Of a DNA stretch of 64,000 nucleotides, positions 1 through 64,000 are shown piece by piece; the first letter of the stretch is position 1, and the number at the start of each line of letters is the position of its first letter. The stretch comes from a virus. The position numbers and the translations under genes were made by a program. The stretch spans positions 1 through 64,000 of IMG/VR virus record IMGVR_UViG_3300007960_000002; one strand, given 5' to 3'. Below the pieces are notes generated by a model. It made no database searches, was not told where the DNA came from, and saw nothing but the letters and a program-made list of their open reading frames with translations.

Positions 1-35
1 GCACCAAACCCAACTTTGTATAATATCTCAGTCAT
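1..35 (-). CDS. 5' end of a gene cut by the left window edge
   Basis: Only the first 11 codons are visible (MTEILYKVGFG). The ATG overlaps the stop of the preceding 28-codon ORF in the translational-coupling arrangement used throughout this minus-strand array. Too little remains to name a product. Confidence 0.55.
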   Translation of the reverse strand, partial: MTEILYKVGFG

Positions 36-118
36 TCATCCCCATCTATTAATGCTAGCGTCTTTGATTGTCGCTGTCTAGGTTTAGATTTTACAGATCT
101 GGTGAGATTTTTGACCAT
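32..118 (-). CDS. small hypothetical protein, 28 aa
   Basis: A short ORF (MVKNLTRSVKSKPRQRQ...) with an AGGAGA ribosome-binding site about 6 bases before its ATG. Its stop overlaps the start of the next gene by three bases. The peptide is basic (many K and R) and may bind nucleic acid. No family recognised. The good ribosome-binding site and coupling are the only support. Confidence 0.4.
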   Translation of the reverse strand: MVKNLTRSVKSKPRQRQSKTLALIDGDE

Positions 119-208
119 TAAAAATTCTCCTATATTGTTGATTCAATCTTGCTTTCCAATCAAACTTTTGCCTATTAATTCCCTTTTCTTTTCGGTGGAA
201 CCTCTTTA

Positions 209-556
209 CTATTTTTTCACAATCTCTTTTTCTCCTAATTTAAATCTATGTAATACATACCTAGTTTGGTCATCAAACCTTATTCCTCTAGACTGTTTAT
301 AATAATATCTAGTTGGGATATAAGACTCAAGTTCAAATAATGTAGCAGCTTCTTTAGTTAAAGAATGATGTTTACTATGGATGTCATAATTAGCACCATA
401 AGCCAATGACCAATATATTTTAGCATCACATGCTCTATAAAAAACTTTATGTTTATTTGTACGTCCCATATATCTAGTTAAATAACGCTCCCCTTCTGTA
501 TCATATATATAATAAATATATTTAGCTTTGTCTGGATTAATCTTAGGGTCTTTCAT
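209..556 (-). CDS. hypothetical protein, 115 aa
   Basis: Unrecognised protein rich in tyrosine and in charged residues, with no signal peptide or membrane segment. It begins at an ATG 15 bases after a small hairpin (572-587) that looks like a CsrA/RsmA site, so its translation could be under that control. It lies in the same leftward series as the SSB-like gene. Confidence 0.6.
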   Translation of the reverse strand: MKDPKINPDKAKYIYYIYDTEGERYLTRYMGRTNKHKVFYRACDAKIYWSLAYGANYDIHSKHHSLTKEAATLFELESYIPTRYYYKQSRGIRFDDQTRYVLHRFKLGEKEIVKK

Positions 557-571
557 ATATCACCATAAAAA

Positions 572-587
572 TCCACATCCTTGTGGA
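572..587 (-). promoter_or_regulatory. CsrA/RsmA-type hairpin 1
   Basis: On the minus-strand transcript the sequence UCCACAAGGAUGUGGA folds into a 6-bp stem (or CAC/GUG closing a hexaloop AAGGAU) and is followed by five U. The loop fits the ANGGAN site of CsrA/RsmA, and the core ACAAGGAUGU matches the known SELEX consensus. It sits between two genes, 15 bases before the start at 556. A weak terminator is the alternative reading. Confidence 0.5.
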
Positions 588-598
588 GCGAATAGATT

Positions 599-835
599 TT
601 ATGTCAATTTGGATAGCGCACGGCTAATGGCAATACTTTGACCAATAGTTTGATCAAACTTATCATTAGGTCGGCATTTACTAAAGGCACTAGCAACCTT
701 ACCATTACCAGTTAATTTAGCAAAGGTGTATGGTGGAACACTAGTAATTTCACGGATTTTCAGATTATTGATTTGATAGTCTTTCTTATTAATCAGTCGA
801 TCAGCTTCTTCGTAGGCATTATATTTTAGTTTCAT
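599..835 (-). CDS. hypothetical protein, 78 aa
   Basis: The start chosen is the ATG at 835, preceded by GGAG at good spacing, rather than an upstream TTG. The C-terminal segment (CRPNDKFDQTIGQSIAISRA) resembles a motif I recall from many small phage proteins of unknown function. No function can be given. A CsrA-type hairpin (859-870) lies in its leader. Confidence 0.65.
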   Translation of the reverse strand: MKLKYNAYEEADRLINKKDYQINNLKIREITSVPPYTFAKLTGNGKVASAFSKCRPNDKFDQTIGQSIAISRALSKLT

Positions 836-858
836 GATATTCTCCAAAAAGAAAAAAA

Positions 859-870
859 CACATCCTTGTG
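859..870 (-). promoter_or_regulatory. CsrA/RsmA-type hairpin 2
   Basis: The transcript reads CACAAGGAUGUG, a CACA/UGUG stem with AGGA exposed, followed by a run of U. The loop is identical to hairpin 1 although the flanks differ. It lies in the 47-base gap between the SSB-like gene and the 78-aa gene, 23 bases before the latter's ATG. Confidence 0.5.
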
Positions 871-882
871 CTAGAGGGTTAT

Positions 883-1548
883 TTAGAAGGGTACATCTTC
901 AGTAGTAGTTACATCTAAATTCTTCCAAACCTCAGTATCATCAACTCCATTCATAATACGAGTCTTTTCAAATTGATTTAATCGAGGCCAATTTTCACCA
1001 TCAGGGTTTTCAGGATCAAGTTCATAAACTAGAGGATCATTTTCTAGTTCACCAACCTCCATACCCTCTGGTACCCCAGAAATAGAAACAATCTTATTAT
1101 AGCCTCCACTAGTGATTCCAGTATTACAAAGAACAGGGGTGTTAATTACATCATCATTCCAAGAAAAGGAAGGATCAATATTAACAAACCGCATACCCTC
1201 ATACTTGCCATGACCTTCTTGTAGATCAACCTTTTCAGGGGCTACTTCTAGAAGGAATTTAGTAAGAGCTGCATTTTCAGAAGACTTAACAGACATCTCC
1301 TTAGTAATCCATGCAGGACGATCATCCTCATTACGAACCTTAGGGAATTCTACAGTGATTCCAAGACGATGTTCAGGTTCCTTAGCTTCTTTGGTCTGCC
1401 AGTCCTGCATAGGCTGCATTCCATAGTCTACAACTCTAACAATTCTACCAACTACGGGCTTTGCAGGGAACTTAGGCTGGCTAGCCATTACCTCTTCCTT
1501 AGAACGCTTTGGTTTTGCAGAACGATTGTTATTTGTAATGTTTAGCAT
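883..1548 (-). CDS. putative single-stranded-DNA-binding protein, 221 aa
   Basis: The start is the ATG with GGAG upstream; the longer reading begins at a TTG. The protein ends in TTTEDVPF, an acidic tail closing in D-V-P-F. This strongly resembles the SSB C-terminal tip (DDDIPF in E. coli), through which SSB recruits replication partners. The body is mixed-sequence and could hold an OB fold, but I cannot see one directly. It belongs to the replication-side gene series with the split DNA polymerase. The call rests on the tail and context, so it is tentative. Confidence 0.4.
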   Translation of the reverse strand: MLNITNNNRSAKPKRSKEEVMASQPKFPAKPVVGRIVRVVDYGMQPMQDWQTKEAKEPEHRLGITVEFPKVRNEDDRPAWITKEMSVKSSENAALTKFLLEVAPEKVDLQEGHGKYEGMRFVNIDPSFSWNDDVINTPVLCNTGITSGGYNKIVSISGVPEGMEVGELENDPLVYELDPENPDGENWPRLNQFEKTRIMNGVDDTEVWKNLDVTTTEDVPF

Positions 1549-1578
1549 TAAGTGTTTCTCCAAATTAAGAATAGTAAA

Positions 1579-2466
1579 TTACTTTTTTAGTTGCTGAAAG
1601 TATTTAATTGCTGTTGAACTCTTCTCCCTCCTATCACTAATTGAACTTGGTGCAAATTCATCTTCTACTGCATCATAATAAATTGTTACGTCACCATCAT
1701 CCCCCATAAAGTAAGTGCTCCACGCTTCTTCTGTCAATAAGCGTTCTAGTTGAAGCTGCTTGATAGCTAAATTATCAAAACTAATATCACCTCTTAATAA
1801 TAGTGTTACCAGATTAGCTTGGAGCTTTTCAAGATTATTATCAATAAGAGAATTATAATATTTCTCACCTCTACGAATTCTCTTATAACCTAGCAATAAT
1901 ACTTTATTATTTTTAGCTACTTCAGCTATTTCTTCATATGAATGGACTCCAACAATACAATGAACAACTTTATTATCATAATTAAAACTATTAATTTCTT
2001 TTAAATCTGTTACATCTCTATATGAAATACCCAGTCCTTTAATTAATCCTTCATTAATTAGCTCAGTAATACGAATGTTATAATAAGCTTGTTTAAAATG
2101 TTTAGCATTGACAGTAATATTTGATATCCATCCCCTAAATTGGAATGATTTTAATAGAGTGGATATCATAGGATGGTCTAAAGGATTACCACCACCGATA
2201 GCTAATTCAACTCCTTTAGGTAAACCTAATAACCTGTCCATAATAACAGAAGGCTCTGCATGTTTACCATTTCTTGTACTATCCTCATGACAGAACTGAC
2301 AAGCTAGATCACAATAGTTAGTGATTTTTAAATCCATTGATTCAGGGAATTCTAATTGATTATTAGCATCTTTCCATGAATTTAAATCAGTATATCTTTC
2401 TTTAGTCCCATCGGCGTATAGTTTTACACTAACAGGGCCATTTTTATATTCATTGATGATTGTCAT
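1579..2466 (-). CDS. radical SAM enzyme, substrate unknown
   Basis: A 295-residue protein with the radical SAM [4Fe-4S] signature CDLACQFC (Cys52, Cys56, Cys59), which would cleave S-adenosylmethionine to start radical chemistry, and a GGGNPL segment near residue 92 corresponding to the family's SAM-binding GGEP region. The C-terminal third has no extra cysteine cluster for auxiliary FeS centres. It overlaps the upstream 147-aa gene by 17 bases. It does not look like QueE or viperin. Possible roles are nucleotide or tRNA modification, or peptide modification of a neighbour; none is shown by the sequence. Confidence 0.8.
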   Translation of the reverse strand: MTIINEYKNGPVSVKLYADGTKERYTDLNSWKDANNQLEFPESMDLKITNYCDLACQFCHEDSTRNGKHAEPSVIMDRLLGLPKGVELAIGGGNPLDHPMISTLLKSFQFRGWISNITVNAKHFKQAYYNIRITELINEGLIKGLGISYRDVTDLKEINSFNYDNKVVHCIVGVHSYEEIAEVAKNNKVLLLGYKRIRRGEKYYNSLIDNNLEKLQANLVTLLLRGDISFDNLAIKQLQLERLLTEEAWSTYFMGDDGDVTIYYDAVEDEFAPSSISDRREKSSTAIKYFQQLKK

Positions 2467-2893
2467 TGTCTGTATGTAATTCTGAATGAGGATTAAAAAT
2501 AAAATTAATAAGTTCTTCTCGACTTAATTCTGTTGCTGTGCCTCTCGATTGATGATCAATATATCCAGTATAACCATTGTTGTCATATTCGCTCATCTTT
2601 ACAACTAATTCAACACCAGTAATTTCTTTAAAAACATCCTGAACAATTTGATAGTCTGGTGCATAATCTAGGAGAGCATATGCTAATTTAATTTCTGCAT
2701 CATTATATGTCTCAATTTCCCAACCAAATACATAACCAGCTAAATTAATTGTATATTCTGTATCACCTTCTTGAATACCAGGAAATTGAGGACGTAACAT
2801 ATGAATAATACTTTCTAAATCATCTCCACCTAATGAAATAGAATGAGTTGATGATGAATTAGTTTCAAAAAACCCTTTTCTAGTTTGTTTCAT
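2450..2893 (-). CDS. conserved phage protein of unknown function, 147 aa
   Basis: Begins with KQTRKGFFETNSSSTHSI, an N-terminal signature I recall from hypothetical proteins of several large phages. A GGAGA ribosome-binding site precedes the ATG. It overlaps the radical SAM gene at its 3' end, so the two may work together. The N-terminal Ser-rich stretch could be a substrate for modification by that enzyme, but this is only a guess from adjacency. Confidence 0.65.
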   Translation of the reverse strand: MKQTRKGFFETNSSSTHSISLGGDDLESIIHMLRPQFPGIQEGDTEYTINLAGYVFGWEIETYNDAEIKLAYALLDYAPDYQIVQDVFKEITGVELVVKMSEYDNNGYTGYIDHQSRGTATELSREELINFIFNPHSELHTDNDNHQ

Positions 2894-3023
2894 TTTCTTC
2901 TCTCCGTTTAAAATAAATTTCTACAGCTTCATCTTCTGAACAAAGCTTATGGACCATAATCTCATCTATCTCTGCTAAATAACACTCAAGCTCTCTATCT
3001 AAGTCTTCTAATTCATCATTCAT
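2880..3023 (-). CDS. small acidic protein, 47 aa
   Basis: An intact ORF (MNDELEDLDRELECYLAEID...) filling the gap between two larger genes. Its ATG overlaps the upstream stop (ATGA-type coupling) and its 3' end overlaps the next gene by 14 bases. Predicted mostly helical and acidic. No family recognised. The tight packing in both directions supports it being real. Confidence 0.55.
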   Translation of the reverse strand: MNDELEDLDRELECYLAEIDEIMVHKLCSEDEAVEIYFKRREENETN

Positions 3024-3258
3024 TATAAGCCTCTTTAATTTTTTCCCAGTTAATAATATCTTCTACATTCATTCCATTTAACATTTCTTTTGGTAATGGT
3101 GTATTCCAGTTTTCTAAGTGCCCAAGCTTTGTAGTCACCCCATTAAAACTATTTTTAATAATTTCATATCCTTTTTCATGAACAGAAATAATTACATCAG
3201 CATATTCTATATCATTACGATTAATATTTTCATGAAGACCTTTAACAAAAATGTTCAT
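3016..3258 (-). CDS. hypothetical protein, 80 aa
   Basis: The start ATG overlaps the stop of the polymerase gene (TAATG). No recognisable motif, signal peptide or membrane helix. It is co-transcribed and translationally coupled with the DNA polymerase. Confidence 0.6.
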   Translation of the reverse strand: MNIFVKGLHENINRNDIEYADVIISVHEKGYEIIKNSFNGVTTKLGHLENWNTPLPKEMLNGMNVEDIINWEKIKEAYNE

Positions 3259-4610
3259 TAATGTACCTCAGCATAATTCTTACCTACTTTATATTCTCCA
3301 TCTAAAGGACAATTTAAATTATAGTGTTTTCCAGCATCTATTATCCCTTGGACACCAAGTTTCCCAAAAAGTTCCCCAATTTGTGAATTACAATCATAAA
3401 GTGCTTCATCGTGCATATCTAATACCTTAATAGCCTCTCTATTCTCGACATAATGATGACCGTAGTCATTGTGTGTGAGGAGCATAGCCTTCTTCATGAT
3501 CAATGCTCCAGTAGATTGGAATAAGAGATTAAGAGCTGCGTGAGGTTTTCTCACATAGAGTTTCCTTCCATCAATACCAACTAACCATCCTCTAGAAGCT
3601 GCTGCTTGCACCTTATCTACTAGTTCACCAAGAGCAGGGATTCCTTGAGAAATACGTTTTCTAATTTCTTTTCCTGCCTTACTATCCCTACTCCCCCTGT
3701 CTGCTGTTTCCCCTAGCTTCTTATCCATAGCTCCATAAATAAAAGCATATTCTACATTCTTAGCTATTTTCCTTGATGATATAAAATCTTCTCCTACAAT
3801 CTCCCAAACAAATGTATGAAAATCTTTCTCTGGGTTAATTAATAAATCAATTAGTTCAGGGTCATTTAACCAATGTCCCATAACTCTAGCCTCTAAACCA
3901 GCAGCATCATATCCTACAAGCACTCTATCCCATGGTCTTGGGATAAATAAGCTTCTAACTTCTTCTCCAAATACTGCACCAACTGAGGGAAGATTAACTA
4001 CTCCCCTATGCCTCATTCTAGCTGTTGGAGTACCTACACTATCTGCACCTGCTGAAATTGTCCCATCATACCTCACTTGTGCTATTAAACCATTAATAGC
4101 TGACTCTCTCTTAGAGTAGATAAGGTATTGCCTTAGTAGAGGACCAATACCAACATTTAATGAAGAATAGCTAGATTCTGTGAGTTTAGGTGATGTTTGT
4201 ATTTTCTTACCATTTTCAAATTTAAAATTATATGTATCAGGTTCCCATCCTAATTTATCTAATTGTTCTTTTAATTGTACAGTGGAATTAATATTTGGTT
4301 CTTCAAATACTACTTTCTGGAATGGCCCTCCGATTAAATTAGAATTAGGATTAATGTTAAAATAATCACATATCCCTTTAGTTAGTTCCCCATCCTTTTT
4401 AAATATTTGTTTTGGTTCTAAACCAGGAGAAACTTTAACATGTAGATGTGGTCTAATCTCATTATATAATCTTGCTTGTTCTTCCCTAAGGAAATTTACA
4501 TGTCGATATGCTTGCTGTAAATCAAAATATATTCCATCAATCTCTTGTTGTGTAATTATTTTAGCTACTTCATGTTCTATCTTGTATGCATTCAACCATG
4601 TAAGTTTCAT
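3258..4610 (-). CDS. family A DNA polymerase, polymerase subunit (split from exonuclease)
   Basis: A 450-residue T7 gp5-like polymerase domain. Motif A is YDAAGLEAR (Asp235), motif B is RKIAKNVEYAFIYGA (Arg280, Lys284, Tyr288, Tyr292) and motif C is MHDE (His400, Asp401), so all catalytic residues are present. The N-terminus (W..AYKIEHEVAKII) aligns with T7 gp5 just after its exonuclease domain, so the chain lacks the proofreading domain. That domain is encoded two genes upstream (4850-5413), with a 95-aa ORF between. The two parts presumably assemble. It would copy the phage genome together with the T7-type helicase at 60885-64000. Confidence 0.93.
   Translation of the reverse strand: MKLTWLNAYKIEHEVAKIITQQEIDGIYFDLQQAYRHVNFLREEQARLYNEIRPHLHVKVSPGLEPKQIFKKDGELTKGICDYFNINPNSNLIGGPFQKVVFEEPNINSTVQLKEQLDKLGWEPDTYNFKFENGKKIQTSPKLTESSYSSLNVGIGPLLRQYLIYSKRESAINGLIAQVRYDGTISAGADSVGTPTARMRHRGVVNLPSVGAVFGEEVRSLFIPRPWDRVLVGYDAAGLEARVMGHWLNDPELIDLLINPEKDFHTFVWEIVGEDFISSRKIAKNVEYAFIYGAMDKKLGETADRGSRDSKAGKEIRKRISQGIPALGELVDKVQAAASRGWLVGIDGRKLYVRKPHAALNLLFQSTGALIMKKAMLLTHNDYGHHYVENREAIKVLDMHDEALYDCNSQIGELFGKLGVQGIIDAGKHYNLNCPLDGEYKVGKNYAEVH
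3456..3466 (+). repeat. ATGACCGTAGT word, copy 1 of 5
   Basis: An 11-base word that occurs exactly five times in the window, always with the same orientation on the plus strand (3456, 8472, 12016, 13641, 63967). This copy is in the polymerase gene. Chance expectation for any given 11-mer is about 0.03 over both strands. Confidence 0.6.
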
Positions 4611-4857
4611 TTATTAACCTAATGTAAAATTCTAAATCTAATCCATCTAAGAATTCATCCATAATACCCTCAAAAGTATTTTTTTCCTCCCAGTATTTTG
4701 TACAAAGTCTTTCAAATTTCATACATAATTCTTCAGGGAATATTTCATCTAATAAATCACTCCATTGAGCAAAGTAATTAAAAGAATACTCTTCAAAATC
4801 AGTTAACCAGTACATATATAATATATCTTCTATATTTAATTTAGCAGAGTTATTCAT
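4570..4857 (-). CDS. hypothetical protein between the two halves of the DNA polymerase, 95 aa
   Basis: An acidic, aromatic-rich protein (many D/E, W, Y, F) with no recognised domain. It overlaps the exonuclease gene by 8 bases and the polymerase gene by 41 bases, so it separates the polymerase halves without an intron or endonuclease signature. It could be a coupling factor for the split enzyme or simply an inserted accessory gene. Confidence 0.65.
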   Translation of the reverse strand: MNNSAKLNIEDILYMYWLTDFEEYSFNYFAQWSDLLDEIFPEELCMKFERLCTKYWEEKNTFEGIMDEFLDGLDLEFYIRLINETYMVECIQDRT

Positions 4858-5413
4858 AATTTATCTCATGGAGTGGATCAGGTATTTCATCTTTTATCTC
4901 TGGATAAATATATTTAAGAAACATATCATGATTAATATCAACATCTGTTTTACATCGAGCAATCATTCCAGAAGAGTATCTCTTCCAATCTAAATCTGGA
5001 AGTTTCTTAATACCTAATCTCTCGCCGTAAGCTTCTAATGAGTGAGGTTTAACTCTCTTTGGCATACTAGATGGTGATTTAATATCAGGATATAACATTT
5101 TACTCCAGATAAAACTATCAATTAACTTTTCATCTGGAATAGTATAATCAATGGTTATTGATAGCATAGGGTTATCATAACCTACACCATTATGGATAAT
5201 TATATAATCAAACTGTTCAATTAATTTTGATACTTCAATTGGTAAGCCGACATCCTTGTATCTAACAAAATCTTCCAACTCTATCCCTGCCCCATTAGCT
5301 GCATCAAAAAGCCAATAGTTATTTGTATTTAATTCTCTAAAAACCCCACACCAAATTTTAGTTACATCATCTAATAAACCATTAGCTTCAAAGTCACCAA
5401 CTAATACCTTCAT
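4850..5413 (-). CDS. 3'-5' proofreading exonuclease, T7 gp5 N-terminal type
   Basis: A 187-residue DnaQ-like exonuclease matching the first domain of T7 DNA polymerase. Exo I is DFEANGL (Asp7, Glu9), Exo II is HNGVGYD (Asp80) and Exo III falls at CKTDVDI (Asp157). The motif-III tyrosine seen in T7 appears to be replaced by arginine. It ends where T7 gp5 would continue into the polymerase domain, giving a physically separate proofreading subunit. A stretch at 5250-5261 matches the CsrA consensus on the mRNA, possibly by chance. Confidence 0.88.
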   Translation of the reverse strand: MKVLVGDFEANGLLDDVTKIWCGVFRELNTNNYWLFDAANGAGIELEDFVRYKDVGLPIEVSKLIEQFDYIIIHNGVGYDNPMLSITIDYTIPDEKLIDSFIWSKMLYPDIKSPSSMPKRVKPHSLEAYGERLGIKKLPDLDWKRYSSGMIARCKTDVDINHDMFLKYIYPEIKDEIPDPLHEINYE

Positions 5414-5675
5414 GTTCCAGCCTCACTATATCTTCTAATTCTAAAGATTCTTTATATTTTTTGTATAAAGTTTCTGGTATTTTTAATACATATACTTGAA
5501 ATTGGAAATCAGGTAAATATTGTTCACTGGCTATCAAATCTATATCACCCCAAACATTATTTATTATATCCCAATTTTTATTATATTTTTTTAAAAAATA
5601 ATAAGATTTATCTTCTAATTTACCCCCATTAACAGAATTACAATAAATATAAATATTTTGTTTTAATGATCCCAT
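5394..5675 (-). CDS. hypothetical protein, 93 aa
   Basis: Unrecognised, tyrosine- and lysine-rich. It overlaps the exonuclease start by 20 bases and the deaminase-like gene by 13 bases. Its size and composition recall the tiny paralogous proteins at 59.9-60.9 kb, but no clear shared motif is seen. Confidence 0.55.
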   Translation of the reverse strand: MGSLKQNIYIYCNSVNGGKLEDKSYYFLKKYNKNWDIINNVWGDIDLIASEQYLPDFQFQVYVLKIPETLYKKYKESLELEDIVRLEHEGISW

Positions 5676-6043
5676 TTTATAACCCCATTATCAATGGAAT
5701 GATATACCTCTTTGACACCACTATCCTTAATAAGTTCCCTACAAATTTCACATGGAGCAGAATTCATGAGTTTATTTCTACTATTTATTCTAACAACCAC
5801 GAGGTAATAAGGGGCTTGAGATTTTCTTAGGGCATCTACTTCAGCATGAGTATACGTTTTATCTGGCTTTCCTACTTTCTTAGCATACATCCTTTGTATC
5901 CAACTGCTCCCTTTATTATTGTACCCTACATTTAATACATTACCACGTCTATCCAATGTAACAGCACAATGCTTATGTGAATGGGGAGAACACTCTGCTT
6001 GTTCTACTGCTAATTGGACAGCCTTAGTAATGTATTTATTCAT
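5663..6043 (-). CDS. cytidine/deoxycytidylate deaminase-family protein
   Basis: A 126-residue zinc-dependent deaminase. It has the HAE motif (His66, Glu68) and PCEIC (Cys98, Cys101), the zinc ligands and proton shuttle of the family. The likely job is dCMP to dUMP, feeding the flavin-dependent thymidylate synthase encoded at 57.2-58.1 kb. Free cytidine or another base is also possible, since the substrate cannot be read from the motifs. Confidence 0.8.
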   Translation of the reverse strand: MNKYITKAVQLAVEQAECSPHSHKHCAVTLDRRGNVLNVGYNNKGSSWIQRMYAKKVGKPDKTYTHAEVDALRKSQAPYYLVVVRINSRNKLMNSAPCEICRELIKDSGVKEVYHSIDNGVIKWDH

Positions 6044-6246
6044 TTACTTAACTCTTCAATAACAATATATGATAGGAGTAAATCAAAGCTTCGTTGTTTT
6101 CCTTTCATTTTTACTTCTCTATAATATTTTGTCATTGCTTTAAAATACCTTCCAAACATAAATGCTTTAGGGAAACCTGTTATTTGAGGTAGAGTAATAT
6201 CCTCATATGCATATCTCCTTAAAACATGTTCTTCATATTTAGTCAT
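6040..6246 (-). CDS. hypothetical protein, 68 aa
   Basis: A small basic protein with no recognised motif. It overlaps both neighbours by four bases (ATGA coupling), which supports translation. Confidence 0.6.
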   Translation of the reverse strand: MTKYEEHVLRRYAYEDITLPQITGFPKAFMFGRYFKAMTKYYREVKMKGKQRSFDLLLSYIVIEELSK

Positions 6247-6704
6247 TTCATCATTTCTTTTATAACTTCATCAAATTGTTTCATTTTCCCATTAACTGAA
6301 TCTTGTATCATTAAATCAATTTCTTTTTCAATATAACTATTAAGTGATGAGTTAATTTTTCTCTCAATTAAATCATTAACCCTTTTTTGCATAGACTTTT
6401 TCATCCCTTGAGTTAATACTAATTGTAATTCTGTTTGTTCCCATTCCTTGACAGCTTTCTCAGCTATATGAGATAGTCTATCTCCAATAGGAGAATTCCC
6501 GGCTCTCCCATTACAATGATCTAACTTCCATGTTCGGTTTCCCCACACATTCTGATCAAAACCTAATACTTTACGAAGTATTTCTTGTTCTGACTTTTTA
6601 ATTTCTTTTAAAAAATTATCTTGAATTTTAGTAGTTGGGTTATCTTTAAAGTATTTTTCTTTTGCTGCTTCAATAGCATCACGAATATCTAATAAGTCAT
6701 TCAT
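6243..6704 (-). CDS. hypothetical helical protein, 153 aa
   Basis: Predicted mostly helical with charged heptad-like stretches in the C-terminal half. A central segment WKLDHCNGRAGNSPIGDRL resembles a motif I recall from hypothetical proteins of unrelated gammaproteobacterial phages. No function is known to me. It is coupled to genes on both sides by 4-base overlaps. Confidence 0.6.
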   Translation of the reverse strand: MNDLLDIRDAIEAAKEKYFKDNPTTKIQDNFLKEIKKSEQEILRKVLGFDQNVWGNRTWKLDHCNGRAGNSPIGDRLSHIAEKAVKEWEQTELQLVLTQGMKKSMQKRVNDLIERKINSSLNSYIEKEIDLMIQDSVNGKMKQFDEVIKEMMK

Positions 6705-6931
6705 AGTTTCATCTCATTCATAACAAGCCAAGCTTTATATGCATCTTCTTGATCAGGTGGAACATAATATTTAAAACTCTTTACTGTTTTATGGCTAGCA
6801 AAGCCTAATGTTTGTCCATTCTGATCAATAATTGCAAATCTAGCATGACCATGTTGATTAGATATAGTCTCTATAAATATTGCTTTAGTTTGTTTAAGAT
6901 TATTTTTAATAAATCTTTTTAGGTTACTCAT
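6701..6931 (-). CDS. small protein with C-terminal WxVMNE motif, 76 aa
   Basis: Start set at the ATG that overlaps the VWA-gene stop (GATGAGTAA); an upstream reading is less likely. The C-terminus AYKAWLVMNEMKL closely matches the tandem small genes at 60.1-60.9 kb (WMVMNELG, WSVINEMDN), so this is a distant member of that family. Function unknown. Confidence 0.6.
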   Translation of the reverse strand: MSNLKRFIKNNLKQTKAIFIETISNQHGHARFAIIDQNGQTLGFASHKTVKSFKYYVPPDQEDAYKAWLVMNEMKL

Positions 6932-8180
6932 CAATATGTACTGTTTCGCCAAAAGGAACATTATAACCCCTAGTTTTAGTTACCCACAAAACTGGATAAT
7001 CAGGTTCTATTTCAGGGAAACCACCATACAAATCAGTAAAATAAAGTACAAATGCTGGCTGTCTATCTTGTTCTTCTACCCACTTAAAGAAAGGTTTAAA
7101 GCTAGTCCCACCACCACCTTTAGGGGTTAATTTAATAGGACTGTCTTCAGATGTAAATGTTTCAGTACCAGCTACACCATAATCAGTATATACAAATGTT
7201 GCTTCTGTATTAAATGTATTAAGAATACCTTCTACTTCAGCAGCTCCATCTTTTTGATCTTGAAGACTCATACTACCAGAAGTATCAAAACCAATATAAA
7301 TAGGAGGGAGTGTTTCACCAGAATATGCAGGCAAGGCAAAATCAAATGATCCATAACGACGATTACGTTTTTTCCATGTATAATCATCATATGATTGCAT
7401 AATCTGGGTCATATACAATGCAAGTTGTTGTCTCCAATCAACCTTTGGTTCTGATAAATCTTTAATCAACCATTCCATATCAGCGGTAAGCAGCCCAGCA
7501 TCCTTTGCCATCTTAGCTGCCCTTACTGCCTCAATAGCAGTTGATTCCATTGCTTTTGTGATACGTTCTTCATATTCTTCGTTAGATTCACCTTGTCCTT
7601 GTTGTGGAGCTAATACCATATCCTCAAAATTGTCACCATTTCCATTACCGCTTTGGCTCTGTCCATCTCCTTGTTGCTGCTGTTGCTGGTCTAAAAGCTT
7701 ATTATAAATCTTCTCAGCTCCCATTTTATATGTATACTTTTTATCCAACAGCGCTTGCTTAGGACATTTTGGAGCTTCATCAGACCAATTTTTATATCCT
7801 TTACGTTTCCATAATTCAATAATGCCAGGGATATAAATAGTTTCCAATCCATCATTAAGAGAAAAATCTGCTGATACATTCCATAGTAACGGATCTCTTT
7901 TCCCTAAACGAAGAGAATGCATAAGAGCAATATGTTCTCCTTCATGAAGAATAACAAAATCTAACTCTTGAGGGGAAAGACTATTTACAAAATCTTCATC
8001 ATAGTAAATATTAAAATGGTCAGTAGCCATAGTTTTTGGCTTACCAGTAGCTTCAAATTGCTTTTCAACCCAAGTACCCTTCATATTAATAAAGGATTTT
8101 GGGATAATAAAAGGAGCTTTACCAGGATGTCTACGAAAAATCCTAGCTTTTGATTGCGTAATCGGGTCATATTTAGACAT
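6924..8180 (-). CDS. VWA-domain putative metallopeptidase
   Basis: A 418-residue protein of the DUF2201-like type. It has an N-terminal zinc-peptidase-like motif HEGEH (79-83), a Q/G/N-rich linker near 164-185, and a C-terminal von Willebrand A domain with the metal-ion site DTSGS (299-303). N4-like phages carry an AAA+/VWA gene pair (gp24/gp25) that this resembles. With the MoxR ATPase (9308-10435) and the intervening DUF3150-like gene it forms a conserved trio. MoxR-VWA pairs act as chaperones or metal-insertion machines; the phage target is unknown. Confidence 0.82.
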   Translation of the reverse strand: MSKYDPITQSKARIFRRHPGKAPFIIPKSFINMKGTWVEKQFEATGKPKTMATDHFNIYYDEDFVNSLSPQELDFVILHEGEHIALMHSLRLGKRDPLLWNVSADFSLNDGLETIYIPGIIELWKRKGYKNWSDEAPKCPKQALLDKKYTYKMGAEKIYNKLLDQQQQQQGDGQSQSGNGNGDNFEDMVLAPQQGQGESNEEYEERITKAMESTAIEAVRAAKMAKDAGLLTADMEWLIKDLSEPKVDWRQQLALYMTQIMQSYDDYTWKKRNRRYGSFDFALPAYSGETLPPIYIGFDTSGSMSLQDQKDGAAEVEGILNTFNTEATFVYTDYGVAGTETFTSEDSPIKLTPKGGGGTSFKPFFKWVEEQDRQPAFVLYFTDLYGGFPEIEPDYPVLWVTKTRGYNVPFGETVHIDE

Positions 8181-8190
8181 AATAAACTCC

Positions 8191-9048
8191 TTAGAAAATC
8201 AAACCCATGTCATTTTCAACCTGTTGAAACCTTCGTTGAATTGTATCCTTTGCTCCAGGTACTTCACGAAGTTCTTCAGGTGAATATGTATTAAGGATTT
8301 CCTTAATTTCATCAGAGAATTGACGTAAGCTAAAATCATCAGTTACGTCATTTTCATGAATATTATCTACAAATTCATGAATTTTATTGAAAGATCGCTT
8401 ATTTATCCTATCCCCATTCTCTAAAACACTCACCATTTTAGTGACAAGTTCAGTCAATGTATCCCGCATATATGACCGTAGTTCCCTGTCCTTCACTTCT
8501 TGTGTACGTCTTAGCTCAGATAGGATAAATTCTTCTGTTTCCTTTTCTACTTTACCAATAAAAGACCCAGGTTCAATCTCTTCTAAAAGAATATCCATAT
8601 CCCAACTATTACTAAATTCTTCAGGGGTAGGATAGTTAATGTCTCTAGAGAGTTCACCATTTAGATTAACTTCTTCATCCATAATATCATCATATTTCTC
8701 AGTGTATTCTTTTACAGCTTGAGATTTAAGATGATTAAATGTAGCTTTATGATTATTTACAGCATCAAATAAATCCTCCCACTTCTTTGAATTAACAAGC
8801 CATGCACCAGGACAGAAATCAGGAGCTGTAGCAACCTTATTGATATGATTGCGTGTAGCTGCTAATTCTGCCCTCAGAGCTTTAATGATTTGATTATTAG
8901 ACCAACGCTTAACAGATACACTAGCCTGATTGTTTACGGCACCACTAACAAGTTCTAAATCTCTAGCTTGCTTCTTATTTTGAGCTGTTATGGCTGGAGC
9001 TTTAGTCTTCAGGATAACACGAATATGTGAATCAGAGATTTTAGTCAT
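8191..9048 (-). CDS. helical protein between MoxR and VWA genes (DUF3150-like)
   Basis: A 285-residue, highly charged, mainly helical protein with repeated acidic and basic stretches and no membrane segment. Proteins of this size and composition (DUF3150) commonly sit next to MoxR-type ATPases in phages, and I place it there by position and general look only. It probably acts as an adaptor between the ATPase and the VWA protein. Confidence 0.55.
   Translation of the reverse strand: MTKISDSHIRVILKTKAPAITAQNKKQARDLELVSGAVNNQASVSVKRWSNNQIIKALRAELAATRNHINKVATAPDFCPGAWLVNSKKWEDLFDAVNNHKATFNHLKSQAVKEYTEKYDDIMDEEVNLNGELSRDINYPTPEEFSNSWDMDILLEEIEPGSFIGKVEKETEEFILSELRRTQEVKDRELRSYMRDTLTELVTKMVSVLENGDRINKRSFNKIHEFVDNIHENDVTDDFSLRQFSDEIKEILNTYSPEELREVPGAKDTIQRRFQQVENDMGLIF
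8472..8482 (+). repeat. ATGACCGTAGT word, copy 2 of 5
   Basis: Inside the DUF3150-like gene, in a different reading frame from copy 1, so coding constraint does not explain it. Confidence 0.6.
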
Positions 9049-9311
9049 CTATCTAATTCCTCTTTTAAAATAATAAATTTATAATCATCAATGTATTTTC
9101 TTAATACATCTTTAAATGAGTTATTGTGAATTATCTCATGATCTAATTCACGATCATTAGATGGAAAATAAAACCTACTTCCCAATTCTCCTGGCTCTAA
9201 TAAATATACTCCATTATATAATGTTACAGAGATATCATTCCAATTTTCTGTTTTTAAAATAAGATCATAATATTTTTTAAACTTTCTTATTTTACTTAAT
9301 GGAATTTTCAT
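9045..9311 (-). CDS. hypothetical protein, 88 aa
   Basis: Unrecognised. It overlaps the MoxR gene stop and the DUF3150-like start by four bases each, so it is inside the MoxR-VWA transcription unit. The C-terminus (YKFIILKEEL) loosely recalls the endings of the small paralogous family. Confidence 0.55.
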   Translation of the reverse strand: MKIPLSKIRKFKKYYDLILKTENWNDISVTLYNGVYLLEPGELGSRFYFPSNDRELDHEIIHNNSFKDVLRKYIDDYKFIILKEELDR

Positions 9312-10435
9312 AGGCCAGACAATCCAGCAATATCAGCACCATGATTAAGCGCCCACTTCTTAAAATCTTTGGTAATAAGTTTACCATCCTTCTTACTTAC
9401 ACCAGACATAATCATCCATTGCTGTTCACCAGGAAGACGAATAACATACTCGATTAAATTAGGAAGAGTTTCAGGGGTAGCACGAGAAACAAGAGCAGCA
9501 CATAGCATATATACAATACCCATCTGATGAGGCTTAGGGATAGCTGCTTGCTTAGGACGTTTGATACAATCATCAGGATCAAGACCTTCCCAAAGATCAG
9601 CAGTTTCAAGAAAGACCTTCATCTTTAAAGCTGCTTCTTGTCCCACCATTCCAGCAACTCGACGAAGCTCTTGCTTTTTATCATGAGGAGATTGAAGATA
9701 GTTAGATACATAAGTCCAAGCACGATGTGAAGGAAAAGCACCAATCTTCTCTTTCTTCAATTTTGCAGGATCATATTTGTGAAGAAAATCAGGTTCAGAT
9801 TCTAGAAACTTCAATACATAAGGACTAATATTGTGAGGAATAGCATAGTTATGTAGCCAACCTTGACCATCACCAGTATCAAAGGGGTTCTTGACTTCCA
9901 TTACATGAAGACGGTTCCAAAACTGAGTAGGGAATCCACCAGCACTAGCACCACTGCCAGAAAAGTTACCAGCACCAATGATGGTCCAACCAATGGGAAG
10001 TTCAATATCACCAATCTTATGTTCCGACATCCACTGAGACATAGATGCTTTCATGAGAGGAGCAGCATCAGCCACTTCATCACAGAAAACAATTCCACGT
10101 TCATTTTCTCGAATAAGGTTAGCAATCTCATGAGGAGGGAGATAGCGAGTAGTTACATTTCCTTCCTTGTCTTCAAACTTGAAAGGAAGACCACGGGCAT
10201 CAGTAGGATCAGCCTGACTAGCAATGAAAACAATAACAGGAACAGGTTCATTATACTTTTTAGACAGTTCCTTAGCTGCCTGATGAACTGCTGCAGTCTT
10301 ACCCATACCAGGATCAGATACTAGATAAAGGGTACCAACAGATTCCCCAGGATAATGTTGTTTCATTTCATATTCAGTAATAATTTCTTTGATGGTTTCT
10401 TGAATATTAAAGGGGGCGAATACGTCATGGGACAT
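9308..10435 (-). CDS. MoxR-type AAA+ ATPase
   Basis: A 375-residue ATPase with Walker A SDPGMGKTAA (40-49), Walker B IVFCDE (115-120) and a following sensor region (GAGNFSGSG). It would remodel or load client proteins using ATP, working with the VWA protein downstream. The pair matches the N4 gp24/gp25 arrangement in kind. Reverse-direction transcription and 4-base overlaps place it first in a four-gene unit. Confidence 0.85.
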   Translation of the reverse strand: MSHDVFAPFNIQETIKEIITEYEMKQHYPGESVGTLYLVSDPGMGKTAAVHQAAKELSKKYNEPVPVIVFIASQADPTDARGLPFKFEDKEGNVTTRYLPPHEIANLIRENERGIVFCDEVADAAPLMKASMSQWMSEHKIGDIELPIGWTIIGAGNFSGSGASAGGFPTQFWNRLHVMEVKNPFDTGDGQGWLHNYAIPHNISPYVLKFLESEPDFLHKYDPAKLKKEKIGAFPSHRAWTYVSNYLQSPHDKKQELRRVAGMVGQEAALKMKVFLETADLWEGLDPDDCIKRPKQAAIPKPHQMGIVYMLCAALVSRATPETLPNLIEYVIRLPGEQQWMIMSGVSKKDGKLITKDFKKWALNHGADIAGLSGL

Positions 10436-10439
10436 TTGA

Positions 10440-10622
10440 TTATCTCCAATAATAAGGTTTATATGTACTAAAACATGCAGAAGAAATCCATATATAGGAT
10501 TCTTCTTTAGACATAGGGTTAAGTTCTTCTAAAATAGAATCAAGTTTCTTCTGTGCTGCTTTCTCCTGCTTCACTCTTTTCTTGAAATACTTCCCTTGCT
10601 TTTTCTGTAACCGCCGTTCCAT
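10440..10622 (-). CDS. possible basic protein overlapping a membrane-protein gene
   Basis: An alternative-frame ORF (MERRLQKKQGKYFKKR...) that begins inside the C-terminal part of the 112-aa membrane protein and runs past its end. It is strongly basic at the N-terminus. No good ribosome-binding site is seen before the ATG. It may be a real nested gene or a by-product of the acidic/basic codon mirror; kept at low confidence because it continues beyond its host gene up to the MoxR start. Confidence 0.3.
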   Translation of the reverse strand: MERRLQKKQGKYFKKRVKQEKAAQKKLDSILEELNPMSKEESYIWISSACFSTYKPYYWR

Positions 10623-10878
10623 CAGCGAGACGTTGTAATGACCCTGGATCTTTTTCAAGTTGCACCTTCACTAGATAACCTAATGATGAAGCCATCATTT
10701 CAATAAGAAATTGTTGTTTTTTATGTAAATCTTGTACATAATCTGCAACAATCATGGCTGGTAGTAAAACAATTATCATAAAACCAGCAGGATTATAAAA
10801 TAATGTTACAACAACAGCTAACCAAAACAAAGCTGTTACAGGATTTCTAAAGAAAAAGTTAAATAAAAATTGTTTCAT
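10540..10878 (-). CDS. small inner-membrane protein, 112 aa
   Basis: Two hydrophobic helices near residues 13-30 and 31-46, followed by a charged cytoplasm-type tail rich in K, E and S. GGAG precedes the ATG. It follows a secreted-protein gene. A holin-like or superinfection-exclusion role is possible, but lysis genes lie elsewhere (18.7 kb) and nothing decides the function. Confidence 0.6.
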   Translation of the reverse strand: MKQFLFNFFFRNPVTALFWLAVVVTLFYNPAGFMIIVLLPAMIVADYVQDLHKKQQFLIEMMASSLGYLVKVQLEKDPGSLQRLADGTAVTEKAREVFQEKSEAGESSTEET

Positions 10879-10924
10879 AATTTACTCCAAGGTGAAAATA
10901 GAATAAGAAGAATCACTAGACTAA

Positions 10925-11833
10925 TTAATCCTGCCATAAACAATTGTATACCCTCCATCCACCAGGAATTGCTTTAGTTAATAGACCGTACAATTTACCA
11001 TCTTTAATATAAGGTGTAATACCTTTAGTTTTTTGTGGAACATGCAAAACAGATTCAATTTTAAATCTAAAATCATTTCCTAAAACTTGTGTAGTTATAT
11101 TCTTTGGTATCCACTTGTCAGTTGATGTACAAATACCTTTCCAATTATAATTAATACAGTGGGGAAATAAAGCTTTATTAATATTTGGGAATAACTCTAG
11201 TATATTCCCTTCTTTATCTCTAAAGAATTTCCATTCAGCATTAATAAGATTTTCTTGTGGTGTATACATACCTGATAGCTTAACACCATAGCCATCTGAA
11301 TAAATAACCCATCGTTGAAATTTTCCTTCCCTTTCAACCCTAAATAAGGAAATGCCACTAGCAACTACTCTTTTATTATTTTTATATTCTTCTGGTTCCC
11401 CAAATAAGTCTGTAAACTGCCAAGGTTTTCCATCCACTTTAACGATTAATGTAGGAACTGATTCCCATGTCCCACTGTAATAATCATCAATAACTGTTGC
11501 AGCTACAACAATTTGTCTTGCTGTATCAAATCTAAATGCTGTTGGTCTAGAGAAACATTGATGATTTCCTCTAGATGGTTTAATAATGGATGTATTAAAT
11601 ACTGTTCGCCAGGGTCCATTATCCAATTTATGTTGAATAGGTTTTTGTGAATGAGCTGTAGCTCCCTCTGGACATAAGTTTCTAAAAACTTGTGTATTAC
11701 ATTTACCACTGGGAAAACATTGTATAATATGACTAGGATACCCAGCATTCATTTCAGTGTCTTTACAATTCACCCACTCAGCATTAGTTAAGAAAGAAAC
11801 AACCATTAACACCAAACCAATTAAGTATTTCAT
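10925..11833 (-). CDS. exported protein of unknown function, 302 aa
   Basis: Starts with a classic signal peptide (MKYLIGLVLMVVSFLTNA, likely cut before EW). The mature part is Cys-rich (more than six Cys), as expected of a disulphide-bonded periplasmic protein. No family recognised. It is one of three adjacent exported proteins, all leftward of tRNA-Arg. Periplasmic phage proteins often block superinfection, but this is inference from location only. A CsrA-type hairpin lies just before its gene. Confidence 0.7.
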   Translation of the reverse strand: MKYLIGLVLMVVSFLTNAEWVNCKDTEMNAGYPSHIIQCFPSGKCNTQVFRNLCPEGATAHSQKPIQHKLDNGPWRTVFNTSIIKPSRGNHQCFSRPTAFRFDTARQIVVAATVIDDYYSGTWESVPTLIVKVDGKPWQFTDLFGEPEEYKNNKRVVASGISLFRVEREGKFQRWVIYSDGYGVKLSGMYTPQENLINAEWKFFRDKEGNILELFPNINKALFPHCINYNWKGICTSTDKWIPKNITTQVLGNDFRFKIESVLHVPQKTKGITPYIKDGKLYGLLTKAIPGGWRVYNCLWQD

Positions 11834-11852
11834 TATTATTTATCCCTTAAAT

Positions 11853-11866
11853 GCACATCCATGTGC
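11853..11866 (-). promoter_or_regulatory. CsrA/RsmA-type hairpin 3
   Basis: The transcript reads GCACAUGGAUGUGC, a 5-bp GCACA/UGUGC stem, or CAC/GUG around the hexaloop AUGGAU (ANGGAN). It lies in the 42-base gap just upstream of the exported 302-aa protein, about 20 bases before its ATG. Confidence 0.5.
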
Positions 11867-11875
11867 TATTATTTA

Positions 11876-12115
11876 TTACCAATTAACCTCTTCCCAATAA
11901 CCATTAACATGATTAAATGTATCTACTTCATCACAATCTTCTTTCTTTGCTAGATAAGAAACATCCTCATAAGGACAATAATCTACCCATACATAATCAC
12001 TACTAGGCTGGCCATGATGACCGTAGTAACTCAACCCGTAGTTACTCGCTGAAACACCACTAACTACACCGCACATAAACATACCAACTGCAAAACCTAC
12101 CACTGCTTTATACAT
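11876..12115 (-). CDS. small exported protein, 79 aa
   Basis: N-terminal signal peptide (hydrophobic residues 5-22 ending VSASN) and a short mature domain rich in Y, W, H and acidic residues with two Cys. No family recognised. Probably periplasmic. Confidence 0.6.
   Translation of the reverse strand: MYKAVVGFAVGMFMCGVVSGVSASNYGLSYYGHHGQPSSDYVWVDYCPYEDVSYLAKKEDCDEVDTFNHVNGYWEEVNW
12016..12026 (+). repeat. ATGACCGTAGT word, copy 3 of 5
   Basis: Inside the 79-aa exported-protein gene; a partial CCGTAGTTACT echo follows 14 bases later. Confidence 0.6.
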
Positions 12116-12161
12116 CTTAATTTCCTCTAGTTAAGTTTAATTTCTCCATTCCCTTTAGTAG

Positions 12162-12344
12162 TTATATACTCTGTAATTTTTTATGTGCTACACAGATAGC
12201 TTGATAATTAATAACAGGTCTACCTGTCATCTCCACTATCTTTTCTCTTGCATGAAAACATTCATCCATCTTATCAAAGATGGCTATGTCATAACTTTCC
12301 ACTTGATTATTTGTAGCTAATAGTAATACAAGGATAAATGTCAT
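12162..12344 (-). CDS. small exported or membrane-tethered protein, 60 aa
   Basis: Short hydrophobic N-terminus (TFILVLLLA) followed by a soluble part with two Cys. Its ATG overlaps the stop of the preceding 40-aa ORF (ATGA). One of a run of very small genes after tRNA-Arg. Function unknown. Confidence 0.55.
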   Translation of the reverse strand: MTFILVLLLATNNQVESYDIAIFDKMDECFHAREKIVEMTGRPVINYQAICVAHKKLQSI

Positions 12345-12463
12345 TGCTCTTTCCTCTTTGGTACAAACACAATGTACCTAGGTTGCCAAGCTAACAATTT
12401 ACTATCTTCTACCTTATCCATAAACTGTTTAGCTGTTTTATAATATATAAGATAATAATACAT
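12341..12463 (-). CDS. very small protein, 40 aa
   Basis: MYYYLIYYKTAKQFMDKVED..., complete ORF. Its ATG overlaps the stop of the upstream 59-aa gene (TAATG) and its stop overlaps the next gene's ATG. Being coupled on both sides argues for translation. Tyr-rich N-terminus; function unknown. Confidence 0.5.
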   Translation of the reverse strand: MYYYLIYYKTAKQFMDKVEDSKLLAWQPRYIVFVPKRKEQ

Positions 12464-12642
12464 TATTCTTTCTTTTTAAAACATTCTGGTTTATCAGCAA
12501 ATACAGCAATGGGCACCTCACTATTGCCCCACCACTTAGCAGCATTCTTCCTTACATCTGGTGTAAGAGAACGAAAACATTTATCACCTTCAGTACATTT
12601 TTTGTAGAATGTACAGAATGTCATATCTTTATAACAAATCAT
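12463..12642 (-). CDS. cysteine-rich small protein, 59 aa
   Basis: Starts MICYKDMTFCTFYKKC with an AAAGGTG ribosome-binding site. Five cysteines (3, 10, 16, 22, 54) suggest metal binding or a small knotted fold. First protein gene after tRNA-Arg in the unit led by the sigma-E-like promoter at 12744-12771. No family recognised. Confidence 0.55.
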   Translation of the reverse strand: MICYKDMTFCTFYKKCTEGDKCFRSLTPDVRKNAAKWWGNSEVPIAVFADKPECFKKKE

Positions 12643-12659
12643 ATATCACCTTTATTAAT

Positions 12660-12737
12660 TGGTCTCCCAGGTAGGACTCGAACCTACGACATGCAGCTTA
12701 GAAGGCTGCTGCTCTAATCCAACTGAGCTACTGGGAG
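12660..12737 (-). tRNA. tRNA-Arg (anticodon UCU)
   Basis: A full cloverleaf: acceptor CTCCCAG/CTGGGAG, D stem GCTC/GAGC, anticodon stem GCAGC/GCTGC with loop CTTCTAA (anticodon TCT), T arm GTAGG-TTCGAGT-CCTAC, discriminator A and encoded CCA (78 bases). UCU reads AGA/AGG, which this AT-rich phage uses heavily, so it probably compensates for a scarce host tRNA. It starts only 7 bases after the -10 of the sigma-E-like promoter. Confidence 0.95.
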
Positions 12738-12743
12738 CATTAC

Positions 12744-12771
12744 TTAGACAACATATATCAAGAAAAGTTCC
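12744..12771 (-). promoter_or_regulatory. sigma-E-like promoter (module promoter E)
   Basis: Minus strand: GGAACTT (12771-12765), 16 bases, then TCTAA (12748-12744) within TTGTCTAAGTA. Same architecture as four other sites in the window and as RpoE/AlgU promoters. It drives tRNA-Arg and probably the leftward small-gene and MoxR-VWA series. Confidence 0.65.
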
Positions 12772-12793
12772 ATAAGAATTTTATTTAACCTTT

Positions 12794-13009
12794 TTATTTC
12801 TTATCTCCAGTGAAAACAGTCTTTCCTTCTTTCCCTGTATAACGATAGCGATTCTTCTTACCATTACATGCCTCTCGTGGAAAGGTATTGTTGGTAGATT
12901 TACTATCATTACCCCAATTATCTCTCATTTTACGATTATCAAAACGATTGGACCATGCACCAGTCTTCTTATCTTTTGCAGTCTTACCTTTACGATCTAC
13001 ATCAGTCAT
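12794..13009 (-). CDS. small, very basic protein, 71 aa
   Basis: MTDVDRKGKTAKDKKTGAWS..., about a third Lys/Arg plus Asn, with no hydrophobic core, so probably disordered and nucleic-acid-binding. It lies directly upstream of promoter E. No family recognised. Confidence 0.6.
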   Translation of the reverse strand: MTDVDRKGKTAKDKKTGAWSNRFDNRKMRDNWGNDSKSTNNTFPREACNGKKNRYRYTGKEGKTVFTGDKK

Positions 13010-13055
13010 TTTATTTCTCCTATTTAACAGAGGATTTGTTTACTAAAATATATTG

Positions 13056-13259
13056 TCATTTATATACCCCAACAATACTATTACCTGCAATCAAAGCAGG
13101 ATTAGAAGTTACTAATCCATCAGTAACTGTGAGATCATTTGTCCTTCCATGAAGGAACATTTGTCCCCTATCAGGACCATCCAATACCATACATTTGTGA
13201 ATCCCTCTAACCTTGTACAGTGGTCCTATGTAAATGTAGCGTTTTTGCTTGGGAAACAT
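13056..13259 (-). CDS. hypothetical protein, 67 aa
   Basis: Start set at the ATG with GAGGAG upstream (MFPKQKRYIYIGPLY...); the longer form begins at a TTG. Beta-rich with glycines, resembling a small SH3-like fold, but no family is recognised. Confidence 0.6.
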   Translation of the reverse strand: MFPKQKRYIYIGPLYKVRGIHKCMVLDGPDRGQMFLHGRTNDLTVTDGLVTSNPALIAGNSIVGVYK

Positions 13260-13333
13260 ATGATTTCTCCTCAATTCTGAGAGTTGACAAGGTAAAGGAA
13301 TAGTAGGGTAGTGGGTATCCTTGTTTTTAATAA

Positions 13334-13603
13334 TTAATTAGAAAAGAAAGAGTAAAGTTTATTATATGGGAATGTTTTACCCCTGTTCCATATTGTGAAT
13401 ACATGCTCCCAATGATTTCTTCCCACCCGTTTACATAATACACACTGACTAAACTCATTGGAATTATCTGCTGGCTCAAAGAAAAAACCATAAACCCCAT
13501 CATCTCTTTTGTGTATCATTCGGATAGTTTTAATGTATTCAAAATTACAACGAGCATCAATCCTGATGAATTGATAAAACTTAAAACGATTCAACAATTT
13601 CAT
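13334..13603 (-). CDS. hypothetical protein, 89 aa
   Basis: Basic, aromatic-rich, with three Cys including CVLC. GGAG lies before the ATG. An ATGACCGTAGT word occurs in the gap just upstream (13641-13651). Function unknown. Confidence 0.6.
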   Translation of the reverse strand: MKLLNRFKFYQFIRIDARCNFEYIKTIRMIHKRDDGVYGFFFEPADNSNEFSQCVLCKRVGRNHWEHVFTIWNRGKTFPYNKLYSFFSN

Positions 13604-13640
13604 AATATATTCTCCAAAACATCATAAGGGAAACGGCGCG

Positions 13641-13651
13641 ATGACCGTAGT
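13641..13651 (+). repeat. ATGACCGTAGT word, copy 4 of 5
   Basis: The only intergenic copy, upstream of the 89-aa gene on the minus strand. Confidence 0.6.
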
Positions 13652-13670
13652 TACTTTTACTACGTAAAGC

Positions 13671-13892
13671 CTATTCAATATCATACAGTTCAGAATAGGC
13701 CATTTGTTCCATCATAGTCCAAGCTTCTTCTTCAATAGCAGCTTGTTCATCAATGGAAAGCATAGGATACGAACTAGGTTCATTAGCTCTCAGCACCTCT
13801 TCGGGATAGCCACTATACATATCGTTATAGCCACTGTATTCATCTCCTACTTCATCATCAGGAGAAGCAATATGTTGAGAAAACATTTTCAT
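13671..13892 (-). CDS. small acidic protein, 73 aa
   Basis: Strongly acidic with YSGY and YSGYPEE repeats and a helical C-terminus. Possibly a DNA mimic or host-factor inhibitor, a common theme for tiny acidic early phage proteins, but this is a guess. The gap 13893-14027 upstream holds no convincing gene. Confidence 0.55.
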   Translation of the reverse strand: MKMFSQHIASPDDEVGDEYSGYNDMYSGYPEEVLRANEPSSYPMLSIDEQAAIEEEAWTMMEQMAYSELYDIE

Positions 13893-14027
13893 TAGTGATA
13901 CTCCAATCGTCTGTTGATAGGGATTTGTTTGTCTTGTGCATATCCAGCCACTTCTGCATTAGTAATAATAAATACAATAAAAATAGTATAATTAGGTAGC
14001 ACCACCTCCCCCTTTATTTAGTAACTA

Positions 14028-14465
14028 TTAATAAATGGTATGTTCATTAATCACTTCTTCAAATGATACACTCTCAGAGTAATACCCGTTACTTGTGCCA
14101 TACCAACGGATAGTAACACGCCCTTTAATTGTCCCTAGTTTATAGAATGTCCATGTTTCTGAATCTGTTACACAACTCTCATTACTGCCCTCACCCTGTA
14201 ATTCATTAAGTGTGAAAGAAAGCTTATCATTTTCAGTAAGAAAATCTTTTTCTAATTCATTCGATTCTACTTCCTCCGCTTCAAGGATTGGATAGCCAAT
14301 CAAATCATCCCAATCTCCACAAATATCTTCCACCTCCACCGATTCACAACAATCTTGATGATGGTGCATAATATACTTCTTACCATCATCTGTTGTAAAG
14401 ACAATAGTATATTCATTTGCTTTTACATCAACTATTGTCTTCCCTTTTAATAGTATAATACTCAT
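14028..14465 (-). CDS. conserved phage protein (DUF7448-like), 145 aa
   Basis: Start is the ATG preceded by GGAGG; it overlaps the kinase gene by four bases. A central HHHQDCCESVEVEDICGDWD segment is typical of a small phage family I know as DUF7448-like. The His/Cys cluster may bind a metal. No biochemical role known. Confidence 0.65.
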   Translation of the reverse strand: MSIILLKGKTIVDVKANEYTIVFTTDDGKKYIMHHHQDCCESVEVEDICGDWDDLIGYPILEAEEVESNELEKDFLTENDKLSFTLNELQGEGSNESCVTDSETWTFYKLGTIKGRVTIRWYGTSNGYYSESVSFEEVINEHTIY

Positions 14466-14839
14466 ATATCCTCCCACCTATCTTTCATTCTTTGAACTAC
14501 TTCATCAGGAACACCATGAATGTTTTTATATTGTCCATTCATAGTAATAATAGTTAATTTTACACCTAACTCGTCAGCTAGATTAATGTATGGCTGTAAT
14601 TCCCACTTCTTTATAAATGTATTAGCAACAGCTACACTATTCCCCTTTTCTAAATGAAACCTTGTACCTTGAAAGCACTTCTCATGGCATTCAGGGAGAC
14701 GACTGGGATCAAAAGAATATTTCAGTCTATCATCCACCATGAACATATCAGCTTCCATAACCCAATAATCAGGAATAGACATAGCAAATGTTGATTTACC
14801 ACTGCCAGGTAAACCACGAATGAGAAGTAAGTTAGCCAT
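14462..14839 (-). CDS. P-loop kinase (AAA_33 / polynucleotide-kinase-like)
   Basis: A 125-residue single-domain kinase with Walker A GLPGSGKST (9-17) near the N-terminus, an EADMF acceptor-site-like motif, and a conserved ANTFIKK segment as in T4 Pnk-type kinases. It could phosphorylate a nucleotide, 5'-OH end or small molecule. The chain lacks the phosphatase domain of T4 Pnk. ATGA overlap couples it to the next gene. Confidence 0.75.
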   Translation of the reverse strand: MANLLLIRGLPGSGKSTFAMSIPDYWVMEADMFMVDDRLKYSFDPSRLPECHEKCFQGTRFHLEKGNSVAVANTFIKKWELQPYINLADELGVKLTIITMNGQYKNIHGVPDEVVQRMKDRWEDI

Positions 14840-15123
14840 TACAATATTCTCCCATATTTAGCAATAGAAATATCTTTGTATGTCGGATTAAATGGCTTAT
14901 CAGCAAAGAAACAAGCCCAAACAGGAGTACAATGTTGTCTCACTTCACCAATAGGATTGCCATCTAAGTCTACCTCTTGAACAATCCATCCCCATCGTCT
15001 TCCTTCATCGGTTTTACCAAAACCTAAAACATTGGCCCATGTTTGCCAATAATCATTATAAACATACAACCCAATATACATATCTTTTAATTGTGCTTGT
15101 TTATTCATGGGTGGGTAAGACAT
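14839..15123 (-). CDS. hypothetical protein, 94 aa
   Basis: Start set at the ATG with AGGAG upstream (MSYPPMNKQAQLKDMYIG...). Beta-rich with several Trp. Its stop abuts the kinase start. No family recognised. Confidence 0.6.
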   Translation of the reverse strand: MSYPPMNKQAQLKDMYIGLYVYNDYWQTWANVLGFGKTDEGRRWGWIVQEVDLDGNPIGEVRQHCTPVWACFFADKPFNPTYKDISIAKYGRIL

Positions 15124-15200
15124 TACAATTCTCCTATAGAAAAGACAAAGAATAATATTAATCAAAGCTACTAATTAAATATTAATAGCTTCTGTTAATA

Positions 15201-15443
15201 CTACTGCTCCATGGCTTCTTCAATTAACAGCTTTGCTTCTTTCAAGCTGCAGTCCAGCATCGCCCTGACAATCTTAATTGCCTGGATTTTAAATGTTGTT
15301 TCACGGTACATAGGGCAGGAATTATTATACATAGAAGCCTTTTCCCTCAAGACTTCCACAATCTGGATAGCTGCCCACTGCTTATCTTCCAGAATGATAG
15401 ACATACCATCCCGACAAACAACAGTCTTCTTTTCAACACTCAT
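15201..15443 (-). CDS. small protein with L7/L12-like C-terminus, 80 aa
   Basis: Start set at the ATG after GAGGAGAG. The C-terminal half (KIQAIKIVRAMLDCSLKEAK, then LLIEEA) resembles the factor-binding C-terminal domain of ribosomal protein L7/L12, whose usual form is ...IKxVR...GLGLKEAKxLVE. It may be an independently folded phage version that contacts ribosomal GTPases or RNA polymerase. Similarity is by eye only. Confidence 0.6.
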   Translation of the reverse strand: MSVEKKTVVCRDGMSIILEDKQWAAIQIVEVLREKASMYNNSCPMYRETTFKIQAIKIVRAMLDCSLKEAKLLIEEAMEQ

Positions 15444-15523
15444 TTTTTTCTCTCCTCTTGTGAATGACAGACAATAAAAAAGCCCCCTATTCAATTAAGA
15501 ATAAGAGGCTTTGTTATTGAAAG

Positions 15524-15733
15524 CTATCTAATCTTATTACGGAATACTGCACCATGTACCCCTGTAATAATGTTTCTAGGCACTACCCCAGTATGAGCAT
15601 ATTTACTATGCTTATTCTGTCTCCTCTCATCCCGAGACATACGTGCATTGTCTTGCTTGACTTCACCGGGTTTACACCCCATAAAGGAATTAAAACGAGA
15701 CTGGTTTAGTTTCCTCAGTTGTTGCGGAGTCAT
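15524..15733 (-). CDS. small basic protein, 69 aa
   Basis: Start set at the ATG after GGAGG (MTPQQLRKLNQSRFNSF...). Basic, glycine-containing tail. Overlaps the upstream 99-aa gene by 44 bases. Function unknown. Confidence 0.55.
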   Translation of the reverse strand: MTPQQLRKLNQSRFNSFMGCKPGEVKQDNARMSRDERRQNKHSKYAHTGVVPRNIITGVHGAVFRNKIR

Positions 15734-15989
15734 ATTTTTCCTCCAAGATAATATTGATACGTTCGCAAGCAACAAACGCATTAAGCTTAATCTTCTCTAA
15801 TCCTTTCCGTTTGATAGCACGAGGAAAAGAGATAAGATTGAGCTTGTTTCTCCAGTTGATATACCCATCAATGGAGGTATGAGGGTTTAATTCTAAAAAA
15901 CAATAAACCCTATTATTCACTTCCCATAGAGCGTTTAATTTATCTATAGACAATTCTCTGTATTGATCCATTATTTCAGAAACATACAT
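15690..15989 (-). CDS. hypothetical protein, 99 aa
   Basis: Helical, mixed charge, no recognised motif. Overlaps the following gene in a different frame. Close to the first gene of the leftward array, so probably expressed early. Confidence 0.55.
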   Translation of the reverse strand: MYVSEIMDQYRELSIDKLNALWEVNNRVYCFLELNPHTSIDGYINWRNKLNLISFPRAIKRKGLEKIKLNAFVACERINIILEEKYDSATTEETKPVSF

Positions 15990-16086
15990 TATAAGTCCCC
16001 TATTAAAGACAGATATTATTAATACACACTCAATAATAGAATATGTATTAATAATACATAAAGGGCCTCCCTGCCCTTTTAATGTA

Positions 16087-16590
16087 TCAAGCGGCTGCTT
16101 CGCTCATCGCCCTGCGAAAACGGGATTCGATTTCCTGGTTTGACAGTCCTTCTTTGTCCATTCCCTTGCGTAGAACAGCAACTAATGCCTTATCAAAATC
16201 AAAGGCATTATCAGCAGATTGTTTATTAAACATATCCCACCGCTGGCCATTAGCCAGTTGATGGGCAGCCTTATCCCAGTCCATTTCACTAAACTTCCGC
16301 TTTCCAGCGACCTTATAACGCTGGGTTTCTTTATCCCAAGAAACAGGAAGTTCCAAGAAGCGGAAGTAAGCATTCATTTGCTTACCGTCACTCCCGACAA
16401 CTAACTTGTCTCCCGATTTATGGGATAAACCTTCGACCAAGTCGGTAAGCCAATCAGTGTTACCCATGGAGAGCTGGTAAACTGCCCCACCGATAGCTGT
16501 TTGCAACATTGCAGCAGCCGATACCCGCGCCTTGACGGCCTCAGCCAGATACTTACGAGAGACGGAAGAAAAATCGTTAATGGTAGCCAT
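16087..16590 (-). CDS. first leftward (early) protein, 167 aa
   Basis: Start set at ATG 16590 with GAGG upstream (MATINDFSSVSRKYLAEAVK...). Mostly helical, Ala-rich, soluble. Its codons are visibly more GC-rich than its neighbours and it is the first gene out of the divergent intergenic region, which suggests strong early expression. No family recognised. The longer reading to 16677 lacks a good start. Confidence 0.65.
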   Translation of the reverse strand: MATINDFSSVSRKYLAEAVKARVSAAAMLQTAIGGAVYQLSMGNTDWLTDLVEGLSHKSGDKLVVGSDGKQMNAYFRFLELPVSWDKETQRYKVAGKRKFSEMDWDKAAHQLANGQRWDMFNKQSADNAFDFDKALVAVLRKGMDKEGLSNQEIESRFRRAMSEAAA

Positions 16591-18160
16591 AATAAACATC
16601 CTCGGAGTGGTTAAAAATACATTGATATATATCACAGAATTATGATATATATTCATATATTCTTTACAGTCCTCCAAACTCGGCTATCTAATCTAATAGT
16701 TAGCTCGCATATCCATAAGGTGGCGGTATCAATCCATAGCCTCATAAGCCCCATATCATGCACTACATAAGCCTCTGCTTATGCTGTGATAGTGGGAAGC
16801 GTTCCCTGCCCCTATACCATTGCAAGCCTGCCGATAACCTAAGCCCATCCGCTGTTTATATGGTTCAAAATCACATAATCCAATTAATCCGATGATGCCG
16901 ATTAATCAAACTATGTTCATCCAAACCTAAACAGTGTATGCCTAGGGATTTTAATTGCTGATTTAGTGCGTCAAGGTTTTCTATGACCCAAACCGTATTC
17001 CAACACTCTCGTGTTATCCGCTTACTGTTCAACTTCAGCCGGATAGGTTATTGCAAACAATTAGGCCCTGTTCTCTACGGATAACAGCAGCCATATTGCT
17101 TTATACCTAAATGCAACAAAGGGAGAATTAATTAATGGTCCTTGTTCCCCTCTAATTGCCATCCAATGGCTTACTACTCGGACCTAATAATAGCAACCAC
17201 TGTGCCAACTATGAAAAACAATAGAGAAAACAATAACCTACTCAATAACAGGATATACTAATGTAGAGAAATAACCATAAAATGTAAAATATTCTGACAC
17301 TATTCCCATGAATAAAACAACTATAGCGAGAGAAAACAACAACATACTCATCTGTAAAGAATCCTGACAACTGTCAATAAATTTAACAACTGAACAATGA
17401 AGAGAATAAATACATGAAATATATAGAGAATAAATAGGAACAATATTGCAATGAGATTTAATGAACTAATCCATAGGAACAATACAATTATAATGAAAGA
17501 AAACAACAACATATGTAAGAAATAGGACATAAACAGGAGAATATGTATCATATCACAGGAAGCCATGTAAGCCATTCTAAGCTATCCAAGCTTCTATCCT
17601 GCCCGTGGTATCAACCAATAGCACAATGGCTTAGAACGCAGCACATGGCCAGCTAGAGTTATAGAACAAACAGAGAACATACCCACCAATAACAGAACAG
17701 TGTACATATATATAAGGAATAGATGTGAATAAAAAGAATAGGGGATGGCATGATATGTGCTACCTTGTGGGGCTTGCAGAATGATAATACTATCAACTAA
17801 ATGTGTGGTAAAAAAACAACAATAAGTTAGATGTGTAGGAGGAAATACACTATATATTGAATAAGCAGGACACATAAACACAATATATTGTGGTCTATCA
17901 ATAATTTACATAGGAATGTTGAGATCATAGAATAGGTTTATAATGGTGTAGATGGTATATATATGAAGGGGGGTTGTTAGAATAAAGGTGGTAGGGGGAG
18001 GGTCTTATTATATATATTATCCTACCTATAAACACAATACTTGTTTTTTTTATTTAACAATACTTGATATTTTATATATCTACCTTGTTTTTTTTATTTA
18101 ACAATATTTTATATTATTTTTCAATTATTTAATTTTTTTTAATTATTTTTTCATTTTTAG
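16591..18160. other. gene-free divergent region (regulatory or origin candidate)
   Basis: No ORF here is convincing. The part 16680-17200 is moderately GC-rich with many AAGCC/ATAAGCC words. The part 17200-17560 is A-rich with degenerate direct repeats: GAGAAAACAACAACATACTCA-type at 17224, 17330 and 17495; TGTAAA-AT-CTGACA-type at 17281 and 17351; ATAGGAACAATA at 17434 and 17473. From 18000 the sequence becomes extremely AT-rich. The leftward early promoters must lie here, and a replication origin is plausible, but I could not fix a clear sigma-70 pair. Confidence 0.5.
18040..18106. repeat. T-rich 23-bp perfect direct repeat
   Basis: Two identical 23-base copies (CTTG, eight T, ATTTAACAATA) at 18040-18062 and 18084-18106, 44 bases apart. 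They sit 55-120 bases upstream of the rightward sigma-E-like promoter. They could be an UP-like element, activator sites or part of an AT-rich unwinding element. Confidence 0.7.
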
Positions 18161-18188
18161 GGAACTTTTTTTGATTTCTGTTGTCTAA
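18161..18188 (+). promoter_or_regulatory. sigma-E-like promoter (module promoter A, late rightward)
   Basis: GGAACTT (18161-18167), 16 bases, TCTAA (18184-18188) in an AGGGAAC...TTGTCTAA context, matching the other four. It faces the entire lysis-packaging-structure cluster and is followed by a leader of about 470 bases. Confidence 0.65.
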
Positions 18189-18667
18189 AGGTTGTATGAA
18201 GCAATTATAGTAAGGAATATCATTTTAGGGATAGTAAGAAATCATAGGATGGTTTGCTCTAATCCAACACTCATCAAAGGAATGATGTTTTAAACAGTCG
18301 CCCCTTTAATCCGGGGGAGTACATCTACTAGTAGGTATATAGCACCTGAGTAGAGTCAAAACAGGCAAGACACATTAACAGTCAATGCTCTCCTTTAGAC
18401 ACCTCACTATATGATTTTAGACATTCATGGTGAGGACAATGTTTAAATGGAAGTAGACACCTCACCATGATACATAGTATATAATACTATGACATCAACA
18501 AGAGAAGGGCTACTCTTTAAAATAGCTTCCTGATAATTGACTAAGACTATACGCATAACAGACTACCATAGAATATTTAATATATATTCTATCATGGTAG
18601 GAGTGTTAGGATTAAACATGTCTAAAATAAATTAATTTAAATAGATTCTTTGACATAATTGCGTCTA
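18189..18667 (+). promoter_or_regulatory. long structured 5' leader of the rightward unit
   Basis: Non-coding. It contains a CCCC/GGGG hairpin near 18302-18318, an 11-bp perfect inverted repeat TCATGGTGAGG/CCTCACCATGA at 18425-18435 and 18460-18470, a second copy of TAGACACCTCAC at 18399, and a long AU-rich hairpin at 18563-18600 (CTACCAT...ATGGTAG). No U-run follows the last hairpin, so it looks more like an RNA-processing or stability element than a terminator. Confidence 0.5.
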
Positions 18668-19045
18668 ATGTACAGATTCTCTAATTCTTCATATTATAAA
18701 TTATATGGTGTCAATCCTAAATTAATTTCTTTAGCTACACTAGCTCTAAAATATTCTGATGTAGATTTTGGTGTTAGTGAGGGCGTAAGAAGTAAGGAAA
18801 GACAAAGAATGTTATTTAAAATGGGTAAGTCTCAAACAATGAATTCTAAGCATTTAAAGGGTGATGCTATTGATGTCTTTGCTTGGGATGATGGAGTGAA
18901 ATGGGATTTCTACTATTATAATAAAATTAATGAAGCTTTTAAATTAGCTGCTCATGAATTAAATATTGATTATGTTTGGGGTGGTGATTGGCATACATTT
19001 AAAGATGGTGTTCACTTTGAGTTAGATGATAATGCAAAATTTTAA
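18668..19045 (+). CDS. endolysin, L-alanyl-D-glutamate peptidase (M15 family)
   Basis: A 125-residue VanY/M15-type peptidase. SEGVRS, SKHLKGDAID (His62, Asp69) and DGVHFEL (His116) give the zinc ligands, with WGGDW between. It cleaves the peptide of peptidoglycan at lysis, like T5 endolysin. No signal peptide, so it needs a holin; the 51289-51609 membrane protein is a candidate. Start chosen as ATG 18668; a TTG at 18659 is also in frame and no strong ribosome-binding site decides. Confidence 0.9.
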   Translation: MYRFSNSSYYKLYGVNPKLISLATLALKYSDVDFGVSEGVRSKERQRMLFKMGKSQTMNSKHLKGDAIDVFAWDDGVKWDFYYYNKINEAFKLAAHELNIDYVWGGDWHTFKDGVHFELDDNAKF

Positions 19046-19466
19046 ATCAAAACAAAGAATTTCTCTTTCTAGAAATATTAAAGATAAAAAGCGGTTTGAA
19101 GTGTTAGAAGATATTTTTTATAAAAATATTATAATCCATGAGGGTTTTAAAACTGATGGTGCTAGTATTAAGTTTGGTAGATATGCTGTTGGTTGTCCAT
19201 TTGAAGGAGTTTATTTAGGCCCTGCTATAGTACATGATATGTTATATGTCTCGAAGAAATGTTCTAGAAAAGAAGCAGACAAAGAGTTTAAGGAAGCTTT
19301 ATTAGATGTTGGTGTTTCTAAATTGAAAGCTAATGTTATGTATTATGCCGTTAGAATGTTTGGTAGATGGCCTTGGGAGAATTACACTGAAGAAGAAATA
19401 TACACAGCAAGACAATTTCTCACAATTATACCAGTTAGTTATGGAGATTTCATCGGAAGTGAGTGA
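19026..19466 (+). CDS. DUF1353 phage protein
   Basis: A 146-residue member of DUF1353 with the typical GFKTDGASI and PAIVHDMLY segments and the SRKEADKEF helix. Common near phage lysis genes; function unknown, possibly cell-wall related because of its constant association with endolysins. Overlaps the endolysin by 20 bases (ATG at 19026 or 19032). Confidence 0.8.
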   Translation: MIMQNFKSKQRISLSRNIKDKKRFEVLEDIFYKNIIIHEGFKTDGASIKFGRYAVGCPFEGVYLGPAIVHDMLYVSKKCSRKEADKEFKEALLDVGVSKLKANVMYYAVRMFGRWPWENYTEEEIYTARQFLTIIPVSYGDFIGSE

Positions 19467-19479
19467 GAAGGATATTTTA

Positions 19480-19590
19480 ATGTTAGAATACGAACAATTT
19501 AAAGAGGAATTCGATAGATGCCTTCATCGCCTGGGTACAAAAGAGACTACCAACAAGAAAACAAATATAAAAAGAAGCCAGAACAAATAA
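19480..19590 (+). CDS. possible small protein, 36 aa
   Basis: AAGGA is well placed before ATG 19480. The peptide is charged and overlaps the HNH gene in another frame for most of its length. Real translation is plausible but unproven. Confidence 0.3.
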   Translation: MLEYEQFKEEFDRCLHRLGTKETTNKKTNIKRSQNK

Positions 19591-19790
19591 AGAAACGTGT
19601 AGCTAGAAATAAAGCTAGACGTAAGATGGTGAAGGCTGGTAAGGCTTTTCTTGGTGATGGGAAGCATGTAGATCATAAGGATGGTAATACATCTAATAAT
19701 AAAGCTTCTAATTTAAGAATGAAGTCAGCTTCTTCTAATAGCAGCTATCCCAGAAATAAGAAAGCTGGGAAGAAAAATAAACGTGACTAA
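19518..19790 (+). CDS. small HNH endonuclease-like protein
   Basis: A 90-residue basic protein with GDGKHVDHKDGNTSNNKASN, the His-Asn-His (DHxDGNxxNN) core. Small HNH proteins next to terminase genes can help DNA packaging, as HK97 gp74 does, and this position just before TerS fits. GAGG precedes the ATG. It might alternatively be a mobile nuclease. Confidence 0.75.
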   Translation: MPSSPGYKRDYQQENKYKKKPEQIKKRVARNKARRKMVKAGKAFLGDGKHVDHKDGNTSNNKASNLRMKSASSNSSYPRNKKAGKKNKRD

Positions 19791-19995
19791 CACTTCTATT
19801 ATTAATTCTGTATTAGCTGAAATAGAAGGTAGAGAATTATGTTCTATATGTGATGGAGAAGGATGGACATGGGCACATGAAAATCCTTATATATCTTTTG
19901 ATCCTTTTGATTGCTATTCTGATGATACAAAATATATATGCTATAATTGTAATGGATCAGGTATAGAAAAAGGAGAGGTAACAAATGACTGTTAA
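19783..19995 (+). CDS. DnaJ-type zinc-finger small protein, 70 aa
   Basis: Two CxxCxGxG-like motifs (CSICDGEG and CYNCNGSG) as in the DnaJ cysteine-rich domain, enough for one zinc site. It begins at GTG overlapping the HNH stop. Probably a zinc-binding accessory protein of unknown role. Confidence 0.65.
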   Translation: MTNTSIINSVLAEIEGRELCSICDGEGWTWAHENPYISFDPFDCYSDDTKYICYNCNGSGIEKGEVTNDC

Positions 19996-20167
19996 TGAAT
20001 TCAAAGCTTGGTTAGAAGGTTATTTAGAGGATAATAATAATCCCTCTATTGATAGAATCAAAGAGCAAGCAGATAAGATAGTAGCTGAGGTTAGATTTGA
20101 TCCATCTAGAATAGATCCTTCCCCTTACGCCCCTTTTCGCCCTACTACAGGGACTAGTAATGCCTAA
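19985..20167 (+). CDS. hypothetical protein upstream of terminase, 60 aa
   Basis: An acidic N-terminal helix (MTVNEFKAWLEGYLED) followed by a Pro-rich tail. Similar tiny proteins commonly sit just before terminase in marine-type phages. Overlaps genes on both sides. Confidence 0.6.
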   Translation: MTVNEFKAWLEGYLEDNNNPSIDRIKEQADKIVAEVRFDPSRIDPSPYAPFRPTTGTSNA

Positions 20168-20660
20168 AGCTCCTGTTAAGTCAGCAATATTAACTAAAGA
20201 TCAAGAAGCTGTATTAACAAATTGGTTAGAATATAGAAATATTAAATCTGTTATGGAGAAGACAGGATTTAATTATAATAAAGTAAATAACACTCTAAAA
20301 TCTGTAAGAGTTCAGAGGGAAATAAAGAAGCATAATACAGAGCTTAGAGAAAAGGTATTTTATAATGAAGCTGTAATTATTGAAAAGCTTTGGAGAGAAG
20401 CTACTAATTATGAGGGTAATACAGGACAAATGAGAATTAATGCTCTTGCTCTCTTAGCTAAACATCTTGGTATGTTTGAGGATAAAGAGAAAGCTAAAGG
20501 GCAACAAGTAAATATACAAGTGGTTAATTATGCTGGGAAGGTGGAAAAAGAGATAAAGTCTGTAGGTGAAGAAAAAGTTAAAGATGCTCTAGAGCACATT
20601 GAGCCTAATGTTCTTCCCGATAATGTTGTCATTAAAGAATACAGCAAGGAACAGAAATGA
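20160..20660 (+). CDS. terminase small subunit (predicted)
   Basis: A 166-residue protein with an N-terminal helix-turn-helix-like region (VMEKTGFNYNKVNNTLKSV) and a central helical oligomerisation segment containing INALALLAKHLGMF, typical of terminase_2-like small subunits. It would recognise phage DNA for packaging and activate TerL, encoded 250 bases downstream. Weakly conserved family, so the call relies partly on position. Confidence 0.7.
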   Translation: MPKAPVKSAILTKDQEAVLTNWLEYRNIKSVMEKTGFNYNKVNNTLKSVRVQREIKKHNTELREKVFYNEAVIIEKLWREATNYEGNTGQMRINALALLAKHLGMFEDKEKAKGQQVNIQVVNYAGKVEKEIKSVGEEKVKDALEHIEPNVLPDNVVIKEYSKEQK

Positions 20661-20911
20661 TTTACGTTAAAATGGCAGTTATAGCAATTGTTTTATTTTT
20701 TGTCGGATTCCTTTTAACAAGTTGTACTACAACTATTGAGAAAGCTGGAGAAAAGAAAATTGATGTTTCTCGTAAAGCTTTAGATTATTCTATGTGGGAA
20801 ATTTGTGAAGGAGCTAGTATTGGGGCAGTAAAAGAATATATTAATAGGCATAATATTGATGAGAATATATATAAACAGTTATGTAACGATAGGGTAGACG
20901 TCCTTAAATGA
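20657..20911 (+). CDS. small lipoprotein, 84 aa
   Basis: Hydrophobic N-terminus and a lipobox LTSC (about residues 20-23), so it is likely lipidated. It sits between TerS and TerL, overlapping both by four bases. It could be an outer-membrane spanin (Rz1-like) for lysis, but lacks the usual proline-rich body. Confidence 0.65.
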   Translation: MIYVKMAVIAIVLFFVGFLLTSCTTTIEKAGEKKIDVSRKALDYSMWEICEGASIGAVKEYINRHNIDENIYKQLCNDRVDVLK

Positions 20912-22266
20912 TAGTTATTCCTCATGCATATGAGCCATATGCTCATCAAGTAGATTTATTTAAAGCTAGAGATGAAGGTATAAGGCATATTCTTTGTAGA
21001 TGGTCTAGACGAACGGGAAAAGATAAATCATTTTGGAACCTTATTATTAGAGAAGCAGTAAAGAGGGTCGGTATTTATTATTATTTTTTCCCTCAGTTAA
21101 AACAGGGTAAGAAGGCTCTATGGGATGGTATTGATAATGATGGATTTAGATTTTTAGATCATATTCCTCCAGAATTAAGAGGTGGTCAACCCAATTCTGT
21201 TGAAATGAAAGTTCCATTAAGTAATGGATCTATTATTCAGGTTATAGGTACTGATAACTTTGATAGAATACGTGGCACTAATCCTGTTGGGTGTATTTTT
21301 TCAGAATATGCTTATCAAAACCCAGCAGCAAGACTAACAGTCAGGCCAATTCTTCTTGCTAATGGGGGATGGGAAGCTCTTAATTCCACTCCTGCAGGTA
21401 AGAATCATATGTATGATTTAGAGCAGGAAGCTACTAAACTAACAGGAGATGATGTCCCTCTTAATGAAAGATGGTTTATCTCTGTTAAAACTATGGATGA
21501 TTGTTTTAGACATGATGGGAGTCAAATCTTTACTCCTGAAATGTTAGAAGCAGAAAGAAGACAAGGTTTTTCAGAAGAATTCTTACAACAAGAATATTAT
21601 GTTGATTATACTGCTAACTCTCAAGGTTATTTCTATCTTAAATATATTAATGATTTAAGGGATACAGGGAGAATTGGTAACTTTCCTCATCTTCCAGATA
21701 TCCCAGTTCATACTTTTTGGGATATTGGTAGAGATACTACATCTATATGGTTTATGCAATGGGATGATGGAGAACCTAGATTTATTGATTACTACCAAAA
21801 CTCTACTCTTGGTTTAGAACACTATGCACAGGTAATTTCTAAGAAACCTTATGTATATAAGTCTCATTGGTTTCCTCATGATATATGGGTTACTGATTAT
21901 TCTAATGATAGAACTAGATTAGAAGTTGCTCAATCTTTATTAGGGAGGGATAAATGTGAAGCAGTTCCTAAGATGGATAAAGAAGATGGTATTCAATCTG
22001 TTCGTTCCATCCTCCCTCGATGTAAATTTAATGAAGTAGAGGATACGAAGAAAGGAATCTCAGGACTTGAAAATTATAGAAGAAAGTGGGATGACAATTT
22101 ACAAGAGTTCTCTCATGACTCTATTCATGACTGGGCTTCTCACCCTGCTGATGCTTTTAGATATTTTGCTATAACAGCAGAAAAACCAAAGAAGAAAGAA
22201 TACATCACCTCTAGACTACGGAAATATAGACGTAGGCTAGGCAGACATAGTTGGAAGGTAGCCTGA
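20908..22266 (+). CDS. terL: terminase large subunit
   Basis: A 452-residue packaging motor. N-terminal ATPase has Walker A RRTGKDKS (34-41) and Walker B VGCIFSE (127-133). C-terminal RNase-H-like nuclease starts at FWDIGRD (Asp272). It pumps DNA into the prohead through the portal and cuts it. Stop overlaps the portal ATG (TGATG). Confidence 0.95.
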   Translation: MIVIPHAYEPYAHQVDLFKARDEGIRHILCRWSRRTGKDKSFWNLIIREAVKRVGIYYYFFPQLKQGKKALWDGIDNDGFRFLDHIPPELRGGQPNSVEMKVPLSNGSIIQVIGTDNFDRIRGTNPVGCIFSEYAYQNPAARLTVRPILLANGGWEALNSTPAGKNHMYDLEQEATKLTGDDVPLNERWFISVKTMDDCFRHDGSQIFTPEMLEAERRQGFSEEFLQQEYYVDYTANSQGYFYLKYINDLRDTGRIGNFPHLPDIPVHTFWDIGRDTTSIWFMQWDDGEPRFIDYYQNSTLGLEHYAQVISKKPYVYKSHWFPHDIWVTDYSNDRTRLEVAQSLLGRDKCEAVPKMDKEDGIQSVRSILPRCKFNEVEDTKKGISGLENYRRKWDDNLQEFSHDSIHDWASHPADAFRYFAITAEKPKKKEYITSRLRKYRRRLGRHSWKVA

Positions 22267-24236
22267 TGCTTACTGGATTAAAATTAGCAAATAAACTCTA
22301 TGATGACTATACTTCCTCTATGCAGAGAGGTCATCAAAATTACATCCTTAATGCTAAGAAATTAGAAAATACATATTTAGGGGCTGGTAGACATTGGGAT
22401 GAGGAAGATAAAGCACAATTAGATGCTGAAGGAAAGCCAGCCCTAGAAATCAATCTTGTTTATTCCACTATCCAGTCTCTTCTTGGTTTTCAAACCCAGT
22501 CTAGAATGAATATTGCATATCAGCCTAGAGAGACAGGAGATCAAGAAGTTAGTGAAATCCTCACTAAAATTTCTCTTTATGAATTAGATAAAAATAAATT
22601 TCCTTGGATTGAATCACAAGTGTTTTCTGATGGTATTATCCAGCAACGTGGATATTTTGATATTCGTATGGATTATGAAAAGGATTTAAATGGTCAAATT
22701 AAAGTTGAAGCTTTAGATCCTATGGATGTTATTCCAGACCCTGATGCTAAATCATATGATCCGAATGATTGGAAGAAGGTAATGGTTACAAAATGGCTTC
22801 CATTAGAAGAAATCAAAATCCTCTATCCTAAAAAATATAGACAGGTGATGAACACCTCTGACCATGATAGTGATTGGGGTGATGATGAATGGGGTATAGA
22901 ACGGAATAAATTTGGAGACAGTTATACATCTAAGCCATATCATACAGATAAATATGGAGAGAAGTATATAAGAGTTTTAGACACTCAATATCGTAAAGTA
23001 GTAAGGAGAGATTATTTCTATGATAGTGAGGCTGATGAACTTATTCCTGTTCCAGACAGTATGACACAAAAAGAAGCTAAGAGAGAAGCTAAAAAACTAG
23101 GAATGGAGATTATTACTAGGGTTACTAATCGTATTCGTTGGACTGTTTCTACCAGGGATGTAATTTTACATGATGATTGGAGTCCTTATGAACATTTTAC
23201 TGTTGTGCCTTTCTTCCCTGTATTTCGTAGAGGCCAAACCTTAGGATTAGTTGATAATCTAGTTTCTATTCAGGACAGTTTAGATAAAGTGTGGAGTCAG
23301 GTTTTACATGTTATTAATACTACTGCCAACAGTGGATGGATAGTAGAAGAAAATAGTTTAACTAATATGGATACAGAGGATTTAGAGGATCATGGTGCTA
23401 AGACTGGATTAGTTGTAGAATATAAAAGGGGATATACTCCTCCACAGAAGATTGAACCTAATAAAATTCCAACAGGTTTAATGGAATTTCTTAATTCAAC
23501 TGTTGGTTTTATTAAAATGGTAGGTATTGTCTCTGATGCGTTTCAGGGACAAAAGGGGAATGAAGTAAGTGGCCAAGCAATTCAGCAACGTGTAGCTCAA
23601 ACTGCTATTGGTTTGAGTGCTATGATTGACAACCTTTTATATACACGCAATTTAGTAGCTACAGTGATTCTTAATCTTATTCAAAACTTCTATACTGAAG
23701 AACGCACATTTAGGATTATTTCTGATAGAGATACACAAAAAGAAGCTGATGAAGAAATTGCTATTAATCAACCTGAAACTATGATGGATGATACAGGTGA
23801 AGTAGTAGAGAGAATTGTAAACGATGTTACAGTTGGCAAGTATGATGTAGTTATCTCTGATGTACCTACTCAAGTGAACTACCAGCAGGGACAATTGCAA
23901 GAAGCTTTAGAGTTTAGGAAGTATGGAGTGGGTATTCCTGATGATGAGATGGTTAAACTTTCTACTCTTACTAGAAAAAATGAAATTGCTAAAAGGCTTT
24001 CTGGTGAAGCTAATGAAGCACAGCAACAACAGATGCAGATGCAAATGGAACAGCTCAGAGCACAGATTTCTGAGATTAATTCTAAAGTGGAGAGTAATAC
24101 AGCGGATGCACAAAAGAAAATTGCTGAGGTAGCTCAGATTATAGCTGAACAGCCCCAAACTGCTGCTATTATGGATCAATTAGAACAAGAAGAGAATACC
24201 ACTGAACAGCAGCAATTAGGTCAAACATTGTATTAA
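22266..24236 (+). CDS. portal protein (P22 gp1-like)
   Basis: A 656-residue portal forming the dodecameric DNA channel at one capsid vertex. It has the N-terminal motif WDEEDKAQLDAEGKPALEIN (with NLVYSTIQSLLGF after it) and a Gln-rich C-terminal coiled coil (about 585-655). Start is the ATG overlapping the TerL stop; an upstream TTG reading is not needed. Large size fits P22-like podovirus portals. Confidence 0.9.
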   Translation: MLTGLKLANKLYDDYTSSMQRGHQNYILNAKKLENTYLGAGRHWDEEDKAQLDAEGKPALEINLVYSTIQSLLGFQTQSRMNIAYQPRETGDQEVSEILTKISLYELDKNKFPWIESQVFSDGIIQQRGYFDIRMDYEKDLNGQIKVEALDPMDVIPDPDAKSYDPNDWKKVMVTKWLPLEEIKILYPKKYRQVMNTSDHDSDWGDDEWGIERNKFGDSYTSKPYHTDKYGEKYIRVLDTQYRKVVRRDYFYDSEADELIPVPDSMTQKEAKREAKKLGMEIITRVTNRIRWTVSTRDVILHDDWSPYEHFTVVPFFPVFRRGQTLGLVDNLVSIQDSLDKVWSQVLHVINTTANSGWIVEENSLTNMDTEDLEDHGAKTGLVVEYKRGYTPPQKIEPNKIPTGLMEFLNSTVGFIKMVGIVSDAFQGQKGNEVSGQAIQQRVAQTAIGLSAMIDNLLYTRNLVATVILNLIQNFYTEERTFRIISDRDTQKEADEEIAINQPETMMDDTGEVVERIVNDVTVGKYDVVISDVPTQVNYQQGQLQEALEFRKYGVGIPDDEMVKLSTLTRKNEIAKRLSGEANEAQQQQMQMQMEQLRAQISEINSKVESNTADAQKKIAEVAQIIAEQPQTAAIMDQLEQEENTTEQQQLGQTLY

Positions 24237-24255
24237 AAAATATTTTTAAATTTAG

Positions 24256-24283
24256 GGAACTTTTTTAAGTTTTTATTGTCTAA
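24256..24283 (+). promoter_or_regulatory. sigma-E-like promoter (module promoter B, capsid)
   Basis: GGAACTT (24256-24262), 16 bases, TCTAA (24279-24283), with TTTTTAAA just upstream as in promoter C. It lies in the portal-scaffold gap. Its leader holds a tandem repeat (ATTTCGTCTAC-AAC-ACGATAA) at 24301-24322 and 24330-24349. Confidence 0.65.
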
Positions 24284-24357
24284 GTAAATATAAGTAGGAA
24301 ATTTCGTCTACTAACTACGATAAGTTAGGATTTCGTCTACCAACGATAAAGGTAATT

Positions 24358-24570
24358 GTGGAAGATATAAATTATGAAGAAAAATTTCAAGAAATTCAAA
24401 ATAAATTATTGTCTGTTGAGGAAACCCTCCTGGATGATATTCTAAATGGGGATAATACAGAGAAAAGATCACTTTGTGTACATTCTTTTTTAGAATTTAG
24501 ACAAGCAATGTCAGTTAGTCAATTAGGATTTATTCCAGAAGAGGAACCAGAAGATGCCCAAGACAGTTGA
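24358..24570 (+). CDS. small acidic protein before the scaffold gene, 70 aa
   Basis: Starts at GTG with AAAGGT upstream. Helical, acidic, overlapping the scaffold start by 17 bases. Probably a head-assembly accessory factor by position; no family recognised. Confidence 0.55.
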   Translation: MEDINYEEKFQEIQNKLLSVEETLLDDILNGDNTEKRSLCVHSFLEFRQAMSVSQLGFIPEEEPEDAQDS

Positions 24571-25594
24571 TGTATATGAACGAATGAAAGATGTAGATCC
24601 CGATTATATGGAAGATTTAGAAAATATGTCTGAAGAAGAGAGATTAAAGGCTATGGGATATGATTTTGATGATGAAGAAGAGGAAGAAGTAGATCCTGAA
24701 GAAGAAAAAGAAGAAGAAGGGGAAGAGGATAGTGGAGAAGATGAATCTGAAGATGAAGGTGAGCAAGGAGAGGATGAAGAAGAGGGAGAAGAAGCTTCAG
24801 AGGATGATGAAGAAGAATCCACAGATAAGGATGACATTAGAATCCCTAAGGCCCGATTTGATGAAGCAGTTCAGACAGAACGAGAACGAAGGAAAGAATT
24901 AGAAACTAGGTTCAAGGAACAGGAAGAACGTAGTCGATGGTTAGAAGAACAATTAGGTTTATTAATTCAAAATCAGCAAGCCCCTAAACGTGATATAGCA
25001 GAACCTAAAGAAGTATTTGATTTTGAAAAAGCAGAAGCTGATTATATTAAAGCCCTTATTTCTGGTGAAGATCAAGAAGCAGCAAAATTACGTAGTGTTA
25101 TTAATAGGGAACAAGAGAAGCGATATGAAAGTCGTATTTCTCAATTAGAGGAAAAGTTATTAAATAAAACTACAGAGTCTTATAAACGTATTTCTGATGA
25201 AGATAAACTTAATCTTGTGTTAGATAATGCTAGAAATAAGTTTCATCAATTAGACGAAAGTCATGATGACTATGATGTAGATTTAGCAAATGATATTGAT
25301 GCATTAGCTCAAGGTTATGTAGCTAGACAGAAGATTAATCTAGCAGATGCTTATCAAAAAGCTATTGATCGTTCTATGAAGGGTGTAAAAAAAGAAGAAA
25401 CTGTAGCACCATCTAAAGAAATCTCTAAAAGGAAAAAGGCTAAAGCTAAAAAGATTTCTAGTCAGCCTCCTAAAACTGCTGGTAGTAAGACTAAAGAAAT
25501 TGATTTAGATAGCTTAGATGTTTCTAAGATGACAGAAGAAGATTTTGCTAAACTTTCAGATAAAGATATTTCTTACCTATTAAATAAAGCATAA
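24554..25594 (+). CDS. scaffolding protein
   Basis: A 346-residue protein with an extremely acidic region (about residues 38-92, mostly E and D), long coiled coil (100-135) and a Lys-rich then acidic C-terminus, typical of phage scaffolds that guide capsid assembly and are then removed. Placed between portal and capsid genes as usual. No protease domain seen. Confidence 0.85.
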   Translation: MPKTVDVYERMKDVDPDYMEDLENMSEEERLKAMGYDFDDEEEEEVDPEEEKEEEGEEDSGEDESEDEGEQGEDEEEGEEASEDDEEESTDKDDIRIPKARFDEAVQTERERRKELETRFKEQEERSRWLEEQLGLLIQNQQAPKRDIAEPKEVFDFEKAEADYIKALISGEDQEAAKLRSVINREQEKRYESRISQLEEKLLNKTTESYKRISDEDKLNLVLDNARNKFHQLDESHDDYDVDLANDIDALAQGYVARQKINLADAYQKAIDRSMKGVKKEETVAPSKEISKRKKAKAKKISSQPPKTAGSKTKEIDLDSLDVSKMTEEDFAKLSDKDISYLLNKA

Positions 25595-25600
25595 ATCTTA

Positions 25601-25677
25601 GGCGGGGTAGAGAAGTGGTTGTTCTCGCCGGCCTCATAAGCCAGAAATCGTAGGTTCAAATCCTACCCCCGCCTCCA
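25601..25677 (+). tRNA. tRNA with CAU anticodon (Met or Ile2)
   Basis: Acceptor GGCGGGG/CCCCGCC, D stem GAGA/TCTC, anticodon loop CTCATAA, T arm GTAGG-TTCAAAT-CCTAC, discriminator T and encoded CCA (77 bases). The anticodon stem has one C-A mismatch. A paired 1-72 position argues against an initiator. It may read AUG, or AUA if the C is lysidinylated. Unusually it sits inside the capsid operon. Confidence 0.9.
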
Positions 25678-25759
25678 ACTCCGGTATAGAGTTCTCCGAT
25701 AAGGACTCTCGGTTATCACTCCGTGATGTGGGAAGTAATTTTAAATTAGGTTAATAACA
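25678..25759 (+). promoter_or_regulatory. structured leader between the tRNA and capsid gene
   Basis: Short GC-richer stretch with ATCAC-TCC-GTGAT and CCGA...TCGG pairings ending just before the capsid ribosome-binding region. It probably shapes the 5' end left after tRNA processing; no tRNA or terminator fold is seen. Confidence 0.4.
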
Positions 25760-26875
25760 ATGGCACAAACTAGTTTTCCCTTAGCTACTGGTCACGGTAG
25801 TAAAATCGTATGGTCACGTCTTGTCTGGAAAGATGCTCGTGATCAGATGTTCATTAATAAGTTCTTTGGTGGTAGTGATAGTGTTATCAATCGCGTCACT
25901 GAACTAACTAAACAGGAACGTGGTGAGAGTGTTCGTTTCCAGCTCGTTGCAGATCTAATTGGTGATGGCACCATTGGTGATAACGAACGTGAAATGAATG
26001 AAGAATCTCTACAGAACTATGTAGATAACATCACTATTGATCTTATTGCTAATCAGGTTAAAAATACTGGTAAGCTCTCTGATCAGAAATCTATCTTTGA
26101 TTTCCGTTCCCTAGCTCGTGAGAAACTAGCCTATTGGTTAGCTAATCGTCTAGACCAGTTAGCTTTCTTAACCCTATCTGGCATTGATTATTCTTATAAC
26201 AATGATGGTTCTACTCGTACTGATAGTGCATTTGCTAATCTAGGTTTTTCTAGTGATGTATCTGCTCCTACCAGTAATCGTCATTATCGCGTAACTGCTG
26301 ATGCTTCTGGTGTTTATACTGGATTAGAAGCTGGAGCTACTGCTTCAGTAGATGCTACTGATACTCTGTCCTATAAAGCTGTAGTAGATGCTTGTGTTAA
26401 GGCTCAGCGTAACTACATGCCTCCTCTTTCTAGTGGTGGCCAGGATAAGTATGTAGCTTTTATTTCTCCTGAAGGTTATGCCCAGCTTAAGAAGGATGAT
26501 GATTTTCAACGTGCTGTTACTTCTGGTGGTAGCCGTGGTAGTGATAATCCTTGGTTTACTGGTGGCATTCAGACTGTTGATGGTGTAGTTTTTCATCCTC
26601 ATCGTCTAGTGTTCAATACTCTAGGTGCTGCCTCTGGTAGTAAATGGGGTAGTGGTTCTACTGTCGATGGTAGTCGTATGCTACTATGCGGTCGTCAGGC
26701 TCTTGGTATGATTGATCTCGGTCCTCCAGAGTGGAATGAAAAGACTTTCCAGTATGGGACTCAGCAGGGTATTTCTGTTGATAAGATGTTTGGTATGAAG
26801 AAACCTAAGTTCTATAATGTCAATACTGGCCAGGATGAAGATTTTGGTGTAATGGCTATTGACCACGCCATATAG
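25760..26875 (+). CDS. major capsid protein (N4 gp56 / DUF4043-like)
   Basis: A 371-residue capsid protein. The first 90 residues (KIVWSRLVWKDARDQMFINK, then RGESVRFQLV and NEESLQNYVDNITID) match the N4-gp56-family capsid pattern. Codon use is the most biased in the window (high expression). Preceded by scaffold and tRNA, followed by promoter C. Confidence 0.9.
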   Translation: MAQTSFPLATGHGSKIVWSRLVWKDARDQMFINKFFGGSDSVINRVTELTKQERGESVRFQLVADLIGDGTIGDNEREMNEESLQNYVDNITIDLIANQVKNTGKLSDQKSIFDFRSLAREKLAYWLANRLDQLAFLTLSGIDYSYNNDGSTRTDSAFANLGFSSDVSAPTSNRHYRVTADASGVYTGLEAGATASVDATDTLSYKAVVDACVKAQRNYMPPLSSGGQDKYVAFISPEGYAQLKKDDDFQRAVTSGGSRGSDNPWFTGGIQTVDGVVFHPHRLVFNTLGAASGSKWGSGSTVDGSRMLLCGRQALGMIDLGPPEWNEKTFQYGTQQGISVDKMFGMKKPKFYNVNTGQDEDFGVMAIDHAI

Positions 26876-26895
26876 TATTAAATTTTTAAAACTAG

Positions 26896-26923
26896 GGAAC
26901 TTTCTGGTCTATTTGTTGTCTAA
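26896..26923 (+). promoter_or_regulatory. sigma-E-like promoter (module promoter C)
   Basis: GGAACTT (26896-26902), 16 bases, TCTAA (26919-26923) within TTGTCTAAGTA. It lies 20 bases after the capsid stop and drives the HNH-AP2 gene and the decoration/fibre genes. Confidence 0.65.
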
Positions 26924-26958
26924 GTAAGTGTAGACGATAAATAGACTGGAGGTTCTAG

Positions 26959-27441
26959 ATGAAAGAGATTCAATTAACAAAGGGTAAAATTGCTTTAGTA
27001 GATGATGATATTTATAATGATTTAATTTGTGTTAGGTGGTGTTATACAAGTGGATATGCTTGGAATGGTTCTAGGGGTTTAATGCATAGGTATATTTTAG
27101 GATTACCTTATGTAAAAGGACATCGAGGACCAATTAAAGGACAAAGTCAGGTTGACCATATTAATGGGGATAAGTTAGACAACCGTAAGGAAAATCTCCG
27201 GGTTGTAACTTCTTCTGAAAACCAATTAAATCATTGTAAGACAAAAGGTAAATCTAAGTATCGGGGTGTTATCTGGGCAGAATCTTGTAAGACATTAAAG
27301 AAACCTTGGATTGCAAGAATTAAGCTCCCTGGAAAGCCTCGTAAATACTTAGGTAGCTTTGAGACTGACTATGAAGCTGCTATTGCTTATGATACATATG
27401 CTAAAGAAAATTGTCCTGAGTTTACTAAATTGAATTTCTAA
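26959..27441 (+). CDS. HNH-AP2 homing-type endonuclease
   Basis: A 160-residue protein: HNH nuclease core QVDHINGDKLDNRKENLRVV in the middle, followed by an AP2 DNA-binding domain (YRGVIWAES, then WIARIKLPGK and YLGSFETDYEAAIAYD). This pairing is typical of free-standing homing endonucleases. GGAGG precedes the ATG. It is inserted between the capsid and decoration genes and looks like a mobile passenger. Confidence 0.88.
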   Translation: MKEIQLTKGKIALVDDDIYNDLICVRWCYTSGYAWNGSRGLMHRYILGLPYVKGHRGPIKGQSQVDHINGDKLDNRKENLRVVTSSENQLNHCKTKGKSKYRGVIWAESCKTLKKPWIARIKLPGKPRKYLGSFETDYEAAIAYDTYAKENCPEFTKLNF

Positions 27442-27454
27442 ATCCAATTAAAGA

Positions 27455-27477
27455 TGTCCCGTTGTTGTTGAGGGACA
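27455..27477 (+). other. hairpin with GTTGTTGTTGA loop, copy 1
   Basis: TGTCCC and GGGACA pair around the loop GTTGTTGTTGA in the leader of the 27500 gene. No U-run follows. A near-identical loop occurs again at 28259-28271. Confidence 0.5.
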
Positions 27478-27499
27478 CAATACTTAGAAAGGTAATAAA

Positions 27500-27973
27500 A
27501 TGACTGCATTTACTACTGCTAATCTGAAAGATCGGATTATGCGTGATGGCCTTAGCCAGAAGTTAAAAAAGACTCTACGTGATATTGCTGATAGTGTAGA
27601 AGCTGGTATTGATACTACTGCATCTGCTGCTGAAATTAATAATGTTGCTGATGTGTCTGCTAGAGTACAAGAATTAACTGCAACTGGGACTGTTACTACT
27701 GGAGTTCAATCCGTTGAACTAAATCATGCAACTGTTGCTGCTGCTGCTACTATTGCTGATAGTTCTAATCATGAAGGTCTTTTTATTGTAAAAGACACTT
27801 CTGCTTCTGGTACTGCTGCTCATTCACTAACATTAACTTCAGGTACTTTTGATGGCACTAATAATAAAGCTACTATGAATGCTCCTAATGAAGCATTAGT
27901 AGTTTATTTTGATAGTGCTGGTAATGGTACTATTGTAGAGAATGTTGGTAGTGTAGCTTTATCGAGCGTTTAA
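27500..27973 (+). CDS. probable capsid decoration/structural protein, 157 aa
   Basis: A short helical N-terminus then a beta-rich domain dominated by T, A, S, V and G (SVELNHATV...GTIVENVGSVAL). I recall this style of protein in head gene clusters of many environmental phages. Likely binds the capsid surface; function inferred from position after the capsid gene. Confidence 0.6.
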   Translation: MTAFTTANLKDRIMRDGLSQKLKKTLRDIADSVEAGIDTTASAAEINNVADVSARVQELTATGTVTTGVQSVELNHATVAAAATIADSSNHEGLFIVKDTSASGTAAHSLTLTSGTFDGTNNKATMNAPNEALVVYFDSAGNGTIVENVGSVALSSV

Positions 27974-27975
27974 TT

Positions 27976-28224
27976 ATGGCTGATCAAACACTTAATACAT
28001 ATGGTCATGCTGCTGCTGTAACTAAGCATGATACTAATGCATTAACAACTCCTGCTGATGCTATCCTAGTAGTTGTTGCGGGAACAGTTAAACTAGTATC
28101 AGTTAGTGATGATACTGTAACTTTTACTGCCAGTGTTCCAGTTGGTACTGTTATTCCGATTAGAACAAAGCAAGTGTTTAGTACTGGTACTGCTGCAACA
28201 GTTGTTGCATTATATAACGATTAA
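27976..28224 (+). CDS. small beta-rich virion protein (spike-base/decoration type), 82 aa
   Basis: Almost entirely T/V/A/S beta strand with no helices, like small spike-base or decoration proteins. It begins two bases after the previous stop. Function inferred from composition and position. Confidence 0.55.
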   Translation: MADQTLNTYGHAAAVTKHDTNALTTPADAILVVVAGTVKLVSVSDDTVTFTASVPVGTVIPIRTKQVFSTGTAATVVALYND

Positions 28225-28242
28225 AAATTGAAATGAAAAGAT

Positions 28243-28278
28243 ACAACGGGACTTCCCTCGTTGTTGTTGAGAGAGGAA
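28243..28278 (+). other. hairpin with GTTGTTGTTGA loop, copy 2
   Basis: TTCC-CTC and GAG-A-GGAA pair around GTTGTTGTTGA; alternatively ACAACG (28243) pairs with CGTTGT (28259). The two folds are mutually exclusive. It sits just before the 28286 gene. Confidence 0.45.
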
Positions 28279-28285
28279 ACTAAAA

Positions 28286-28699
28286 ATGACTATTTCTTAC
28301 CAAAGAGATGTACAAGATCTTATTTCACGAAGTGTAGAAATTACTTATGATGAATTTACTTCAGGCACTGCTTTAAACGCAATTAAACTTCCTGATAATG
28401 CTACTGTCGTTGATGGTACTTATTGGGTGTTAACTGCATTTGATAGTGGTACTTCTGACGCTGTAACAGTTACTTTTAATGGCCTGACCCTTATTAATGA
28501 TACTGATGCTCAGGCTAAAGTACGTACTGCATTTACTATGCCTACTACCACTGAAGCTGATGTTGATAAAGTAAGTGTGTCTACCCCTACTTGGGTACAG
28601 GCTACGCTAACTAGTGTAGGAACTGCAGCAACAGCGGGTAAAATTCGTATTGAAGTACGTTATTATGTTCGTGGCAGGGCTTTTGTACAACAGTCCTAA
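28286..28699 (+). CDS. probable virion/decoration protein, 137 aa
   Basis: Beta-rich with many T, V and A and a basic C-terminus. No named family. It belongs to the same small structural set after the capsid gene. A terminator-like hairpin follows its stop. Confidence 0.55.
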   Translation: MTISYQRDVQDLISRSVEITYDEFTSGTALNAIKLPDNATVVDGTYWVLTAFDSGTSDAVTVTFNGLTLINDTDAQAKVRTAFTMPTTTEADVDKVSVSTPTWVQATLTSVGTAATAGKIRIEVRYYVRGRAFVQQS

Positions 28700-28715
28700 T
28701 TTATAATTAGATTTC

Positions 28716-28737
28716 AGTGCCAAGGACGGCACTTTTT
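28716..28737 (+). terminator. rho-independent terminator (loop also fits CsrA site)
   Basis: AGTGCC and GGCACT pair in a 6-bp stem around AAGGAC, followed by TTTTT. It ends the decoration-gene unit. The hexaloop AAGGAC also matches the ANGGAN CsrA/RsmA pattern seen in the minus-strand hairpins. Confidence 0.75.
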
Positions 28738-28760
28738 AATTCTTAATTCGAGAATATAGA

Positions 28761-29144
28761 ATGCAAAAGAAAGAATTCAAATCTCCTACTGGAAAACCTA
28801 TTCGTGCTATTTCTGATGATAATTTTCATATTTATTTAATTGAAGAGGAGTGGACTCCAGTAATTGAACCTTGTTGGCGTTCAGCTTATGCCCAAGGTGC
28901 TGTATCAAAAGATATGACTGGCTCTTGGAATTCTCCTGAAGAGACAGTAGCAAAAATGAAAGCTGAGGAAGATTTATTTATTAGTCAACTTAAAGATTAT
29001 ATGAAAGAAATTATTGATGAAGGTGATATTGAAAAGATTGATACAAATGGAAAACCTAAAACTAATATATTAACTAAGTGGGCTAATGGTCGGGTAATTA
29101 ATGCACGACTACGTGATCAATTATATAGACAGATCACTAAATAA
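28761..29144 (+). CDS. hypothetical protein before the tail-fibre gene, 127 aa
   Basis: Acidic, helical, with several Trp; no recognised motif. It sits between the terminator and the fibre gene, so it may be a fibre chaperone or adaptor by position only. Confidence 0.55.
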   Translation: MQKKEFKSPTGKPIRAISDDNFHIYLIEEEWTPVIEPCWRSAYAQGAVSKDMTGSWNSPEETVAKMKAEEDLFISQLKDYMKEIIDEGDIEKIDTNGKPKTNILTKWANGRVINARLRDQLYRQITK

Positions 29145-29160
29145 GAGTTAGAGGTAGTTA

Positions 29161-32100
29161 ATGTCTGAGCATTTAAATTTAGCAAGAGAAGAAGGTACAA
29201 TTGCCGCTAATGTTATTACATTAAGCGGTGTTGCTGTTAAGGGTGCTCAGACATTTTCAAATGCTGGTGCTGTTAATTCTACACAATATACAGTTACAGT
29301 ACATCAAGGTAATAATCCTGAAGTATGGGCTTTATGGTTAGCTACATATGATAGTGGTGCTGGTACTCTTACTAGAGATAGTTTAGTTGATAGTCAAGGT
29401 AGTTTTGATGAAGGAGCTACAGTACAAGTATTCCAGGGTATTCAGAAAGCTGAATTAAATGATACATCGGATCATGTAGCCTCTACATCTAATCCACATA
29501 ATGTTACTAAAGCTCAAGTTGGATTAGGGAATGTACCTAATTTAGATTTCACTGATGCTGCTAATGTTAGCATTACTGATGCTGCTGGAAAATATGATGC
29601 CACCACTGTAGAAGGAGCTTTACAAGAAGTTGGTGTTTCTTCTGATGACCATATAAATGATACTTCTAATCCTCATTCTGTAACCCATTCTCAATTATCA
29701 GATAAGGGTACAAATGATCACGCTGCAATTGATAGTCATATTGCAAATACATCTAATCCCCACTCTGTTACTAAAACACAAGTTGGACTTGGTAATGTTG
29801 AGAATGTAGATACTACAGTTGCTGCTAATGTAGATATTGTAGATGCTGGTGGTCAATATACGGGCACAGAAGTAGAAACAGCTCTACAGGAAGTTGGTCC
29901 TTCTGCCACTCAAACTCTAACTAATAAAACTTTAGAAGATCTAACTAATCAGATTCATGCTAATGCCATTCATTATAAGGTTAGATGTGTAGAAGCAGGC
30001 GGTATTAGTAAAGGGCAAGCTGTAGCTTATAGTGGTTGGAATGATGGATTAAATGCTGTAGAAGTGATATTAGCTGATAATTCAACTAATGTTGCTATTG
30101 GATTAGCTGGTATTGACATGTCTCTAAATGACATTGGTGGTGCAATAGCTTCTGGTGTTTTAGAGAACGTAGATACATCTGCTTATTCAGCAGGCACCAT
30201 TCTTTATGTTAATGGGGTTGGAGATCTCACCTCTACAGAACCCACTACAGGTTTTGCACAACCCATTGCCTTCGTTTTACGTTCACATCTATCTCAAGGT
30301 GATTTACAAGTATTAGCTGACTATCCTAAGCAGGATGCTGAAGATGTACGTATTGATGATACTGGTGGGTATTTTGCTTCTAATAATGTAGAATTTGCTA
30401 TAGCTCAATTAGGTGCTCATGAAGTAAATACATCTAATCCTCATTCTGTAACTGCAGCACAGTTAAGTCTAGGGACAAGTGACTCTCCTACTTTTGCTGG
30501 TTTAACTATTACTGGATTAAGTGGTGTATTGAAAGCTGCTGCTGGAGTAGTTTCAGGCAGTGCAACCACAAGTGATATGCCAGAAGGTACTAACTTATAT
30601 TACACAGAAGCGCGAGTATCTGCTAATACAGATGTTGCTGCTAATACCACACATAGAAGTAGCGACGGGACCGATCACACCTATATTGACCAGGACTTAC
30701 GCACAACGGCAACGCCTGAATTTGCGGAGTTGGGGATTGGTACTGATTCTATAACCCGTCAATTACACATTTCTGGATCTGACAGCAATATGTTGGGTCT
30801 GACCAACACATCGGGCAACGTAATTGCATATTTCCAGGCGGAAGATACAGCAGGAGTTACACAATTAAATTTTGGACCTAGTACAGACCCTGATAAAGGG
30901 CGTATTAGATATGAGAATGCTAATGATTCACTATCTTTCTACACGAGCAATTCCCGGCGTTTACTAGTTGACACATCGGGCAATGTAGGTATTGGTATTA
31001 ACAGTCCAGAGGAAAGACTCCATGTCTCTGGAGGGGATATTTTACTCGACAACAATACTCAAATTAAGTTTGATAATGCAGTAGGGACACCAAAGAAAGT
31101 ATTAACAACCCTAGCCGATGATTCTGTTCTCTTATATGGCTATGCTGAGGGGAATGTTATAAAGTCAGTTAATGGCGCAAATTATATCTATGATAATGCG
31201 GGCGCGACACTGCAAACACTGAAAGATGGCAATGTTGGTATTGGTGTTACTACACCCCAAGAAAAGCTCCATATGTTAGATGGAGATTTCAGACTACAGA
31301 ATACAACCAATGGTGATGTCTGGTTAAAGAATAATGGGGTGAGAGATTTTGGAGTTTCCAATAGCTCAGCCAATGATTATTATTTTCGCATACAAAATGA
31401 ATCCACTGGTGTTACCAACTTAACAGTTGATGGTAATGTAGGTGTTGGCACCACTTCTCCCGGGAGCTATAAACTTGCTGTCAATGGCGGCGACGTTAGT
31501 ATCATCGGAGGGACTGATACTAGATTGTTAATTGGGGATACCTTAGGAACAGATGACTATGGACAGCTTCAGTGGGATACAACCGGGAACTACCTTTCTT
31601 TAGAAACTAGTGGGACATCACGACCTTTAGTTTTACAGCAAGATGGTGGCAAGGTAGGTATTGGCACGGATTCTCCAGACCACACTTTGCATGTAGATTC
31701 CGCTGGGTTGAATTCAGTAGCATTGTTTAAATCAACTGATGCCAACGCTTTCATTTATTTCCAAGATGGTTCTACAACCTCAGATCAATATTCTGCGATT
31801 GGTACTCTTGGGGATAAATTACAGTTAGCTACTGAAAATACAGCTCGCCTTACTATTGATCAGGGTGATGTAGGTATTGGTACTGATTCCCCCTCCTGGC
31901 AGCTAACTGTAGCTAAAGCCGGCACCACTGATATAGCAATTCAGAACACCACTTCGGCATTCAATGCTGTATACAGTGCTGATACTGTTGGAGGCTTTTT
32001 AAAGTCTAATGGTGTTCTTCGCTTCGGTGCAGGTAGCTCATATACTGAATATGTACGACTAATCGAGAATGGCAATTTTGGTATTGGTACTACCGCTCCG

Positions 32101-34956
32101 AGCGAACTACTAGAAATCGCCCATACAGGTGCAAGTGCTGGCTTATCCCTTCTCCGTAATGATGCATCAATTAATGATGCGAACACTGTAGGCTATATCC
32201 GTTTCAAAGGCGCTGATCCCTCCGGCACAAACACTGGTGCACAGATTGTTGCATCTGCTGCTGGCGCTTGGGGTACAGGTGATTATCCAACAGATATTCT
32301 TCTTCAAACTGATAACAACGGATCACAAAAAGAACAAGTACGGATTTCTAATACTGGGTATCAACTTGAAGTAAACGGCAATATCGGTCTGTCTGAGCAA
32401 ACACCTACTCAAACCGGCACTCCCGTTGCTTACGCTTGGTACAACACTGCTGACGATGACGATCCAAGTTGGATCTACGGTAACGGGCAGTCTTGGCACG
32501 ATGAGCTTGGTGATTTCCCAAGGTTGGCGTTGTTGGTGTTGGAAACTTATAAATTAACTATCTATGATGCGACTGATCCGAGCTTGCCGAGTTGGATGGT
32601 GATGAATGCTCAAGCTAGTGGAACTACTCCACACCTTTGGAGGCATTCTCCTCGAGCTGGTACTGCTGTTTCAGCAGCAAATGGTTTTGTATATATAGGG
32701 TTAAGCTCCTCCTCTGATGACGCGCAGGCGGGAAAGATAATTCTTGATTTTTGCTCCGATAAAGCTGGTCGTCGTAATGGCTCTACACTTTATGGTTGGG
32801 ATACAATTTCAGACAGAGATTCCGGAAATCAATTATCCACAATTGAGTCCGTAGGGTTAGTTCATAATTTGGTCAATGACGTAGCCCTAACCCTCCTCCC
32901 CGACACCCCCATAGACCCCATCCGCAAGATGCGGACTCCAACTGTTGCTGTTGGTACTGATGGTGGGGTGAGTGTGATTCATGCTGATGGGACGGTCACT
33001 GACAGTAATAGAACCTATACGTTCGCCCAGGTTACGTTCAATGATGCTGGAGACTTGTTTTTCTCAAGAGATTCATCTTTTATCGGTTTTTATTTTGTAA
33101 GGTCTGGCGCATATAGTGTTGATAACTTTGTCGAGTCCGGCTCGTATAATAGTGGATATCCTGTATTACCCGGCACCCATAGGGCGATAGCAGCATGTGG
33201 GAGGAGTGTGGTTGCGGACGGATCTATTTCACAACTCTCTTTGCTTCGTGAAAACGTCACCACTCCAGCTAACGGTGCCGTTGCCTACATCACCTCCGAT
33301 TACAACACCGGCTGGATGCACGGGGACATCAAAGGGTGTTGGCTGTCTGACACCGTGGCGGAAACTGTTGGTGTTGATGAATCTACGGAGCTTGTAACGA
33401 ATGGCACTTTCGATACTGATACAGACTGGACGAAGGGAACCGACTGGTCAATAGGTGCTGGTGTAGCTACAAAAGCAGCAGGGGCTGCGGCTTCAAATTT
33501 ATCCCAAACAATAACTACTGTTGCAGGTGGGTACTATGAAGTTGAGTACGAGATTACAGCCCATACTGCAGGCACTGTAGGGGTTTACTCAACGGAGAGT
33601 ACCAACAAAACTTCAGCTAGTTATGAAGGCAATGGTGTTGGAACCTATAAGGTGGTTCTCATTGCTTCCGGTACATCTATGACTGTGAGGCTGCGGGGCA
33701 CTAATACAGCGGACTTGTCTATCGACAATGTTTCAGTTATACGCACCGGAAATCTGATTGAGAATGGTGAGTTCACTTACAATACTGATGGGTGGACTGC
33801 AGGTGATGCAGCAAGCGGGCTTTCTGTTGTATCAAACAAGCTACGTATTACAAACAATGATGCCACAAGCGCCTGGACTTACCAAAGTTTTACTGCTGTC
33901 GTAGGTGAGACGTATGTCCTAACTTTTGATTTTACTGCAGGAACATCTACGTCATTCAATTATGGCGTGGGAACGTCTGCAGGCGGCGATCAATATGCTG
34001 GAGATACAGGTGTAACAGCTACAGCAAATACAATTACCTTTGTTGCAACTGCTACAACGAGTTATGTGTATTTTCAAAATGCTGATGCAACCAATACATA
34101 CTATTCAGATTTTGATAATGTTTCCATCCGCCTAGCCGACCCCGACCGCTCTGTAAACGACAATGGGTTGGAGGTGTATGGACAATTCACCAAGTCTGCT
34201 GTTGCCACTGGTGCGGATTTGATGGGGTATAAGAATGGTGGGAGCGGAGCAAGTTTACGCTTGCCTTACAATGCGGACTTAGATTACGATGGAACATCAG
34301 CTTTCCATGCCATCATTTGGGCTAAAACATCTAACTCTAGTGTTACCAACGATGGGCTCATAGGTAATATGGCTTGGGGTACAGCGGCAGATCCTGGTGG
34401 TTGGGCATTGCGTATTGGCAGTACAAGTGAGTTTTTTGCTTCTTTATATGATGGAACTACGTTTACGAACTTAGAATCTAATATAAGTTTGGTGCAAGAC
34501 GTTTGGCAGCAAGTGGCTATGGTATATGACACGACCACACTGTATATCTATGTTGATGGAAAGTTAGCGAATTCAGTTGCTGCTACAAGCGCAGATATAG
34601 ATCAAACTGTAAACGAAGTTCTTATAAGTGCTAACTGGTACGACGACGCTATTGCTAATGCAGCCGCGACTTGGGATTTGGCTCTTGCCCGTACAGGACT
34701 TGGCGCACCCACAGCCGATGACATCGCCGCTTTCTATGCGGATGAAAAACACCTGTTCAACGATAACGCCACATGCACCCTGCCGGGTTCTAGCGATGTG
34801 GTTAATGATCTTGCATACAACCGATGGAAAGAACAACTCCATATAGCTACTGGTGCTGGTAAAGCTATATTTAAAGGATTAATTAATGTAGAGGAAGATA
34901 CAACTGCTGCTGTCACTGTAATTGATGCATTAGGTGGAAACGAGGCTTACGATTAA
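29161..34956 (+). CDS. giant tail fibre with collagen-like phage repeats and LamG domain
   Basis: 1931 residues. The N-terminus has an assembly domain, then repeats of the form NPHxVTKxQVGLGNV (near 112, 170, 199 and 427) common in fibre shafts. About 12 VGIGTxSP-LHV repeats follow (roughly 520-1080). Further on come two related jelly-roll-like domains (each beginning near NGxFxxxTDGW, about 1405-1650), and a LamG-like lectin domain close to the C-terminus. It likely binds the host surface polysaccharide. The middle and end have clearly higher GC than the flanks, so this section was probably exchanged between phages. Confidence 0.85.
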   Translation: MSEHLNLAREEGTIAANVITLSGVAVKGAQTFSNAGAVNSTQYTVTVHQGNNPEVWALWLATYDSGAGTLTRDSLVDSQGSFDEGATVQVFQGIQKAELNDTSDHVASTSNPHNVTKAQVGLGNVPNLDFTDAANVSITDAAGKYDATTVEGALQEVGVSSDDHINDTSNPHSVTHSQLSDKGTNDHAAIDSHIANTSNPHSVTKTQVGLGNVENVDTTVAANVDIVDAGGQYTGTEVETALQEVGPSATQTLTNKTLEDLTNQIHANAIHYKVRCVEAGGISKGQAVAYSGWNDGLNAVEVILADNSTNVAIGLAGIDMSLNDIGGAIASGVLENVDTSAYSAGTILYVNGVGDLTSTEPTTGFAQPIAFVLRSHLSQGDLQVLADYPKQDAEDVRIDDTGGYFASNNVEFAIAQLGAHEVNTSNPHSVTAAQLSLGTSDSPTFAGLTITGLSGVLKAAAGVVSGSATTSDMPEGTNLYYTEARVSANTDVAANTTHRSSDGTDHTYIDQDLRTTATPEFAELGIGTDSITRQLHISGSDSNMLGLTNTSGNVIAYFQAEDTAGVTQLNFGPSTDPDKGRIRYENANDSLSFYTSNSRRLLVDTSGNVGIGINSPEERLHVSGGDILLDNNTQIKFDNAVGTPKKVLTTLADDSVLLYGYAEGNVIKSVNGANYIYDNAGATLQTLKDGNVGIGVTTPQEKLHMLDGDFRLQNTTNGDVWLKNNGVRDFGVSNSSANDYYFRIQNESTGVTNLTVDGNVGVGTTSPGSYKLAVNGGDVSIIGGTDTRLLIGDTLGTDDYGQLQWDTTGNYLSLETSGTSRPLVLQQDGGKVGIGTDSPDHTLHVDSAGLNSVALFKSTDANAFIYFQDGSTTSDQYSAIGTLGDKLQLATENTARLTIDQGDVGIGTDSPSWQLTVAKAGTTDIAIQNTTSAFNAVYSADTVGGFLKSNGVLRFGAGSSYTEYVRLIENGNFGIGTTAPSELLEIAHTGASAGLSLLRNDASINDANTVGYIRFKGADPSGTNTGAQIVASAAGAWGTGDYPTDILLQTDNNGSQKEQVRISNTGYQLEVNGNIGLSEQTPTQTGTPVAYAWYNTADDDDPSWIYGNGQSWHDELGDFPRLALLVLETYKLTIYDATDPSLPSWMVMNAQASGTTPHLWRHSPRAGTAVSAANGFVYIGLSSSSDDAQAGKIILDFCSDKAGRRNGSTLYGWDTISDRDSGNQLSTIESVGLVHNLVNDVALTLLPDTPIDPIRKMRTPTVAVGTDGGVSVIHADGTVTDSNRTYTFAQVTFNDAGDLFFSRDSSFIGFYFVRSGAYSVDNFVESGSYNSGYPVLPGTHRAIAACGRSVVADGSISQLSLLRENVTTPANGAVAYITSDYNTGWMHGDIKGCWLSDTVAETVGVDESTELVTNGTFDTDTDWTKGTDWSIGAGVATKAAGAAASNLSQTITTVAGGYYEVEYEITAHTAGTVGVYSTESTNKTSASYEGNGVGTYKVVLIASGTSMTVRLRGTNTADLSIDNVSVIRTGNLIENGEFTYNTDGWTAGDAASGLSVVSNKLRITNNDATSAWTYQSFTAVVGETYVLTFDFTAGTSTSFNYGVGTSAGGDQYAGDTGVTATANTITFVATATTSYVYFQNADATNTYYSDFDNVSIRLADPDRSVNDNGLEVYGQFTKSAVATGADLMGYKNGGSGASLRLPYNADLDYDGTSAFHAIIWAKTSNSSVTNDGLIGNMAWGTAADPGGWALRIGSTSEFFASLYDGTTFTNLESNISLVQDVWQQVAMVYDTTTLYIYVDGKLANSVAATSADIDQTVNEVLISANWYDDAIANAAATWDLALARTGLGAPTADDIAAFYADEKHLFNDNATCTLPGSSDVVNDLAYNRWKEQLHIATGAGKAIFKGLINVEEDTTAAVTVIDALGGNEAYD

Positions 34957-35621
34957 TGACTGTCAAGACTAAAATAGAAGAAATTAATATTAAACAGAAA
35001 ATAGCAGAGTTAGAAGCTCTTGAAGCTAAAACTAGAAATCTTTTAAAAACTTTGGAAGCTACGGCTGATGGGCAGCTGCGCCATCGCACGATTTGGAAAG
35101 ATAACGTAGCGGCGATTGCTGCTGCGAATACAGGTGTTGCAGCACCCACGTTGAGGCTATTCGGTGCGACTGGATCAGGAACACAACGCAAAGAGTACGT
35201 ATTTGGAACTGGGGATTCTGTCTACATTGCCCCTTTTCACGTCAACCATGACATTCTTCCTGGAGCCAAAGTCTACCCCCATGTTCATTGGTCTACGGAT
35301 GGAACGGATACAGGTAATGTTCAATGGGAGCTAACCATCATTCGTGCACTTGGACACGATCAAGCAGCGTTTGACGCGCAAACTGTTATCCAAATCGAGC
35401 AGGCCGCATCGGGCACAACTTGGCAGCACATGGTCGCAGAGTGTTCCGATGGTGATGCACTGACAGTAACAGAACCAGATGAATTGATTTGTATTGTATT
35501 AGAGCGTATTGCAGCATCAACAGATGAAAATACAGATAGTGTTTTTGGACTTATGGTGGATTTACACTATGAGAGTAATACAATAGGGACTATTAATAAA
35601 GCTCCCAATTTTTACATTTAA
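34956..35621 (+). CDS. fibre-associated virion protein, 221 aa
   Basis: N-terminal coiled coil (about residues 8-37) then a beta-rich domain with PHVHW and HYESN segments. ATG overlaps the fibre stop (TAATG). The GC-richer middle (from about 35060 to 35460) matches the fibre's composition, so the two may have been acquired together. Perhaps a fibre tip or secondary receptor-binding protein. Confidence 0.6.
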   Translation: MTVKTKIEEINIKQKIAELEALEAKTRNLLKTLEATADGQLRHRTIWKDNVAAIAAANTGVAAPTLRLFGATGSGTQRKEYVFGTGDSVYIAPFHVNHDILPGAKVYPHVHWSTDGTDTGNVQWELTIIRALGHDQAAFDAQTVIQIEQAASGTTWQHMVAECSDGDALTVTEPDELICIVLERIAASTDENTDSVFGLMVDLHYESNTIGTINKAPNFYI

Positions 35622-35637
35622 ACTATAGGAATATAGA

Positions 35638-35826
35638 ATGACTGAAATTACTTTAGATGCAACTACTCAACAGGAAATCCTCTCTTTAGCTTCTGTAGCT
35701 CAAGAGGCCCAAAATAAGATTAAAATGATTTGTAATATTTATGTACGTTCCCAGGGTGAAGAGGGTAGTTTTGAATTATCTAATGATGCTTCTAAACTAG
35801 TAAAGAAAGAAGAGGCTGATGAGTAA
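35638..35826 (+). CDS. small hypothetical protein, 62 aa
   Basis: A helical acidic peptide starting MTEITLDATTQQEILSL, overlapping the next gene by eight bases. Part of the head-tail gene row; function unknown. Confidence 0.55.
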   Translation: MTEITLDATTQQEILSLASVAQEAQNKIKMICNIYVRSQGEEGSFELSNDASKLVKKEEADE

Positions 35827-36052
35827 TCCAGCAGTTGATTTATTTAATGGAGCTGGTGGTTTTTGTACTAGTGGTTGTGTAACTGCTGGTACGTTTAATA
35901 ATACAGCTTCTATTATTTCAAGGAAAACTATTATTGTATGTTTTGAAGATAGGGATATTAGGGTAAAAGATAAGGATGAAGTGGAATTAGATACTGAGTC
36001 AAGGGTAGTTTTAATACCTACTGAAGATAGAACAACCAGGGTAAATAAATGA
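35819..36052 (+). CDS. small hypothetical virion-cluster protein, 77 aa
   Basis: N-terminal Cys-containing region, then a beta hairpin (IRVKDKDEVELDTESRVV). Overlaps neighbours on both sides. Small proteins of this kind usually sit next to the fiber-tail adaptor in such clusters; function unknown. Confidence 0.55.
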   Translation: MSNPAVDLFNGAGGFCTSGCVTAGTFNNTASIISRKTIIVCFEDRDIRVKDKDEVELDTESRVVLIPTEDRTTRVNK

Positions 36053-36336
36053 GCGTAATTTGGAAAAGAGGATTAACATTTATTAAAGATCCTGATTCAG
36101 TATTGGATTATCCAGTTAATTTTTCTGATTGGTTGGGTGTAGATACTATTGATAGTCATACAGTAACTGCTGAATCAGGTTTAACTAAAGATAGTAGTAG
36201 TAATGATTCTACTACTGTTACTGCTTGGGTTAGTGGAGGAACTGTTGGTAATACATATGACCTAACATATCATATTGTTACTACTGCTGGAAGAGAGATT
36301 GATAGAACTATTAAAATTAAAGTTAGGAGCAGATAA
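36049..36336 (+). CDS. fiber-tail adaptor-like protein, 95 aa
   Basis: Contains KDPDSVLDYPVNFSDWLG followed by a short Ig-like beta domain (TTVTAWVSGGTVGNTY...). The KDPxxxLDYxxxxSDWL pattern is characteristic of the phage fiber-tail adaptor family. It would link fibre to tail. Overlaps neighbours by 1-4 bases. Confidence 0.7.
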   Translation: MSVIWKRGLTFIKDPDSVLDYPVNFSDWLGVDTIDSHTVTAESGLTKDSSSNDSTTVTAWVSGGTVGNTYDLTYHIVTTAGREIDRTIKIKVRSR

Positions 36337-37025
36337 TGTTAATCAAGAAGCCTAGTGACCTCCTAGCTTTAGCAAGAAGAGAATTATCTGATACAGTAGA
36401 GCCTTATCTATGGTCTGATAATGATTTATATTATTACATGGATGAGGCTCAGAGAGAATTTGCAAGAAAAACTAGATGTATTACAGATGCTACCCATTTT
36501 ACTGAAATTGCTGTCAATGAAGATGATCCTTGGTTAGATTTTGATCCTGCAATTATTGATATTAAACGTGCTACTCTATCAACTGCTGATCAAGTATTAG
36601 AAATACAAACCATTGAAGAGTTTCAAAATAGTTACTATGATGATGATTATGGTATTATTAGGAAAAAAGGATATTGGGAAGAACAGACAGGAACACCTAC
36701 TCATATCATTTTAAATATGGAAACTGATATGATGAGACTCTATCCTATTCCTTCTGCTGATGATGAATTAGATATGGTAGTGTGGAGAGAGCCTATTTAT
36801 GATATTGAAAGTAGCTCTAGTAATTTTGAAATCCCACAGAAATACAATTATAAATTAATATATAAGATTAAAGAATTAGCATATGGTAAACAAGACTATG
36901 AAACATTTGATGGAGATAGGAGAGAAGTTAATTTAGCTTTATGGGAAAATGCTGTATTAGAAGCTAGATCAGATGTTAAAAAGAGAACTCGTAGACCCCG
37001 TGGAGTTAGGTATGGGGGTATTTAA
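36336..37025 (+). CDS. head-tail adaptor protein, 229 aa
   Basis: Starts with a helical DLLALARRELSD segment and contains FARKT and DMMRLYPIP features of the podovirus adaptor (gp4/gp11-like) fold. It connects portal and tail. Lies between the fiber-tail adaptor and the beta-propeller-like tail protein. Confidence 0.75.
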   Translation: MLIKKPSDLLALARRELSDTVEPYLWSDNDLYYYMDEAQREFARKTRCITDATHFTEIAVNEDDPWLDFDPAIIDIKRATLSTADQVLEIQTIEEFQNSYYDDDYGIIRKKGYWEEQTGTPTHIILNMETDMMRLYPIPSADDELDMVVWREPIYDIESSSSNFEIPQKYNYKLIYKIKELAYGKQDYETFDGDRREVNLALWENAVLEARSDVKKRTRRPRGVRYGGI

Positions 37026-38299
37026 TGGCTAGACAGAACATTAAATTAGGACCATTCCCAAAGGGAAAGAATAATGTTCAGAAAGAAACCTCTATTCCTC
37101 AAGACTCTCTTAATGAAGCCCTTAATGTTAATATTACGGATGATGGCAAAGTTGAAAGAAGAAAGGGATATCAAAGAGTTTATTCTGGGTCTAATATACA
37201 TTCTTTCTATAGTAGTGGTGATCTGGCTATATTTGTAGAAGGGAATGATTTAAAGAGATTAGATAATAGTTTTGAATCTGCAACTGTTATAAAAGCTAAT
37301 GAATTTGGTCCAGAACTCCTAGATTATTTAGAATTAAACGGGTCTATCTACTATACCTGCTCCTATGGTACGGGGGTAGTAAAAAACAATGGGGAATATA
37401 GCAATCTTGGTGTAGTTCCACCACATGGACAACCAACATTAATTGCTACGTCTAGTGCTAGATTACAAGCTGGAACATATCAAGTTGCTATTACATATTT
37501 AGATAGTGAAGGGCAAGAGTCTGGAACTAATGATGCATCTGTTATTACTATAGAAGATGGCCAAGGGATATTGTTACAGAATATCCCACAAAATTTAGAT
37601 TATTCTAGTATCAATGTATATGCTACTCCTCCAAATGGTGTAACCCTCTATAAACAAGCTAATATACCAATGGGTACTACATCTGGAACTCTTTCATTCT
37701 TAATTGAAGGTGATGAGTTACTAACACAATTTGGTGATGTTGCTCCTTCTGGACAATATATTGATTACTATAATGGTAGACTATGGATAGCAGATGGAAA
37801 TGTGTTGTGGTTTAGTGAGCCCTGGAGATATGGATTATTTAAATATGCAACTAATTTTATAGAGTTTCCAGAAGAAATAAAATTTATTAAATCTCTTAAT
37901 ACTGGAATGTATGTGGGTAGTGATAAAGTGTATTTTTTACGTGGTAGTTCTCCAGATGAATTAACATATAAATCTGTATTTGATGCTACACCAATTCATA
38001 ATACAGCGATAGTAGTAGATACTACATTATTTAATTTTGAGAATGTTTTTGGTAAGGGTGTATTTCTTTGGTCAGATAAAGGAGCACTCTTAGGTATTGA
38101 AGAAGGTAGTGTTATACCTCTCTCTCATAAACGATATGTTCCAGATGAATATGATAGTGGAACTTCATTTTTAAAGGCTGAAGACGGGATTACCCATATC
38201 ATCAGTTCTTTAACTAAAAAGGGGAATGTGTCAAACTTACAAACCTCTGATAGTGCATCAGCCGAAGTAATACGGCATTCAATTACAATTGAGGAATAG
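37025..38299 (+). CDS. tail hub / stabilisation protein, beta-propeller-like
   Basis: 424 residues, nearly all beta, with recurring short strand-turn units (SGSNIHSFYSSGD, YYNGRLWIADGN, etc.). Proteins of this type (P22 gp10-like) close the head-tail junction and stabilise packaged DNA. Starts right at the adaptor stop. Confidence 0.65.
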   Translation: MARQNIKLGPFPKGKNNVQKETSIPQDSLNEALNVNITDDGKVERRKGYQRVYSGSNIHSFYSSGDLAIFVEGNDLKRLDNSFESATVIKANEFGPELLDYLELNGSIYYTCSYGTGVVKNNGEYSNLGVVPPHGQPTLIATSSARLQAGTYQVAITYLDSEGQESGTNDASVITIEDGQGILLQNIPQNLDYSSINVYATPPNGVTLYKQANIPMGTTSGTLSFLIEGDELLTQFGDVAPSGQYIDYYNGRLWIADGNVLWFSEPWRYGLFKYATNFIEFPEEIKFIKSLNTGMYVGSDKVYFLRGSSPDELTYKSVFDATPIHNTAIVVDTTLFNFENVFGKGVFLWSDKGALLGIEEGSVIPLSHKRYVPDEYDSGTSFLKAEDGITHIISSLTKKGNVSNLQTSDSASAEVIRHSITIEE

Positions 38300-38301
38300 A
38301 A

Positions 38302-38850
38302 ATGACTGACAAAATTAGTGATAATGCCAATATCTCTGGCAAGTTCGATGTAGAAATCTGGAGAGATGGTAAGCAAATTGATAACTTCTCTACCCATAAT
38401 GCAATCACTGCTGAAGGTAAGACCCATATCTTAAAACTGCTTTTAGATAATTCTGAAGCTAAGAAAAACACTTGGTATGTTGGTCTTCAGCTAGCCAATA
38501 ATACTGTAGACGCTACTTGGGGTGCTGGTGATACTAATCAGTTTACTGCTACTGGTGATATTGTAGAAGATGATGGTACAATTTTTGTAGAATCTGGTAG
38601 GCAGGAATATGTAGACGATGCAGTAGAAGGTACTGGTAGTGGTCCATATAGTATTGATAATGATACTACTAAAGCTACTTATACTGTAGACACTGGTCAA
38701 TCTACTACTGTTTATGGTGCTTTCTTAGTATCTAATTCTACTTACCGTAATACTACTGCTCCTCTATTGTGTGTAGCTAATTTCTCTGCTGGTAAAGCCT
38801 TATCTGCTGGAGATGAAATTAAGGTTAAATATACCATCCAAATTAGCTAA
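38302..38850 (+). CDS. tail structural protein, 182 aa
   Basis: Beta-rich with the segment HILKLLLDNSEAKKNTWYVGL, known from small tail/baseplate proteins of many phages. High-expression codons. Likely part of the tail knob or fibre attachment. Confidence 0.6.
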   Translation: MTDKISDNANISGKFDVEIWRDGKQIDNFSTHNAITAEGKTHILKLLLDNSEAKKNTWYVGLQLANNTVDATWGAGDTNQFTATGDIVEDDGTIFVESGRQEYVDDAVEGTGSGPYSIDNDTTKATYTVDTGQSTTVYGAFLVSNSTYRNTTAPLLCVANFSAGKALSAGDEIKVKYTIQIS

Positions 38851-41081
38851 TGAGATATAATGGTTGGGTAATTAATAGAACAAAGGATGTTCATCCTAAA
38901 TATGTTCATCTAGCTAGGAAATATTTAGGTGAGTTAAAAGAGCATCGGGATACCTTTGACCTTGATGTTGATTTTCTCACTAGAAAAGAAACTGATGGGA
39001 CTATTATTAAAGTTTCTTGGATATATGGACAACCTATTATTGATATTATCCAACCAAAAGGTCAAGGTATTCCTCCTAAATACTGGGTTCCTCCAGAAGA
39101 AGAGGAAGAGGATGAGGAGGAGGATGAAGGAACATGTTCCCTTTATGTAGAGAGTGGTATTATTGATTTAAGTGCAGCTACAGGTAAAGTTTGGTTTGCT
39201 GGAGATGTATCGGGTCAATTTCAGAAAGATCTAGAATGGACTGTAGAAGATGATGTTCATGATATTGATAGTGGCATAACTGCCCAAGAGCATCAAGAGG
39301 ATGGGTTTGACTCTGAATCTTTATCTCATGCAAGTGTATATACTAATCCCAATTTTGTAGAACCTTCTATTGCCACAGGTTTAATGAGAAAAATGAGGCA
39401 ATGTTGGGTTTCATCTAAACCATCTTATGTTCCCGCATCTAAGCATACTATTTACTCTACGGAGGGGGTTATAAGGGATGGGGAAGATTATTATTATGCT
39501 GTAGTTGGCATCAATAGTATTGATATACACGAATTCAATTATACATTATGTGGATCTGCTTTAAAAGATTATATGAATATTAATTATTCTCTAGGATCAG
39601 ATCAATATAATGCTTTAGAAGCATATGTCTTCTCTCAAATGACTCCTGGTGAAAAGAAGCATTCATTATATTTTGATGGTGTTTCAGAGCTAGGTGATCC
39701 TTTTTATTATGGATGGAAATTCTCTGAAGAAGGGAAGAAAATAGCAGTTATATTAAAAAGACCTAAACCTGGATTAGACCCTAATCATGATGCCCTTTTT
39801 AGATACGAATCCTATAAAGTTGAGTTGGAAATAAATTCTGAACTGTCTGATGTAGATGTATCTATTGATGGTCCACATGAATTTTTAAACTTTTATCAAG
39901 AGATGTATATATGGTATCCAGTAGAATTTGGTGAATGTGGAATGACATATTTTCAGCCATTCCCTGGACCTTTCGTTCCAAGTAGATTTCAATATGATGC
40001 TCCTGTTTATTGTTGGTATAAGGGAGAAGAACTAACAGAGATATGGATGAAAGATAATTCCAGGATTGTTGGCAATGGAGAGGATATTGGTACTACTGTA
40101 GGGTGCGGTCCAGGTGAAGTACAACTTCAAGAGAATAGTACAAGTACTTGGTATTATGATTATGGATTTTATGTAAAGGGAGATTTGGCCATAGATTATG
40201 TTGATCAAACCATTACTAATAATGGAATGGGGTGGGATAATGTAAGCCATGGTGGAACATCAAAGACTGACTGGATAAAAGATACAGGTGTTGCTGATTG
40301 TTCTGATTGCCCCTCTAGTGAACCATGTAGTCCTGGTGGATGTGTTCCGGCCCCCTCTTCTGTTAACTGGTATAGGAAGGTTTCTGCTTTAGGTAAATAT
40401 GTAACATATACCCAAGATCAAGCAGAAGATCATAGACAATCCTTGATTATTCCTTATGATGATAGTGAAGCAGCTTATATTGGAAGATATAGATATGAAT
40501 ATGCTTCTTTCTCTGGAACCACATATCAGATGACTGGTGGGCAACTTATTCTAAGCTCAGATCAAGCGAAGTATTGTAATAATCTTTCTCATGGAAGTCC
40601 AGAAGTACCACATCCAGATGAATTAGCATGTGCATCATATGATGTTCCCCACCAATGGAACTGTAATTTCGCTGGTCAGTCTATTGAATGGAATTGTGTT
40701 TATGGGGGGAACGGAACAGTTACAAGTGAAACAGGAACATTAAGAATAACTAAATTAGATATTTCTGCATTTGGTACTGAAAAACATGATGTATACTCTG
40801 ATCATAAGTATGCAGGTACAGGAGACTATAATACTATGTATGATATTAAATTACCCGATGGTGGGACTTCAGGGAGATTAGACTGGTATGGATGGTATGG
40901 TTATTTTATAGCTACATTAACTGATCCTTGTTCATACTCAGAAGTACATTATAAAGAAAGCCATGAAGACAATATTGTATTCTGTTATAAGGGACCAGAT
41001 TTGGGATATGAATACACCAGTGAAGGTGGTAATTTAATTGATAAAATCAGTAACAGTTTTGTTTACGGTGGAAGAATCTAA
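38850..41081 (+). CDS. large cysteine-rich virion protein, 743 aa
   Basis: N-terminal 85 residues are soluble, followed by a Glu/Asp stretch (EEEEEDEEEDEG, about 84-95) and a long beta-rich region with over ten Cys, some in close pairs. No enzyme motif seen. By position it is a tail spike or tail-sheath component; it may bind metal or form disulphides outside the cell. Confidence 0.55.
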   Translation: MRYNGWVINRTKDVHPKYVHLARKYLGELKEHRDTFDLDVDFLTRKETDGTIIKVSWIYGQPIIDIIQPKGQGIPPKYWVPPEEEEEDEEEDEGTCSLYVESGIIDLSAATGKVWFAGDVSGQFQKDLEWTVEDDVHDIDSGITAQEHQEDGFDSESLSHASVYTNPNFVEPSIATGLMRKMRQCWVSSKPSYVPASKHTIYSTEGVIRDGEDYYYAVVGINSIDIHEFNYTLCGSALKDYMNINYSLGSDQYNALEAYVFSQMTPGEKKHSLYFDGVSELGDPFYYGWKFSEEGKKIAVILKRPKPGLDPNHDALFRYESYKVELEINSELSDVDVSIDGPHEFLNFYQEMYIWYPVEFGECGMTYFQPFPGPFVPSRFQYDAPVYCWYKGEELTEIWMKDNSRIVGNGEDIGTTVGCGPGEVQLQENSTSTWYYDYGFYVKGDLAIDYVDQTITNNGMGWDNVSHGGTSKTDWIKDTGVADCSDCPSSEPCSPGGCVPAPSSVNWYRKVSALGKYVTYTQDQAEDHRQSLIIPYDDSEAAYIGRYRYEYASFSGTTYQMTGGQLILSSDQAKYCNNLSHGSPEVPHPDELACASYDVPHQWNCNFAGQSIEWNCVYGGNGTVTSETGTLRITKLDISAFGTEKHDVYSDHKYAGTGDYNTMYDIKLPDGGTSGRLDWYGWYGYFIATLTDPCSYSEVHYKESHEDNIVFCYKGPDLGYEYTSEGGNLIDKISNSFVYGGRI

Positions 41082-51810: not shown

Positions 51811-52076
51811 TTGTCATTTCCTCTTAGAGCGTTAAGTTGTTCATCAATCCATCCATCATACAAACCTTCTTCAAATTCTTTATCTAAATCTTCAAACCAA
51901 CCTACAACTTGTGGTGGTGTATCCTGTCCAGTTTCTGGGTCATATTGAAAAGCAATAATAGCACCATCCCTACGAACACACACTACCATACTAGGTGTTA
52001 CATCCAATCTAGCTACAATTTGATGACCTAATATATCTAGACTTTTCATATTTTTAAGCTGTGTATGGTCTTTCAT
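51804..52076 (-). CDS. hypothetical protein, 90 aa
   Basis: Acidic, mixed alpha/beta, no recognised motif. Overlaps the SLOG-like gene by four bases. Function unknown. Confidence 0.55.
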   Translation of the reverse strand: MKDHTQLKNMKSLDILGHQIVARLDVTPSMVVCVRRDGAIIAFQYDPETGQDTPPQVVGWFEDLDKEFEEGLYDGWIDEQLNALRGNDKW

Positions 52077-52480
52077 TCTTTATCCTCAAAAATAATATGT
52101 TGAATACCTTTCTTTTCTACCAACTCTTTTACTTTATCTACTTCACTGTCTTTCTCCCCATTATCAAAAATAACAACTAAATCTGAATTATCTACAATTT
52201 GAATGTTACGAAGAAAGAAATAATTATTATCAAACTTACCTTTTTGTGACTCCTCTTTATATAATTTCCTAGAAACAGTTGTCCAAGGTTTAAACTTCAC
52301 TGTATCATATTCAGTCTTTAAATAATCATAAGCAATAGTTTGTGCTCCCTGTGCGCCTCCCCATAATACTGTAACACATTCATTACGGTGTTCTGCCATT
52401 TCACTTAATAGCCTATCAATATTTTCTTTGATAAAACTATCGTTTTTAAAGTTTCTCTGTCCAAAAAAAGAAATCTTCAT
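52073..52480 (-). CDS. SLOG (YspA/DprA-like) nucleotide-binding protein
   Basis: 135 residues with a Rossmann-like layout: KISFFGQRNF at the N-terminus and a glycine-rich loop GGAQGAQTIAYDYL (about 41-54) as in the SLOG/cpYpsA family, whose members bind nucleotides or nucleic-acid ends. Its role in the phage is unclear; nucleotide-signal sensing and salvage are both possible. Confidence 0.65.
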   Translation of the reverse strand: MKISFFGQRNFKNDSFIKENIDRLLSEMAEHRNECVTVLWGGAQGAQTIAYDYLKTEYDTVKFKPWTTVSRKLYKEESQKGKFDNNYFFLRNIQIVDNSDLVVIFDNGEKDSEVDKVKELVEKKGIQHIIFEDKE

Positions 52481-52836
52481 TTAATAATTTCTCCAGTATT
52501 TACATTAATCTTTTGTTTATCTTCTTCTCTATATCTAATATCTTCGTATGTTTCTGCGGCCTCCCATTCTTCATTAGTTGGTCTGGTGGTTGATGTGTCA
52601 TTAGCTTTTTTCTTCCTTTCCCACCATGTATCAATTACATTCCATTGAGTAATAGGCATAATATCACTAGGGAATAATCCAAACTTATTTAACTCTCTGA
52701 GACTAAGGCTTTTTCTCCTTTCTTTCTTTGCCTCTATCTTAGTTTTATATACCCCCTTAATCTCTTTTATTCCAGTTGTAGGGTCTAGCTTCTGTAGAAT
52801 AAAAACATTTTTGCATTGATTGAATATCTTTTTCAT
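52477..52836 (-). CDS. hypothetical protein, 119 aa
   Basis: Basic, Lys/Arg/Glu-rich; no recognised motif. It overlaps the upstream gene by 80 bases in another frame, unusually much. Confidence 0.5.
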   Translation of the reverse strand: MKKIFNQCKNVFILQKLDPTTGIKEIKGVYKTKIEAKKERRKSLSLRELNKFGLFPSDIMPITQWNVIDTWWERKKKANDTSTTRPTNEEWEAAETYEDIRYREEDKQKINVNTGEIIK

Positions 52837-53056
52837 CTGAAAATCTCTCTAACATTCGTCTGTCTAGTTCTTTAGATAACCATTCTCCAAACTTCTCTCT
52901 AGCAGCAGCTCTAAAATCTTCTACTGTAGGTTTAGGTTTGGGATTAAGTTCTTCCAATACCTCTTCTAATAATTTTTCCTCAGAGGTCAACGACTTCACA
53001 AACTCCTCCAGTACATGAATATGTTTGGACACCTTTGGTGTGATCTTCCTTTTCAT
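52757..53056 (-). CDS. hypothetical protein, 99 aa
   Basis: Helical, charged; GGAGATT precedes the ATG. It overlaps the last 77 bases of nrdJ. No family recognised. Confidence 0.55.
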   Translation of the reverse strand: MKRKITPKVSKHIHVLEEFVKSLTSEEKLLEEVLEELNPKPKPTVEDFRAAAREKFGEWLSKELDRRMLERFSDEKDIQSMQKCFYSTEARPYNWNKRD

Positions 53057-56000
53057 AATCTCCTAATTTAGACCAATCAACATCTTTAGGCATATTTTCT
53101 AAAAGAGTATTATATTCTTCTTCGCTAATTTCTTGATAAGGGGCTTGTTTATATGTATGATTTGAATGAGGAAGAAAACTAATTCCACTAATCTCATCAA
53201 AATATTTATAAACCCATGCTCCTACTTCCATCCATTCTTCATCCTTTACATATACAGTAATAGAGGGTTTATGTTCACACCAATGCCTTTGATATGTTAA
53301 CCAAAGCTCTAACTGTTCAATAGCTGTTCTATCATCCCTAAATATAGAATTCTCTGGAGATTTAATAGGGAAACTAAATACAGATACACTATCAGGCTTA
53401 TTCTGTGCATCTTCTACAGGAAATCCAACATCAGTCATATACTTTGCTAATGGATCTTTTTTATCAGCTCGTACAGTTCTAATATAGTATGGAGAGTGAC
53501 GAGAATGAATGCCACTAGCGCTGTCCACCAACTGAGAGACAGTACCGGAAGGCTTACAAAAGTTCAACATCAGTCGTTACCTGATGCCCGTTTTAGGCGG
53601 TAGTAATGAGTTTTACTGATTCCAAACTTTCTCTTAGCTTCTTTAAAAGAATATTTTAAAATTTCTTCTGCACAATATGTGTCTTGTTTTGCCCAATATT
53701 CTTTAGAAACTTTAGAAAATAAACGTTTATTTTCATCAGTATGATTCATACCTAAAGCTGGTTTTCTACCTTGACGTTTAGACCTTAACTTCTTTTTCCA
53801 ACCTTCAACGTCCTGTACCACAAAACCACCTTCACCGCCTTTAGCTAAATTAAGGATATTATGTTTTAAATTTCTAGCTTCTTCAATTAGAGTGATTTCT
53901 TTTTCACAACACTCTTGATGAGTTAAACTATCATCTTTTAACACAATAATAAAATCATTATACTTTCTCATGCAGTCATATAAAGGGGATTTAACGCCCC
54001 CTTTTGCACAAGATTTATGCTGATTTAATCTAGTTTGTAACTTGTTTTTAGTGATACCGATATAATACCACTTAGTAGATCTACTTACTAGATAATAAAC
54101 CTTATAATTAGCTACACTGCCCTCAGATTTCTCTGGGGATCGGACTATATCTTCCTCTTTAGTAAGAGGCCCTGCACTTCCACAACACTTGTTGTGTACT
54201 CCGTCTTCACGGATAGTCTCTGAACCTTCCTCATTAGAGGCTTGGCTGCTGATTGCCATATCTTTCGACTTAGGTTTCCAGCAGTTCACAGGGTTATCCA
54301 TCATTAGTTACCTAATGTGGGTGCTAATTCATTAACACAAGTGATAGCGGCAGCAGGGTTAATCCCAAGTTTAGCAGCCCACTCTTTATTTGTAATAATT
54401 GCTTCATTACGCATCTCTTCTAAAAACTCTTCTAAGTTTCTTGGTAATTCACCAGTACCACTTACTGTCCATGTACTACTACCATTTAACACAGGATGAT
54501 CCATAATACCAGTTAGTGATACACCAAGTAATGCTTCTTCCTCTGTATTTTCTTTCCACTTCTTAGAAAGATAACGGAAATTTACTAATGATGCTTGAAG
54601 TGTACCAAGGATTGTAGCAGCTCGTACTTTCCTTTTAAGGTCGTCCATCGTGTCACTATGTCTAACCACAACTTCTGAGAGGTTACAAAATTGCCTGTCT
54701 CGGAGAATAATTTCAGAGCATGGATTTGTTCCAAAATCAAACTCTGCATTTCTTCTTCCGTTTTTCTCAGCTTGTTTTTTACTCGCTTCTCTGTTAAAGA
54801 TGCCACGTTCTCCACTTTTACTCTCCACTAAGGCAAGCCATTCTCTCATAAATGTTTCAGCATCTGGCTTTTCTGTATAAGCTACAGAATTATTAGCTAG
54901 TTCATATTCTTTATGGTCTACCCACCACTGACCAGACTTAGCATGACGCATCCTATCATCACTAAGATTAGAGAGACTGATTAATGCACTTCTACGACTA
55001 TTTGGACTATATCTTTACATTTAATGTATCGGACGCTATTTAGTGTTTGTATTTCCATATTCACTTAGTCTCTGAACCTTCCTCATCATGAGGCTTGGCT
55101 GCTGATTGGTTTTCACTTTCCAGCAATTCATCCGACGCTTGGGGCTCGTAGTATTTAACTAGGTAATTATTTAACATTGTATTTTTCTTCACATTCTTCA
55201 AATAAGGTGTTAAACTATCCAAGAAGGGCTTGTTCTTCTCTGTGTTTTGAGCTTGAAGTCTCCAGACATTATCACCATGCTGCCTTAATGTCGTAGGTAC
55301 ATTAAATCTCTCAAAAATTGATTGAAGATCACTTAAAAATAGTTCACTTTCATGTGTAATAAAAAAGCGTAATCTTGGTGTTCTACAATCTTTTCTATTA
55401 GTGACGGTTATAAACCCATCGGCATCTATACATCCAGCAAGATAAGGCAAAAGGAAGTCTTGTTTAATCCCAACAATTCTTCTATCTTTCTTATATTTAA
55501 ATATACCAAACTTATTAAAAGAGTGGTTCATTTTAGCTGGAAATCTTAGTTCAAATACATTATTTCTAGCTGTAACCTTTTTTGAAGATTTTTTACCTAC
55601 ATTATAAACAACCCTATCAGGGCAATACCTATTATTGAAATGATTAATAATATGTTCTTCAGTGCTGCTTACCATCATAAAAGGGTATTTAGAATTAATA
55701 TAACCCCCATCACAAGCCATATATCCAATTAAATAAGCAGTGAAATTATTCTCAATTTTATCAAATACTCTACAATGTTTTTTACTACCCTTATCTGTGT
55801 ACTCGATTACTCTTTCCATAGGATTTCTCCTCTATCAGATTTAAAACTGAAAGGCTTAGTTTCTTGCCTCTACCCCGCCGACAACGACGATGTCTGCAAT
55901 TTTACAAACAAGGCCATGCACTTCAATAGATGTAAGCTTACGGCCAGTAGCATTACGGAACAAATTAACAGAATAATTAAATAAATCATCTAATGGTTCT

Positions 56001-56569
56001 GGACCCGATGCCCTGCCTCCAAATGTTTTGAGTGGGGCACCTGCGGGGCGAATCTTAGACAAGTCCCATTTCGGGATTTTACCAGAGTAAAGAAGGCTGA
56101 GGAGTTCTCTAAATCCAGTAGCCCAACCGATTTTGCTATCTGTAATAACGATTGACGTTTCACTCTCGTACATTTCCTCAGCTATAGTTGGTAGTTTGCT
56201 CACTTCTTGACGTTCACAACTAAAACCTACTCCAGTTCCACACATAAGGATATACATTAATTCATCAAAAGCACGTTGTCTATTAATGGCAACATAAGAA
56301 CAATTATATCCTGCTACTTCATCTCTATTTAATGCTTCACCTGCTGTCATTAAAGATCTCATGCTGGGCATAATTTCTAGATCATAAATTGCTTGCTGTA
56401 ATTCTGATCTAATACCCTTTACACTATCTGGAAACCTATTCTCCCAAAAATCCATCAATCTACAAACAGTTTCGCTCCAAGATTCCCTCCGATTCTCATT
56501 AGGAAGCCATCTAGCATAGCGCGAAAGCGCAATAAATTCGCCATATTGTGGGTATGAATGCTTATTCAT
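52980..56569 (-). CDS. nrdJ: class II ribonucleotide reductase, interrupted by two group I introns
   Basis: Joined exons 56569-55872, 54997-54335 and 53556-52980 give exactly 1938 bases (645 aa). Exon 1 holds the GYNCSY active-site Cys region and ends GG-V; exon 2 continues RRSALISL and contains NPCSEI (catalytic loop); exon 3 continues KPSGTVSQL and ends with the redox pair SCTGGVC. This monomeric, coenzyme-B12-dependent enzyme turns ribonucleoside triphosphates into dNTPs. Both junctions keep the frame and follow group I rules (exon ends in T, intron ends in G). Shorter than the 739-aa Lactobacillus enzyme. Confidence 0.93.
53557..54334 (-). mobile_element. group I intron 2 of nrdJ (GIY-YIG type)
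   Basis: 778 bases. The 5' exon ends ACTTGTGT, the intron ends in G before TAAGCCTTCC. Core elements GTTCAGAGACTA (54225-54214) and AAGATATAGTCC (54153-54142), the P7 strands, are present. The endonuclease ORF continues after P7, near the 3' end. Precise splicing restores ITCV-KPSGT. Confidence 0.88.
53570..54304 (-). CDS. GIY-YIG homing endonuclease in nrdJ intron 2
   Basis: GIY-YIG nuclease domain VYYLVSRSTKWYYIG (about 69-83), followed by a helical Lys-rich DNA-binding part (about 150-244). The ORF opens with ATGATG directly on exon 2's unspliced stop (TAATG) and reads through the ribozyme core, so the true N-terminus is uncertain. It presumably spreads the intron to intronless nrdJ alleles. 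Confidence 0.82.
   Translation of the reverse strand: MMDNPVNCWKPKSKDMAISSQASNEEGSETIREDGVHNKCCGSAGPLTKEEDIVRSPEKSEGSVANYKVYYLVSRSTKWYYIGITKNKLQTRLNQHKSCAKGGVKSPLYDCMRKYNDFIIVLKDDSLTHQECCEKEITLIEEARNLKHNILNLAKGGEGGFVVQDVEGWKKKLRSKRQGRKPALGMNHTDENKRLFSKVSKEYWAKQDTYCAEEILKYSFKEAKRKFGISKTHYYRLKRASGND
54998..55871 (-). mobile_element. group I intron 1 of nrdJ (LAGLIDADG type)
   Basis: 874 bases. Exon 1 ends GGCGGGGT, intron ends AAATAG before TCGTAGAAGT, restoring G-V-R-R-S. P7 elements GTTCAGAGACTA (55077-55066) and AAGATATAGTCC (55015-55004) are identical to intron 2's. The endonuclease ORF lies before P7, unlike in intron 2. Confidence 0.88.
55061..55819 (-). CDS. LAGLIDADG homing endonuclease in nrdJ intron 1
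   Basis: 252 residues with two LAGLIDADG motifs: YLIGYMACDGGYI (about 29-41) and YLAGCIDADGFIT (about 125-137), giving a monomeric double-motif enzyme. The C-terminal EEGSETK overlaps the P7 sequence of the intron. Start ATG lies within the intron, 52 bases after the 5' splice site. Confidence 0.9.
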   Translation of the reverse strand: MERVIEYTDKGSKKHCRVFDKIENNFTAYLIGYMACDGGYINSKYPFMMVSSTEEHIINHFNNRYCPDRVVYNVGKKSSKKVTARNNVFELRFPAKMNHSFNKFGIFKYKKDRRIVGIKQDFLLPYLAGCIDADGFITVTNRKDCRTPRLRFFITHESELFLSDLQSIFERFNVPTTLRQHGDNVWRLQAQNTEKNKPFLDSLTPYLKNVKKNTMLNNYLVKYYEPQASDELLESENQSAAKPHDEEGSETK

Positions 56570-56810
56570 TTTCTAATTCTTTCTCCTTTTCTTCTAGTGC
56601 AGAAAGAAACTTTGATTTTTCTTTAGCTTTTAACCAACGCTTCTCAATCTCTTCAATTTGTTTTTTCTTACCAAGCCCGTTTTCCATGCGATTAGCCATA
56701 GATTGAGCTTCTTCAATTAATCCCTCTAAATAAGAAAAGTTTTTAGTTTCATTGCATTTTCTCATTTCATGAAAGACATCACAAATTACTCTATTTAAAT
56801 AATAATCCAT
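56562..56810 (-). CDS. helical protein upstream of nrdJ, 82 aa
   Basis: Mostly coiled coil (Glu/Lys-rich C-terminus). Overlaps the nrdJ start by eight bases. May be a ribonucleotide-reductase accessory by position only. Confidence 0.55.
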   Translation of the reverse strand: MDYYLNRVICDVFHEMRKCNETKNFSYLEGLIEEAQSMANRMENGLGKKKQIEEIEKRWLKAKEKSKFLSALEEKEKELENE

Positions 56811-56813
56811 TGT

Positions 56814-57254
56814 TTATTCCTCAATTTTTAAACCATAATCAATTTTCTTTAATTCAGATATCTTTTTAGCTAAATCTATCTTTATTTCTCTCAACCCTGG
56901 ATTAGCTTTTTTATATCCATTCCCATATAGGTCAGGTAATTCACAAAAGTTAATTGCTAGCTTGGCCTGTGGCTGCTTTTCAAATAAATAAGGTTCGATT
57001 TGCTTTAAGAAATTATTGGCTGCTTTTTTATTTGAAATCCTCCATTGATAAATGGATCTATGATTCTCATTAGATTTATTTCTAACAGAAACCGTTCCTC
57101 CAAAAAAATCTTTCATTCGTTCTAAAAATGGCTTATGAGTATTTGTAATAAATACATGTATACCAAATCCATTATCTCGTTTGTTTTGAACTATCCTAAT
57201 GCACCCCTCCCCATCAAAATACCCTGCAATATAGGCTAAAGTGTTACTGTTCAA
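56814..57254 (-). CDS. free-standing LAGLIDADG endonuclease, 146 aa
   Basis: One motif, YIAGYFDGEGCI (about 8-19), so probably a homodimer. It starts at TTG (GGAG upstream), overlapping the thyX stop by 11 bases, and sits in the thyX-nrdJ gap. No intron or intein surrounds it; a likely mobile or domesticated nuclease. Confidence 0.85.
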   Translation of the reverse strand: MNSNTLAYIAGYFDGEGCIRIVQNKRDNGFGIHVFITNTHKPFLERMKDFFGGTVSVRNKSNENHRSIYQWRISNKKAANNFLKQIEPYLFEKQPQAKLAINFCELPDLYGNGYKKANPGLREIKIDLAKKISELKKIDYGLKIEE

Positions 57255-58113
57255 TTATTTGTCTCCATTGTAGCCATCCCCTTGCATTTCCACTCCAATA
57301 TCTACCATCCCTGTCTAGATGGGTAGTCCCTCTTTCCCAGTCTTTACCAGCCTTTAGCCTACTCTCAGTAAGATGTGATTCTTTCATAGGAGTTAGACAG
57401 TGCTCGAAAGGTGACATATGACCGGAAGATAATAAGAAGTTGTACAATTCAATATCCTTGTTAATATCTGGCTGACTTCCATCATGGTTATTATAAGAAA
57501 CACGGGCACACCTCGCTATTGAACATTTAATTGCATTCTCAATACCTACATTATTAACATTCAACTCTTCAAATATATTAATATAAGGTAAATGATATTC
57601 TCCTGGTTTTAATACTTCAGGGGTACTCTCATCCATCGCTTCTTTCATACATCTAGCCAGCTCTTGTATTTCTGGTTGAGCATCCTTAGCTAAACGTAAC
57701 TTAAAGAAGTTATCCCATTCCGTAGCTGTTACAATTTTCTTCTGTAACATCCATGGTTCTAGGTAACGATTTAAGTGTTGTTTGTGGATTATGTTTTCAT
57801 ATTCATGTAACATAACTTGAAGATCATCATAATAACTCTCTATATCGAATTTAAACCTTCCACGATCTCTTATTTCAATTTGCTCATATCCTTGCATTCC
57901 TTTTTGTTTCTTTCTAATATCTTCTGGAGTATACATTTCTTTCAACGGACCAAATGGAATAGCTCTAGATGAAGAAGAATTAGATGACAACATCCTGTGC
58001 TTTTCAAACTCAGCATCAATAAACTTAGGGGCTTGAGTTTCAATTGTTGTTAAACGAATACCACTCTGTGAAATACTATCTGCAATTATCTTTGCTGTAA
58101 TTTGATTACTCAT
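57244..58113 (-). CDS. thyX: flavin-dependent thymidylate synthase
   Basis: 289 residues. The ThyX signature appears as KHRMLSSNSSSSR (38-50), near the canonical RHRxxSxNxxSxR, and ARCARVSYNNHDG follows. It makes dTMP from dUMP using FAD, NADPH and methylene-tetrahydrofolate. It works with the dCMP deaminase-like protein and NrdJ. Longer than bacterial ThyX by about 50 residues. Confidence 0.88.
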   Translation of the reverse strand: MSNQITAKIIADSISQSGIRLTTIETQAPKFIDAEFEKHRMLSSNSSSSRAIPFGPLKEMYTPEDIRKKQKGMQGYEQIEIRDRGRFKFDIESYYDDLQVMLHEYENIIHKQHLNRYLEPWMLQKKIVTATEWDNFFKLRLAKDAQPEIQELARCMKEAMDESTPEVLKPGEYHLPYINIFEELNVNNVGIENAIKCSIARCARVSYNNHDGSQPDINKDIELYNFLLSSGHMSPFEHCLTPMKESHLTESRLKAGKDWERGTTHLDRDGRYWSGNARGWLQWRQIIEQ

Positions 58114-58149
58114 TCACATCCCTTCTTTATAGCTTTTCTTGTAGCTTCA

Positions 58150-58395
58150 TTATTTGTATGGTCTAAAATTATGTAATGGACAATTTAATGATTGACATGT
58201 TTGAATTGTAATCTTAGTTTCTTTCTTACCATCTGCACCACCGCCGGCACAATCCCAACATTTAGCATAGATAGCTATTGACCTTGACTTAGGATTTTCT
58301 TTTGCTTTCTGGTAGAAGTCTTTATGTACTACCTTCTCACCATTAGCTTTCATTTCAGCTTTCTTTTGTTGAGCTATTAATAAAGCTTTATTCAT
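58150..58395 (-). CDS. small zinc-finger-like protein, 81 aa
   Basis: Start set at ATG 58395 with GGAG upstream. Contains CWDCAGGG and, 20 residues later, C...CPLHNFRPYK, a cysteine arrangement shared by small phage and bacterial proteins of unknown role. Probably binds one zinc. Confidence 0.65.
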   Translation of the reverse strand: MNKALLIAQQKKAEMKANGEKVVHKDFYQKAKENPKSRSIAIYAKCWDCAGGGADGKKETKITIQTCQSLNCPLHNFRPYK

Positions 58396-58705
58396 TAAAT
58401 ACTCCATATCTGATTGCTTGCTCTAGGTCTAGTTTGGCTACCCATGGATTAATAATTCTATGTTTAATCATTTTATTAATTGTATTAATATCATCTTGAT
58501 TAACTAAACTAAGATTACATATACTACTATCAACTTTAATCTGTGTTCTCCTATCATCAACATATTGTATATTCCATAGCGTATCACGTCCATAATTATT
58601 TTGTGCAATATTACAACTACGTACACAATTAAATCCAGCTATTTTATTAACTTGATTTGTTAAAATAGGACTAATCCCCGGATTTATGGCAAAATCAGCT
58701 TCCAT
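58388..58705 (-). CDS. hypothetical protein, 105 aa
   Basis: Mixed alpha/beta, four Cys, no recognised motif. Overlaps both neighbours. Function unknown. Confidence 0.55.
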   Translation of the reverse strand: MEADFAINPGISPILTNQVNKIAGFNCVRSCNIAQNNYGRDTLWNIQYVDDRRTQIKVDSSICNLSLVNQDDINTINKMIKHRIINPWVAKLDLEQAIRYGVFNE

Positions 58706-58904
58706 AATAATTCTCTAATTCATTAATAATGTTAATTAACAGGTCTAAACTACATCCCATTAATTGCCCTTTAGCCCAGGTCCATTCTTCTTTATAATGG
58801 TCAAATCTAATAACTGTCAGCCTTTCTCTAATAAATTCATCCGGTGGTTTATATGTAATTATATACCTAATTAACTGGTCTTTAGTCTCTAGTACTTTCT
58901 TCAC
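58695..58904 (-). CDS. hypothetical protein, 69 aa
   Basis: AGGAG precedes a GTG start near 58904, which is preferred over the longer 78-aa reading that begins at a TTG. No family recognised. Confidence 0.5.
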   Translation of the reverse strand: MKKVLETKDQLIRYIITYKPPDEFIRERLTVIRFDHYKEEWTWAKGQLMGCSLDLLINIINELENYYGS

Positions 58905-59145
58905 CACATAACTCCTGTAACATTGAATCAATACAGAACCTAGCTTTTCTTAGATCCTCTACTCTATTCTTTGCATACCAACGTAAGAGGTATTTGATAG
59001 CATTAGAATAGTCATAAGCTAGCTCTGCCCCTTGTCCATCATAAGCTTTAACTACACCTGCTATTCTATCCTTAATAACATCCCTTACTTCATTACATTC
59101 ACTATTGAATTGATAGTGAGAAGGTTTTGATACGTTATCGTTCAT
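58882..59145 (-). CDS. DUF3310-type protein, 87 aa
   Basis: Shows the DUF3310 pattern: VSKPSHYQ near the N-terminus, EVRDVI, then AYDYSNAIKYLLRW and a KN...EDLRKA helix. It is common next to phage nucleotide-metabolism genes; function unknown. AAGGTG precedes the chosen ATG, which overlaps the MazG gene. Confidence 0.78.
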   Translation of the reverse strand: MNDNVSKPSHYQFNSECNEVRDVIKDRIAGVVKAYDGQGAELAYDYSNAIKYLLRWYAKNRVEDLRKARFCIDSMLQELCGEESTRD

Positions 59146-59593
59146 TACCATCACCTTGAATAACTCCACGCTCTTTACGAGAAGTTAATTTGTTCATATT
59201 ATTTTGAATGAATGCAGCAAAATGCATCTCTGAATAATAATCTTTAAATATACATATTACATTTTCCATTAATTGTAAAACAACACCATCAATCTTTTTA
59301 CCATCTCTAATCATTTTCTTAAGATTTTCTGCTATATTAATTTGTATATAAGTTGGATCTCTTTCACAAAGAATATAATGTAAATCTTCTCCATAATAAT
59401 TACATAATTGACTTAGATAATATAATACATCCCCTGCTTCTTTTTCATTATGTCCTGATTCATCCCACTCTTGTAATTCACCCCAAATACCTAAAGTTAA
59501 ATAAAGAAGCTCATCTTGCTTATGTTCATTAGCACCTGGATACAATGCTGTTGTAGGGGTAAATTGTTGGTATTCTTGAAATAATTCTTTCAT
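59135..59593 (-). CDS. MazG-like nucleotide pyrophosphohydrolase
   Basis: 152 residues, all-helical, with the MazG motif GELQEW...KEAGDVLYYLSQL (about 33-61), whose acidic residues bind Mg2+. It hydrolyses NTPs or dNTPs to monophosphates, probably cleaning the pool or adjusting (p)ppGpp-like signals. First gene after promoter D. Confidence 0.8.
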   Translation of the reverse strand: MKELFQEYQQFTPTTALYPGANEHKQDELLYLTLGIWGELQEWDESGHNEKEAGDVLYYLSQLCNYYGEDLHYILCERDPTYIQINIAENLKKMIRDGKKIDGVVLQLMENVICIFKDYYSEMHFAAFIQNNMNKLTSRKERGVIQGDGNER

Positions 59594-59624
59594 CTATCAC
59601 CTTCGTTTTGTTGAGAGCAAATAC

Positions 59625-59652
59625 TTAGACAACACAGTTTTAAAAAAGTTCC
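59625..59652 (-). promoter_or_regulatory. sigma-E-like promoter (module promoter D, nucleotide metabolism)
   Basis: Minus strand GGAACTT (59652-59646), 16 bases, TCTAA (59629-59625) within TTGTCTAAGTA. It drives MazG, thyX and nrdJ. The leader to the MazG ATG is about 25 bases. Confidence 0.65.
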
Positions 59653-59717
59653 CTTAAAACTACATTTAATTTACTAAAACGGAAGGTCTACATCTACAGT
59701 GAGGTCAGCTCTAATTT

Positions 59718-59918
59718 TCATTTCATCAACTCTTGTAAAATAATATACTCTTTCATAGCGCATTTATGAAAACAGTCTTCTGGATATTTATCCACTATAA
59801 TAGATTGTCCTATCTTAGTACATGAATAGCCACAAGAAGGATAACTTTCACCATAATCTTGTTCCCAGTAAATTAACCTAGAACATTGCTTTTGTTCACA
59901 TATATCAGTTAGGTCCAT
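59718..59918 (-). CDS. cysteine-rich small protein, 66 aa
   Basis: Seven Cys in the first 55 residues, arranged singly and in close spacing. Probably metal-binding. It overlaps its upstream neighbour by ten bases and ends the series that runs down from the helicase. Confidence 0.55.
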   Translation of the reverse strand: MDLTDICEQKQCSRLIYWEQDYGESYPSCGYSCTKIGQSIIVDKYPEDCFHKCAMKEYIILQELMK

Positions 59919-60106
59919 AATTCCTTCACCGCTTGAAACCCTTTGGCTTCTTTTAATATATTAAGAGGAAGTTCAAGTTTCTCTAATTCTTCAAAACAAT
60001 TAAATTGAATATATGTATCACACCCTGTAATATTAGGACCTCCAATAACAAAAGCTCTATTATTTTTAGACATACGCCAGTTAAAATAATATTTATCCCA
60101 ATTCAT
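59909..60106 (-). CDS. small hypothetical protein, 65 aa
   Basis: ATG overlaps the upstream stop. The ending (GFQAVKELWT) loosely resembles the WxVMNE family but without the tryptophan. Function unknown. Confidence 0.5.
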   Translation of the reverse strand: MNWDKYYFNWRMSKNNRAFVIGGPNITGCDTYIQFNCFEELEKLELPLNILKEAKGFQAVKELWT

Positions 60107-60356
60107 TCATCACCATCCAAGTTTTATATCTTTCCTCTTCTTTCTTTGTAAGACAATAACACAGATCTATTTCTTCTTTAGTAAATAATGTAGTAGCTTC
60201 AATATCAGTCCTGTGTCTAATAATTATAATATTTCTTGTAGTATTTAATACAAACCTTGGTGAACCAATTAAATCAGAATACCTGTCAAGAAAAATAATT
60301 GTAGGGGTCTTTACCCATCGAAAGAAGTTTATAACATTTCGTTTAATATCTCCCAC
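60093..60356 (-). CDS. WxVMNE-family small protein, copy 4
   Basis: 87 residues; ends EERYKTWMVMNELG. Starts at GTG. One of four tandem genes (60093-60898) that share size, an aromatic/basic body and a C-terminal W-x-hydrophobic-x-N/R-E motif. Function unknown. Confidence 0.6.
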   Translation of the reverse strand: MGDIKRNVINFFRWVKTPTIIFLDRYSDLIGSPRFVLNTTRNIIIIRHRTDIEATTLFTKEEIDLCYCLTKKEEERYKTWMVMNELG

Positions 60357-60538
60357 AACTGCACCTCTTTTTTAGTTCCTTCAGGCCATTTAGACTCTTT
60401 TAAATTATAAAAGGGAATAAATAATCCATCACTATTCCTTTCCCAGTATAAAAAGGGAGTTTTATTATAAGTCTTTTTTGTATAAAGGGTAAATCTATCC
60501 CCTCTTAATACTATTTCACCATTAGTTATCCATCTCAT
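60329..60538 (-). CDS. WxVMNE-family small protein, copy 3
   Basis: 69 residues, ends KKEVQLWEILNEML. The ATG (MRWITNG) overlaps copy 2's stop region; an upstream TTG is not needed. Divergent N-terminus. Confidence 0.6.
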   Translation of the reverse strand: MRWITNGEIVLRGDRFTLYTKKTYNKTPFLYWERNSDGLFIPFYNLKESKWPEGTKKEVQLWEILNEML

Positions 60539-60716
60539 TAATAACACTCCAAACTTTTGCTTTATGGGACTCTTCATCTGGAATATTTCCAAATTCTTTT
60601 ATTCCTTCACTATTATATATATGGTCAACCCTTGGTTCTTCAAAATAAGCTATAAAAATTGGCATATTAAAGAGGTTAGAATAATATTCATCAAAATAAA
60701 TTTTAGAAGCCCTCAT
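60522..60716 (-). CDS. WxVMNE-family small protein, copy 2
   Basis: 64 residues; begins MRASKIYFDE and ends KVWSVINEMDN. The N-terminus is clearly paralogous to copy 1 (MRTFKVLFDE). Start ATG overlaps copy 1's stop (AAAATGA). Confidence 0.65.
   Translation of the reverse strand: MRASKIYFDEYYSNLFNMPIFIAYFEEPRVDHIYNSEGIKEFGNIPDEESHKAKVWSVINEMDN

Positions 60717-64000: not shown

Follow-up and report, generated by a model that had tools for sequence, protein, structure and literature searches.

Promoter-like sites with an RpoE-type core in the genome of a virus of bacteria, and the sigma factor that may read them

What reads a two-block motif that recurs along the genome of a virus in which no sigma factor is recognised? 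Exactly five copies of the motif, GGAACTT followed by 16 bases and TCTAA, are present in the window, i.e., the whole stretch of 64,000 nucleotides that was analysed, which corresponds to positions 1 to 64,000 of the virus record IMGVR_UViG_3300007960_000002. A sequence-only reading of this stretch took the five sites for module promoters with the architecture recognised by the host sigma-E (RpoE/AlgU). The sites are real, given that dinucleotide shuffles held a mean of 0.03 sites and none of 100 shuffles reached five; the outer letters that were said to be shared are also present, with GGGAAC in four sites, TGGAAC in the site next to the tRNA gene, and TTGTCTAA in all five. The whole record comprises 68,037 bases, and because an exact 123-bp repeat at its ends closes it, little or nothing is absent; this is a complete virus of bacteria, with a closed genome of approx. 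67.9 kb that is 93% coding.

A scan of the whole record that permitted TCNAA as the second block and spacers of 15 to 17 bases detected eight sites, i.e., three more than the original five, one of them outside the window; the backwards control gave none. GGAACTT is present in the eight sites by definition of the search, and the spacer is 16 in all of them though 15 to 17 was permitted. The −10 block is TCTAA in five sites, and TCAAA, TCCAA and TCGAA in one each. When two mismatches were permitted, 17 sites were obtained versus a chance mean of 10.75, and 4 of 100 shuffles reached 17; since this count is near chance, the loosened pattern was discarded and the claim is restricted to the eight sites. 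In an enumeration of all 6-mer pairs at gaps of 10 to 22, the eight entries listed for the window were all forms of the GGAACTT motif.

All eight sites are oriented along the genes, with both strands in use; five of them lie in gaps (a probability of about 3e-5 by a binomial on the ORF list used) and three lie inside genes. The placement previously described for the five strict sites is right in outline. On the plus strand, the site at 18161–18188 opens the run of late genes and precedes the first listed ORF by 471 nt; sites in L133 and L137, two records selected by the motif alone, have leaders of 471 and 384 nt. The site at 24256–24283 (plus) is at the junction between the portal gene and a scaffold-like gene (24554–25594, plus) that has no Pfam match, and whose role is suggested by its position between the portal and capsid genes, an arrangement that relatives retain. 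The major capsid protein gene (25760–26875, plus) was identified by tblastn matches to annotated capsid proteins; the site at 26896–26923 (plus) comes after it, upstream of an HNH gene (Pfam HNH_3), and has counterparts in L171, with a spacer of 17, and in L144, in a relaxed form. On the minus strand, the site at 12744–12771 lies in a gap, and a tRNA-Arg (TCT) gene (12660–12737, minus) starts 7 nt below it, a distance from TCTAA that fits a putative transcription start at or near the tRNA 5' end. The site at 59625–59652 (minus) is upstream of a MazG-like gene (59135–59593, minus), named from a weak Pfam match that is below the cut-off (E 0.075), and the run continues with ThyX (Pfam Thy1) and pieces of ribonucleotide reductase. 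In L246 a counterpart of this site occupies the same place, with a homologue of the MazG-like gene below it. The remaining sites are all on the minus strand: a weaker one with TCAAA at 5711–5738, within a deaminase gene and pointing to the exonuclease and DNA polymerase genes; another with TCCAA at 3348–3375, near the 3' end of the DNA polymerase gene and pointing into the next genes; and the TCNAA site outside the window, at 67353–67380. For the first leftward protein (169 aa), relatives were not found among viral contigs and the single-sequence structural model was poor (pLDDT 46.7).

In E. coli K-12 the same core and 16-base spacer stand upstream of rpoE, and the sequence upstream of E. coli degP has GGAACTT, the same spacer and TCTGA. 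What differs from these two promoters is that the sites described here are in phages, that they share TG before TC beyond the RpoE core, with TTG ahead of TCTAA in most of them, and that GTA often follows TCTAA. Published work gives the RpoE elements as about GGAACTT for the −35 and about TCAAA for the −10 (PMC12153292), and the Neisseria sigma-E −10 element as CGTCTAA, but with a different −35 (PMC2893595). The bases upstream of 46 sites, where an UP element would lie, are A/T-rich, as are many of the source genomes. The RpoE-type architecture is well supported, by the identity with the rpoE upstream sequence and by the retention of sites in related phages, and we infer that the sites act as promoters.

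This retention was followed by capsid similarity and by the motif itself. The portal/scaffold junction site is kept in six of nine relatives found by capsid similarity while the flanks diverge; a strict match was present in only 3 of 79 capsid-relative loci, and the strict site was not found in the whole records of cultured relatives infecting Pseudomonas, Acidovorax and Aeromonas. Hosts of these types possess RpoE-type sigmas. An 18-letter extended form, TTGTCTAAGTA, was found in 21 viral stretches, versus 2 for the reversed pattern and 3 for a longer spacer. Among 26 site-holding records, 53 sites have a spacer of 16 and every other spacer from 4 to 32 accounts for at most two; the reversed control in the same records gave 0 at 16 and never exceeded 4 for a single spacer. 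All 25 records besides the one under study were selected for holding a site, one of the selections requiring TGTCTAA, so that one site per selected record is not independent evidence; two of the 25, G007 and G025, were also found independently through capsid similarity. Some pairs of records are nearly identical or have sites in common (G003/G017, G010/G021 and G011/G013), and in G006 the lone site is antisense to a short listed ORF and may be due to chance. In many of the phages listed the sites lie above genes. Many of the 21 motif records also encode proteins found in this phage, mainly for replication and nucleotide metabolism; since these are what is shared though the promoters are near-identical, this points to a reading factor outside the phage genomes. 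In relatives, no comparable two-block motif appeared among the matches listed for stretches of AP1, KPP25 and the two phages with split sigmas described below. The KPP25 stretch shows a local repeat only, and the listed 6-mer-pair matches of phiA008 and ctwe8250 are all simple or tandem repeats.

A search of 257 Gb of bacterial and archaeal genomes found the 18-letter form only five times, about chance by an arithmetic estimate, and these matches indicate no clear host; the genes of one of them, L246, mark it as phage DNA within an archaeal MAG. The TGTCTAA form matched 5 of 299 genomes of one phylum, one of the five being the centre genome, selected for holding this form, versus 7 with the reversed control. 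Four near-identical matches, in 4 of the 299 genomes, each lie above a small ORF, which gave no match in a plasmid search and is followed in two of the four (L267 and L270) by an ORF that is Hsp20-like by eye.

The sequence-only reading had also allowed that the phage might encode its own ECF-like factor outside the window. This is not supported: the record is closed and a sigma family was not found in it. Searches of the closed record with TIGR02937 and PF04545 gave no match, PF04542, searched in 26 records, gave no match in this one and no convincing match in the rest, and PF08281 (15 records searched) did not match this genome and did match both phages with split sigmas. A sigma domain was not found when 40 proteins of this genome were compared with Pfam at E values up to 1, nor was a convincing sigma found for 20 proteins compared with PHROGs; with profiles built from the split sigmas the best E-values were 0.023 and 0.26, none convincing. 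The first of these is a 27-residue partial match in a 119-aa protein of G007, in which Pfam finds no sigma family, and it was rejected as a sigma. An 84-aa helix-turn-helix protein of the motif record G011 was likewise rejected: its match to PF08281 was 1.5e-5 in one search and 0.0007, below the cut-off, in another, and its best Pfam match is HTH_23. Use of the sites by a phage single-subunit RNA polymerase, also raised previously, is not supported for the T7 type, given that PF00940 has no match in this genome while the Synechococcus phage S-CBP3 control matched at 5.6e-55; the search with this working control covered four motif records.

On this evidence, it is somewhat more probable than not that host RNA polymerase with a host RpoE/AlgU-type ECF sigma reads the sites as promoters. 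Counting against it are the absence of the strict site from the cultured relatives, its rarity among the capsid-relative loci, and the failure of the phage-specific letters to be enriched in bacterial genomes. The main rival is a factor encoded by the phage, either a sigma or a sigma-like specificity factor, that has diverged beyond the reach of profile searches; we regard this as rather unlikely but the most serious of the alternatives. Phage sigmas occur near these lineages, since an ECF-like sigma in split form is encoded by some members of the Zobellviridae (Vibrio phage 464E53-1 and phage T4S1-k141_776450), which also weighs against a host factor. These resemble the present phage in combining T7-like replication genes with an ECF-type solution, and they too lack a PF00940 match, in a search whose positive controls also gave none; they differ in that regions 2 and 4 are divided between two small genes and in that their stretches are without the GGAACTT motif. 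This absence of the motif, the failure of PF08281 to match this genome and the weak best matches of the split-sigma profiles count against such a factor here. According to one study (PMC8948821), the late promoters of phages 7-11 and phiEco32 are likewise read by the host core polymerase with a non-primary sigma, as is putatively the case here, and those of 7-11 also have two blocks 16 bases apart, GTAAtg-(16)-aCTA. Their letters are different from those found here (GTAAtg/aCTA in one phage and tAATGTAtA in the other), and both phages encode their sigma, whereas none is recognised in this phage; these two sigmas are only 15% identical (PMC8948821). The extended form is enriched in viral contigs, with 21 stretches, but not in bacterial genomes, with 5; this and the weak likeness of the G011 protein to sigma region 4 would also suit a divergent factor. 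Nevertheless, where unrelated phages have near-identical promoters a conserved factor is expected, and the proteins of this phage that recur in many motif records are mainly those for replication and nucleotide metabolism.

Considerably less probable is a mechanism of the T4 MotA/AsiA kind, in which an activator made by the phage attaches to one block of the pair and redirects host sigma-70 polymerase; the phage-specific letters around the core would fit an extra binding protein, but the second block is, by inspection, TCTAA and not TATAAT, and both blocks together are the core of an ECF promoter. Finally, the blocks might be no promoters but an RNA element or a paired binding site, with a role in replication, packaging or repression for instance. 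This would accommodate the three sites inside genes, but is very improbable in view of the fixed spacing, the uniform orientation with genes on both strands, the location above genes that many of the listed phages show, and a tRNA only 7 nt away.

Host polymerase carrying a host RpoE/AlgU-type sigma would then initiate at the sites. Of the sigma-E proposal, the promoter architecture is well supported, the phage ECF factor is not supported, and the host sigma is the best remaining reader on indirect grounds. Early genes would be expressed from ordinary sigma-70 promoters near the gap at 16.7–18.1 kb, in which no sigma-70 promoter site stands out, and the genes for replication, tRNA and virion would depend on eight or more promoters of the ECF type. 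More speculatively, infection may make the anti-sigma let go of the host sigma, possibly with the aid of proteins that look exported and are encoded below the 12744 site, and envelope stress and phage expression would thereby be coupled. A literature search on phage use of RpoE or ECF promoters, with most subscription journals outside its coverage, found no such case. For Pseudomonas phage YuA, sigma-54-type promoters have reportedly been proposed, i.e., use of a host alternative sigma that belongs to another family and reads another promoter type.

Known phage strategies are to supply a sigma of their own or to remodel sigma-70; if the present reading is true, a stress sigma can also serve as a phage timer. 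The putative promoter class described here, with an envelope-stress core kept across diverged phages, heads replication and virion genes. We tentatively suggest that several unrelated tailed-phage lineages without a recognisable polymerase of their own may have converged on the same host RpoE-type sigma for these genes, tying infection to the envelope-stress response or triggering it. Whether infection needs, or releases, RpoE becomes a testable question, and the motif offers a DNA marker by which such phages can be sought in metagenomes and the range of their likely hosts narrowed.

Five copies of GGAACTT-N16-TCTAA had been proposed from the sequence-only reading, and all of them were confirmed in position and letters (18161-18188, 24256-24283 and 26896-26923 on the plus strand; 12744-12771 and 59625-59652 on the minus strand). 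Shuffled sequences contained 0.03 such sites on average, and none of 100 shuffles reached five. When the motif scan was extended to the rest of the genome, allowing TCNAA and spacers of 15 to 17, the complete record of 68,037 bases yielded eight sites in all, every one with a spacer of 16, versus none for the reversed motif. Likewise, in a search of all 6-mer pairs at gaps of 10 to 22, forms of this motif occupied all eight entries listed for the window. A form with two mismatches gave a count near chance and was set aside.

According to the ORF list of this analysis, coding sequence makes up 92.8% of the record, and 5.9% of its 28-mers lie wholly within gaps; five of the eight sites do so (binomial probability about 3e-5). 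These five all point into the next gene on the same strand, and each of the three intragenic sites is on the coding strand of the gene that contains it. The site at 12744-12771 points into a tRNA-Arg gene, whose first base is 7 nt past the end of the site. With ECF sigma factors, transcription usually starts a few nucleotides below the -10 block; given this distance from TCTAA, such a start would coincide with or adjoin the tRNA 5' end. For Neisseria, the start is reported six nucleotides below the -10 (PMC2893595). Below the tRNA-Arg site, three ORFs (10925-12344, minus strand) have starts that by eye resemble signal peptides, and it is possible that their products are exported. Two divergent gene runs are separated by a largely non-coding stretch of approximately 1.4 kb in which A outnumbers T (16680-18160), a possible early promoter or origin region.

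The RpoE-type architecture suggested for these sites is borne out, since the core and its 16-base spacer are identical to those found in E. coli K-12 ahead of rpoE, whereas upstream of degP in this strain the sequence is GGAACTT-16-TCTGA instead of the phage TCTAA. We take these two sequences to be the sigma-E-dependent promoters of their genes. Published RpoE elements also agree with the phage motif (PMC12153292, PMC2893595), in Neisseria for the -10 block. A search of 257 Gb of bacterial and archaeal genome sequence gave only five occurrences of an 18-letter form, GGAACTT-N13-TTGTCTAAGTA, versus about 7 expected by chance with equal base use; within one phylum, the form with TGTCTAA was present in 5 of 299 genomes, one being the centre genome picked for having it, versus 7 with a reversed-control match. 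From these counts, the phage sites thus have the RpoE core in common and carry additional letters of their own. The other four of the five matching genomes in that phylum (loci L267, L268, L269 and L270) show a near-identical GGAACTT-N16-TCTAA above a conserved small ORF, which is followed in L267 and L270 by an Hsp20-like ORF.

In viral contigs, the 18-letter form was found in 21 stretches, versus 2 for the reversed form and 3 with one base added to the spacer. The strict pattern (spacer 15-17, TCNAA) matched 26 of 31 records, most of which were picked because they hold a site, with two or more sites in 18; the reversed control was 0 in all 31. In the 26 records pooled, a spacer of 16 was found in 53 sites, and each other length between 4 and 32 accounted for two sites at most; the reversed control gave 0 at spacer 16 and never more than 4 at a single length. 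Among the pooled sites, 46 are distinct and have full flanks, and in all of these TG precedes TC; 23 of the 46 fall outside the 18-letter pattern, some of these having come from a search that required TGTCTAA. Some of the records are relatives of this phage, some are phages with Zobellviridae-like genes, and others have only replication genes, or nothing, in common with it. Two records (G003 and G017) share two sites and have genes that look T4-like by eye; these may be a separate case.

Among the relatives retrieved through capsid similarity, nine have loci that include the portal/scaffold junction, where the 24256-24283 site is located, and six of these nine have a promoter-like site there: the strict form in L120 and L121, and variants (TGAACTT and/or TCTTA, TCTAT) in L143, L145, L149 and L150, that of L149 with a spacer one base longer. 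No site was seen within the printed junction of L147, nor at that of L122 and L123 under strict or relaxed scans. L133 and L137, both fetched for holding the motif, also have a site at this junction. When the nine site-bearing sequences, including the window, were aligned, GAACTTTTT and TGTCT were invariant and the flanks variable. However, only 3 of 79 capsid-relative loci matched the strict pattern (reversed control 0), which counts against conservation. The relaxed pattern matched 16 of 88 loci, with 24 hits, seven of them from the window itself, versus 9 for the reversed control; therefore, chance accounts for part of the relaxed hits outside orthologous places. After the capsid gene, L171 (spacer 17) and L144 (relaxed form) have sites orthologous to that of the window, and a site above the MazG-like gene is common to the window and L246. 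In the window and in L133, 471 nt separate the site heading the late run from the ORF listed after it; in L137 the distance is 384 nt.

The simplest account, and the one towards which we lean, is that these putative promoters would be served by the host polymerase carrying an RpoE-like host sigma factor. Against it stand the two bacterial counts (five in 257 Gb; 5 versus 7 of 299) and relatives without a strict spacer-16 site: the strict pattern is absent from AP1, KPP25 and phiA008 and occurs once, with a spacer of 17, in ctwe8250. A gap in KPP25 (L126 9537-9707) contains three repeats, approximately 80 bases apart, of AATTTCGTA followed by CCTTAGT, possibly early promoters.

A divergent phage-encoded sigma factor is a less probable reader of the sites but the main rival; the sigmas of phages 7-11 and phiEco32 are only 15% identical to each other (PMC8948821). 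Given that the promoters are nearly identical, a conserved phage sigma should appear among the proteins shared by the 21 motif records, but those of this phage most often found there are the exonuclease (13), two DNA polymerase parts (9 and 9), the primase-helicase (7), a ribonucleotide reductase piece (6), and a DUF3150-like protein, a MazG-like protein and the portal (5 each), with no sigma among them; one differing from phage to phage would not show in this way. Comparison of 40 proteins of this genome with Pfam likewise gave no sigma. An 84-residue HTH protein in motif record G011 (L249 15998-16252, minus strand), with relatives in G001, G008 and G013, has a weak Pfam likeness to sigma region 4.

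An ECF factor encoded outside the window had also been suggested, but profile searches of the genome with TIGR02937, PF04542, PF08281 and PF04545 gave no match, while PF08281 was positive in two split-sigma phages in the same test. The record ends in an exact direct repeat of its first 123 bases, so the genome is closed at about 67.9 kb and the part thought missing is the 4 kb past the window. These contain the remainder of the primase-helicase gene (by eye and homology), phosphoesterase-like and 5'-3' exonuclease genes (Pfam), an HNH-like gene (Pfam, below cut-off) and small ORFs. A phage single-subunit RNA polymerase is not supported either: PF00940 had no match in this genome but detected a known T7-type polymerase used as control.

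In the Zobellviridae loci L255 (14461-15020) and L256 (14500-15008), an ECF-like sigma is divided between two small genes, one for region 2 and one for region 4, that adjoin the DNA polymerase. The DNA polymerase of the present phage (3258-5413, minus strand) is apparently in two parts, exonuclease and polymerase, with a 95-residue ORF in between. By eye, its primase-helicase (window 60885-63878 and L119 2886-6434) is one protein of 1182 residues with two apparent intein insertions. The ribonucleotide reductase region has two group I introns detected with Rfam (54121-54344 and 54982-55182, minus strand), close to ORFs that by eye resemble homing endonucleases.

Phage promoters for alternative or phage-borne sigma factors are already known. 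Our literature search found no phage genes under RpoE- or ECF-type host promoters, which does not prove their absence in print. What is new here is an RpoE-like core that is kept across phages without a recognisable phage sigma.
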